A stretch of DNA of 64,000 nucleotides, from positions 1 through 64,000 of the forward strand of contig CAMPDV010001943.1 of NCBI GenBank assembly GCA_946699065.1, in the 5' to 3' direction. The translations under genes were made by a program, and so were the position numbers. Under the pieces are notes generated by a model. The model saw only the letters and a list, made by a program, of their open reading frames with translations. It searched no databases and had not been told where the DNA came from. Source of the stretch: Loxodes magnus (Eukaryota > Ciliophora > Karyorelictea > Loxodida > Loxodidae). This document shows, piece after piece, positions 1 to 64,000 of this stretch (positions are counted from its first letter, which is position 1; every line of letters begins with the position of its first letter).

Positions 1-509
1 TGCTTAAGTAGTCTCTTTAAATTTCATCAAAGTATAAATATTAAAATAAGTGTTTTGATTATTTTATTATTATATACATAGCAGTTGCTTTTTTAACAAT
101 CATCTTTATTTTAGCTTTTTTGCTTTATTTTGAAATAAAATTTTAGAATAGAACTATCTTGAAGCTTATTAGACAGCTTTCTTACAAGTTTCTCCTATTT
201 TAACTGAAGTATCTTTGATGGCTATCATTTTTATTCTTTCAAAAACTTATTTTGTTCAAATGGGAGAGATAATAATCTAGATAATAAAATTAAGATTACT
301 GAGAGTTTTTAGACTTAGATTTCTTGTGGAAATGTCTTTCAAACTTAAACATTTAGACTATAATATTAACTAGTCTAGTTCTAGTACTTTACATTCCTTT
401 AATAACATTAGTACGCCCACATTGATAGGAATTATAAAATGAAGTATTGCATTTTAAGCAGCAGTCCGCTTATAGTACTAAATAGTTGCATATAGATATC
501 AGCAGCAAT

Positions 510-1340
510 GATTAATAAAATATTAAAATAGCTTTATAGCTTTATTCTTTTGTACATGCTATCACTTTATCTATCTTCTTTCTCTTTTATACCTTATTTA
601 TTTTACCCAAAAACCCTTAACTTATTCCAAATTTAACTTGATTCAGTTTATAGCCTCATTACTTATTTCATATGTTGCAGCTGTAATAGCTTTGGCAATT
701 AACAAAAAAGAGGAAATATTAATATTATAGATAGTCTTAGTATTAGGTATAGCACTAACTAACCTAATATGAGATATAAGGACGTATAAATGCAAAAAAC
801 TGCTAAAGCAAGTTAAGGCTGACTTATAGAACTTATTGAGATTTGCTTTTAAGTTAAGAACTAATCCTAGATTACTGATTAACCATATGAAAACTTAAAA
901 TCACAGAATTCAATATCAAGGAAATAACTCATAACCAATATTGAAAGTTCTAATATAACTGATCTATAACTATATAAATCTCAATAGTTTATCTTAAAGA
1001 AGCTTGTAAATACTTTATCCTTATGAGTATTTAAACTTCACAATTTTGTTTAGACGTTGCAGAAAAATTTGGAAACTAATGAGATAATTGAAAATGAATA
1101 AAGTAAAATATAAAGTTGCCCTACTAATACCTTAGTAATTAATCACCTTTAAAAAATGCAAAAATTTTTGATGATGATAAGCAATTTAATATAGTTATAG
1201 AAATATTAAGCAAATTAGAAGATAAAAGTATTTCTAAATTAATTGGTGAAAGTTAGCTGCTGGCTAACTAAAACTCAAAGTATAATACATTAATTTAATA
1301 GAATAATATAATCAAAGCAAAGATGAATAGAACTTGAAAG
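510..1340 (+). pseudogene. Membrane-protein remnant, unit A
   Basis: With TAA/TAG as Gln, one frame at about 590-950 reads as two hydrophobic segments (around LIQFIASLLISYVAAVIALA and ILILQIVLVLGIALT), then a basic tail with KLLKQVKADLQNLLRF and LRTNPRLLINHMK. An in-frame TGA follows the second segment. The same stretch is present in unit B (23.6-24.0 kb) with a one-base change in length that breaks the frame. Unit D stops at the position matching about 970 here and lacks the membrane part. I do not recognise the family. The shared sequence is seen directly; calling it a former gene is inference from the hydrophobic pattern, and the start is not determined. Confidence 0.4.
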
Positions 1341-1399
1341 AGTATCTCAATTTTATCTAACATTCTCTAAATCTTAATTTTATAAAGAGATTACTTTAA

Positions 1400-4300
1400 A
1401 CGTTTTATATCTTTTACTCTTCATCAAATTTACCAACTTACTATTTTTTAATTATCACTTCTAACCTAATTTAAGTGCTTGCTCGTAAATTTACTAAAAG
1501 AATTCTTTTTAATTTAATTAAATCTAAATAGTAATACCTACACTTATACCTTTTAACTTAATATAACTTTATTTTTTGTATTTTAAAGTTAAAAGTCTAT
1601 ACTTTATTATCTTTTTTTCCTTTATAATAAAATTTTAAAAAGGATAATTATAAAGATATATATTTAAGTGCTTTAAAGAAAATTATCATATATAATTTAA
1701 AAGCAGGTAATCCTAGAATTATTAATTATCCCTATTTACTTATTCTTTTCATTTATTTATAGTAATCTAGTGCTTATGCTATAATTTCTCTTTTATTATA
1801 GCTTAAATTTTAATATCTCATTATATTTATATAATTAGTTTAACTAAAAGGAAAAATAACTAGATAACTTACAAAGCTTTCGTGATTTCTACTAAATAAA
1901 TTAAAAATATAATAAAATGTGAGCATTAAGGTATATTTAATCTACTATTTATTATTTTAAAGATTAAACTTTCACTTTAACTCTAAATCTTTACTATCTC
2001 TTTATTATCTTTTTGTTTATTTGTATCTTTTACTAAAACTTAGTCATTAAGTAAATTAAATCTAGTAAGGTATTTAATTTAATTTAATTTAATTTAGTAT
2101 ACTATTTTTAGTTTAATTTACCCCTTTAGCTATGTTTTTTATCGCCTCTTTAAATTTGCTGTATATTTGCCAATTAACTTTATTTTATTAATGCTATTAT
2201 AACTTAAAATCATCTAAAATTTAGGTTCTTTCTAATGGATTTTAATTATTGCAATAATAAATAAATAGCTTGCTTAGCTCCTTATCAAAATGGATTATTA
2301 ATAGAAATAGCATAGCTTTTTATCTTAGTTTAAATTATTTTCTTTTTAAACCTTATTTGACTCTTTATCTTAGCAATAATTTTAAAAATGATAGTAGAAT
2401 CTGAAATGGGATATTAATTGAATAAGCTTCTTAGAAATAAGTTTAAATATATAAATACGAACTAGTGAGTATGAGTTTAAATAGACTAAGAATTGCATAT
2501 TTGTATAGTGACTTTGATTTTAATTTCACAGCTTCTTTATATCTAACTCTTTTGCTTAACACTAAATGATATGATTTATAATATTCATAATAGATTTTAA
2601 AATTTGATTATATAAACTACAAAAACAAATAGTCTATTTAAGTATTTCTATTAGTAGTTGCTATGTATAATGTCTAAGTTATTTACTACTATGGTTAGAT
2701 TTTATATAGATGGCTATTTTACTAAATCTTATATTATAAGTTTGTTCTATTATATACTGAAATTGTCTAAATGTACATTCAACTTTCTAATCTTTTTACT
2801 AATTAGTTTGTTATATACTCTTATATTCTTTTATGGATAAACCTAATTTTGAATTTTATGTTTTAGAATTAATGTTTATAAGAGTTGAAGCCTCTTAAAT
2901 CCATCCTAGCATTAAGAAATTAAATTTAGTTTCTTTAATTTAAGCTCTTTAAGTCTTCTAATTAAAATGCTTATATATTATAGCATAAATTTTAAAAATT
3001 ATTATTTATTGTCCAATCACTTTAGGATGTGCGAATTATAGGTTATGAGCGAGTAGAAATTATGTAGGTGAGTTCAAAATCTACTATTTGGAACACACAG
3101 AGTACAAACCAGTATAGCAAATTGGTTAAAGTTCTATTTGTAGCAAATGAGATTTGAAACCTCTTAATTAAAATATTTATGCTTTAGTAATAAATAAAAG
3201 TACTTACAAGTTTTAAGCATCTACCTCAACTTTTCTATTTAGGTAAAAGTTAATGATTTTGGTTAGTTAATTAATTAATTATCGTTTTAAATATACTCAT
3301 TTACTATCTAAGAATTACTTACCAATCATTTCTATATTATGTCTTATCTCAAAGATTTAAAGGAAATTTATTGTATAAATAATTAAGAAATAAAAGACCC
3401 TTTTTACCTGAAATGCGACTAAAGAAATCAAATAAAATGGTTAGATGATAAAATATGCTTATTTTAAATTAAAATTATTGTAGATATAATCACCATTAAG
3501 TAAGGAAATTGTCTACTATTCTTAATTTACAAATTTTAGTTCTATTGTTTACATTCTTTTACTAGTCATTTGCAAAGTCCATATTTTATCGTTCTATCTC
3601 CGCATTACAAAACAATTAATTTCTGTTTTTTGAAAATTACTAAACTCTTTGCTTATATAGATTTATTTTCTAAATTTTATAATTCAACTATTGCAAAATG
3701 TGAAAGTACTAGCTTTAATAACAGAACAGGTATTGTTTTTATAGCAAAAATTTTAAAGAAACAGCATAGCTTTTGTTCTCTCACTACAGTCTTCCTTTAT
3801 AAGTTTTATTTATTCAAAATAAAAAGATTTTTCATATTTTTATCTTTTGAAATTAATAAGGAAACTAGTAGCTAAGCATTATTATAATATTTCCCCTACT
3901 ATTATAATTAAAGCAAAATCTAATTACCAAGTGTAAATAAAAGAAACCATTTAAAGAATTATAATCTTCTAGTTTTAAGCTGAAATAGAAACAAGAAAAA
4001 TAGAGAAAATAAAAGCAGCTATATTAATACTAATTAAGATACTTAAAATTAAATTAAGATAATATTATTTAATTATTAATTTATAGTTCCTAATATATTT
4101 TATTTTCAAATGCTAAGCTTAAAACATTAATTATTCAACTTTCTAGAGTTTGTTTCTCTTATTTTGTTTATTAAATCTTATATGTTTGTTATCAGATTCT
4201 AAAGCATATCTCAATGTTTTATAAGCAAAATTCTAAGAAAATTATGAGTGAGAAATTTTATTAAGATGAATGCATTAAAGAGTTTTATACTATGAATCAA

Positions 4301-6720
4301 AGATAAAACTCTAAATTGAATATCTTTATATAAATTGAACTGTCAAAGGGACTTTTCCTAAAAAATACTGATATTAAAGTATGAATTGATATATAAAGGT
4401 CTTGCTATTAAAATGATTAGACTATTCCTATAAATACAAACTTAATTGGAGTCATTATAATAAAGCTAATTATTGTGAAATACTCTTAACTTCATTATCA
4501 TATTATTATTTTCTAACCTTAGTATCTGATGTTCGTAATTGTTTCTATGTGATATATTAAATAGATAATTAAAACTAATTTCTTAGTAAAGCTTTAAATT
4601 TAGCAATAAGAGAAGTAGAAGGTTAAATTTTATATTTTCAGTAGATAAATAATTTCATACTAATGGAAGAGTCACAAGCTAAAAAGCTTTAGAGTATATT
4701 AGATTAGTAACTTTATTAAGCTTTAAATTATAGTAAATTGGATTTACTTGGAAAATATAATTTATAAGGGCTTATTTTATTAATTCTTCCTATCTACACT
4801 CATCAATAAATGACTTTATAGTTAAACTTACAAGATGTATTAGGCTAAGCTAATTATTACAAACATTAAAGTTTAGCTACTATGTATATTTTAAATGTGA
4901 GGTAATTTCATTAGTTCTAAAATAATTGTGATTAAGGTTAGTTGCTATGGATTATTCAAATTTATATATAAATCAGCTTTAAAGAATACTATATAAGTGA
5001 GATATGAAGCTGCTTTTAATTATTAAGAGTAAGCTTAAATGGAGTTTAGGTAAGGCTCTAGGATTATAGTTAAATCTAAGAATATTTTCTTAATTTAAAC
5101 TATAAAATTAGTTTTAAATATAGTCTTAAAGAAGATAACAGCGATATATATAATTAAGAAGAAAATTAAGATTTAAATTAAAGCATTAATAGCTTTAAGA
5201 TCTTAAGCTAAGAAAAAGGAACATTATTTTATCTTTGTCTTATATATTATAATTTATTAAATAGCTATCCCAATTAAAACTAAAGGTATATTGTTATTAA
5301 CTAAAGCCTTTAATTATAATAGATTAGTGATAAGTCAATTAATGCTTATTTCTAGCATCTTTATTTGAAATCAATACAAAAGTTTTAGATAGATAAGTTA
5401 AATAAAAGAAGGATAAATTATATTTGTATAAGCCTTCTAAATTAAAATATATTATATTGCTAGAAAAGAAATAGATCATTAAATTATATCCTTAACTTGT
5501 TCTTTTTTAATATCTAAGAGAGAAATATCAAAGGTTTATTTTAAAGTTAAGTTATTAATTAATAGGTCAAAATTAATATAGGTAAAAGTATAATAAAGAT
5601 TATAATTTCTTTGATGAGAAACTTAATAAAATCTCATATATGTTAAAAAAGAAAATTGATTACAATAATAAAAATAATTATGTGATTATGCTTTAAAAAT
5701 TTGATATTTGCATATGTCTCCTTTAAATTTATTTTCTTAGGTTTACTAATAATTAATAAATTAGATTAATAAGACAATAAATCATTTATTTTGGTTTACC
5801 TTAATATATAAAAACTCTCAATTACTATTAACAATCACATATATAACTTTATATTAATTTAATTATAAGTCTAAATCTTAGGAAATTATCTCAAATTTAG
5901 TTTTTCTTTTTTGGTTTCTTTAATTTTAATTTTAAATTATTTTTAGTATACATTCATAAATATTTAACTTAAATCTTTCTTTCAAATTTAAAATACCAAC
6001 TTGACTAAAATAAACACTTTTTCATTTAAGTTTTATCTTTTTAACTGATGACTTTGATATTTTACAATTATTCAAAGTTAAAAAATATTAATAATTTACA
6101 GGCATTTTATTATTTTAATTTGCACTGCTACTCTTGTATTAATACTTTACATACACTAGCTTTATTTTTATTTAATAGCTACTACTCTAAATTCTTCCTA
6201 TGAATATGGAACTTTTATATTACTATTATTATACTTAAAGGTTGAAAGCAGGCACTATTACCATTTTAATTATAGTTATTTATTTTATAATTTATGTTTA
6301 ACTAAAATTTAATTATAACTTATAAATATCATTCAGTTAGCTGTAACTCACCAAATTTCTTTTATAATTTTCTTAGTATTTTTAATTTAATTCTTTAAAG
6401 AAAGTTTTTAAACTTTCAGCTTATTAATTATTTTATTTTCTTTCTATTAAATAAATATGAAAGATATTGTTAAGCTCTACAATATAAACTTAGATTTTAT
6501 TTGATATACTTTAGTCAGCTTTAAATTATATAAAATATCTTTATTCTTTAAGTTTTTCTACTCTTTTAATCTAAATTTTATTACCTTCTGAATTAATTTA
6601 ACAAGTATGAGTTACTGAATATTAAAGGTAAGTCTAATAGTTACTTTATAAGTTTATTAATTAAATTTATATAGGTATTTAATGAAATTATGTAGCTAAG
6701 TTTATAAATTTATTTAGGTA
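1400..6720. other. AT-rich flank upstream of kinase A, no gene seen
   Basis: About 5.3 kb of very AT-rich DNA. It is shared with unit D throughout, and with unit B except for about 1.56-4.4 kb. Short stop-free stretches at 2.66 and 3.57 kb are open by chance composition; the second has a counterpart in unit D but shows no sign of amino acid constraint. I find no promoter motif, RNA gene or terminator that I can support. Confidence 0.6.
2066..2097. repeat. (TTTAA)n simple repeat
   Basis: About five head-to-tail copies of TTTAA within an AT-rich flank. Slipped-strand origin is the usual explanation. No function is implied. Confidence 0.8.
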
Positions 6721-6723
6721 TAA

Positions 6724-9165
6724 ATGGAGTAATCTAAGGAAAAGAAATATCTCAAATTCATTGGATAGCGTATCTAATACGGGTAAACCGTGCTTTCTTA
6801 TGTAATAATTCCTGCTGTTTACTTTTATCTTTTAGAGAGCTTAATTTTTTATTCAGACTTTGAATAAATTTTGCTTGCTCTGGCTCGAGTTTTGATTATA
6901 GAAATGATAAGAAACTCGATAAAATATCTTAAGAACAGTAAAATTCCTGCTATTGTTCTCTTTACATATTTCTTAATCAAAACTTTTAAATTCTCGCTCT
7001 AAAATGTTGATGATACTTGGTTTTCCTTTATTTACGTGCTGATCGTACCAATGTCTAACAATTTCTATCTAAAGAATTAGAAGCTTTCACTAATATTCTT
7101 AGCCTTACAAATCTTAGCTAGTCTTTTCCTCTCTGTTTGAACTGGGTTTATTTATAAACTAAATCAAGAACATTTGGTGACTCTCTTCTTTGCCTTTGGA
7201 TTTAGTTACTGCACTATAATTAGTAACTAGAATATTACAAGAGATTTCTTTGAAAAACACTTACTTATTTAGAAATAAGTTAAAACCTTAAAATTCCTAA
7301 CTAATAACTGCAGTACTGGAATTATCATATTCAGCAATAACTAAATTATGTACAGCAACAAGCTACTAGGGAAAATGATTGGCATTCCATAGTTTTACGA
7401 CTTTCTAGAAAGAGCAGAACTTACCTAAAATAGCTAAGTTAAATTTAAGAATTCTCTAGGTCAATACATCACTTCCAGTAGTCAAGAATAGTCAGAAAAT
7501 TTTGTAATTAAATTGGAATAATTTTGGAATAAAGAAGATCCATAAAAAGTGATGTACTTCTAAGTCCAGGCATTAAATACCATCTGAGACAATGAAGAAG
7601 CAGTAATGCTAAATATTAGTAATTTAACTGATTCATATAACGTTGAAAGAAAAAACCTGTCAACTAGGTATAAAACTCTATTTTTAAGAGAGTTTAATCA
7701 TTAAGTGAGACATCCTGCTACTTTAATCATGAGTATTGCCCAACAAATCTAAAGTTTTCTGGCATTTTACATAAATAAAACTACTGAGAGGAAATGTTCT
7801 GAATCTAATTTCTAGACAATTCAATAAACTAAAGAAACTATTTCTGAAGGAGGAAGTTAAAATTCCTTTGGTAATGAAAATTAAACCCTTTTCTTAAGGA
7901 GTACCTCTTAAAGTTAAGTATCTACTTGTAAATCTTTTATTTAAAACTTCAATAAATTGGAAGTCAACTAAAAATTAGCTTAATGATGCAGTTAAAAGGC
8001 GTAAATCATAGATTAAGAGACCTAAAATTTGGTGAATATGACACTTTCCATGACTTAATTCTTATAAGTTGAGAATCCTAAATTAGTATGAGATATTATT
8101 AATGTAAAAAGCTTATTCAAAGAAGCATTTAACATTATATAGTTTCATATTCAAAGTAAAGATATCAAGCTAATATAATTCATAAATTCCGACGTTCCTG
8201 AAGAAATTTCTATTGATAAACAAAAACTAATCTTCATTTTATAAATACTCTTATAAAATGCTTTGAAGTATACTAACTAAGGATCTATAAGTATTGGAAT
8301 CTAAAAGTCCAAAATTCAAGAAGACAAAACCAAAGAGTTTGTAAATTATAAAATAAGTGTCAAGGATAGTGGAATAGGAATTAGCGAGGAAAAAAAGAAA
8401 TGCTTATTTGAACATTTATTCGATAAACAAGAATTCGATTTAGACAAGCCTTAAGGAAGTGGAATGGGATTATATATAGCGTAGAAGATAGCTTATTTAC
8501 TAGGAAACTAAAACATAAAGATAAAATCTGAACTTGGTAAGTATAGCAAATTTTCGTTTAATATCAGTTCTAAAAATATTAAAGATGTAAAATAAGAATA
8601 AATAGTTTTATAGTAAAAATGAAACAGAAAAATTAAAAGAAAATCAAAAACACAATCACAGTTAATTACATCTTCTCAATCGAATATAAGTTAAAGGCAT
8701 GAAAAAGATTCAAATTTAGACAAGTTTAAAAAGAAGGAAGATCCAAAAATTCACAAACAACATTAATGCAATTGTTAATAAGTATTAATAGTAGATGATT
8801 CAGAAATTATAACAATGATCCTTTAAGAGATATTAGAAAGTAAAGGCTACTCGTATATGGCAGCAGTTAATGGATAAGAAGCTTTAAATCTAGTTAACTA
8901 AAGAAGAACAAATGAATGCTGTAGAGAGTTCTAAGTAATAATAATGGATTGCGAAATGCCAGTTTTAGATGGTTGGAAAGCTAAAAAAGCCATAAGAATG
9001 CTAAGCTACTAAGGAGCAATAATTGGACATACAGCTTATGCATATGAATAAGATGTTGAAAGATGTTTTAAAGCAGGAATGAATAATGTGCTATTCAAGC
9101 CTACTCAATCTTCAGCGATCTTACGAGAAATAGAAAAGTACATAATAAGTTAAGAAAATAAATGA
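6724..9165 (+). CDS. Membrane hybrid histidine kinase, copy A
   Basis: Predicted membrane sensor kinase that autophosphorylates on His and passes phosphate to its own receiver Asp. There are 814 codons with TAA/TAG as Gln, from ATG 6724 to TGA 9163-9165. About six hydrophobic segments lie between residues 22 and 166, followed by a PAS-like region (about 185-305). The H-box is FNHQVRHPAT with His326. The ATPase has N-box Asn512 (QNALKYT), G1 at 548-552 (DSGIG) and G2 at 578-582 (GSGMG). The receiver at 687-807 keeps Asp691/692, phospho-acceptor Asp742, Thr770 and Lys792. Five internal TGA codons (139, 288, 421, 456, 633) occur, and 288 and 421 are TGG in other copies. There is no frameshift, and the length equals copy B exactly. 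If UGA is a stop this is a pseudogene; I favour a gene with UGA as Trp. Confidence 0.85.
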
Positions 9166-10410
9166 TAAAGCTAAAATAAATATAAATTTGTTCTGAATAA
9201 GCTATTCTTAATAGTTTATTATTCTCTACAGAATATAATTATATAATAAATCATTTTAGTAAAATCTTAGCTTTATAATTTATTTATATAAATCAGATTA
9301 TTACATGGAAAGCAATGAATTTACATCTATTGGATTTAAGTATACAAGTTAATGAAAATTAAATAAAACAATTTTAGTTAATTATCTTAGATATGGAACT
9401 ATATAATATTGATATTCTACTATATGAATTATATTTATGATCTTCTTTATTTCAGATCTAAATGAATTAGATGTTTATAATTAATAAATGTCTAAATATA
9501 AGAAAAGATTAAGTATGAACAAATAAAATTAGATGAGAATAGATCTTTAAGTTAGTGCATAAGAATAGCTTTAATTCAATTGAAAAGCCTTTATAACTAA
9601 TTAAATTTGATGATCCATAAATAAACATATACTTTCTATATCAAATTATTTTGTCTATTCAGCTATTTCTCCCTTTTCTATTTTAGATATAAACATATAT
9701 CTCAAATAAATCTTTAATAATCATACACTACTTAATTTGAAATGATTGTGATCTATAGCATTCTTTCTATAAATAAAACTTAAATTTATTTTTAAATATT
9801 GGTATAATAAATATTAATATATATTATACCTTATTATTCTTTAATATCCTTATATCTCATTTTAAATATAATTTTTGTATATACGTAATAAATTTACAGC
9901 ATTGAAGATATCACTAAAAGCGAAATTTTATTTATCTATTACAAGCAATCAATATGATATTCTAATACTTTTATTTAGAATAATTGTTACCTTTCTTTTT
10001 ATTATTTTGCTTAAATTATATCTTTTATAGTTATTTAAAGACAAAATAAAATAATTAGACTCACAAAGTATAAGAATGATTACAAGATTAAAAATTATAA
10101 AGCTTTACTTATGAAATTAAATTACTATATTGCTGTAGAAGATAAAACTTATTGCTGTCTTGTTTAGAAAAGCCTATTTATTAATTATTTATTAAGTTTA
10201 AAACTTAAATTATCTAAATATTTCTAAAAGTTTCATACTTTATCACAGACTTTAATTATAAGGGCTTCTATTCTAAATAGAGAAAATATAAAATCATACA
10301 AAATAATCTAAATTTTAGCTAAATTTTTGTATTAAAAGCAAGAGGCTTTTGCTAAGAAAAGTTTTATTATAAGAATATTAAAAATAAATTAGCTAGCTAA
10401 TTTATTTTAA
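9166..10410. other. AT-rich 3' flank of kinase A
   Basis: About 1.2 kb of AT-rich DNA shared with the 3' flanks of kinases B and D, with many indels among the three. I see no gene, RNA or clear terminator. The indel load contrasts with the indel-free kinase reading frame beside it. Confidence 0.6.
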
Positions 10411-10414
10411 CATA

Positions 10415-11150
10415 ATGATGCTATCAAATAAAAAGGGAAATTTCTTCAAAAAATATCTTCCGAAAAGGAAATTACTCAGTCAATCGACAATTAACAAACT
10501 ATAATCAAAGAACTCAAAATATGTAAGAGGAAAATCTAAAATTTTTAAGATACGTGCAAGAGCTTGTAGGTAAAATGTTATACCTAAATTTTTAATATTT
10601 CAGAATAAAATGATTAAAAAAACATTATCAGATAAATGAGAGATAAACAGCTAAAAGCAAACCTCAATAAATTGCGATGCAAAATATATTTCTTTTAAAT
10701 AAATCAAGAAAAGATTTTTTGTATATAGAATCAAAAAATAGTAAGCTTAAATTTAAAAAAAAAGAGAAAAAGTAAACTGATAAAGCAGGATATTTGGACT
10801 TATTTAGATATTTCAGATATAAGAATAAAATAAAGAAGTTTAAAGTTAAGGCAATCTTTTAGTAATTTATACTGCACTAAAAAAGAGATTTTATACAAAA
10901 ATAAAATGTATAGAGGGAGTGAAATTTTGATGGATATGGTATTTGCACAATAAAGAAGGAACTAAAAAATGCTAGGTAGTTAATTTGACTGAAGTTAAAT
11001 ATCTATTATAAATAGATTATATCCATATGAGTAGATAGTTATTTAGGAAAGTGATTGAAGAAGACAGGAAATAAAAGAAAAAATGAAGCAAGTAAAATTA
11101 AAATGTAATGATGAGCCTAATAAAGTTAACTCATTATAATTTTTTTATAA
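10415..11150 (+). CDS. Unrecognised ORF at the end of unit A
   Basis: From ATG 10415 a single frame reads about 240 codons with TAA/TAG as Gln, and with four TGA codons that must be read through. It is Lys-rich, with pieces such as NFFKKYLPKRKLL and LHNKEGTKKCQVVNLTE. It begins at the point where similarity between units A and B ends, so it is not part of the shared unit. It runs into the tail of the SINE at 11.15 kb, which may have replaced its natural end. TGA spacing is no wider than chance would give, so the coding claim is weak. I do not recognise the family. Confidence 0.3.
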
Positions 11151-11565
11151 ATAATAAATAAATATGATTATAGAGCGCGTAGCACCTTGTTGGCGCAGCT
11201 CTTTCAATATTAATATTTAATATTAAAAAAAGTTTTTTCATACTTCTTGTTGTCATTCTATTCTTCCAATGAGTCACATCAATTTCTCCAAATGAGAAAT
11301 ATGCTTATTAAAAATTATTCCTAAATCTTGAAACAAATGCTCCAGTCTCCTTGAACAAGATCCAAATAAGAATTAGTAATTAAGCCTTTGCCAAGCCCGC
11401 CAGTCAAACGTTCATTCTGCTAACGAGAACCATAGGGCAAGTTAAATTTATCTCTACTGAGCTTGTCAACCCTTGTAGTGGCATCTAGTGCGAGATTACT
11501 CAAAATGCAGTATACACTGGACCAGATTACCAACTAGTTCACCAGACAGCGGCCGACAGCCATAT
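11150..11565 (-). mobile_element. SINE-like element S1, copy 1
   Basis: It is locally richer in GC than its surroundings and matches 42.54-42.99 kb along its whole length. It starts next to an AATA-rich tract with an imperfect hairpin (AGAGCGCG to GCAGCTCT, about 11173-11205) that is also found at 38.26 kb. At 11489-11521 it carries two small stem-loops that are perfect in the 42.9 kb copy but have mismatches here, as expected for an older insertion. If the AATA tract is the retroposition tail, the element is on the minus strand. No convincing polymerase III A and B boxes were found, so the tRNA or other RNA origin of the body is unknown. Confidence 0.6.
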
Positions 11566-12149
11566 TTATATATAATAATATTTATACAAGATTAATACTC
11601 CCATTATATAAATTTAGCTAAATTAGGAAAGCTTTCTACATTAATGAAGGAGTAATAGTAAGCTTGGCGATTTGCTTTGTAGATCATGTTTTAATTATGT
11701 TTAATATGCTACTACTAAATTTAATCATTCAATATTAAAATGAACTTTTATATGGTTCTTTAATATCATAAAGATTTAAATTATATTCATTAGGTATTTA
11801 TAAGCTACATATATTAAAATGCTTGAAATTTAAGTCTAAAAAATAATTTTAGATAAACTTCAATCAATAGAAACTTAAAAATTAAGCTAGTTAATGTAGA
11901 ATCAAGAATTATTTATAAAAAGATATAAAATTGAAAAATGGCTGTCTAAGTAGTAAATTTGAAATTGAACAAAAACATAAAAATGAGCAATAAGTAAATA
12001 AAATAACTAAACATTTGCTATAGCTACAACAGACAGAATGCAAAAATAATTTGCATATACTAATATATAAATATTCCAAATCTAAGTAATTTAGATAAAT
12101 TATCATAATTTATTTTATTTCAAATCAAAGTAAATTAAACTAAGGAAAG

Positions 12150-12345
12150 AGTGAATATGCTATACAGTGTGAGCTAGGCTAGATATATAGGGAAAAAGAA
12201 GACAAATAATGTCAGAGGATTGGCAAATCTTAAAGATTCATGCAAATAATGGAGTGAGAACATAAGAGAATTTAAATTTATATTTTTAACCTCTGGAACA
12301 ATCTGGAGATTGATGGAAAAGAGGTTTAAAATCATTCAAGAATAT
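12150..12345 (+). mobile_element. 3' remnant of zinc-knuckle retroelement
   Basis: The end of this piece ('cctctggaacaatctgg', then 'aagaggtttaaaatc') matches the 3' ends of the zinc-knuckle elements at 33.12 kb and 45.0 kb. No convincing open frame or zinc knuckle is left upstream, so it is a 5'-truncated or badly decayed copy. It lies about 600 bases past the SINE at 11.2 kb and just before the decayed kinase E. Confidence 0.45.
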
Positions 12346-12699
12346 TTAACATTTAATCATCTATTTATCTATTTATTCATTCTTGGATTAAAAACCTCAA
12401 AACCTTAAAAATAAAGAATGGAATCCTTAAGACTTAGAAGTAAAAAAATTGGCAATGCTATTTATTAGTTGAGAATTAGCTATAAATTCATGTGAATAAA
12501 GGAAAAGATATTACTATTAAAATATTAAGCTAAGTAGTTTGATAAGGATAACAATTTTCTAAACACAAATATTGTATATTTCATGCAATAGTTTGATAAT
12601 CAATTGTATCAGCAATTTTCTAATATAAGTTAAACCATTTAATTAAATTAAGTCTGCAAAAAAAATAATGGAAAATCAGATATCACTATTCATATTTTC

Positions 12700-14540
12700 T
12701 TATTTCTTTTTAAACAGCAGAACTTTCGAAAAGCTTTGAAAACACTCTTTTGATACCAGCTTTCGAGCATCTTTCAAAATCTTAATCATAGGAAGAAACT
12801 GTATATCCAATTAAGCTCCTTGATGTCCCATTTACCTCAATTCTTATGCTGCTTTTCAACTATCTAAAGCTGACATCTCGCAGTCCATTTCTATTACTTG
12901 AAACTATTTACACAATTCGATAAGCAACTTAATTTGCTTAATGCTTATAAATTTTTCAAAAGAAGAAGTTAAAATCAAATTTGAGTTTGAATTTATTTGG
13001 GAAATAGTAAGAAGTTTCCTGACTCCTTTTGTCTTATATTTAATTTTTGATTACTCTTTTAATATTCTTAGATCTTATGTTAAAAGAGAATTTATTATAC
13101 TTATTTAGATCATATTTTATTTTTATATTTTGATTTCCTAATAGCAAAGCTATTTTCTATGATATGTACAGTTCCATTCCGCTTCCTTTAACATTGTTTA
13201 AATATATTTCTTGTCTATCAAATAGTTGTTCAAATAAATATTTTTATCTTTCTTTGCTTATCTGACTCCACTATCCTTTACATAGATTTTATAATTTATG
13301 AATTTAGTTTTTTGATCTTACTGTTTTATTTTTTTAATTTCAAGATAAATAAATTCTTAGTCAGTATATTTCAAGAATTTGATAGAAGAATCTTAAGTAT
13401 GAAGAGAATCTTTTACTTATCAATAGAATTTCATCAGAAACGTCTGATTTTTTGAATTATAGTAACTTGAATGACTTACTTCTTTAACATTAAGGAGATC
13501 ATATACTAGCTTAGAATGTTGATTTTATAAGAACTAAGTTAAGGAGAATTTCATATTAATTAAGTTTTTAGTTTTTAGCTCAAATATTCCCATGTTATAG
13601 TTGCATTGCTTGATTATTTTTTCTCAATTTACTTAATTTTAGGATTCCTTTCTCTTTGTTTATGTTTTGATCAGCTATTTAATTAAGACTAAAAGTAAGA
13701 TTTTTCTAGTAAATACAGATGCTAGCTTACATTTACTTATTATTATAGAGTTTTCTTTATAGGAATCTTTAAGAGATTTATTATTAATCTCACTATCAAT
13801 TTTGATATCCTTATTTTAAAATAAGTAGCTTTGGATTTTTTAAACAGCATTTGTTATTAAGTAGAGGAATGTTTCACTTAATGGTTAAATTATCGCAAAA
13901 ACTGAGTTTTGCACCTGTTTGAAAGATATTATCGTTCTGCATTATAGGCCTCAGTTAGATAATTAATATTAAGCATTGCTTCTTTTTCATTATATCTTGT
14001 TCTGAGTAAATTAAATAATTATAGAATTGAGAGATTTCTATCATTTTTTAATAAGCTTACTGCTGCACATTATCTAGTTACTATTATAAATGATTATTCC
14101 AGTGTTACTGTGTTCACTTAGAAATTAAGAAGTTTTTATTTCCTTCTATATTAGCAAATGCTTTTCAAACAAATCTTTCGTAAATTACTCGTCACTTATT
14201 ATCGTAAAAATGCGTAATCCCAAAGCCTATAAAGAGTATTATAAATGCTCTTAGTTAAGCTAGTGGATTAACCCAGTCCATAATGAAAGTCCAAGACTAG
14301 TTAAGATTTGTAGAGTAAGAAAAAAGAGTGAGACTTTTAAGTTCTTAAGTCATAAATTATTGAACATAGGGACAAGCAGAACTAAAATAAAAGAAAGTCA
14401 GGTAGAGTCAAAATCATAAATGTAGTGCTTAAAAGCTTTAGACATTGATATAAATAAAAGACGTAGGAAGGCCCTTACTATATTCAAAAATTTTTCCAAG
14501 AAACTCTGTCGACTTTTAAAAAATAATTCGAATATAAATA
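12700..14540 (-). pseudogene. Hybrid histidine kinase, copy E (decayed)
   Basis: An antisense relative of kinases A-D with several frame breaks. Recognisable parts, reading from 14.5 kb down, are the membrane segment with SWKN (a TGG at 14496-14498 where B, C and D have TGA), the H-box FNHQVKHSST near 13.88 kb, the G1 region YVKDSGV near 13.29 kb, and the second half of the receiver (MDCEMSALDS) near 12.88 kb. The first half of the receiver, including the Asp pair, is missing. In the receiver a TGA (12856-12858) stands where copies A-D have the TGG of LDGWKA. It is the most diverged of the five copies. I see no long shared flanks, so it may stem from an older duplication. Confidence 0.75.
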
Positions 14541-14544
14541 ATAA

Positions 14545-16360
14545 GATTTAAGCCATATTCAAGCATCAAGTTAAGGAAGAAATAGTAGTAAATAGAAGAG
14601 TTTATAGGATAATAGAAAAAGAACTGATAATTTTTAATTTATTAGCCTGTAACTCTTAGTGTTTTTACCAATTTTATAAATAATATTTTTAGATTTAAGC
14701 TATTGGCTCAGATAAATGTTTTATCTTGTTAGGAAAAACTATTTTAAAATAAATATAAAGATCTTTAAATGAGCCAATCTTTCTTCTATCATATGGAAAA
14801 ATTTAATAATGTTCTTAAATTACTAATAAAAAGGATAAAATATCTCACCTTAATAACTTTTGACTTAGTTAGATTTTAATTTATAAATCTAACTTCAAAC
14901 AAGGACAAAAAGAAGTTTTATATTAATTTAGTTAAATTAAAAATAAAGCTATAAAGCTATTTCATTCTAAGTAATTAACTTTTATTACTATTACTTTTAT
15001 ATGGATAAATATTTATTTATAGTTATATTAAAGCTTTACTATAAACGGTAAACTGAAAAGATGCTGAGATATAGATATTATATATAAAACTTTATTCTAG
15101 AAGCTTAGGAATATAAAACTAAAGTTGTAAGTTTATATTAAGTCTATTAATTATATAGATTACTTTACCTTACATAATACTCCTTTATAATAAGAACCTT
15201 AAAAATTAAAACCTACACTAATTTATAGCTAATTTAAGTCCTTTAATTATTATGGTGTTTTAAGTATTAACTTTAATTTCATTAATCAAAGTAATTCTAT
15301 AAATACACTTTTCTAAGCTATTTTTAAATTAACATGCTTTTAGCCAATCCCAGTCTAAATTTATAAAACTGCATATATAGCATAAATAAAATAAATATAG
15401 TTGAAAGTTTGATTTAAGCAAATATTTTGATTTGAATTAATAATATTAATGAAGATATAGCACACTGACTAATATTATGATTTGTAATTTAAATTTATAT
15501 TATTTCTAAAAGATGGAAATCCAGTAGCCATTAGTGTTAAGGTATGCAAATTCAGATATATACTAAATAATTATCCTATATGCTATTAGTTATTCTTTTT
15601 AGAATTTAAATTATAAAGTTGTGATATCTAAGGAATTCTAGTTAGCTTATGCATAAGTTAATGCAAAGAATTATAAAAATAATAATATTTAATAGTTTTA
15701 GTGATGAGATATCTTTAGCATTCAAGTAAATTTACAGTTTATTATGTATTTATACTTTTTATAAACCTATCTTTTGTATAACTAGCTAGATTTTCACAAA
15801 TTTTAATTGAAAATATAACTATTTCCTTATATAATTATACTAAAATATAACTAGAATTAGTTAACTTGGATCTTTAGCTATTATTATTTTGTATTAATTT
15901 GATGAGTTTATAATATAAAATTAGATGATATATAAATTTATATTGAGTATGCAAATAAATGTTTAATATATCATTATATTTGTTTATTATTTAACCTAAT
16001 CACTTTAAACTATTATTTTGGTTTATATACTCATTTATCACTTTCTTAATTAGCTTAATTTTTATCTAATTTAATACTTTAAAATTGTTTATATTCTTAA
16101 ATTATGAAGATAGACTATTAAAGTAGTAAGACACTAGAATGTTTCTATGACATTTCAATTTATTAAAGTGTAAAATTCCTTTATATTAGATTTATAGAAT
16201 AAACTGGCTGCTTTTAATTATTAATTGTATTAAAAGTTAGATATAAGCTTAGCTTAATATATTTATTACTTTTACTAGAATTTTTATCTAATTTCAGTGG
16301 CTAAATCAATTATTAATGGGGTAAAAAGTAGATTTTTAAAGAAAGTATTTATTCTTTTTT
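14545..16360. other. AT-rich region, no gene seen
   Basis: About 1.8 kb of AT-rich DNA between kinase pseudogene E and a short possible coding fragment. It holds no recognisable protein motif, RNA gene or repeat that I can match elsewhere in the window. Confidence 0.5.
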
Positions 16361-16366
16361 ATTAAA

Positions 16367-16794
16367 AAGTGGTGAAGTTTAAGTTAAAAGCTAAGCAGAA
16401 AAGATAGCTAGCACTTACCTTTATTTAACTCTTAATCCTTAATTTTTATTTCAAGAAGAAAGGAATAAACTTTGAGGCTTTCTATTAAATTTACGATATT
16501 TCAATGTTGCACTGAGGTTAGCATGAGAATGATATTTGGAAAGTAAAATAAGATTTGAAACATTGGAAAAATAAATTTTAAGTAAAGAAGCAGAATTAAA
16601 TTTAGAATTAAGGTTATAGATAATCAAAATAAATTAGGATTTATAGAGTAACTCATTAATATTTAATGAGCTTATAAAAGAACAATAAAACAACTATCAG
16701 ACTATTGTTACTATGGAGATTCATTTAGTTATTCTATTATCACAAGACAATTAATCAAACTTTTTATAAAAATTCTATTAAGGTCTAGTTTTGA
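16367..16794 (+). CDS. Unrecognised coding-like fragment
   Basis: One frame reads about 140 codons to a TGA at 16792-16794, with one earlier TGA inside a Trp-rich stretch (MLH-TGA-GQHENDIWKV). The translation (KFKLKAKQKRQLALTF, then FEAFYQIYDISMLH, then KQDLKHWKNKF) is richer in Trp, His and Asp than random AT-rich DNA usually gives, which is why I list it. No ATG clearly starts it and I recognise no domain. It could be a decayed exon. Confidence 0.3.
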
Positions 16795-16799
16795 AATTT

Positions 16800-18175
16800 T
16801 CAGATATAATTACTCGAGAATCCCATACTTATTATTCCATCTCTATGGTATTTTGCGAGTATTTTTAAAGCAATTAATTTAAAAATCATTATTAAGTATT
16901 ATTCTTTAAATTAACTTAATTACTCAAGAAGTTAAATTAAATATTTTAGCAAGCTATCTTTAGCATAGATGCTTTAGAGAGATGAATAAGCCTTTATAAT
17001 TGCTATTAGAGTTTAGGAAAATTAGAAAAAGGTTAAGAGCAAATTTCTAAGTTTATTAGTGATAATTAATTAATATAAAGGATTCTTTTTATAAGCCAAT
17101 TTATCTGAAAGTGGATTTTAAAAACTTGATCAAAAAAATCAAAATTTAAACTAGATTCTTAGCAAAAAAAGCATTCTAAATTAAATTAATTATACCTTAA
17201 ATTCTTTTTGATTTCGCAATTATAATTATATTAAAACTATAAATCTAAATTTTAAGATTCTTAATACTGCCTAGATAAAGCAATACATATTAAATGATTA
17301 AATCTAAACTTTAATACTTAAAAGAGAAAGATTCAAAAAACCTAAGAATTTGCTTATATAAATAAAATAAATAAAGTCGAAAATTATAAAATTCCTTATT
17401 ATAGTAAAACATAGAAGATATCTTTATTAATAAATATTTAAGTTTTTTCCTTGATAAATTTCTTTTTATTTAGATAACTAAACATTTTTATTTTTATACC
17501 TTATTTAAAATAATTTAGCTCAGTTATTCTTTATAAGTACAAAATTACTTATTTTAAATTTGTATTAGTGATTTATTTTAATTTTCTTTCATAATTTCCT
17601 CTTTTACTTAGATTTATTTTGCTAGTTATATTTTAGTTTTAGCATAGATTTTTTAATCTTTGTCATTCCTATAAATAAGATTAGTTCCATCTTAAAAATT
17701 CATAATTTTTTTAATTTTAATATTTAAATCTTTGATTGATTTTATCAGCTTTTGCACACTATTTTATTTTATGAAATTTCTAATTTAGTTAAATTCTATA
17801 AGTCATTAAATTCCTTTATTAGAGGCAATAAAGCTTATTCAATTAATAAATTTTAATAAATTTATAATTAATCTGTATAAAAGGAGACGATAGATAATGA
17901 ATCCATCAATAGCAAATTTAAAAAATATTCAAATTTTTAATTTTCATTGTTTTTAATATTTTTCGTTCAATCTTACTTAACTAAATTTTCCTGCTTGCTT
18001 AGTAATTTCCATTTGTGATTTGTCTCTTTTAAATTTTTCCCTAAAATTTCTAAATTTTTTCAATCAATTTAATTAGATTTATTTATTATATCATCAGTTT
18101 AATAGACTTTTATACTTGCTAACTATTACTTTTTTATTTAAACTTTTCTTATCAAATTTCTAATTATACTTAAGA
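16800..18175. other. AT-rich region, no gene seen
   Basis: About 1.4 kb with long T-rich runs and nothing recognisable. It lies directly upstream of the WD40 fragment and contains no extra WD40 repeats that I can see. Confidence 0.5.
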
Positions 18176-18181
18176 AAGACC

Positions 18182-18600
18182 ATGAGTGGTCACACAAATT
18201 ATATATCATCTGTGGCTAATTCAAGCGATTCAGAGTTCATTGTATCAGGAAGTTTATATAAGACGGTGAGACTATGGAACTTCAAGACAGGTACCGTTAA
18301 GACTATTTTTGTCACACAAGTTATTTTGCATCTTTGGCTATATCCAGTGATTCAAGATTTATCTCATCGGAAAGTTATGATAAGACATTGGGACTATGGT
18401 ACGTCAATCAAGGTACCATTAAAGCCATGAGTGGTCACAATTTCTGTATATGCTGTGGCATTATCCAGTGATTCAGATTTAATCGTATCGGGTAGTTAAG
18501 ATACGACGGTGAGACTATGGGACGTCAAGAAAGGTACCTGTAAGACCATGAGTGATTTCCCAAGTTTACCAAGGTTTGTGGTTATATCCAGTGATAAAAG
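18182..18600 (+). pseudogene. WD40-repeat gene fragment
   Basis: Four degenerate copies of a unit of about 122-126 bases (about 41 residues, the usual WD40 length) lie head to tail. The best read is SGH, then AVALSSDS, IVSGSQDTTVRLWDVK and GTCKTM. WD40 repeats build beta-propellers used for protein binding. The units fall in different frames, so small indels have broken the gene; the first open piece runs 18182-18430. A TAA stands for Gln in GSQD, independent support for the ciliate code. The units resemble each other closely, as in recently amplified repeat arrays. No other domain is visible on either side. Confidence 0.75.
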
Positions 18601-18955
18601 TTCAACTAATCTCAAGTACTTATGAGATGGAAAAAAGTTTTTAAAGTTTTTTTTTCTGTTTTTTATACTAATGGATTTGAGTGGAAAACTGAAATATTAT
18701 TGAATGGACTGAGTAAAAAGTTTTTTTTTAATTTATTTTTTATTCTAAGTTTTATACTATATGATTTTAGTGGGACGGACTTAAATATTTTAAATTAGCT
18801 CGTAATAAAGGTTTTTTTCGCTCTGAGATTTTTATTTGAGGATTTATTTGGATGACTAAAATATTTTAGAATGGAATAAAATTTTTTTTATAGTTGTTTT
18901 TTCTCTGTGTTTTTAATGCTTTAGTTATTTTTTTACTTTTTTTAAGTATCTTTTA
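18600..18955 (+). repeat. Degenerate T-rich tandem repeat
   Basis: About three loose copies of a unit near 100-120 bases. Each pairs a T-run (gtttttttt) with 'tttatac...atttgagtgg' or 'gatttagtgg' and then 'aatattnnaa'. It directly follows the WD40 fragment. Origin and function are unknown. Confidence 0.45.
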
Positions 18956-19293
18956 ATAATTTCTTTTTTATGATCTAATTTTTAAAGTCTACGTTTTACA
19001 CCAAAACATCAAGAGCAAATTGTTGAATAATTAAAGATCAAAGAATAGTGCAAATGGCAAAAGACTATTAAGTTCAGAAATAAATTTACTATAATTTGAT
19101 AAGAAAAATAATTTAAGACAGTTTTTAATTTATGCAGAATATCTAGACATTATCGTTTCAGTAAATATTAAAGATTTTATTAGATTAGTTTTCTAGTAGT
19201 AATAGTAAAATAAAGAATTTATTTAAACGCTTATCTTAGCTTCAAGCATAAAATTAAGTTTAAAAATATTAAGGTTAAAGAAATAGATATAAA

Positions 19294-20330
19294 ATGGCTG
19301 GCTTCAAGAAGGGTTTTTTACCACCTCCTCAGAACAGGAGAGAAAACCAGAAGCACATTTTCTCACCACGTCTTCTTCAATTTAACGCTCTTCTTAATAA
19401 AAATAGCCAGAACTATCTAATAGATTAGAAGAACTTATAAAAAATACTAAATCCTACAAATTAAAATAAATCGGATCTCTTCCATCAAAGGACAAGTAAG
19501 AACTGAGATAAAAATTCAGAGCAGAAAAGTTAGCACAGCTCTCAACACCTCCATTTAAAACCTAAAAAAGAGACCACTCAACTGAATCGCCGAAAATAAT
19601 GACGAAGAAATAAAATATAAACGAAAAAGGTAAAGTACGATAATTCAATATAGATCCTATTACCTTTTATTTAGATAATATTGAAATAGAGCAAATGGAA
19701 TCTTGTAAATGAAAGAGCTGATTTTTCAACTTATTAAAAGCATTAAAAAAATCGAAGAGGAATTAAACTCCCAAAAGGAAGAGATATTTGTAATAAGTCA
19801 GGATTCGATAAATCATGAAGATGATGATGAAGTACATATGGTAGACCGAAGAACTAAAGTCAGAGTTTATGAGCAAATGGCAAGTTTAAAGAATGATATT
19901 TTAATAATGCAAGAGCAAGACGAGAAAAACTGAGTAAAATTAGGTTCGAGACTCCAATTAATAGAAGAAAACCTATAGAAACCTTCATAAGGAACTCCAA
20001 TGTAAATAGAGAAACAAGAAAAGACATTTCCTAGAGCAAGAAAAAAATGTTATATTTGGAACAGCACTTGATTTTTTTGGTGGAAGTGTTTCCAATAGAA
20101 ATAAATAAAAATTAATATCTGGAGGGATGTTAACTAATAGCAACTGAAGTAGCGAGCGACGAAATTCTTCCCATCGGGAAATGGGAAAATCTGGAAGAAA
20201 AAATAAATTCTCAACTCAGATTATATAAAAGAGAGAAGTCAAGAAAAAAGTGCAATGCAAGGAACGAACATGCAGGAACGGAGATATTATACATTTAAAA
20301 CTTCAATTAAGCCGGAAGGCGAACAGTTAT
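19294..20330 (+). pseudogene. Zinc-knuckle retroelement ORF, copy 1
   Basis: It begins with ATG and MAGFKKGFLPPP, matching the N-termini of the elements at 44.2 and 45.6 kb (MEGFKRGF, MAEGLRKGFF). From 19709 a second frame carries a coiled-coil stretch (SIKKIEEELNSQKEEI), then a decayed knuckle at 20048 (CYIW with a W in place of the second Cys, and a final Cys). The two parts are in different frames, so at least one indel separates them. Family role: ORF1-type proteins of non-LTR elements bind RNA. No reverse transcriptase is visible here. A GC-richer tail with a CCCAT/ATGGG stem (about 20163) may be its 3' end. Confidence 0.6.
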
Positions 20331-20334
20331 TTTA

Positions 20335-20935
20335 ATGATTTATGATTAACGATAAAAACTAGCTTTAAACCCGCGTTTGTAGCAAATTTAAGGTAGAATT
20401 TTACAGATAGAATAAATGATAAGAGAAAATAAAAAAATCGAAAATATATAAACCATAAGAATCCTTAATACAAAATTAAAAAATTGAAATAGAATAGCAA
20501 CCTGTAAAAAAAATATATTCTCTATCGGAAAATAAGGATATGCTGGTATTAAAAGCTTTTAGGACATAAAGTAAGAAATTACTTCCAATTTTAATAAAAA
20601 TAAAAGAGAATAATATAAAATAAATGGTAAGATATATTTATAATATACTGCATATGTGAAGGTTTACTCTATCGGAAAAAAATACTTCAATAAACAAAGA
20701 AATTCCTTATATCTAAAAGGTAGTAAATGATTTCAATAGGAAATGATTGTATTCGACCTATCGGAAAAAATAAAGGAAAATAATCTTAAAGTTATTAAGA
20801 AACATAGCAGTGAAGACCCTAGAAAATTTGAAGTTGAGACTATTTTTAAAAAATAAAATAACAAATTAATATGAGACAAACCAAATAAAGGTGAAATCAC
20901 TTTATATATTATTATTATTATCTTCTCATAAATAT
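20335..20935 (+). mobile_element. Zinc-knuckle element, second subfamily, copy 1
   Basis: It matches 59.49-60.07 kb along its length. The knuckle region near 20.53 kb reads ICWY, then KLLGHKVRN. The second and fourth ligands (Cys in the 59.7 kb copy) are changed here, while the His is kept. It ends with 'aaaggtgaaatcactt' followed by a (TTA)n tract, much like a retroposed 3' end with a short microsatellite tail. It sits right behind the other zinc-knuckle copy, either as a tandem insertion or as the 3' half of a composite. Confidence 0.55.
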
Positions 20936-21500
20936 TCCATGTATGATTGAATACATAAATAAGGATAACTATCTTCTTTGTAATTACTTGATGAAATTAA
21001 TTGGTTTTTTATATGGAGGAGAACATATTATTTAAATATTTCATTAAGATTTTTACTGAAGAGTATTTTGAATTAGGAATTTTACATATAGCTAATATCA
21101 TTTTTGTAAATTGATTACTGTTTATTATGTTTTAAGTAAAATGGAAATAAGCATTCCTTTCTAGTTTTCAAGCAGAGAAGATGAATTATAAAATTATTTC
21201 GAACATAAAAATTCATTTGATTATTATATCTCATGATAGTATCTTGAAGATATATATCAAATATATAGCAAAAACTAATTTAAATATTTTGGTTTTTTCC
21301 TGAACAAATCAAACTTTCAAATGAAAAAATTCACAACTAAACAAAGAAATGAGTCACTTTAAAAAACTAGCACATCCTTAATGAAAAATGAACTACTTTT
21401 ACTCTTTTATATCAAATTTTTAATTGGACTAACTATGTTTTATTTGCTTATTAGATATTGGAAAGAGAAATAACGATAATAAAATTAATTATGGTGCTAC
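20936..21500. other. AT-rich spacer, no gene seen
   Basis: Between the zinc-knuckle element and the antisense ORF at 21.5 kb I see no recognisable motif, repeat or RNA. Confidence 0.45.
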
Positions 21501-21501
21501 T

Positions 21502-22231
21502 TCAATTATTAAGTTAACCACTTTGTTCTATTAAATTTTCTATTACTTCCTACAAAATTTCTCATAGATTTCTTGCTCTTCTTTTTCTTCTGCTCAGTCT
21601 TCTTCTTGCTTCTACCTCTTCTAGTTCTATATGTCTATAGCTATTTTTAATATTTTTCTCATTATTCTATTGCTTATTTCCGTTATTGATTCATGCAATT
21701 CCATTTTTTAATAGAATTTTCTTCTATAAATTTTGCCTTCTCACACTCTCACATGCAGTATATTTTACTCTGCTTTCTTTTAAGTCTTTTTTCTTCTATT
21801 CTTTACTTAATCTTAAACTGTTAGCATTGCCTTACTGGAAATCCTTTCCTCTTTCATAATCAAAATCCCAAATACATTCTTTACTATCAGGTGTTATCAG
21901 ATTTTTAGTCCTTATCAATATCCATAAAGTCTTCATTGTTTTATTTTTTCTAGATTATTAATTGTTATTAAGGTAAACTAGTTAATCTCTCTTCTATTTA
22001 CTTTAGTTGAAAATTTATCTCTGTGTTTCCGATTTGCTACTAATTTCCTTTTTTAATTAGTTCTTTTACTATTTTATCTTCAACGGGTTTTATAGCAAAG
22101 TTCTAATTTTTCTGTTTAATTTCGAGATTTAAGATTTTATAATCTGGCACTATGAGAACAGCTGCTATATCTCTTTTTTGTAATTAATGGTTAAATTGTT
22201 TGCCTTTTTATTTAGAAGAAGTTTAATCCAT
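21502..22231 (-). pseudogene. Unrecognised Lys-rich protein gene, one frameshift
   Basis: Starting at ATG 22231 on the minus strand, about 115 codons read MDQTSSKQKGKQFNHQ, then IGNTEINFQLKQIEERL and NNEDFMDIDKDQKSDN. A one-step frame change near 21.88 kb leads to TPDSKECIWDFDYERGKDF and a basic tail (EARRRLSRRKRRARN), ending at TGA 21502-21504. It has an amphipathic coiled-coil-like middle and a highly basic end, which would suit a nucleic-acid-binding protein. I find no CCHC knuckle, so I do not assign it to the retroelement family. It faces the ORF at 22.3 kb head to head. Confidence 0.4.
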
Positions 22232-22299
22232 TTTTTAGATAATATTATCTTATCCATCTATTAATTTCATCAACTCCATTAAATCAATTTAATGGATCT

Positions 22300-22978
22300 T
22301 GGATAAAACCAGAAGATACTAATTTAGTTCTGCTTTTAAGTGCAAATTTAATTGAGAATATTATTCATAATTTGAACATCTTGAGAAATATTTAAAGCCT
22401 TTGCCATGAATCTGTTACAATTGTCCCGATTTAATATTAGAAGAAGAAGGATATAAGGGGGTTTAGATGGAATTTCAAGATATTCCTATATCTCCATGTT
22501 ATTATGTTGAATAAGCTCTTATTTTAGCTCATGGAGTTTAGAGTTGTATTAACTATGATTAAAATTAATGAATCTTGAGTTGTTAGGGATTAGTAAGAGA
22601 AATATAAAATTTACAGGATGTAGTGGAACAGTGAAATTTGAAAAAGACAAGAATTTTAGAGATAACCTTAACTATTTCATTAAGAAAATCTATAATTCTG
22701 AATGAAATCTACAACTATTTTCTTATTTAGAGTATTGCCAAACTTTTTCTATCGTTCGAACGTAATTAAATGAACGATAACTCAATAAAATACTTCTTAA
22801 GATAAGTTTGATACTTATTATGAAAATTGCGATTTTTTGTAAGGAGAGTAAAAATGCCAAAGGATATAATTGAATTTTTAGAATCATTTTTAATGTTACT
22901 TCTTAAACTCTTAAGTACTTTATGCGATTTAAAAATTTGAGGAATAATAAATTTCAAGCATTAGATAAAGATGATTAA
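22300..22978 (+). CDS. Unrecognised ORF
   Basis: One plus-strand frame reads through with pieces such as FKCKFN, EYYSQFEHLEKYLKPLP, ICYNCPDLILEEEGYKG, SPCYYVEQALILAHG and REIQNLQDVVEQ. Around seven TGA codons must be read through, which is not rarer than chance. The paired cysteines (KCK, CYNC, SPC) hint at a zinc-binding fold, but I recognise no family. The gene claim rests on amino acid texture only. Confidence 0.25.
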
Positions 22979-23639
22979 ATGAGTAATGAAGGCTAATTAT
23001 TCTTAATAACTCTTGCAATCCATCTTTTCCATTATATTTCAATGTGACCAGGTTTAAATTACTTATTAACTAATAATTAGACTTCTATCATTTAATAGCC
23101 TATTTAAATTTCATCCATATAAAGATATCAAAATAAGTTTTTTGATTATTTTATTGTATATGAATGGCAGTTTTTTTATAACTATTGTCATTATTTTGGT
23201 TTTTTTAGTTTGAAGTAAAATTTAGAATAGATCTACATTGAAAATTATGAGAAAGCTTTCCTGTAAAGTTTCTCCTATTAACTGAAGTATCTTTGATACT
23301 TATCATTTTTATGCTTTAAATAACTTATTATTGTACATATGGGAGAATTAATAATCTAGACAATAAAATTGAGATTTCTGTGAGTTTTTTAGATTTGGAT
23401 TGCTCTTAGAAATGTCTTTAAAATTTACATATTTAGATTATAATATTAGCTAGTATAGTTCTTGTACTTTATATTCCTCTAATAACATTAATACGCCCAC
23501 ATTGATAGGAATTACAAAGTGAGATATTGCATATAAAGCAAAAATCCTAGCTTATAGTGCTAAATAGTTGTATATAGATATCAGCAGCAATAACTAATAG
23601 AATATTAAAATATTTTATTCTTTAGTGCGTGCTATCACT

Positions 23640-24350
23640 TTTACTGTCGTTTTCTTTTCATGTCTTACTTATTTTACTCAAAAGCCCTTTAGATTATTCC
23701 AAAATTAACTGGATTCAGTTTATAGTATTTATTACTTATTTTCTATGTTGCAGCTGTAATAAATTTAGCAATTAACGCAGAGGAAATATTAGTACTTAGA
23801 TAGTCTTAGTTTAGTTATAGCATTAATTAACTTAATAGGAGTCATAAGGATGTTTAAATAAAAACATTGCTAAAGTATATTAAGCCTGACTTATAGAACT
23901 TATTCAGATTCGCTTTTAAGACAAGAGCTAATCCTAATTTGCTTATTAACCATCTAAAAACTTAAAATCACAGAATTTCAATATCAAGGAAATAACTCAT
24001 AGCCAACATTGAAAGTTCTAAGGAAAATTATCTATAATTATTTAAGTCTCAAAGTCTATCTTAAAAAGGCTAAGCATAATTCCATCCTTATGAGTATTAA
24101 AGGTTCACAAGTTTGTTTAGAAATCGAGAAAAATTTGGAAGCTAGTGAGTTAATTGAAAATGTATAAAGTAAAACGTAAAATTGTACTACTAACACAAAA
24201 GTAAATTACCTTTAAAAAACGAAAAAGTATTTGATAATTGTAAGCAATTTACATTCAGTTAATGAAAAATTAAGCAAATTGAAAGATAAAGTAATTCTAA
24301 ATTAATTGATGAAAGTTAGCTGCTAGCTAAAACTCAAGTATGATACATGA
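23640..24350 (+). pseudogene. Membrane-protein remnant, unit B
   Basis: Counterpart of the remnant at about 0.5-1.4 kb. The stretch 'tatgttgcagctgtaat' and the following 'gacttatagaacttatt' are nearly the same in both. Small length differences break the frame here, and the TGA found in A is GGA here. There is no recognised family. Confidence 0.4.
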
Positions 24351-24599
24351 ATTAAATAATATAGATCAAAGCAAAGACGAATATTACTTTGGAAGACATC
24401 ACAGTTTCATCTAACTTTCTCTAAATCTTAATTCACAAAACAATTACTAGAAACATTTTACATCCTTAACTCTTTATCAACTTTAATTACTTACTATTTT
24501 TTAATTAAAGCAAGCTACCTAATTTAAATGTATATTCATAAATTTACTAAGAGTATTTATTTTAATTTAACTAAATCTAGATAGAAATGCTTAAAAATT

Positions 24600-27070
24600 T
24601 ACTAAGAGATAGGTATTAAATAATGCCTTTATTAAGAATAAATGTATTAGTCTCCTATGAATAAAAGATAAAATAAGTTAAATTAAAAATATTTGTATAA
24701 ATTAAGCTATAAAATAGACTTTTCTATAAAGCATTTATCTTAAACTACTTACATTTTATTTTATATAAATGTATTACTATTCATATAATTACACTAGTCC
24801 AGTAAGGGCAAGCTTCATTAGAATAATTGTAAATAAAGTTAAATATTTAAAAAGTCTTTTAACTTCATTATGAGATCTTATATTTGATATTTCGTTATTG
24901 TTTATGTGTGATAAATCTAATAGATAAGAAGACTTAATTTCTTAGTAAAGCTATTTTAAACTTTAGCAATAATAAGAATTAAAATTGCTAAATTTGATAT
25001 TTTTCATATAGATAAATCATTAATACTTTTGAAAGAGTCACAAGCTTAAAACCTTTATTATATATTAGCTTAATGACTTAATTAAGTTCTTTAAATTACA
25101 GTTATTGGAATTTACTTGGAAAATAAAATTTATAAAGAATTATTTAGCCAAACCCTTGCTATATACACTCACCATAAATTACTTTATAGTTAAATACTAA
25201 AAATATATTAAAGCTAAAGCTATTTTATAAGCATCAAAATTGAGCTACTATGTTTATTTTAATATAAGGTAATTTCATTAGTTCTAAAATAAGTGTGATT
25301 AAGATATTTGATAAGGATTATTTGAAGATTATAAATAAATCCTTTTTAAAGATCTATCTATAGAAGTGAGATATAAAATTGGTTTAAATAGTTAAGTGAA
25401 AGTTTAAGTGATGCTTAAGTAAGATTCAAGGATTATAGTTAAATCTAAGAATATTTTCTAAATTTAAACTTTAAAATTAGTTTTATAAGCTTAAAGAAAG
25501 ATAGCAACAATAAATATAATTAAGAAGATACTAAAATAAATTAGTTTGATAGCTTTAAGAAATTTAACTAAGAAAGAAAATTATTTATCTTTATTTAAAG
25601 AATAAAATTGACAATTTACTGCATAGCTATCTTAATAAGATCTAAAGGTTGAATATTATTAATTTAAGCCTTTAAATTATAATAGGCCAGTGATAAATCA
25701 ATTATGTTCCTTTGTAAAATTTACATTTGACTTAATAATTATCTAAATTAAAAAATAAAGATGAGAAGTTATTTAAAAAATGATATACATTTTATTTGTC
25801 CAAGCATTCTAAATTAAAATATTTTAATGTTGCTAGACAAGAAACATGCCATTAAAATTATATTTCCTTAAACTTATTAATTTTTAATAATTAAGAGTGA
25901 AATTCCATATAATTGGCTTTAAAATTAAATTATTAGTTAGAATTTAAAGCTGATTTAGCTAAATTAAAACAATTTTCTGTTTAATTAATGAGAAATCTAA
26001 TGAAAATCTCATAATTATTAAAAAAGTTAGATAATTAATTGTAATATTACAATTAAGTATGTGAGTATACTTTAAAATTTTGATGGTAGTATATGTTTAC
26101 TTTAATATTTTTTATTAGGTTAATAAATAATTTAAAAACTAGACTACAAGAACGAAAAAAATTTGTATTATTTACCTTAATATATAAAACCCTAAATAGC
26201 TATTAATAATAATATAAATAAGTTTATATCATTTTTTAATTTAATTATAAATCCAGAAATTTGAAAGTTATCTAAAATTTAGTTTCTTTCTTTCCTCTAT
26301 TTTAATTTTTTAAATTAGTTTTATATGCATTCATAATTATTTTTCTTTATATTTTCTTTCAAAGTTAAAATATTAATTAGATCACAATAAACTTTTTTTA
26401 TTTAGTTTAATTTTCTATCATTTATAACCACGATGTTTATTAAAAAATAACAAATAATTTATGTACAGCTACTTACTTAAATTTGAAATCCTGCTCTTGA
26501 ATTAAACCTCTTTTATACGCATGTTTTATTTTAATTTAATAGCTACAACTCTAATTTCATGATCATATGGAACTTTTACATTATTATACTTAAAATTAAA
26601 GCAGGAAATATTACCATTTTAATTATTGTTATTCATTTTATAATTTATCACTAACAAAAATTATATCTATTACAATTTTAAAAATCACTTAAGTTAGCTG
26701 TAATTCATTAAGCTTTTTTATAATCTTCTCAGTATTTTAATTTAATTTTTTAAAGAGAGTCTTTAAAACTTTCAGTTTATTAATTATTTTATTTTCTTTC
26801 GATAAAATAAATGTGAAAGCTATGCTTAATTACATGTAAACTTAGCTTTGATTTAATTTATTTTGATCTACTTTAAATTTGCTGTGGATCTTTATTCTTT
26901 AAGTTTTTCAACTCTTTTAATATAAAATTTATTACCTTCTTAAATAATTTCATAACTAAGATCTACTGAACATTTAAAGATAAGCATAATTTTTTTATAA
27001 ATTTAGGTATATTAATACAATTTATTTAGGTATTTAAAGAAATTATTTTGCTAGGTTTATAATAAATTTA
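24600..27070. other. AT-rich flank upstream of kinase B
   Basis: Shared with A (about 4.4-6.7 kb) and D (about 53.4-55.6 kb), with many indels. No gene, RNA or promoter motif can be supported. Confidence 0.55.
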
Positions 27071-27076
27071 GATATA

Positions 27077-29518
27077 ATGAAGTAGCCTAAGGAAAATTAA
27101 AATCTAAATTTCATTGGATAGCGTATCCAAAATGAGTAAACCGTGCTTTCTTATGTGATAACTCCTGTTGCTTATTTTTATCTTTTTTAGAGCTTAATTT
27201 TTTATTCAAACTTTGAATAATTTTTGCTGTCTCTTGGACGAGTTTTGATTATAGAAACTTTAAGAAATTCGTGAAAATATCTTTAGAACAGTAAAATTCC
27301 TGCGATTGTTCTTTTTACGTATTTCATGATCAAGACTTTTAAATTCTCGCTCTAGGATGTAGAAAATACTTGGCTTTCTTTTATTTACGTGCTACTCGTT
27401 CCAATGTTTAACAATTTTTACCTGAAGAATTAGAAGCTTTCACTTATACTCTTAACCCTACAAATCTTAACCAGTCTTTTCCTCTCTGCTCGAACTGGGT
27501 TTATTTATAAACTTACTCAAGAACATTTGGTGACTCTATTCTTTGCTTTTGGATTTAGTTACTGCACTATAATTAGTAACTAAAATATTACGAGAGACTT
27601 TTTTGAAAAGCACTTACTAATTTAGAAATAAGCTGAAACCTTAAAATTCCTAACTAATAACTGCAGTACTGGGATCATCATATTCAACAATAACCAAATT
27701 ATGTACAATAACAAGCTACTAGGGAAAATGATTGACATATCGTATTTTTATGACTTTCTAGAAAGAGCAGAACTTACCTAAAATAGCTAAATTAAATTTA
27801 AGAAGTCTTTAGATGAATATATCACTTCCAGTAGTCAAGAATAGTCAGAAAATTTAGTTATTAAAGTGGAATAACTTTGGAATAAAGAAGATACATAAAA
27901 AGTGATGTACTTCTAAGTCCAGGCATTAAATACCATCTGAGACAATGAAGAAGCAGTAATGTTAAATATTAGTAATTTAACTGAATCATGAAACGCAGAA
28001 AGACAAATTCTATCAACAAGGTATAAAACTCTATTTTTAAGAGAGTTTAATCATTAAGTGAGACATCCTGCTACCCTAATCATGAGCATTACCAAATAAG
28101 TCTAAAATTGTATGGTAGCCTATATAAATAAAAATACTGAAAAGAAAATTTCTCTGTAGAATTCCAGATTATTTCAATAAAACGAAGAAACAAATTCTGA
28201 AAAAGAAAGTTAAAATTCATTTAGTAATGAAAATTAACCTCTAGTTTATGCAAGTAATTCTTAAAATATTCTATTAACTTGTAAAACTTTTATAGAAAGC
28301 TTTAATTAACTTGAAGGAAATTAAAAACTAGCTTCATGGTGTTGCTAAAAAGCGTAAATCATTGAATAAGAGACATAAAATTTGATAAATACGACATTGT
28401 CTATGACTTAATTTTTACAAGTTGAGAATCCTAAGATAGTATATGATATTATTAATGTCAAAAGCTTATATGAAGAAGCATTTAAAATTATATAATTTCA
28501 TATTCAAAGTAAAGATATCAAGCTAATTTAATTCATAAAGTCCAATGTTCCTGAAAAGATTTCTACCGATAAATAAAAAATAATCTTCATTTTATAAATA
28601 TTTTTATAAAATGCTTTGAAGTATACTAACTAAGGATCTATATGTCTTGGAATTTAAAAATCAAAAATTCAAGACGAATAAAACGAAGAGTTCGTAAATT
28701 ATAAAATCTGAGTAAAAGATAGTGGAATAGGAATTAGCGAGGAAAAATAGAAATGCTTATTTGAACACTTATTTGATAGGCAAGAAATCGATTTAGACAA
28801 GCCATAAGGAAGTGGAATGGGATTGTTTATAGCTTAGAAGATAGCTTATCTACTAGGAAATCAAAATATAAAAATAAAATCGGAGTTAAATAAGTATAGC
28901 AAATTTACATTCAATATCAAATCAAAAAACATTAAAAGTGTGAAATAAGAGTAAATACTTTAATAGCAAACATTAAACAGAAAAATTAAAATAAAATCTA
29001 AAACACAATCACATTTAATTACAAATCCTAAAAAGAATATAAGTCAAAGACAAGAAAAAGTTTTAAATTTAGACTAATTTATAAAGAACAAAACTCCAAA
29101 AAGCCATAAGCAACACTCATGTACATGCTAATAAGTATTAATAGTAGATGATTCAGAAATCATAAGAATGATCCTATAAGAAATATTAGAAAGTAAAAAT
29201 TACTCGTTTATGACAGCAGTTAATGGGCAAGAAGCTTTAAGTCTTGTTAATTAAAGAAAAACAAATAATTGTTGCAGAGAGTTCAAAGTAATAATAATGG
29301 ATTGCGAAATGCCAGTTTTAGATGGTTGGAAAGCTACAAAAGTCTTAAGAATGTTAAGTTATCAAGGTGCGATAATCGGACATACAGCTTATGCATATGA
29401 AAAAGATGTTGAAAGGTGTTTCTAAGCAGGAATGAATAACGTATTATTAAAGCCTACTCAATCTTCAGCAATCTTACGAGAAATAGAAAAGTACATAGTA
29501 AGTTAAGAAAATTAATGA
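27077..29518 (+). CDS. Membrane hybrid histidine kinase, copy B
   Basis: It has 814 codons from ATG 27077 to TGA 29516-29518, the same length as copy A with no indel between them. Layout is as in A: about six hydrophobic segments, PAS-like region, H-box FNHQVRHPAT, ATPase with QNALKYT, DSGIG and GSGMG, and a receiver with VDDSE, MDCEMP and LLKPTQ. Internal TGA codons stand at 66 (27272), 288 (27938), 305 and 545 (28709). Codon 66 is TGG in copy E, 288 is TGG in copy C, 305 is Tyr in A, C and D, and 545 is Tyr in E. Codon 421, TGA in A and D, is TGG here (28337-28339). With UGA as Trp the gene looks intact. Confidence 0.85.
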
Positions 29519-30890
29519 TAAAGTTAAAATAAATAATAATACAAATGAATCTTTCAAAAGCTATTCTTAATAGTTTATTAATTATTTACATAATATAACT
29601 ATGTAATGAATCATTTTAGTTTAATATTATATTTATACTTATTGTATAAATCAGATCACTTCATAGGTAAATAACCAAATTTAGATTTAATATAAGTATA
29701 TAACTTGCTAAAGTTAAATAAAGCAATTCTAACTATCTTTGATATAACACTTAATAATAAATTTACAGATCTACTTTTGAGAAAAATATATTAATGATTT
29801 CCTTTATTTGATTTTAAATATATTTCTATCTTTAAGTAAACTAAATGAATAAGATGCTTGAATTTAATAAATATCTAAATTAATTATAAGAAAGATTAAG
29901 TATTAATTAATAAATTTTAGACAAATATAGAACATTAAGTTAGAGCATAAGAATAACCTTAATTCAATTAAGAAGCATTTATAATTCATTAAGTTTGATA
30001 ATTCATAAATAAATGTATACTTTCTAAATCAAAATTAGTAAGTCATTCATCTATTTCCCTCTTTTCGATTTTAGATATAAATAAAACATACATCTCAAGT
30101 GAAACTTTAATTATCATACCACTATTTAATTTGAATGATTATTGTTTATAGCATTCTGTCTATAAATAAACTCTTATTTAATATAAAAATATTGCTTAAA
30201 GCAAAATCATTAAATATTAATAGAATATAATACCTTATGTTCCTTATTATTTTTAATATCCTTGCAACTCATTTTAAAATTATTTTTGAGTATACAGAAT
30301 ATATTTTTAGCAGTGAAGATATCATTAGAAGCAAAATTTCTTCTAACTATTACGAAAAGCTAATATAGCTTTCTAACTATTTCAAGTTAGAAAAAAATCT
30401 TATAACTTTTTGATTTTATTGCTTAATCAACGCTTTTAAAGTTGTTTAAAGATAAAATAAAATGAAAAAATTTAGAGTCATAAAGCATAAGAATGATTGT
30501 AAAATACCTAAATTATAAAGCTTTACTCTTATAAAAGATAAAGCTTATTGATGGTTTGTTTAGAAAAGCTAGTTTATTCATTATTTATTAATTTTAAAAC
30601 TTTTATGATCATAATATTTCTAAAAGTTTCATACTAAATCCCAGACCCGAAAATATTGATGACTTTATTCTAAATATAGAGAAAACAAATATAAAGCTAT
30701 ATAAAATAATCTAGCTCTAGCTAAATTTTTATATTAAAAGAAAGTAGCTGCTTTTGAGTAAAATTAGATTATAAGAATATTAAAAGGATTAAGAAAACTT
30801 TAAAAGATGAGAATAATGAAAAGTTTATAAATTAGTTTTAAAAATAGTAAGGAAATAAATTTATTTTACTCATAATAATGCTATATAAAG
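29519..30890. other. AT-rich 3' flank of kinase B
   Basis: It aligns to the 3' flanks of kinases A and D with many indels. No gene seen. Confidence 0.55.
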
Positions 30891-33115
30891 TAATACTGCT
30901 ATAACTACAAATATTTCTTAGAATATAAATACTTAGTGTGTGTTATGTATTTGTAGATAAAGTAAGATATGATAATTTTAGGAATCTATAATAAGCATAT
31001 TTATTTTAAAAAAGAGATCTCACTTTTTATTTGCTTTAATTATTAGTAATTAAGCATTAAATTATAATCTTTAAAGATATCTTAATTTAATAAGAGTCCA
31101 GTTATCAAATTATTATACTTTTAAAAATAGATTTCGGTAAATTATTTTAAAAATAAAAATGGTTATAATAACGACTTTAAAAAATAAAAAAATAATATAA
31201 AAGACCCAAATATAATAATCAGAGATACGCTAGCTATATCTAATTAATATACTATTTCTTAAAATAAAGAGTTATTAAGCAAGTGAAAATATTAATAACT
31301 TAAAACTAAAAAGAAATATTTAAAATTGCATAAATTTAAGAAAATTGGATAAACATTTTTTATTTTTAATATATTCTTAATTATAATTTTTATATTTCTT
31401 TAATCTGTTTTATTAAAAGCATTTATTTAAAACTGATAAACATATAATAAAATTTTAAATAATTGATGCTAAAATACCAATGAAAATATAAAATTAAATA
31501 ATTATCTATTTATTGAAGTATCTTTTCTTTAATAAAATGATTTTTATAGTAATAAATTTAAGAAAAAAATAATTATTTTATTTTTTAGTTTATTAGTTTT
31601 TATATAAGTATTTATCTAACATTTGATTTTTAATAAGTTTACTTTATTTATTTTATTCCTTGATATATTAATAAATCAATAATTATTAAATTGTTCTTTC
31701 AATTTTCTTATATGATTAGGTTATATTTGATTTAAACTTTATAGATACAACTTTATTTTTTAAATTTAAAGATTTTATTAAAACAAGAATTTTAATTTGA
31801 TTTTATTAGTTTTAAAATAATAAAACCAATAATTTATTACCCTTATTTTTATCTAATGTAACTAACTAAATTAAAATTTTAGGAAGAGCATTATTTACTT
31901 AATTAAACCTGGTACTTATTAATTAATGCTTTTAGACTAACGAAAATTACTTAAATTTTGTTCTTAGTTTAAATTTTAAAAACTCTAAGCATCATAATCT
32001 GATTTATTTTCAAACTAATTTAAATTAATAAAAGTTTTTTATTTATTTATTAATTATAAAAAATATTACAGAAAATGTAATAAATACTTAGTGATATATC
32101 TAAAGATTATCACGTTAGTGATCTTTTATTTTGCTTTACTTAATTATTAGAGTCTATTTTTATTCTTCATTCTATAAAAATAATTCTCTTAATTTAATTT
32201 TAAACTTAAGTTGCAAAAACAATTACATTAAGGTTTTGAGTTGATCAAGAGTCTTAACTTTCAAAATAAATATTTTTAGCTATTAAATTGAAAAAAATAA
32301 AATATATAAAAACAAAAATTTACGAATTTTTAAGATGGATCAATATTTAATTTTAGGGATGTCAAAAGTTTAAAAATCTATTCTAAAACTAAATTATAAT
32401 TAGCAAAATAAATCTAGTAAAAGATAAACTAATAGTTATAATAACTAGTTATTTTTATTTTTTGGTTTATTAATTTTTTGACTGAAGTATCACTTTTAGT
32501 TGCGGTATGATTATTTTTTATTTTTAGATTAAATACTAAAATTCATAAAACCTTAAAGCATATTAATTAGTTTATTTAGCAAATCCTTTTACTATTGCAA
32601 TAATTATCTGACGTTTCAGAATGGAAATGATACTTTCATCAACTCAAATTCTTAAAAATTAATTCATGAAATTTTATTCCACAGTTCCTACTATAAAAAA
32701 CTGGGCTAAATATCAACCGCAAGACAAAATCATAACTCACTTATCAAAGAATTTTCAGTGTTATAAGCAGCAAAACAGGAACCTTTACTATTTAGTAAAT
32801 TTAAAGTAAAGATGATCTGCAGTTACTTTGTATTAATAAAATAAAACTAAAACTTAAAACTTCAAAGAGCTAGCTATTAAATATTAAACTTACAATAATA
32901 AGAAAATAGAAAACCCTTAGCTCTTACAAGTATAAATGTAAAGGCTAAAGCTAAATAATAAGTATAAGCTATTATTTATTTTATTAAGATATAGAGATTT
33001 ATAAATATATAAGCATTATTTTAGAGATTAGAAAGCTAACTAATTTATTATATATGAAATAGCCTTAATTTAAATTAAAACAAGCTCTAAAGAGAGGGAG
33101 ATATTGATTATAGAT
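30891..33115. other. AT-rich region, no gene seen
   Basis: About 2.2 kb of very AT-rich DNA after the end of unit B. I find no open frame with protein-like texture, no RNA gene and no match to other parts of the window. Confidence 0.5.
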
Positions 33116-33119
33116 TAAA

Positions 33120-34075
33120 ATTAATTTAGGCGATCTTTGAGGAATTTCACCTCTTCCCACTAATCACCGGATTGCTCCGGGATTAAATAAAAAAGTTAAA
33201 AAATTTCTCCTCTCATATACACTTGATCTTGTTATGGTTAGTTCCATCTTGCGTTCCGCGAAAATTTCTTCTTATAAATGGTTCCAATTTCCGTCATTCA
33301 TAGTCTTTCTTTTATTCTCCTCTGCTGTAATTTTCTAGCCTTTCTTTTCTGTGCTTATTGCTTTCTCTATTTTTCCCAGTATTGGTTCTTGAAGCTCAGG
33401 AATTCCTTGCATTTTCTTCACAAGTGTTGCTCTGAATTGCAATAATAACATCTTTTTACAATCTTGATTGGTTTGGTCTTCTTCAAGTTCTTGTCAATTT
33501 CTTCAATCAGCATTGGGTCGCCTTTCTGCTCATTTAGTTTCTCTTCTAGTCTCTCAAGTCTGTTGTCAAATTCAGTCTGTTTTTAATGCTAATTCTGGAT
33601 TAGCTAGTTTAATCTTACGATATGTTCCAGAAAGTATTCAGTTCTCGTTCTTAAGACATAAGTCTTGACTTTATTCCTTCAGCTAGGTCAAGCTTTTCCA
33701 TTAATTTGTCATTGTCTTTCTTGAGTTTTCTAACCTCTTCCTGGAGGTTTAGCACTACTCTGATGAGCTATTCCATGCTCATCTGGCCAGAAGGATTGAA
33801 TTCCGTCACCTCCTGGTGGAGAGCAGATTTCATCTGCTTTCTCTGTTTCTCAGCTGAGATTGGAGTATCTATATGGGCTGTCTTCAATGCTTGCTTCCGC
33901 TCTTCTTGTTAAATTCCAGGTTTTTAGTTCAATATAGATTAGGGTTAAGATAGAGAAGATTATTAAGTTTTGGTTTCCTGCTTCCTCCCTTCCTTTTTGG
34001 CTTAGGAAGAGGGGATATAGAAGGTGATTTGAAACCTTCGACAATTTTATTTTAGTATATAAAGAGAGATATTGA
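33120..34075 (-). pseudogene. Zinc-knuckle retroelement ORF, copy 3
   Basis: An antisense copy of the element at 44.2 kb. Reading from 34.05 kb down, the start ATG is lost. A frame then reads KQMKSALHQEV, QEEVRKLKKDNDKLMEKL and ERELNTFWNIS; a frame change follows, then EEKLNEQKGDP and the knuckle CYYCNSEQHL-TGA-RKC with all four ligands (C2-C-H-C spacing 2-4-4). The Trp of TFWNIS is TGG here (33627-33629) but TGA at 44.57 kb. The tail at 33.12-33.2 kb reads PEQSG and EEVKFL and also forms a GAGG/CCTC stem. There is no reverse transcriptase. Confidence 0.75.
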
Positions 34076-34079
34076 ATAT

Positions 34080-36000
34080 ATTATATTAATTTAAGTTTAT
34101 ATAAAAGTCTATCTCATTAGTTGCTAAGGATTGCTTTATTTTTTATTTTCATACAAGTAAGCTAATAAGTATAATAAAGCAAAATAATAAAAATAGGTGC
34201 TTAGAATTTTAATTGTGAGTTAAATAAATATAATAAAGATACTTAATCAAATAAAATATTTTAAATATTTTCATAATGTAATAGTTGAATTATATTTAAA
34301 AATAAAGAGTAGGTATTAAATAATTAATACCCTTTACTACTTAGAAAGAAAATCCCTTAAATTAAATTAAACCTCTTAAAGCATAAGATACTGTCTAGAT
34401 TTTTTACTTCTTTAAGCAAAATAATAAAGAAAAAATAAGATTAATAAGCAAGTCACTCAGTATATATCTATTTATAAAAGCAGAATTTCCATACATTTAA
34501 GAAAAAAGTCAATACAAATATGATGTAAAATGAAAAGTAATAAATTAAAAAATAAGCTACCAAAAGCCTAGATTAAATATAATAATTAAGTTTAAAACCA
34601 AAAAATAAAAAATTCATTATTCTAGATCTTTTATAATGACATCAAAAGCAAGAATAAATAATCTATTTTTATAGTTCATAGCTAAGTTACTTAAAGTAGA
34701 ACTTATTTAATAAATACTAGAAATAACTCTAAATTAGAATCAATAGTTATATAAGCATAATTTACAGAATGTAATTAATTTATTTATTTAAATTATAGGG
34801 AATTATTTATCAACTAAATTAAATTTTTAATAAGTTGCCAAATTTAAAATTGTTAATACAAGTGAATTGCAAGTTTATAAAATAAGCTCTGCTTAATGTA
34901 AGAAAAACCAGCAAGTAAGAACTAATAAAAAACACTCTAAAATATAGTAAAGATACATATAAAATACATATGGATAATACTTAAAGAGTAAGGTTAATGA
35001 TTTTAAATTGTATTATTCTTTACAAACTATTAATAAAGCTACAACTAAAAAGCTTCATAACTATTTATAGTAACAAATCAGGATAAACATTTTGAAAAAT
35101 AATAAATAAACTAGGTGGAAATAAAAAATTAATTAATAGGAATGAAATCTTTCAATAAGACTAATATCATAGTAATTATATATTTAGAATATCAGATATA
35201 GCAATATATCATGAGCAATAAATATTAATTATTTAATAGGTACTTGACTTAAATAGGTTATATAAGCTTTTATAAAAATATTAGCTTTTTTATTTTTTAT
35301 TCAAGCTTTTATGAAAAAATCTTTATATGAGCAAGCTTTTAAAATGCATAAAAGAGGGATATTGTTATTTTGATTAAGAAAATGAGATTAAATTAGTCTT
35401 ATGAATATTTTCTTAAGTGATATGTATCTAACTCTGACTAAATTTCTTTCTAATTTATATCTCTTAAAAGAGATAAATCATGAAGTTAAGATGCTTGCTT
35501 AACAAAATAAAGAGTGTATAAATTATATTATATTTCTAATGATTTAGACTAGATCTTTGTAATTAATTTTATTAAATTAGTGCTGTATTATAAGCTTTAT
35601 TATGAGCAAGCTGATCTACTCTATAATGGTCAAATTATAAATGTTTGCTAAATAGTTAAATCTACTAGTAGATTATGTTGGATGATTCGTTTAGATGGAG
35701 AAACAAAATCGTGAGGTATTTATTTACTTTGATTTTTAATGATTAAAACTTAAGTTCTAAATTATTAATCAAAGAACTTAGAGGATAGCAAAAAGAGAAA
35801 GGTTTCATATAGAAGTAAACAGCTAATAAAAGAAGGATTCGATGTCTTAAGAGCTTCATTTTGTTTCCTTTAAAATAGCTAAAATTAAATATAATCGTAG
35901 TAACTATGAAAGAATAGTTCCGATTTTATTTCTAAAGGTAAAATCTAGCAAAGAAAATAGGAAAAAACTATAATATTTTATTTAGTTTTATTCTTAGCAA
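34080..36000. other. AT-rich region, no gene seen
   Basis: About 1.9 kb without recognisable coding texture, RNA gene or repeat shared with other parts of the window. Confidence 0.5.
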
Positions 36001-36009
36001 GCAATCTAA

Positions 36010-36501
36010 ATGGGCAATACTGTATAATTAGAAGATTCAAGTAAATTAGCATTAGAATCCTTTAATAATCTAGCTCTTATTAGTCATAAAAGTTGAATTA
36101 TAATAGACTAGTTAAAAAATAATTGATCAAATAATTTCAGTTTAAATCAAATTTCAAAGATAGAAGAAAATAAAATCACTAAAGAAATAATAAAAAAAAA
36201 TCTAATATAATCAGAAAGTTTGAAAATTCAAGTAAAGCTTAACTTTAAGAAACTACCAACGCTTATACATTAATTAATAAAGGTAAAGAGAAGCTATATA
36301 TAATATATTTGCATTAGTTAAATAGAGAAAATATTTTTTATTTTAAATAGAATGTTTAGTGAGGATGAAAGAGCAGACTTTATAAATTTCTTTCCAAACT
36401 AAGATTTTTAAAGTTATAAGCTAAAATCTAAAAAATAACTTTAGAATATAAAATTAAAATATGCTTACTAAAATTTTCTCTATTATAGTGTATTATAATG
36501 A
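36010..36501 (+). CDS. Small unrecognised ORF
   Basis: From ATG 36010 to TGA 36499-36501 one frame gives 163 codons, with two internal TGA codons early on and then 124 codons without one. It reads MGNTVQLEDSSKLALESF, then RMFSEDERADFINFFPNQDF. Glu/Asp/Arg-bearing codons are denser than in the surrounding AT-rich DNA. Its 3' end meets that of the antisense zinc-knuckle ORF at 36520. No domain is recognised; G2 is present, but the residue at position 6 does not suit N-myristoylation. Confidence 0.35.
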
Positions 36502-36519
36502 ATAATGAAATTAAAATGT

Positions 36520-37377
36520 TCAACAGTGCCAATCTAGACACCGTTTAAAATAAGTTGTTTTATCAGCAACACTTCTTATCATTCTTGACTTTCTAATGAA
36601 ATTATCTTCACTAAGGTCTTCTCAGTTTCTTTGATTTCTTGTTCTTATTATTTCAAAAGGTACTTCACATCATTTTCTTCTGTAAATATCTTCATGATAG
36701 TTACAATAGAGCCTCTAGTATTTTTCTTATTCTTTACGCCAAAATTTTTTCTTGAAATTCTAAAATTGTTAGCAATTCTTGTACAAATGTCACTTACTCT
36801 TACAGTAGTAGCATTTCTTCCTTACTTATCTGATTGGTTTTCGATTTATAACCTCTTTTTATTCTATCTCCATCTAATTTGTCTAATTAGTTATGTTTGT
36901 GCTAATATTCTTTTGCTTAATAAACTCCAACTCTTGTTTTTATACGATATTTCCAAGCCTTGCTGTTTCTTATCTATGTTCAGTTTAAATGTTTCAATAT
37001 GCTTGGAGTTTCCTTTCTTAATTAATAATTCTAATCTCTAAGTTATCTTATCCAAGCGATAATAAGTTTCTTAGTTCTTAATTTTCCTACTTAAGCACTT
37101 TAATCTCTTCCTAGAGATTGGATATTTCAAATACTAACTGTTAAATATTGATTTCCTTTTTAATTATCTTTGATGGAAGTTCTTTTCCTGTTATTATATT
37201 AGATTCCTTTCTTTTTATTACTTTAGGAGGTGTTTATTATAGTTATTAGGTTCTTTATTAGTTTTGTAAGTGAGGAGAAGAAGACTCTTGATACTTTTTT
37301 TATGCCTGCTTTTTCTCTAGAGCTTTTTTCTCTTCTTTGCTCAAGAAAAAGCCGGGAACAAGATTTTAAGACTCCAT
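36520..37377 (-). CDS. Zinc-knuckle retroelement ORF, copy 4
   Basis: There are 286 codons on the minus strand from ATG 37377 to TGA 36520-36522. It reads MESQNLVPGFFLSKEEKKAL, then a coiled coil (FEISNLQEEIKVLKQENQEL), then KKCYYCKSK-TGA-HLYKNC, a CCHC knuckle with spacing 2-4-4, then FQNFKKKFWRKE as in the other copies. Internal TGA codons number four. The one in AY-TGA-NIQ (36994-36996) aligns with TFWNIS at 33.6 kb, where the codon is TGG. There is no frameshift. Its end forms an ACGGTG/CACTGT stem. A probable RNA-binding ORF1-type protein without a reverse transcriptase partner in the window. Confidence 0.65.
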
Positions 37378-38236
37378 TTTTATTTATTAGAGTGTATTAT
37401 TAGAATAAGAATTTATAATCTAAGATATTTTAAATATTAGTTTAACCATCCATTGCTTCATTAATTATTAAATAGGGAATATTCTATTATGCTAGTAATT
37501 CCTTTATTTTCCCTATTATTAGATACCAAGCTTAACTAATTTATATAATCTTATTGTCACTAACCTTTCTCTTCAATCATTTTGAGAGATTATCTCTATT
37601 TGTATAAGTAACTTACTATTTAAATATTTTACCCATCGAAACCATTATTTAGTCCTTAGTCTACATTAATCATTCAAATCTATGATTATCTTGGTTTTTA
37701 GATTATTCCTAGATGAGAATTGACTTAATGCTTAAAATGCTTTATAATTAACATTAATTTATCTTTAAATTATAAAATGGACTAGGAGTAGTTCAAAGTT
37801 TCAATGAATAAATTGGAGATTTCTATTTAAAGTAATAAGGAAATAGCATAAGTCTAAGCATGCTATATAATTAAAAAGAATGGCTTAGTTTAAAAGTTCA
37901 GATGATGGTTTATATATGTAAACTCAATTTAAATAATGAAGCATAAAATAAAAAAATTGATAAAGAGAAGGGAAGAAAATTTAAAGAATTTATTGACTAA
38001 TGTATCAAAAACGATGAGATCTTTTTCTTCTACTTAATAGCTTCTCTTATTTACTTTTATCTCTTTTAGAGCATACTATTCTACACGGATTCAGTTTAAA
38101 TTTGACATCCATAGTCAAAGTAATATTTCTAGAAATAATTAGAAACTATTGAAAGTTCTTAAAAAATAGCAAGTTTCCTGCCTATGCTTTTTACTTCTAT
38201 TTAATGCTCAAAATTATTAAATTTTCTATTTTTAAC

Positions 38237-38728
38237 AATAAATAAATAAATTTGATTATAGAGCGCGTAGCACTCTCGTTGGTGCGCAGCTCTTTAAAAA
38301 AATGTTTCATACTGACAAGAATGTTTGTTACTGATAAAATTATCAGATACTGATAAAAGTGTTCAATACTGATATAATTTTAGAATACTCGTAATCTTTA
38401 ATACTTGCTGGAGGTCCAAGGACATGGCAGGATTGTGTCTCATTGCATCACCAAAGCAGAGGACGACATGTGTCAATTATGGGTACTTAAATTTCCCACC
38501 TCTGATGAAGCTCACAATATTATTTCTTTTTCGTTCCAGAATTAAAAATAAACGAAGCCAAGCCAAGCCAGTGTCGAAGGTCTAAGAATCTTATGTCTCA
38601 AGGTCAAACCAAAGCAGAGGAAGACATAAAGTCGATTATGGGTATTTAACTTCCCCAACCTCCGATGAAGATGACCTTGTTGTTCACCTTCAAACAACTA
38701 TGGCGGTTTTAAAAAATATATAATAAAA
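38237..38728 (-). mobile_element. SINE-like element S1, copy 2, inserted in kinase C
   Basis: The insert carries the S1 hairpin (AGAGCGCG to GCAGCTCT, 38260-38293, with a GCAC/GTGC inner stem) next to an AATA tract, but a different body from the copies at 11.2 and 42.5 kb. AATAAA occurs at both edges (38237 and 38722) and looks like a target-site duplication. The body has a 19-base tandem stretch (atactgataaaa..., about 38312-38395) and a dimeric repeat also found at 63.1 kb. The different body behind a common hairpin suggests SINEs that share a 3' tail borrowed from one partner LINE. Confidence 0.65.
38400..38700 (+). repeat. Dimeric GC-richer repeat, copy 1
   Basis: Two monomers of about 100 bases, each with 'accaaagcagaggasgacat' followed by 'attatgggta' and 'cctcygatgaag', start near 38.40 and 38.57 kb with a linker between them. 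The same dimer occurs at 63.15-63.42 kb. It lies inside the SINE that interrupts kinase C. Confidence 0.6.
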
Positions 38729-40879
38729 TATGGTTTTCATTTATCCTTATAATGGTTGCTCCTATTTTCAATAATTTATACATAAAGAACTATATCCTCT
38801 CACTTATATTTATAACTATCCAAATCTTAACTAGCATTGGACTTTCCTTTTGTACTGGTTTCATTTATAAGCTTGATTAAGATCAAATTATAACTCTCTT
38901 TATAGTTTTTGGAATATATTACTGCACGACCATAAGCAACTAGTAATTCACTAAAGTCTTATTTGAGAAATACCTTCTAACTTAGAAATAATTTCAGACA
39001 TTTGAGTTTTTGACGAAACACTGCAACACTGGAATTATAATCTTCAATAATAGCTAAATTATGTACAACAACAAGTTGCTTCGCTAAATGATTGACATCT
39101 CCTTCTTTTACGATTTCCTTGATAAAGCTGAATTTACTCAGACCAACAAAATTGGATTTAAAGTCTCTTTAAATTAATACATTTCTTCTAGAAATGCTGA
39201 GTAATCTGAAATCTATGTGGTTAAGGTACAGAAATTCTGAAGTTAGACGGATAATTAAAAAATGATGTATTTCTAGGTTTAAGCTCTTAATACTTAGTGG
39301 GATAATGAGAAGCTGTCATGCTTACCATTAATAACTTGACAGATTCCTATAACGCAGAAAAATAAAATCCCTCAAATCAATACAAAACTCTATTTTTGAG
39401 AGAATTTAACCATTAGGTAAGACATCCAGCCACCTTAGCAATGAACATATCTTAGTAAATCTAAAAATATTTGTCTAAGTTCAAAGATAAAGAATCTGAC
39501 TCTGACTCTGAGAATTATAAATCATTCTTCAATACAATTTCTTTTTAGGAAATTTCTGAAAGTAACTTTTAGAAGCAAAGCAGATCCTTTAAACATCAAG
39601 AAAATCCAAGGATCCTTCTAAGTAACATCGAGTCTTGTTGTGCACTCGCTACAGAAGTAAAATTTAAACTTAAGAACTATAATGCTAAGAGAACTGTCAA
39701 GTAATCGCTAAATGGTGTAATAAAAAGGCGTAAATTATAGAGTAAGAAACCCAAAACTTAATAAATATGACTCTCTCTTTGACTTAGTTCTTACAAAGAT
39801 AAAAGCCAAAGTTAGTATATGACATAATTAATATCTAAAGCTTCCTTACAGAAGCCTTTAGAATTATTAAATTTCATATCCAGAATAAACCTATCAAGCT
39901 ACTATAATTCATTAATTTCGATGTTCTGAAGAAATCTCAACGGATAAATAAAAAGTTCTCTTTATTTTGCAGATTCTTCTGTAAAATGCTCTGAAATATA
40001 CCAATCAAGGATTTATTTGTCTTGGTATAAAAAAATCCAAAAAGCAGAATCTAGGGGAAGATGAGTTAATTAGCTATAAAATCTGAGTAAAGAACAGTGG
40101 AGTAGGAATAAGCGAAGAAAAGCAGAAGCATTTATTCGAGCAGTTATTTGATAGACAAGAAATAGATTTAGATTCCCCTTAAGGAAATGGAATGGGATTA
40201 TAAATAGCCTAGAAAATTTCTTTGATCCTTGGTAATCAAATTATGAAAATAAAATCTGAGGTAAATAAGTTCAGCAAATTTTCCTTCATAATAAGATCAA
40301 AAAATGTAAAAAAAGGTGATTCAAGAGTAAATATTTTAATAATAGCCATAGAATATAAGGATTATGAAGCAAACTAAAACTATTAAATTACTTCTAACTC
40401 CTTCCTAAATGATGGATAATTCAAGTTCACTTGAAATTCCAAACTTTGACAGTTTGGAATTAAAACAGAGCTAACTGAATCGATTGATGAGTGAATGCAC
40501 ATGCGAATAAATTTTATTAGTAGATGACTCAGAAATAATAAGGATGATTTTGTCTGAATTACTAATCAATAATAGCTATTCGTTCAAAACGGCAAAAAAT
40601 GGACAAGAGGCTTTGTAGATTGTATTCAAAGGAGAAGAAATTCATCCTGCAAAGAATTCTAAATTATAATAATGGATTGCGAAATGCCAGTACTAGATGG
40701 TTGGAAAGCTACCAAAGCAATTAGATAAATGGGCTATTAAGGAGCTATAGTAGGGTGCACTGCTTACTCTTTTGAATAAGATGTATAGAGATGTTTACAA
40801 GCAGGAATGAATAATGTTTTGTTCAAGCCCTCTCAAAGTTCAACTATCTTACAAGAAATAAGAAAGTACGAGCTTTGAA

Positions 40880-42540
40880 TATTTAACTTTTGTTTTAAAG
40901 TTATTCATACAATTTATATATAAATTTACTCAAATTTTCTACTTATTCTTTATAGCTTCACTTAAATTCACCATACTAATACTTTTTAAAAATCAAGCTT
41001 TTATTTAAAATTAATACCAAAACTGAAAGCTTTAACTTAATGTTTGGATATATCAGTTAAATAAATCTTTTAAGTGAAAAATAGCTGATTTTTATAGATA
41101 AATATAGCATAAATAACATTCATTTGACTACTTTTAGTTCTTAAGAAAACTGGTTTTGAGAGTCTTCAATTCTAATTTCTATTTTCTTTCTTATTTAGCT
41201 TGGTTATATATTTTAGCAATATAACTAAAATAAAAGGTAATAAATGAAAGGAATTTATTATAAAGCTAGTATTAAGATGAGTAAAATTAATCTGCGTAAG
41301 AGATTAGAAAGCAAGCATAGATAAAACTACGAAATATTAAAATCCTACAGCATCTAATATCATAAATTAAAGGAAATTAAGGAAATTAATATTTAGTTCT
41401 TTAAGCTTGATTGAACATTTGTTTTAACTAAGATAAAAAGAAAAGGTGCGCTTAACAAACGCTAATATTTATTAACTAGATTGGATCCACTTAATCCATT
41501 ATCCTAGAAGTCTATATAGGGAGATATAATATATCTATTAATAAAAGCAAAGATAGAGCTTATAATATCAAATGGCTTATAAATTAAATTAATAAAACAA
41601 TAAATGTAAAGTTTTAATTAAATTCTGGTTTATATAGTTCCTACTTTGCTTAAGGGAACACCTTTGTAAATTGAAGAAATTTAAAAATATGCAAATCAAA
41701 GAAAAGAAAATTAAGTTTATTTTGGTATTAGAACAATAACTCTTGTAATAAGAAGCATGAAGAAGTAATCTTACTTTCTACAGACAAAAGCTTTGTAGCA
41801 TAATATTTATTCATATAGATAAAAAAGAATAGTTAAGTATTTGATTTATTTTAGAAGTTTATTTAATTATTGTTATAAAATTATTAATAATATTAATGAT
41901 AGATAGTCAAACTAAGATATTCTAAAAAACTCTATAAATTTGTAGGTTTTGGTTTGTAATAGGTTTGATTTTCATATCAAGGATAGAATGTAATAAATAA
42001 AAATAAGAAAAGTATAAGTAAATTTATATAGCCAGTCGTAGTTGATGATAAGGCTAAAGGTAAGTTCAGTTTCTATAATTATATAGTAGATTCTAATCAC
42101 TTGCTGTTTTACTAAAAATTATTTAACTATTTCAGTTATTTTTCAAGGTTAAGAGGTTAATGAGGCAATAAAAATTATTTCTATCAGTTAAATTTAAAAC
42201 TTAGGAAAATTAGAAAATTAGAAAATGATAGTATAAACAGACTAATATCTTTATAATATATTTTAAAATTTAAGAAAGAAACTAAGGTTATACAGTATAA
42301 TCATAGTTACCTTATTAATAGTTTTAAGACATGACATAATTAAGTTTTGAGCATTGACACTAAAATTTGTTTAAATCATAAGAGTTAATTATAATCATAC
42401 CTAGAGGTTTAAATATAGCTGTTTTATATTTCTTTATTAATTTTATTTATTCAATTAAATAGATAGCAATGACTATTTCTATATAAAGTTAAGGAAGTTA
42501 AGATTAGAAATAAATATTTTAAGAAGCTAGGTTTATATTA
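40880..42540. other. AT-rich region, no gene seen
   Basis: About 1.7 kb between kinase C and the next SINE. Nothing recognisable on either strand. Confidence 0.5.
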
Positions 42541-42985
42541 TAAATAAATAAATAAATAAATAAATAAAAATGATTATAGAGCGTGTAACACCTCATTGGC
42601 GTGTAGCTCTTTCAATATTAATATTTAATATTAAGAAAAATGTTCTCATGTTTCTTGCTAAAATTCTAGAGGTCCGATGAGTCATGTCAGCTTCTCCAAA
42701 TGGGGAATCTTCTTATTAAAATATATTCTTAAATCTTGAGTCAAATGCTTCAGTCTTCTTGAATAAGGTCAAAATAAGAATTAGTTATTAAGCTGGTAAT
42801 TAGAAGGCCCATCAGTCAAACTTTCATACTGCTAGAGAGAACCCTCGGGGTAAATTAGGTATGTCTCAACGGAGCTTATCCACTCTTCCCCGTGGTGGCA
42901 TCTAGTGCGAGATTACTCGCAATGCAGTATACACTGCACCAGATTACCTACTAATTTGTCTGACGCGGCCGACATCCATTTTATA
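42541..42985 (-). mobile_element. SINE-like element S1, copy 3
   Basis: The best preserved S1 copy. An (AAAT)n tract of about 30 bases leads into the terminal hairpin (AGAGCGTG to GTAGCTCT, from about 42577). The body matches 11.2-11.56 kb throughout. At 42906-42938 two perfect stem-loops with 6-bp stems and 4-base loops stand one base apart (TGCGAG/CTCGCA and TGCAGT/ACTGCA). The perfect stems and the intact microsatellite suggest a younger insertion than copy 1. I found no polymerase III promoter boxes that fit well. Confidence 0.65.
42906..42938. ncRNA. Paired stem-loops within SINE S1
   Basis: TGCGAG-ATTA-CTCGCA (42906-42921) is followed after one base by TGCAGT-ATAC-ACTGCA (42923-42938). 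Both stems are perfect on paper. The same place in the 11.5 kb copy keeps the layout but has mismatches in each stem. It is probably a structured part of the SINE RNA; its role is unknown. Confidence 0.45.
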
Positions 42986-42989
42986 TATA

Positions 42990-44150
42990 TAATAATAGAT
43001 TTAAAGCTTTCATATTAAAATTAATTAAAGAAGGAAATCTATTAAGTTGATCAACTAACTTTTTTATAGGGTTATATGTTGATTCTCAAACATTTTTTTC
43101 TCCTCAATTGTAGAATTGCTAAATAAGGTCTGGCTTCAAAACCAAAGGAATAGCTTGAGTAGAATTAGCTATTTTATTTTCATTTAAAGATAAAATAGAT
43201 CTAAATCATCCTAAGTACATTTCTATTGTTTTTGCTTAGATGAGAAAGCTTTCAACGATATTTATAGCTACTCTTAGACATTTTAAATAAAAGAAAAAGA
43301 AAATAATTAGATATTAGTCTTAAAACTTTAATTATATCCATATTCTAGAATAAAATCCATTTGATAATCTAAGGTAATTTTAAATTTATAACTGAGAAAG
43401 TTTCTCTAAAATAGCATCTATAATTGTTGTGCTTACTATAAAATAAGTTTATTATGTTTTTTGTATGATTTAATAATAAAGGATAGAGATTTAATTCTAA
43501 ATACCTCACTTATAATATAGTGAGAAGTAGTTTAATATAAACATCATTTTAGCTATATAACGTTATAATTTAATATCTAGTGGATCATCTTATATCATCC
43601 AACCAAATAAATGCTTTTTAATAATTTTTTAGTCTCAAAATTAGAGTACAAGGAGATTGACTAATAACAAATTTGAAGATAAAGTGTAAAAAACCTTGTT
43701 TGTTCTAGTTTTTCTTTAATAGAAATATATTTAAAATTTGCTACTATTTTTAGATCATTTAAATTTGATTTAGTCTTATACTTTGAAAGCAAATAAAGAC
43801 AATCTTAAAATATAGATACAACGATAATAAGCATCACATAAGATAATTTAAGTTGATTACTAGAATTATCATTTCTTATATCTTAAAATTAAGATTAAGT
43901 CTAAATAAGGATATATTTTTAATTTTCTTTAGTAGTTAAATATGATATAAATATTTAATATTTTTACTAACTTAAATTTCTTCCTTTAAGTTCAGCATTT
44001 ACTAAAAGTCTTTCAATTAATAAAAACATTGTAACGAGATTTTGGACTGAAGAAGTGCCTTTCGTTTTAAGTTTCTTTTCTGAATTTTAAATTAATTTAC
44101 TACTGATTTTATTCTAAATTAATATCTAATAAAAATTTAAAATCTAAATT
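42990..44150. other. AT-rich region, no gene seen
   Basis: About 1.2 kb between a SINE and a zinc-knuckle element, without recognisable features. Confidence 0.5.
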
Positions 44151-44155
44151 AAAAA

Positions 44156-44947
44156 ATGGAAGGATTCAAAAGAGGTTTCTACACCACCTCTAAAAAGTTG
44201 GAGAGGAAACCTGAATCCAATCCTGGCCAGTCGTCTTTTTCTTAACCTTAACTTTCTTCTTAATCTTAACAACCTGGAATTCAAATAGGATATGACAAGC
44301 AGAAGAAATCCTAGAAAGCGACTCACGTAATAAGTACTACATAGGAGGAAAAGCCAAGAAAGCAGATAAAGTCTGCTCTTCACCAGGAGGTATCAGAATT
44401 TAATTCTTCTAACCAGATGAGGATGGAGTAGCTCCTCAAAGTGGTACTGAACCTCCAGGAAGTTGTTAGGAAACTGAGGAAGGATAATGAGAAGCTTATG
44501 GAACAACTCTTCCTAGCGGAAGGAATAAAATACAGACTTATGTCCTAAGAAAGAGAACTAAACGCTTTCTGAAACATATCCTAAGATTAAATAAACTAAT
44601 CCTAAAACTAGCTTCAGAAAAAATCGGATCTGAATTACAGACTGGAAAAATTAGAAAAGAAGCTAGACGTACAAAAGAGAGATCCAATGATGATTGAAGA
44701 GACCAACATGAAGATTAGGGTTAAACCACAAAAATTATTGAAGGATTGTAACTACTGCAATTCGACGAAACACTTGTGAAGACGCTGCATGAAATTCCAA
44801 AATTTCAAGACGTAGTATTGGAATAAATAAAGAAGAATACAAGCATAGCAGAGGAAAAAAAAACAAACGAAATAGAGACAAATCAGAGAGAGATTATACC
44901 TAAATGAATTAGGTTTCATCTACAAGAAAAAATCTGATTAGAAATGA
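44156..44947 (+). CDS. Zinc-knuckle retroelement ORF, copy 5
   Basis: There are 264 codons from ATG 44156 to TGA 44945, with no frameshift. It reads MEGFKRGFYTTSKK, a Gln/Ser-rich stretch, then a coiled coil (LLKVVLNLQEVVRKLRKDNE) and the CCHC knuckle Cys198-Cys201-His206-Cys211 (CNYCNSTKHL-TGA-RRC), then FQNFKTQYWNKQRR. Two internal TGA codons: one (44570) is TGG in the 33 kb copy, and one (44777, inside the knuckle) is TGA in both copies. If UGA is Trp, the frame continues past 44947 into PEQSG...EEVKIL, which is also conserved at 33.12 kb, so the true end may be later (to about 45.08 kb). This suits a nucleic-acid-binding ORF1-type protein. Confidence 0.7.
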
Positions 44948-44989
44948 AGATAGAATTGGAAATGACATGAGAAATGGGAGGAGAGAGGA

Positions 44990-45075
44990 AGAGAGACCTT
45001 TAAAAATTTATTTTTAACACCGGAGCAATCTGGTGTCCAGTATGAAGAGGTAAAAATCCTCAATAATTGCTAAAC
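44990..45075 (+). other. 3' end of zinc-knuckle element with two stem-loops
   Basis: ACACC/GGTGT (around 45018-45037) and GAGG/CCTC (around 45046-45062) can form stems. The 33.12 kb copy keeps GAGG/CCTC, and the 45.6 kb element has ACCTC/GAGGT and GGGG/CCCC at the same places. The region also reads as conserved protein in two copies, so RNA and protein constraint cannot be told apart by eye. Confidence 0.4.
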
Positions 45076-45587
45076 TTAATTTATCCTATTATTATTATAA
45101 AAACTTAAAATCTGGAATTTATGATTGTATTTAAAGTTTTCTTACATTATATTAAGGTATGCTCTTATTTTTATAATCATTAAAACTGAACTTTATATAA
45201 AACATTTGAGAAATGTGAGGATTTAACATCATAGTTTCTTATTTCTGCTCCTATAAATAGAACATATTTCTTTATAACCTAATATCTTTATTCTTTACTA
45301 CTAAACATCAATCAATTTATGAAAGAAGTTAAAAAACATACAAACTGATTTTAAACAGTAGTAGACAACATAATCAAGTAGTCCTTGAAATTTTAGAGCT
45401 TTATTTAGTTAAATTTCTTAGCTATTCTTTATTTTAAACTTGTAACCATTGATATAGCTATCTTCATTATTTAATTATTAACTCTTGAAATATAATATTT
45501 TAATAAATATTAAAGAGAGCACATGCTTTAAAGTAAGCGCATATTTTAAACTTCTATTTTGCTTAAAAATAGCATAATATTAAAAAA

Positions 45588-46355
45588 ATGGCAGAAGGTC
45601 TCAGGAAGGGTTTTTTTCCAGCTCCATAGAAAAAGGAAAAAAAACCAGAGACTTCTAATTCTTCTCCTACCACGTCTTCTTTAATAATATAATAATTTTC
45701 TTAGGCTCTTTAACCCCCAAATTTAGAAAAATAAAGATAATCTTAAATTGAATAAGAAATTAAATCAACAGAAACTGACTAAGGCAAGCGAGATTTTTTA
45801 CTCCCATAGCCACGATCAAGCAACTACATGAAAAGTTGTAACTAAAAAATAATGTAGAAATAGAAAAATGATGAATAGCTAATAATAGAATAACTTATGA
45901 AATCTATCCGTAACCTATAAGAAGAAGTTTAAATATTAAAGAAAGAAAACCAAAAATTACTATAGAAAAGTTATAACAATGAAGAAAGATTAATGAAACA
46001 GGAAATCGAAGTGAAACTTTTGGGAGAAAGAATTTAACCTTAAACTTTAGCTGAAAATAAAATGGAACTAGAATACACAAAACCCTTAGAGATAACTCCT
46101 CCCAGAAGGATCATCAAGCTGTGCTACCTGTGCAAATCAAAATTCAACACATACAAGAGATGCAAGATATATTTGGATAAACAGAGAAGAAACAGTGAAG
46201 AGATTTGGAGAGAACTTTCAAGAATTTATGTAGACAAGGATGGAAGAATATTTAGAAGGAGGCTTTTTCAAGGGAGTGCCAGAACTCCAAAAAAACTGGG
46301 AGTCCCGAACTTTTATTTTAAACCTCAAGGAACGAACTCTGGAGGTATGTATTGA
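45588..46355 (+). CDS. Zinc-knuckle retroelement ORF, copy 6 (intact)
   Basis: There are 255 codons plus TGA (46353-46355), with no internal TGA and no frameshift. It reads MAEGLRKGFFPAPQKK, a Ser/Gln-rich stretch, then a coiled coil (LMKSIRNLQEEVQILKKEN) and a knuckle CYLCKSKFNTYKRC, in which Asn stands at the usual His position. A basic tail follows (GRIFRRRLFQG, then NFYFKPQG). It shares the N-terminal GF motif and layout with the 44.2 kb copy but is a distinct subfamily. The loss of His may weaken zinc binding. The downstream GGGGTTGAAAATCCCC (46358-46373) forms a stem-loop. Confidence 0.65.
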
Positions 46356-46399
46356 AGGGGTTGAAAATCCCCGGAGATACGAACACTTTAATTTAGTAT

Positions 46400-46780
46400 A
46401 TTATTATAGCATAATATTAAATTAACGATCTACCAGTTTTGCTTCGCTTATAATTTAAGTTCTTAAAAATTTGCATTTGTTTTATTTATTTACCTATTTT
46501 AATACCGGCTACTTAAAATTTATAGCGTCACATCTATAACTATGATTATATACTTTTCATTATGAACAATATGCCTAATTTAAAAGGCAGAATAAATAGC
46601 ATTAAAGTGATAGAAAAGAGTAAAATGATATCTATTTTATAAAGGAATCTAATTAAATCTAGTAATCAGTTTAGATATTTAATAAACTAATTGCAAAATG
46701 AGAAATAAATCATCAAAGTAATTTAAAATGCCTTAATAAAAGCATAAAAAACAATTAATTATGATTATTTAATTAAAAAT
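46400..46780. other. AT-rich spacer, no gene seen
   Basis: This lies between the zinc-knuckle element and the glycosyltransferase start. No feature can be supported. Confidence 0.45.
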
Positions 46781-46786
46781 TTAACT

Positions 46787-48830
46787 ATGGCTAGCTAAAA
46801 AATTATTTTAGCTATAGTATTAATAATTATCCTTTATTTAAGTGCAATGTCTTTTGTCTTTGCCTTATCGTTCATATCAGTCAGTTATAAAGATCACTAA
46901 GGTGAAAATTCGTTAAGATCATTCAAAAAAAATTATCAAATATATGAGAAACGATAAAGTGACTCGAGAAATAGTTTCAAAGAAAAAAAGGATAAAATTT
47001 CTATTTAGATTTGTTTGATAATTAGACTTAATTATTATTTCAAAAGGTAAATTAAAAAGAGGAAGAAAAGCCTAAAAATATTATAATTTAACTGTTGAAA
47101 AATTAGCAGTTTATCATTCAAAAATCCTTTCGGTCTTTCGATTTTCCTGAATTGTACCTTTCTTTGTGAGTCAAATTTAATTTCAGTGAATTGGAGTATT
47201 AAATATAACTATAAAAATCTTTCAAATCTGATTAAAGTAATGAGATGAAAGAAAGTCGTTTTGCTATTTTAAGGAATAAGATGTAAGGCTGTAGTAAGCT
47301 GAGTGATTACTGAGGCTATTTTCTATATCTTATTTATGATTTAAATAAAGACTGAACAATTTTACTAGAAACAGGATCAGACAAGGGTTACTAATTTTTC
47401 AAGACTAACTCTACAATAAAATCAGAAGTTTGATACAACATCTAGATACTTCTGACAGCATATGGAAACTCCTTCTTTGAATAGATTGCAAATGTTTAAA
47501 TACCTAAAGCTTAAATTAGAATAAATTAAGAAATGTTCTCATTCTATAACCCAGACTATTATAGACTGATGCAGACAGGAAATCGTTTTAGAATTGGATC
47601 TTAAGTTATTTAAAATACTCAGTCGAAAATGGAAGTAATGAAATGGTAGGAAACTTAAACTCTCTAATGCTCCTAAAATTTTATATCTAAAGTAGGTACA
47701 ATTTGCTTAATTTTGATGATAATCAAGATTCAGCACTTAAAACTAGTATTTTTAATATTTGACCTAATTATACTCTCACTGGAAAATATTATGCATTTTT
47801 ACCTAGTAGACAAAAACAAAAATTCTACCTTAAAAATGTATATTAAATAGGCAAACACCATTTTGGGTAAATTGTACAGTCAAATTTTTTACAAATTTAA
47901 TGAGATTAATTACCTTGCATAGACCATAAATTCAATCAATGATATCCTGAAATCTATGAATATATAAGAGAATAATATTAAAATTAAATTGATCAACTAA
48001 ATCTATAAGAGGAAAATCTCTTTCCTATTCTAATACCTGTTTTTAAAAGACATAATATATTAAAACACTTTAAGTAAAATAGAAAAAGCTGAAGGTATCA
48101 AGTAAACCATAATCCTTATTTCTTGAGATGGGAACTCTTAATAAGTGACTGATGCGATTAATCAATTTAAAAGAAGAAAAGTACTGAATATTATTCACGT
48201 TATGCATCCTAGAACAGAAACTCCTAAGCCTTTTTTAGATATTGAAAGAGAGAGAGAGTTTTATTGTGCTTAAAATGCTTATTTGATGCTAAATATAACG
48301 TTCGAGTATCTAAAAGCTAAATCAATACTTTGATGTGAGGATGATATTTTAATGTCTGTTGATTTTTATGAATATAGCAAATGAGCAATTCGTAAATTTA
48401 TTCTTAATGGAAAGAATGGAAAACGTGTAGCTTCCATTCCAATTACAATCCATAGAATGTGAGCTTTGAAAATATTTTATTTCAGTTTAGATATGATAAA
48501 ATAAGACGACATTGGAACTTTATACTCCCAGATTACATCTAACCTGGTTTAAAAAATGTGTTTGTTGGATGTGATTGGATTTAAAGAGCATTCTGACATT
48601 TTAACACAAACTAACATAAAACTTTTCTAAGTCCAATAATTCCTCGTGGTAAGCATGCTGTATGGAATCACGAAGAGAGTGTTTATGCTCTTAAAGAAGG
48701 ATTTGAAAGATTGGAATTAATGAGCAAGACTCTAAAATTGGTTAATCACTCTGTAAACTACGCAAATAAGGAACCAAAAATTGTTCATTAAAAAGTTTAT
48801 GCTCACGATCCATCTTTTTCATTTTCATGG
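46787..48830 (+). pseudogene. GT13-like type II membrane glycosyltransferase
   Basis: ATG 46787 opens MASQK, then a hydrophobic signal anchor (IILAIVLIIILYLSAMSF), then a basic stem, as in Golgi type II transferases. A middle frame reads SDY-TGA-GYFLYLIYDLNKD and ILLETGSDKGYQFFKTN. Near 48.02 kb comes PILIPVFKRHNILKHF, then TIILIS-TGA-DGNSQQVTDAI, then KAKSIL-TGA-CEDDILMSVDFYEY. EDD followed by DF/YEY is the nucleotide-sugar/metal site of GlcNAc-transferase I and POMGNT1 (family GT13). A C-terminal frame has VGCDWIQRAF and SPIIPRGKHAVWNHEESV. The frame changes several times; these may be introns (for example GTAAAT to TTAG near 47.05-47.10 kb) or decay. TGA falls at Trp-like places. The family call is fairly good; intactness is unknown. 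Confidence 0.55.
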
Positions 48831-48849
48831 GATTTATTTAAATTGCTTT

Positions 48850-50100
48850 AATTTTCTTTAATTTTATTCTAGGTATTAATAAAAGTTTTAATATCTAATT
48901 TAGTAAATATTTTAGTATGATTGAATATTTTATTTCTATTCTATTTATTAGATAGCACTTGTATAAAGTTAAAAACCCAATGCAAATTTGGAGTAACTAA
49001 CATGAATCTATCTTTTAAAAATATTTAAATCATTTAGTTTTGTATTTTTGCTAAAAGGTTTGCAATATTAATAACGGTATTTTACACATAAACTATTTAC
49101 TATATTTGACTCTTTATGATTATGAAATAGATAATAATTAAACTATTTTTGTTATTAATTCTTCAGTAATCATAAGAGTTGCGCTAGTTTAGTTTTGCTA
49201 AACATTTATTAAAGACTTTAGCTATTACATAGGGATATAACTAAACATAGCATAATCTAAGCAAATATTAATTTTTAAAAGCTTAAAGTTTGGATATATT
49301 AAACTCTTAACTAAAAGGTATAAGTATCACTCATTTAAGAAATAAAGATGGCTAATAATAGAAAGCTTTGATTTGCTTTTAAATTAATTTTAGGTTTGTA
49401 TTGAAGTTATTTTAATCTAGCATTTTAAATAAAGAATTATCAAAGCTATTAGTCATTTAATGTTTTAAATTTAAATTGAAAACATCTTAAATCAAACATT
49501 CTTTAAAACTTTAATGAAGGATATATTAAAAAACTCAAAACTGCTAGCTTCATTGCAATAACTTAAAATGATTTATTCATGAATAATTTAGCTTAATTAA
49601 CTAAGATTAAAACCGATTATCTGATGATGAATAAATGATATTAGCATTTAATTTTTTTAAGCTATAAAAGTCTACTAAATTTTAAATGATATCCTTTTTA
49701 TAATATCTTAGAAATACTTATATTATTTGTATTTATTACTTATTTATAGTCAAGCTATTTTATATGATTTTTTAATGCTTTAGTATAAAAGTCTAGTATG
49801 ATTCAATTATTTTTCATATGATATTATATTTATTTTCTCTGCTTGTTGAATAAAAGTTCATATATACATTTATATTGTAAAGTAATTCTAAAGCTAAATA
49901 CTCTTAGAATATTTTGATTATAAAGCTTTCAAAAGTTAATAAAAAAGATGCTAGATTTGACAAGATTATAATAATTTATTTTTATAAATAAGGGATTTTT
50001 AATAAGTTTGAGATTTACTATTATTCTTATATTATATGACTATAGTTTCTATCTTAAAATAATCATAAAAAAGTTAGATAAACAATGCTATAAAAAGGCA
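48850..50100. other. AT-rich region, no gene seen
   Basis: This lies between the glycosyltransferase and the part that clearly aligns to the 3' flanks of kinases A and B. The outer border of unit D is somewhere here, but I could not place it by eye. Confidence 0.45.
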
Positions 50101-50989
50101 AGAAGCCATCTCTTTTAAATAATAAAAGCTATATTGCTATATTCAAATTTTCAAAAGTTAAAGAAAGCCTTTATTTTAATTAATTTTTAACTGCTGAAAA
50201 TTTATACTGCTTAGGCTACTAATTATTATTAAAATTAGTTAGATGGATATTAAGATGTATTATGGTATTATATCCATAAATTTTTTGAATTTTGATTTAA
50301 AGCAAATTTTTTTTATTAACTAAATGTTTATTTAAAAGGAAGAATGATAGAAATCTTAACCAATTGAAATAAGTAGTAGTAAGTTTATTAAAGCTTTGTT
50401 TGAAATGTATGTTTAATTTAAATCTAAAGTCGAAAATCCAGAAAAAGCTGAATAGCTTAAAAATTTTAATTAGAAAGCTTTATATTATTAATATCTGCTC
50501 TAAATGGATATTTTCAAATGAGTAATGATTATTCACATACACAAACTTATTCTTTATATTCTTTCTAAAATTTATTCATTTATACTTAATCTTATCTTGC
50601 AGCTATTAATTAGATATTTATTTATTTCAAGCATCTTTATCATTTAGTCTCTTTTAAAGTAGAAATATATTTAAAATCAAATAAAGTAAATCATAATTAA
50701 TTTATTCAAAAAGCAGAAATATAAATTTATTATTAAGGGCTATGTCAAAGATTTCTAATTAACGATGTTTTATTTAATTTTAACGAGTCATATACTTAAA
50801 TTCAATGGATCTAATCTCAGTTATTTACCTATTTAGTGATCTGGTTTATAGAATAAATTAAAAGCTAATATTTTTACCTAAAATGATTTATAATAGAGTT
50901 ATATTTATAAAGAATTAATAAACAATCAGAATAGCTGATGAAATACCCTTTAATTATTTTATTTATTTAAACATTTATTTTTAATTTTT

Positions 50990-53419
50990 TTAATTTGCTA
51001 TGTACTTTTCTATTTCTCGTAAGATTACAGAAGATTGAGTAGGCTTGAATAGCACATTATTCATGCCTGCTTTCAAGCATCTTTCAACATCTTATTCATA
51101 TGCATAAGCTGTATATCCAATTATTGCTCCTTTATAGCTTAACTTTCTTATGGCTTTTGTAGCTTTCCAACCATCTAAAACTGGCATTTCACAATCCATT
51201 ATTATTACTTAGAACTCTCTACAGCATTCATTTGTTCTTCTTTAGTCAACTAGACTTAAAGCTTCTTGTCCATTAACTGCGGCCATATACGAGTAACCTT
51301 TACTTTCTAATATTTCTTACAGAATCATTCTTATGATTTCTGAATCATCTACTATTAATACTTTTTAGCACATGCATGAATGTCGCTTATGGCTTCTTGG
51401 AGTTTCGTTCTTTAAAAATTAGTCAAAGATTGAATCTTTTTAATTTTTTTAACTACTTTTTATTTTAGAAGCTGTAATTAACCGTGATTGAGTTTTAGAA
51501 ATTTTTTTAATTCTTCTATCTCTTTTTTACTATTAAAATATTTGCTCTTATTCTACATCTTTAATGTTTTTAGAACTGATATTAAATGAAAATTTGCTAT
51601 ACTTGCCTGACTAAGATTTTATTTTTATGTTTTGGTTTCCTAGGAGAAGAGCTATCTTCTACGCTATAAACAGTCCCATTCCACTTCCTTATGGCTTGTC
51701 TAAATCGATTTCCTATCTATCAAATAAGTGTTCAAATAAGCATTTCTATTTTTCCTCACTAATTCCTATTCCACTATCTTTTACTCAGATTTTATAATTT
51801 ACGAACTCTTCGTTTTACTCGTCTTAAATTTTAGACTTTTAAATTCCAAGAGTTATAGATCCTTAGTTAGTATACTTCAAAGCATTTTATAAGAGTATTT
51901 ATAAAATGAAGATTAGTTTTTGTTTGTCAGTAGAAATTTTTTCAGGAACATTGGACTTTATGGATTAAATTAGCTTGATATCTTTACTTTGAATATGAAA
52001 TTATATAATATTAAATGCTTCTTCGAATAAGCTTTTTACATTAATGATATCATAAACTAATCTAGGGCTCTCAATTTATAAGAATTAAGTCATAAAGAGT
52101 GTCATATTTATCAAATTTTAAGTTTCTTAGTCTATAATTTACGCTTTTTAGCTGCATCATAAAGCTAATTTTTAGTTGACTTCATATTTATTAAAGCTTT
52201 CTATAAAAGTTTAGCAATTGAATAGAACATTTTAAGAATTACTCATATAAACTAGAGGTTAATTTTCATTACTAAGAAAATTGTAACTTTCTTTTTCAGA
52301 ATTTATTTCTTCATTATGTTGAAATATTCTGGAATTCTATTGAGAAATTTTGTTATCAGCACTTTTATTTATGTAGGCTACCATACAATTTTAGATTTGT
52401 TGGGCAATGTTCATGATTAGGGTAACAGGATGTCTCACTTAATGATTAAACTCTCTTAAAAACAGAGTCTTATACCTGGCTGACAGATTTTACCTTTCAG
52501 TGTTATAAGACTCAGTTAGATTATTAATATTTAGCATTACTGCCTCCTAACTGCTTCAGGTGGTATTTATAGCCTAGATTTAGAAGTACTTAATTTTTTT
52601 AGAGTCTTATTCATTCCAAAATTGCTATACCTTAACTACGAAATTTTCTGACTATTCTTGACTTCTAGAAGTGATATATTATTCTAAAGATTTCTTAAAT
52701 TTAACTTATCTACTTTAGGTAAATTCAGCTCTTTCTAGAAACTCCTAAAACTATTAGATGTCAATCATTTTTCCTAATATTTTGTTGCTGTACATAATTT
52801 AATTACTGTTGAATATGATAATTCCAGTACTGCAATTATTAGTTAGAAATTTTAAGGTTTTAACTTATTTCTAAGTCAGTAAGTGCTTTTCGAAAAATTT
52901 GATCGTAATGTTCTAGTTACTAATTATAGTAAAATAACTAAATCCAAAAGCAAAGAGAAGAGTCACTAAATGTTCTTGATTTAGTTTCTAAATGAACCCA
53001 GTTTATACAGAGAGGATAAGACTGGCTAAGATTTGTAAGGTTAAGAATATAAGAGAAAGCTTCTAATTCTTCAGGTAAAAATTGTTAAACATTGGAACGA
53101 GTAGCACGTAAATAAAAGAAAGCCACGTATTGTCTACATCCTAGAGCGAGAATTTAAAAGTCTTGATCATGAAATATATAAAGAGAACAACTGCAGGAAT
53201 TTTACTGTTCTAAAGATACTTTCATGAGTTTCTTATAATTTCCATTATCAAAACTTAACCAAGAGACAGCAAAAATTAATCAAAGTCGGAATAAAAAACT
53301 AAGCTCTAAAAAAGATAAAAGTAAATAACAGGAGTTATTACATAATAAAGCACGGTTTACTCGTTTTTTATGCATTATTCTATAAAATTTAGATATGATT
53401 TTCCCTTTGGTTACTCCAT
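50990..53419 (-). CDS. Membrane hybrid histidine kinase, copy D
   Basis: The cleanest copy. From ATG at 53419 down to TAA at 50990-50992 there are 810 codons, in exact register with A and B through the final KYI. It reads MEQPKGKSYLNF, hydrophobic segments, a PAS-like region, H-box FNHQVRHPVT, then an ATPase with QNALKYT, DSGIG and GSGMG, and a receiver with VDDSE, MDCEMPVLDGW and FKPTQ. Internal TGA occurs only at codons 66, 288, 421 and 545. The first three are TGG in copy E, in copy C, and in B and C respectively; the fourth is Tyr in E. The 3' end has several in-frame TAA codons in a row and no nearby TGA, so TAA may end translation here. Confidence 0.85.
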
Positions 53420-56400
53420 TTATATCTAAATTTATTTATAAACCTAACTGCGTAATTTAATTAAATACCTATAAATTACATTAATAAATCAATATGAATT
53501 AAGCAATTATTAAGCTTACCTTTAATTATTCAGTAACTCATACTTGTGAAATTATTTCAAAAGGTAATAAAATTTTAGATTAAAAAAGTTGAAAAACTTA
53601 AAGAATAAGGATGTTTATTAAATTTAAAGTAGATGAAAGTAAACTAAATAAAAGCTAATTTTATATTATAAAGTTAGAGCCTAACTTTTATTATTATTGC
53701 ATCAGTATATCATAAAACAATTAAAAAACTGAAAGTTTTGCAAGCTCTCTTTCTAGAATTAAATAAGAATACTAAGAAACTTAGAAAAAGAAACATGATG
53801 AGTTACAGCAACTGAAATAATTTTTATAAGTTATAATTAGATAAAAATTTACAGTTTGAGATAAATTAAAAATGAATAACAAAAAATAAAAAATGCATTA
53901 ATCCTTGGCTTTAAACCAATTTCTGCTATAGTTAAATAAATGCTTCATGTTAATATGAAATATTTAGACAAATAACTATTAAATAAAAATAAATGCAGTG
54001 TATGAAAGAGTATTAATACGAGAGAAGAAGTGAGATTTAAGTATGGAAATACTTATAAATTATTTTTTAGTTTTATTGAGAAATTTCGTAAAATGACTTG
54101 CTTATGAGTTATAAAAGCTAAAATTTAAATAAAAAATAGATTTGCTTGTCAACATTGCTATTTGAAATTTGTATGACAGGCAGGCTTAAGTTAAATATTT
54201 ATGAGTTATAAATTAAAAAAATTAAAAAATTAAAATTAAAAAAAGTAAAAAAGGAACTAAGTTTGAGATAATTTTCAAGTTTCTAGGCTTATAATTAAAT
54301 TAAAAGATTATTTGAAATGATTTATGTGATTATTAATAATATCTTAGGATTTTTCTATAATAAGGTATGCAAAATAACTTTTTATCGTTCTTATAGTCTA
54401 ATTTATAAAATTGCTAGTAAACCTTTGAAAAATTTAAAGTAGATATGTACCACATTCAAATTTTTAAAGCTTAACCACATATTTATTTTTATTATTGCAG
54501 CAAGTTATCTTAGCTTTTTTAGTATATGAGATTTCAATAAAGCTTCTCCTTAATGAAACAGTACATTTATTTAAATTTTACCTAAATCAGTTTTAGACTC
54601 CAAAAAATAAGTTAGCTTTAAAACAAATATTTTGGGATTTCACTCTTAATTATTAAGAAATAAATAAGTTTAAGGATATATAATTTGAACGGTCTGTTTC
54701 TTGTCCAGCAACATTAAAATTTTAAATTAAAAAGGCTTGCACTAATATAATTTAACCTGTTTTTAAATAACTCTCTATCTTTTACTTTTGGATAATTTCA
54801 TTTTTTAACCAAATAAAAACATAACAAATATACATAAAAGTACATTTCATTAATTTATTATAATTTTAAAAGCTTTAGTTAATAATAATCTACCTTTAGA
54901 TCTTAATTAAGATAGCTATGTAATAAATTAACAATTTTATAGTTAAAGTATATAATAAATAATTTTCCTTTCTTCTTAGTTTAGATTCTTAAAGTTATTA
55001 ATTTCATTTATTTAAATCTTAATTTTTCTTCTGAATTATACTTATCGCTGTTATCTTTCATTAAGACTAATTAAGACTAATTAATACTAATTTTATAGTT
55101 TAAATAAAGAAAATATTCTTAGATTTAACTATAATCCTATATTTACCTAAATTTCATTTCAACTTACACTTAACTACTTTACCAGCTTTATATCTAACTT
55201 TTATATACTTATTCTTTATATAATTTATATATCATATTAAATAATCCTTAGCAACCAATCTAATCAAAATTATTTAGAACTAGGGAAATTACCTTACATT
55301 TAAAATATACATAATAGCTCAACTTTAATATTTGTAATAACTAGCTTAACTTAAATATTTTGTATATTTAACTATAAAGTCATTTAATTAAGAATGCTTA
55401 TAGGATTAATTAATAAAAAGGGTTTATAAATTTAATCTTCCAAGTAAATCCAAATTGCTGTAATTTAAATAGCTTAATAAATTAATTAAGCTAATATAAA
55501 CTAAAGCTTTATAGCTTGTGAATCTTTCATAAGCATGAAATAATTTATCTATATTCAAAATATAAAATTTAACACTGCTTTTATTTTTTTTTCGTGGTTT
55601 AAAATAGCTTTGCCAAGAAATTAATTTTAATTTATCTATTTAGTCATTTCACATAGATACAATAATAAATTATATAGCATTTATTCTTAATAAAGCTTCT
55701 CAATTATATATTAATGCTTTAACCTCTTATTAAATTTGCAGCTTTTGAGTTAATGTGCTTTATCTATATATTTTTCCTTGGAATTTTATTGATAAAAAAT
55801 GCTGAGATATACATTATGAAAAGAAGTATATTAGATCTAATAAGCAAATTAGGAGAAATTAACTTTAGAAAGTTGAATAATTAATTATTTAAGCTTAGTA
55901 TTTGCAAATAAAGCATAATAAATAGTAAAGCTATTCATTAAAAGCATATAAACTTAGATTATTTATTAAGTATCTTAATTATTATTAAACATAGTTGCTT
56001 TTTATTTCTATATTCCTTTTTTATTTTTAGAGGAGTTAGTTTTAGTAATATGCTTATATATGTTCTATATCTTTATTTTAAGCATAATAAGAGAGGATAG
56101 TTATAGCAATAAGCTTTATCTCTTAGTATCCTTTTTAATTCCAAATATTAAGCATAAAGAATGTAAGTTTTACATTTCTTTAATACTTTTTTATAGAAAT
56201 AAGGCATTTTCTAGTTAATATAGCTAATGCTTTAAAGTTTTATTCTGGTTGTGATTATAAAATTTAGCAGAAATAAAGATAAAATATATAAACATAGAGC
56301 TTAGTATTTTTGAAAGAACAGAAACGAGTCTTTCTGGAAGTGGAAATAAATAGCAAATATATGGGAATTCATAAATGGCTAGCAAAAGAGTATAATAAAA

Positions 56401-58480
56401 TAGAGCTTAAAATTTAAACGAAACACAATTTAGACTGATTCTTCATCTTATGATAACTATGTCTAGTATAATCTTAATTAAAAGCAAGCTTAGATTAACT
56501 TTAAGCCATTCTATTTAATTTCTTTTGTGATATTTCAGGTAAAAAGAGTTATATATATTTTAATTGTTTGTATAGAAATAAAGGTTTAATATATTTAATT
56601 TAAATAATGATATAGAAGTCACTAATAAAGAGTTCTGAGATAAATAAATTATTAAATTTAAATTGATATTACATTATTAAATAACCAACATCATTAACTT
56701 TTGCCAAATAAAAATAGAGGTAGATGTATAAAACTTATAAACACTCTTATTTAATACTAATTCACAAATATTCTAATTAAAAGCTACTAATCTCATTTAT
56801 TTTACAATAGATAGAACTTTATAGCAATATAACCATTTTTAATTTGGAAGTTTATAAGGTTTAAAATTAAAGTATCTAATTTAACTTTTTAGCACTTTTG
56901 CTGAATAAATTTTAAAAACTCTTATAAAAATTAACTATAAACCTAAAACTTAAAAAGAATGTTTATCCATCAAAGAAGGCATAAGATTATATACTAAATT
57001 AACTAATAAACAATATAAATATAAGTTTAATATAAACTTATACAATCTTAGTATAACAATGAGAATCATTTTATAATTAAAAGCTTCATAGACAAATTAA
57101 CTATCTAATTAATAAATTTAACTAAGTAATACATAACTTAGACATTATGCTAAACAACTTCTTTTTTAATAGATAGTAAATGCTTAAACAGATTATTTAC
57201 TTAATTTATATTTTTAATTTATACAGCCAAATTTAAAAATCTATTATTAGTATTTTAGATATTTATCATACCATCTTTTTTAGCGAAAGAGATTAGATTT
57301 TAAATAAGCTGTGAAATAATAACTAAGAGGCACTATGAAAATAGTCATTTCTTAGTCTATTTAAACTCTTCTCACTAGTTCGTATTGAAACGTTTCAACT
57401 TATCTCTCAGAAGTTCGTTTAAATTTACATTCCATTTATTTTTCTACTATCATATCTAAAAAATGATGGATAAGAATAATTTAAGGTTTAAAAAGAAAAA
57501 TAGGTAAACTAAATAAAAGGATTTAATATTTTTCTATTAATAAACTATTATAAATAAGGAGTTAATTATCTATTGATGTAAGAATAAATAATATAAGCTA
57601 GAAACTAAAATTTAAGAGTATTTTTAAGTTATTGCTATAATAGCATTATTAGATCCTTTTAGATGAAAAATATATAAACAATTTAAAGAGATGAAAACAT
57701 TTATCTAAAGTGATAAATTTAAATTAACAAAATTATAATAGTATGCTTAATTATTTTAACTATAGCCTAGATTTTAAAACCCACTATAATACTAAATTAG
57801 AATTTAAAGATTAAAAAGAATAATATTTCATAAGAGATTAAGTGTTTTTAACTAGATAGAATTAAAGAGTGAGACCTTAAGCTATAAAATAATAAATAGT
57901 AAATTAAATAGGCTTAACACTATAATTATATTTAATTTAGTTATTTCATAGCAAATCATAAAAGCGTTACTAGTTATCTACTTATTTTCCTTTTAGTTTA
58001 GTTAATTATACTTATAATTGTTAATTATATTTAAAGGTATAATAGAAGAAGAAATACATAACTTTAATACTAAACTACTAGAAATAAATTAAATAGAATA
58101 ACTTAGTATGGATAATTAATAATAGTAGCATTAGCTGCTTTTAAATCATATTTTATCATATTCTTTAAAACACTTTTATATTATTTCCTTTAAGGTTATC
58201 TCTTTAAAAATTATAAAAGAATATATAAAAATATAGGACTTTTAGCTTTCATATTTTCAATGCACAAAATAAAGCTATATTAAGTTAAAAGGTTTAAGTG
58301 TAAGTGCTACTATTTAGATTTAATTAAATGGAAAGAATCTCTTTTAGTAAATTTAAGAGCATTCATTTAAATTAGGCTTGAAGCGATAATTAAAAAATAG
58401 TAAATGGATAAAATTGATGAAGAGAAAAATATAAAATGCTTATATCATTTTACTAAATTAAAATTTAGAGAATGTTAGAT
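53420..58480. other. AT-rich flank upstream of kinase D, no gene seen
   Basis: It matches A 1.4-6.7 kb in reverse. The last part (58.48-58.855 kb) overlaps the end of the membrane-protein remnant of units A and B. No RNA gene or promoter can be supported. Confidence 0.55.
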
Positions 58481-58859
58481 AAAAATGAGATACTCTTGCA
58501 AGTTCTATTCGTCTTTGCTTTGATCTATATTATTAAATTAATGTATTCTATTGACTTAAAGTCAGTTAGTAGCTAACTTTCATCAATTAATTTAGAAATA
58601 TTTTTATCTTCTAATTTGCTTAATTTTTATATAACTAAAGTAAATTGCTTACAATCATCAAATATTTTTTCATTTTTTTTAAATTAATTTGCTTAGACAT
58701 TAATAGTGTAAGTTTACATCTTACTTTATCCATTTTCAATTATCTCGTTTGCTTCCAATTTTTTCTCGATGTCTAAGCAAACTTGTGAACCTTTGATACT
58801 CATAACGATAAAATTATATTTAAGCTTCTTTAAGATGGATTATTGAGACTAATGCCTGT

Positions 58860-59485
58860 ATGAAATAAATTTAAATAGACAAAGAATAGAAATTTTTTAA
58901 TTATTCTCATGATAATTTACATATAAAGGGAAAATAAAATAATTTATTTATTACTTTAAAAAAATACATAAAAATAAACAAAATTTAAATATTTTATAAT
59001 TTCGAAATAATTAGAAATTTGAATATTTACTAGAACTTTAAAGACAATTAAATTTAAATTGGAAAAATAAAAATATTAGTAAGCAGTATTTTAATTGGAG
59101 TTTTTTGGAGAAATTTTTGACTTCAAAAACTTAAACTAAACAATTTTATTGATATCTTTAATTTTCAGAAAAATTTCTTTCAATTAAACACATTAATTTT
59201 TTAATTTCTTCACAGTCCTCTCTCTTTTTCAAAAATTCTTTTCAGAATTTTCTTATTCAGCCTTTTTCAATGTAAATATCTTCATAAATATAAAATAATT
59301 TTGTTATAAAGACAAATAATCAGTTATAGATTATTTAAACTAATTAAATAGACATAATATTCCTATTAAAATTTAATTATATTTAGTGAGATTTTTAATT
59401 ATATTTATAAAAGAAAAATAAATAAAAAAGTTTTAATTATTATAGTTCAATATTTCTATAAGATGGCACAGATTTTTATCAACAA
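58860..59485. other. AT-rich region, no gene seen
   Basis: It starts where similarity to unit A stops and ends at the next zinc-knuckle element. No feature can be supported. Confidence 0.45.
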
Positions 59486-59489
59486 ACTT

Positions 59490-60070
59490 AAGAACTGATC
59501 ATCACAATCGAAATTTTTAAATCTGAAACTCAATATTACGATGGAAAATAGCTCTAAACCCGTCCCTGTAGCAATTTAAGGAAGAATATCATGGACAGAA
59601 TAGATCGTAAAGGAAATTTAAAGATCTAGAAACTCAAAGCTAGAACAAATTTAATAACTCAGTGACCAAATGGATATAGAACATCAACCACTAACGAAGA
59701 GATTCCCTATCGAAGAGTAAAGATATGTTGGTACTGCAAGTGGTAAGAACAAAAAGTAAAAAGTTGCTACAAATTTTAATAAAAATAAAAGAGAATAATA
59801 AGAAAAATAATGGTAAGATATATTTTAAATATAAAGTGCAAGTGAAAGTTAACTTAATTAAAAAAACATTCCAATTGAATAAAGAAGCTCCTTATATCTA
59901 ATAAAACAGTCAATGAAATCAATATAAATTAAGAAAATTAATCTTAAAATTATCAAGACTCATGACAGTTGAGATCCAAGCAAATTTGAGGTGAATAATT
60001 ATTTTAAATATCAAAATAATATGGGATAAACAAATAAAGGTGCCATCATTATTATAAATTTTTTTATTTA
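59490..60070 (+). mobile_element. Zinc-knuckle element, second subfamily, copy 2
   Basis: It matches 20.34-20.93 kb. One frame starts at ATG 59541 (MENSSKPVPVAIQGRIS). The knuckle at 59726 (ICWYCKWQEQKVKSCYKF) is in another frame, so the copy is broken. The knuckle keeps three Cys, with Gln in place of His; the 20.5 kb copy keeps His but lost two Cys, so together they imply an ancestral CCHC motif. It ends with 'aaaggtgccatcatt' and an ATT-rich tail, like its relative. Confidence 0.55.
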
Positions 60071-60720
60071 TAAATGAATAAACAATTTAAGCAAACGATT
60101 TTCTTTTAAATTTCTTTTTTTTAATGTTTTTAATTTCTTAAATAAGTTAATTATTTTAGCAACTTGATATGAATAAAGTAAAATTTAAAATGCTTTTGTA
60201 AAATTACTTTAGAGATTTAAATTTTTTTATAGTTTAATAAATTTATTTTTAACTAATGAGAAGTCATTTAACTTATAATTTCTTCTAATTAAGAAATAAA
60301 AAAATGCAGCTCTTCAGTTTTATATAAGTTTTTGCATAATTATATTATTATTTATACGAAAATTAATAGTTAAAATCACCATTATTTAAAAATGAGATAT
60401 TAATTGTTCTTGTAAAATTAACAAACAACTCCATTCATTTTCATTCCTTTCTTTTAATTTAAAAAAAGATTAAAGTACTTAAATCATTTTTTTATTCTAC
60501 AGATAAAGAAACTTAAAATTAAACATAGATATATCTTATTAATTTTTCATAAGATTGTAATTAAGAGTTATCTATCTTTAAATAAGTTCAAAAGGAAAAA
60601 AAATGAATTAATGTCTATTAGGTAGTTAGTAATATATATAAAAATCTATGCAACTTTACTAAAATAGCTATCAGAAGGTATATAAAAGTGATATTTCTAA
60701 GCTCAATAATTTAGAATTAG
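60071..60720. other. AT-rich region, no gene seen
   Basis: Nothing recognisable. Confidence 0.45.
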
Positions 60721-60724
60721 TACG

Positions 60725-60890
60725 AATTTATAATGATAGGAAATGGAAAAAATGAAAATTATGTACTAACATGTAATTCTAACCTCTAGACCATGCCCTT
60801 TTAGACTTATGGAGAGATACATTCGATTAAAATAGGGAATATATTACTGTTGCTCATAAATTAGAAGAAAAAAATTAAAATTTTTAAACT
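60725..60890 (+). pseudogene. Possible ABC transporter nucleotide-binding remnant
   Basis: A short stretch reads NSNL in one frame and then, after a frame step, LDHALLDLWRDTFD and ITVAHKLEEK. In ABC ATPases the D-loop (SNLD type) is followed by about 25-35 residues and the H-loop (ITIAHRLE type), which is the order seen here. The Walker A, Walker B and signature motifs are not visible upstream. The match is short and could be chance. If real, it is a scrap of a former gene. Confidence 0.3.
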
Positions 60891-60894
60891 AAAA

Positions 60895-63140
60895 AAGTTT
60901 TTGGCATCTTTAACTGTAAGAATTGCTTGCTTCAATTATAGATATTAGTAAATATTTTTAATGTTTCAAATATATTATAGTTCTCATTTTCAATTAATTT
61001 TTATATAGTCTCATTTTTACTTTTTTCTTCTAAGCTTGATCTATTCACAATAATTTAAGTCTTCTTTAATCTAACTTTTATGAAATATTTTTATTTATAA
61101 ACTTAAATATCCAAAATAAGACTTTGAAAATGAGTTTATAAGTCCTTAATCATATAATTTAGATTTTAAAATGATAATTTCACTCTTTTATTATAGTCAC
61201 TCGCTTAGATTAGAATAATATGTACATTAAAAAATGTACTCGAATATATCATACTCTCCACATATGCATTTGAGTTATTAGCAGGATAACGACGATCTTA
61301 AAACTTTTTTCGAAAAATATAGAATTTGCTTTTAAGTTTATATATACTGATAATTTCTTGTCTAAATTATTTATTCAACTTCGTATAAGTTATTTGTAGA
61401 AATTACTAAAGATTACCTAACTGCTCAGTATATATATTAGCTGTTTTCTTTCTCTTAAACCTTTTAATAGCTGTAATTATAGAAATAGCTTCGTATTTTG
61501 TCTCTTATACAATTGGTAAATTTTTAAACTGTTGATAATCTAGGAATTATACAGGTTGACGCTAAAAACGTCTGATAATTGTTAAACTTGACCAATATTG
61601 AAAACCTTTGTTTCAGTTAATAATGAAAAGAGAGTCTAATATCGATCTTGGAAAATAAATACTCTTTTTAATAAACTTTATAATAGAATTTAAAAACTTT
61701 ATTGCCATATTAAGCTTGAAAAGTATTAAAATGTTAATAAGTCATATTCTTATATCCCATTAGTTAAAAAAATTTATTTACAGTTATATACTTGAGCGCG
61801 ACTTATCTGCAAAGGAGATTAAAACTCTTCTTTTGATGTAAAATTACACCTAATTATATTACTTAATCTTTTAAAACAATTAGTTAACTTTCTAAGCATA
61901 AATTTAAGTTTTCTTATTCCTAATGTCTCTTTAGAAATTACTTGCAATTGTATTTGATAAATTGATCTTTAAGTTAGTTTATGCATAAATATATATCTAT
62001 TATGTAAATAATATACACTAATTATCAAATTTAGCCACTTTTAAATTTAACTAGAAGCTTGCTTATAAATAGTGAAACTAAACTAAATGAAAAATAGTGA
62101 AAGCTTATAATTTTGATTTATTATTACTCTTAGGTTAAATATAGAATATGGAGCACTAAAAAGACACCTATTTGAGATTTAAATTGGAGAGGAAGAATTA
62201 ATGAATATCTAAATATTTAGAATGATTTCAATGCGCTTAATTTTATTGCTAGAAAACTATGTTTTTAGAATATTTAAAGAAGTAAAATTACTGCTAAATA
62301 AGTCTTCATATAATTATGAAGTTTAGTATTTTTCCTAAATAAATCAATAAAAAATAGAATTTGCTAACTCATATCTATTATTCTCTGCTTTGTAGGATTA
62401 TAGTAATATGTATACATTTTATACTTTCCATTAGATCGAAAATTTTTTTGATAGTTAAAAGTAAAATATTAATGTTTAAACTCATTAACTTTTAAATGAA
62501 AAATTATACTGAAATTTAATGAAATTTAGTTAAAATTCATAAATTATAGTAAAAAATTAATAAAAATACAATAAAGTATTAGATTTTTTGTTGACGCTAA
62601 TATTAATATTTTTGCTTGCAAATAAAAATAATAATTTCGCCACAAGTATTTTCATCAACATATAAATAGACAAATAATTTATTTTATTATTATTCTTCAA
62701 TAGAAAGTCTGTAGTTTTTAAATGTAAATTTACAGCTAATTAAAAGGTTTTTCTTATATAGTAAAAAATCTTAATCAGATAAAAGCCTTAGAGTTTCATA
62801 TCATTATTTTTAAAGCAAAGTTTTAAATTATATTAATTGCTTTATTTTTATAGAAAAAAAGACTAGATTCTAATAATTTAATAGATATAAAATAAAAATA
62901 TACTAAAGTTTATAGTCTTTAGATATATTATTAAGTACTCATTAAATTTTTTGTTTCATTTTGTTTATATTAATGAAATAAATAAAGAAGATTTTTCGTA
63001 AACTTAAAATAAATTTAAAAGAATTAAGATTGCGATAGTTAGAAATTTAAGAACTTTAATTAAGACAAAAATTTTTGTATATATAATTATTTAAAGTGGG
63101 TCTACCATTATTAGGTTAACCATTGTTTAAATGTTTAATA
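60895..63140. other. AT-rich region, no gene seen
   Basis: About 2.2 kb with no recognisable gene, RNA or repeat shared with the rest of the window. Confidence 0.5.
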
Positions 63141-63144
63141 CTGA

Positions 63145-63425
63145 TAAATAAATAGATCTTGAAAATGGAGTCATGGCAGGTTATATCTCTTGAAACTACC
63201 AAGGCAGTATTCACATGTCACCCCAAGTCATACTTCAGGTCGCCACAGCCGAAGATCTTTCCGTTCAAAAGTTCCGAGGATAACCAAAGCAGTGGAAGAC
63301 ATATTCGATCACAGGTACTTAATTCCCCAACCTCTGATGAAGCTATCCTTTTCTTCATCCTTCGATTATGGCTTTAGTTCCTTCGTAGGCTCCACTCCAC
63401 AAAAGCAAGCTAAAATTTGGGAACT
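63145..63425 (+). mobile_element. Dimeric GC-richer repeat, copy 2
   Basis: It matches 38.40-38.70 kb: 'gtcatggcagg', 'accaaagcagtggaagacat', and then 'cacaggtacttaa' and 'cctctgatgaagct'. The region is much richer in GC than its surroundings and has no S1 hairpin beside it, so the dimeric body can exist without that end or has lost it. Open frames here are a product of the local base composition, not evidence of a gene. It is probably a SINE body. Confidence 0.5.
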
Positions 63426-63429
63426 TTCA

Positions 63430-64000
63430 TCTTAAAAATTAATATAATAATAATTGTTGCCAGTTTAAAAGCATTAATTAATAAATTCTATATCTAATGA
63501 AGTAAATGATTACTCTTCTTAGGCTATATATTTAATTAGTTGCATTAGATCAAAATAAAATATAAAAAGCTATAAGGTTTATTATCTTAAAAATTTAAAT
63601 TTAGTTAAGTATTTTTATTTAAATTTTAGGTATAAAAATAAATTATATCCGTGAGTTTAAATCAATATTACTATATTATACTTCCAATCTGCGAAAATAA
63701 TTTGATTATTAATAATTTATATCTATCTGAAGGGAAACTCTTAACTAAGTAAACTTATTTCAAAATCATGCGCTTGAAAAATATTAATTCAAAAAGTGAG
63801 AAATTTAAGTCATAAATTTCCTTTTTTCTTAAAAAAATTACTATTCAAATACCATTTAAATAGGAAAAAGAATATTTTAAATAAATAATGATAAAAACTT
63901 ATAATTTCATAAGCATCTTAGCCTTAATTATTTGAATTTATTTAGTAATTTTCATATATCAATAGATTTTTTATTATTAAAAGAGATTAAAATATATAAA
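63430..64000. other. AT-rich region to window end, no gene seen
   Basis: Nothing recognisable in the last 570 bases. Confidence 0.45.

Follow-up and report, generated by a model that had tools for sequence, protein, structure and literature searches.

Hybrid histidine kinase genes in a 64,000-nucleotide stretch of Loxodes magnus DNA (the window; contig C1943, positions 1 to 64,000) contain in-frame TGA codons, which raises the question of how UGA is read inside these genes and which codon ends them. The macronuclear (MAC) assembly of this species is described as 706 Mbp, with NCBI table 27 as its code (UAR as Gln, UGA as Trp or stop), a GC content of 33.5% in coding sequences and a modal intron length of 17 bp (PMC11441545). 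The genome searched here comprised 705,730,643 bases in 7843 contigs. The window, which is probably nuclear DNA of this karyorelict, is AT-rich (GC 0.17-0.30 in 2-kb bins). Read with table 11, it contained no ORF of at least 150 aa. ARAGORN found no tRNA in it, and Rfam gave no match at the gathering score. A search against a phage collection likewise returned nothing.

Self-comparison of the window revealed three duplicates of 8-11 kb (A, B and D) and two shorter ones (C and E). Together they would hold three intact and two broken hybrid histidine kinases, members of a large family. The limits of the duplicate blocks were set by us, and those of copies C and E are approximate.

1-11000, plus strand: duplicate block A, from self-comparison
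6724..9150, plus strand: copy A, hybrid histidine kinase coding sequence, codons 1-809; aligns gap-free with B, D and most genome copies
7138, 7585, 7984, 8089 and 8620: in-frame TGA codons 139, 288, 421, 456 and 633 of copy A
9151..9153, plus strand: codon 810 of copy A, an in-frame TAA right after the receiver domain
9163-9165, plus strand: codon 814 of copy A, an in-frame TGA
12690..14500, minus strand: copy E, a frameshifted and deleted kinase
23090-31400, plus strand: duplicate block B, from self-comparison
27077..29503, plus strand: copy B, hybrid histidine kinase coding sequence, codons 1-809, with in-frame TGA at codons 66, 288, 305 and 545
29504..29518, plus strand: gene end of copy B, with TAA at codon 810 and TGA at codon 814
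38500..40880, plus strand: copy C, a frameshifted kinase that needs several frames; 63.6% identity to D, with indels
49500-58900, minus strand: duplicate block D, from self-comparison
50993..53419, minus strand: copy D, hybrid histidine kinase coding sequence, codons 1-809, with HATPase_c and Response_reg domains
53224-53222, 52558, 52159 and 51787: in-frame TGA codons 66, 288, 421 and 545 of copy D
50990..50992, minus strand: codon 810 of copy D, a TAA proposed as the actual stop; the next in-frame TGA comes only at codon 931

The frame of copy D matched HATPase_c (E 2e-15) and Response_reg (E 3.1e-24) and was similar to solved histidine kinases and receiver domains; the kinases of the window are hybrid histidine kinases. 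In a protein search 1705 matches passed, and of the 120 listed a single one bore a ciliate name, Blepharisma stoltei, at 34% identity and 79% coverage. A codon-usage scan pointed to further parts of the window that look coding; in Pfam these gave only WD40-type matches.

The genome was then searched for further kinases. There were 170 candidates, and with 40 of them scored 41 matching stretches were reported, so the family has at least this size. All reported matches outside the window's own copies amounted to 37 genome places, which together with A-E made 42 loci. A single open frame over about 815 codons, with a gap of at most one codon, was found at 32 of them (A, B, D and 29 others). Ten frameshifted, gapped or partial loci were excluded from the codon counts (C, E, L023, L027, L028, L034, L038, L043, L044 and L045). 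At 3% nucleotide distance the 32 intact copies fell into 17 clusters, some of which are possibly alleles or assembly duplicates.

If the copies were decaying duplicates, TGA could have arisen from TGG (and from CGA or TAA) by single transitions, and UGA would still be a stop as in Tetrahymena-type codes. The step from TGG to TGA is indeed one transition, and C, E and several other genome copies are frameshifted. However, dN/dS had a median of 0.27 (range 0.18-0.41; 136 pairs of the 17 cluster representatives), and the coding sequences of A, B and D contained no indels in 2426 aligned nt despite 334-375 substitutions per pair. The flanks of the same copies showed 22-50 indels in each of six comparisons, or 0.08-0.11 per substitution, and at these ratios decay would predict about 25-40 coding indels per pair. 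Coding mismatches piled up in one codon position in most, but not all, 250-column blocks. Copies A, B and D are not decaying, and their four to five in-frame TGAs each are thus sense codons. We dropped the pseudogene reading for these three on the open frame, dN/dS and the zero indels, and retained it for C and E. For the family, with 32 of 42 loci open, it is extremely improbable, also in view of the kinase and actin codons described below, and a Tetrahymena-type code in which only UAR is reassigned was rejected.

The intact kinases carried 4-6 TGAs each in codons 1-812 (160 in total). Over columns 1-815 of the 32 copies we counted 174 TGA and 94 TGG codons; 14 of these TGAs, at columns 814-815, are end-of-gene candidates. 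Column 288 was TGA in all 32 copies, which speaks against decay. Column 99 was TGG in 23 copies and TGA in nine, with nothing else, and column 421 was TGA in 20, TGG in five, TAA in four and TTA in three. With the tree rooted at its midpoint, one parsimony solution had TGA as the ancestral state at columns 66, 139, 288, 421 and 545; it placed three independent changes from TGG to TGA at column 99 and two changes from TGA to TGG at column 421. Some TGAs face other residues: columns 15, 21, 305, 456 and 633 have TGA opposite mainly Gln, Tyr or Arg codons, and at columns 66, 139 and 545 some copies have a codon for Ile, Arg, Gln or Ser in place of TGA.

A sequence-only reading of the window had proposed UGA as Trp from TGA/TGG exchanges among A-E. 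Re-reading the alignment confirmed TGA in A, B and D and TGG in C at codon 288 (E is partly deleted there), TGA in A and D and TGG in B and C at codon 421 (E has CAA), and TGG in A-D and TGA in E at the receiver Trp, which is codon 751. At codon 66, TGA in B and D and TGG in E were found as described, but C is ambiguous owing to a 4-nt insertion, and A has ATA. The TGAs listed as facing non-Trp residues (A 139, 456 and 633; B 305) are present, but the one at column 139 is no oddity of A, since TGA is the majority state there (25 of 32 intact copies). Because C and E are frameshifted, their TGG and TGA states are weak evidence; the stronger source is the 32 intact copies. The reading had also argued that random decay does not predict repeated TGA/TGG exchange. 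Decay is excluded, but this reasoning was incomplete, as TGG to TGA is among the few transitions that create TGA; it is the intact frame that excludes decay.

TGA was also found inside conserved non-kinase genes. Among nine internal TGAs in three actins and one aminotransferase, six lay on conserved Trp and three on other residues. The actin on C15 had TGA at Trp79 and Trp340 (residue numbers here and below follow what we take to be the actin numbering) and two more in a divergent loop opposite other residues. In the actin on C17, compared by eye, the one TGA was at Trp79, and the actin on C64 had two, at Trp79 and Trp86. A kynurenine-aminotransferase-like gene (L046) had one TGA at a conserved Trp and one opposite Ser. 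The sequence-only reading had set two outcomes as evidence against itself, conserved genes free of in-frame TGA and no excess of Trp opposite TGA; neither was seen among the few genes tested. Its claim that UAA and UAG encode Gln agrees with the kinases, where many of the 64 Gln columns (Gln codons in at least 13 of 17 representatives) mix TAA, TAG, CAA and CAG; a TAA was also present at an actin Gln site.

The TGAs opposite non-Trp residues, in kinases and other genes, may be ordinary replacements. The columns in which TGA stands opposite codons for Gln, Tyr, Arg, Ile or Ser would also suit a reading of UGA as a sense codon for an amino acid other than Trp, such as Cys, Arg, Gln or selenocysteine. 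Against this stand column 99, occupied solely by TGG or TGA (23 and nine copies), and the TGAs at Trp79, Trp86 and Trp340 of actin and at the aminotransferase Trp. We give this reading very little credence. The intact kinase frames, together with TGA at conserved Trp of actin and aminotransferase, bear out the proposal of UGA as Trp.

The sequence-only reading had suggested searching for a tRNA-Trp with a UCA anticodon or a shortened anticodon stem. A tRNA-Trp pattern of anticodon and T arms, with CCA or UCA permitted, matched 124 genome places, compared with none in the reversed sequence used as control. All 100 listed of these 124 places had CCA; none was a tRNA-Trp(UCA). They formed two arrays, on C67 (48 of the 100 listed, period about 187 bp) and on C148 (52 of the 100 listed, period mostly 241 bp). 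In the sampled places ARAGORN gave a tRNA-Trp(CCA) with four anticodon-stem pairs, in agreement with the suggested shortened stem. The unpaired outermost stem position, presumably 27-43, was A.C in the C67 array and U.C in the C148 array. We used the ARAGORN structure because free folding failed to yield the cloverleaf and its stability did not exceed that of shuffled sequences (z -0.54). A separate UCA-loop pattern had 40 matches compared with 30 in its control, and ARAGORN saw no tRNA in six sampled places, which also argues against decoding as another residue. Two of these six resemble broken tRNA-Trp derivatives.

A 4-bp tRNA-Trp(CCA) has already been reported for Loxodes, and tRNAs with a 4-bp anticodon stem are described as raising UGA readthrough (PMC13092985, PMC12005148). 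The literature matches listed contained nothing on point about arrays of tRNA genes in ciliates, Loxodes included. The likely decoder of UGA would be this tRNA-Trp, with a normal CCA anticodon, a 4-bp stem and an arrangement in tandem arrays.

The data show that UGA is a sense codon here, that it aligns with Trp where this residue is conserved, and that the genome contains the tRNA. We are highly confident in the overall reading, in which UAA and UAG would be read as Gln, internal UGA as Trp via the tRNA-Trp(CCA) with a 4-bp stem, and UGA near the mRNA 3' end as stop. The last element would follow the published rule of context-dependent termination. The finding that UGA encodes Trp is true but already known for karyorelicts, which the sequence-only reading had rightly mentioned: the window follows the published karyorelict code and adds independent comparative support to it.

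We then analyzed gene ends. In histone-fold genes the first candidate stop was UGA in 26 of 31 and TAA in two; in the other three it was not reached in the fetched stretch. In actin-family genes it was UGA in 16 of 20 cases, at least two of these (L058 and L068) from copies matched in pieces, and TAA in two; L060, a copy matched in pieces, had TAA, and L059 was ambiguous. The counts for these two families are not independent, because several genes are near-identical or paralogous. They support a role of UGA as stop. UAG was the end of none of the kinase, actin-family and histone-fold genes examined.

The kinases showed a more complex picture. Codon 810 was TAA in 14 of 17 representatives. Of the 32 copies, 14 had the first in-frame TGA after it at 814-815 and six at 819-824. 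The other 12 intact kinases, D included, had no TGA before codon 841, so that the 30 codons from the protein end on are free of it; they fall into eight of the 17 clusters. Two of them, L039 and L040, had TAA at codon 812. The uniformity of TAA at codon 810 was rejected as proof of a stop: TAA is equally the only codon in many Gln columns, which makes the feature non-diagnostic. In two TGA-less groups we compared 18 pairs over the 165 nt that follow codon 810, a stretch that extends beyond the first TGA of L018, at codon 841. Fifteen of these pairs had indels, each of 1-2 bases, and the same copies align gap-free to D before codon 810. Paralogues in other families gave similar indications. The H3 variant L075 has TGA exactly at the position where L074 and L077 have TAA; in L074 a TGA follows five codons after the TAA, and L077 was read for 44 codons without one. 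In two actin-related genes the C-terminus is followed by TAA, and after this TAA there is no TGA for 22 codons in L056 and none in the 38 codons read in L057.

UAA thus appears to end 12 of the 32 intact kinases, two actin-related genes and one or two H3 variants. From these alignments we consider it rather probable that functional Loxodes genes use UAA as a second stop, dependent on context, that whole kinase subfamilies without a nearby UGA rely on it, and that TGA and TAA interchange as stops at one homologous position in H3 variants. Seah et al. 2022 reportedly regarded UAA as a possible stop in a small fraction of karyorelict transcripts. The idea itself has therefore probably been raised before, but the evidence from paralogues may be new. 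In L. magnus UAA, unlike UAG, is described as depleted over the roughly 20 codons before stops (PMC11441545), and Karyorelictea are listed among the lineages with a potential dual meaning of all three codons (PMC11687900).

The simpler view, that UGA is the only stop, is stated for the L. magnus genome (PMC11441545), and in the karyorelict Parduczia UGA was at the expected stop in all transcripts inspected (PMC4967479). The D-type kinases would then continue for another 31 to about 300 codons before reaching a UGA, with the intervening TAAs read as Gln, as UAA is at many places within the same genes; the non-diagnostic TAA at codon 810 is compatible with this. Against it speak the indels of 1-2 bases that separate kinase copies after a gap-free stretch, the H3 variant with TGA at the exact place of its paralogues' TAA, and the two actin-related genes. 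We consider UGA as the sole stop rather unlikely. If UAA terminates, gene models built on UGA as the only stop would be over-extended, and the question of stop versus sense would extend to a codon that makes up about 5% of residues in these kinases (1421 TAA among 25,888 codons). Paralogue families with adjacent UGA and UAA ends would make this question directly testable.

Compared with known codes, the reading agrees with karyorelict table 27 (Parduczia, Loxodes) in UAA and UAG as Gln and in UGA as Trp inside genes and stop at their ends, but differs in that some gene ends seem to be UAA. Condylostoma magnum (table 28) likewise has sense meanings for all three codons (UAR Gln, UGA Trp), and some of its transcripts are described with UAA as the sole possible stop (PMC4967479). 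Here, in contrast, no UAG end was among those examined, and the stops would be UGA and probably UAA. Blastocrithidia nonstop also reads UGA with a tRNA-Trp(CCA) with a 4-bp anticodon stem (PMC13092985), and UAA doubles as stop there (PMC12153298); however, its lineage is unrelated and its UAR codons are Glu, not Gln.

Candidates for the release factor eRF1 were also inspected. A PF03463 match on contig C2 (L046) was first assumed to be eRF1 and then dropped; we take it to be pelota/Dom34, which it reads like. The eRF1 genes are likely L047 and L048, both on C196. Both carry the motifs AQNIKS and FLCENTF, at sites where human eRF1 presumably has ASNIKS and YLCDNKF.

No in-frame TGA lies near the end of the intact kinase copies D (in the window), L017, L018, L026, L030-L032, L035-L037, L039 and L040 (loci from the genome, G000). 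UAA looks like the stop of these kinases, including D, where it occupies window positions 50990-50992 on the minus strand. The coding regions of L035 and D are 12.9% apart, whereas the following 165 nt diverge by only 6.1%, a mosaic pattern that suggests gene conversion.

The tRNA-Trp pattern had 124 matches in the genome. Among the 100 matches listed were two tandem arrays of tRNA-Trp(CCA) genes, which differ from each other in the anticodon-stem mismatch (4-bp stem). The arrays and two apparent tRNA-Trp derivatives were located as follows:

G000:C67:482321-491201, tRNA-Trp(CCA) tandem array L100
G000:C148:155462-169423, tRNA-Trp(CCA) tandem array L112
G000:C454, apparent tRNA-Trp derivative L108, tandem repeats of ~850 bp
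G000:C140, apparent tRNA-Trp derivative L109, tandem repeats of ~850 bp

In both L108 and L109 the anticodon arm is shortened and a TCA triplet is present. No tRNA was recognised at either locus, and both are apparently broken tRNA-Trp derivatives.

The eRF1 motif is normally ASNIKS. Two eRF1-like genes, L047 and L048 (both on G000:C196), read AQNIKS at this position and contain no in-frame TGA in the frame read. Actin gave 43 full-length genomic matches with near-equal scores (450-460 bits) on G000:C266, C711, C707, C437 and other contigs. Many of them share contigs, with a spacing of ~17-83 kb on C266.

Two further features were recorded in the window:

11147-11580 and 42552-42997, two copies of a ~440-nt repeat (80% identity)
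18173-18589, plus strand, WD40 repeats (E 4.4e-16)

The repeat copy at 11147-11580 had zero Pfam matches in the three plus-strand frames.
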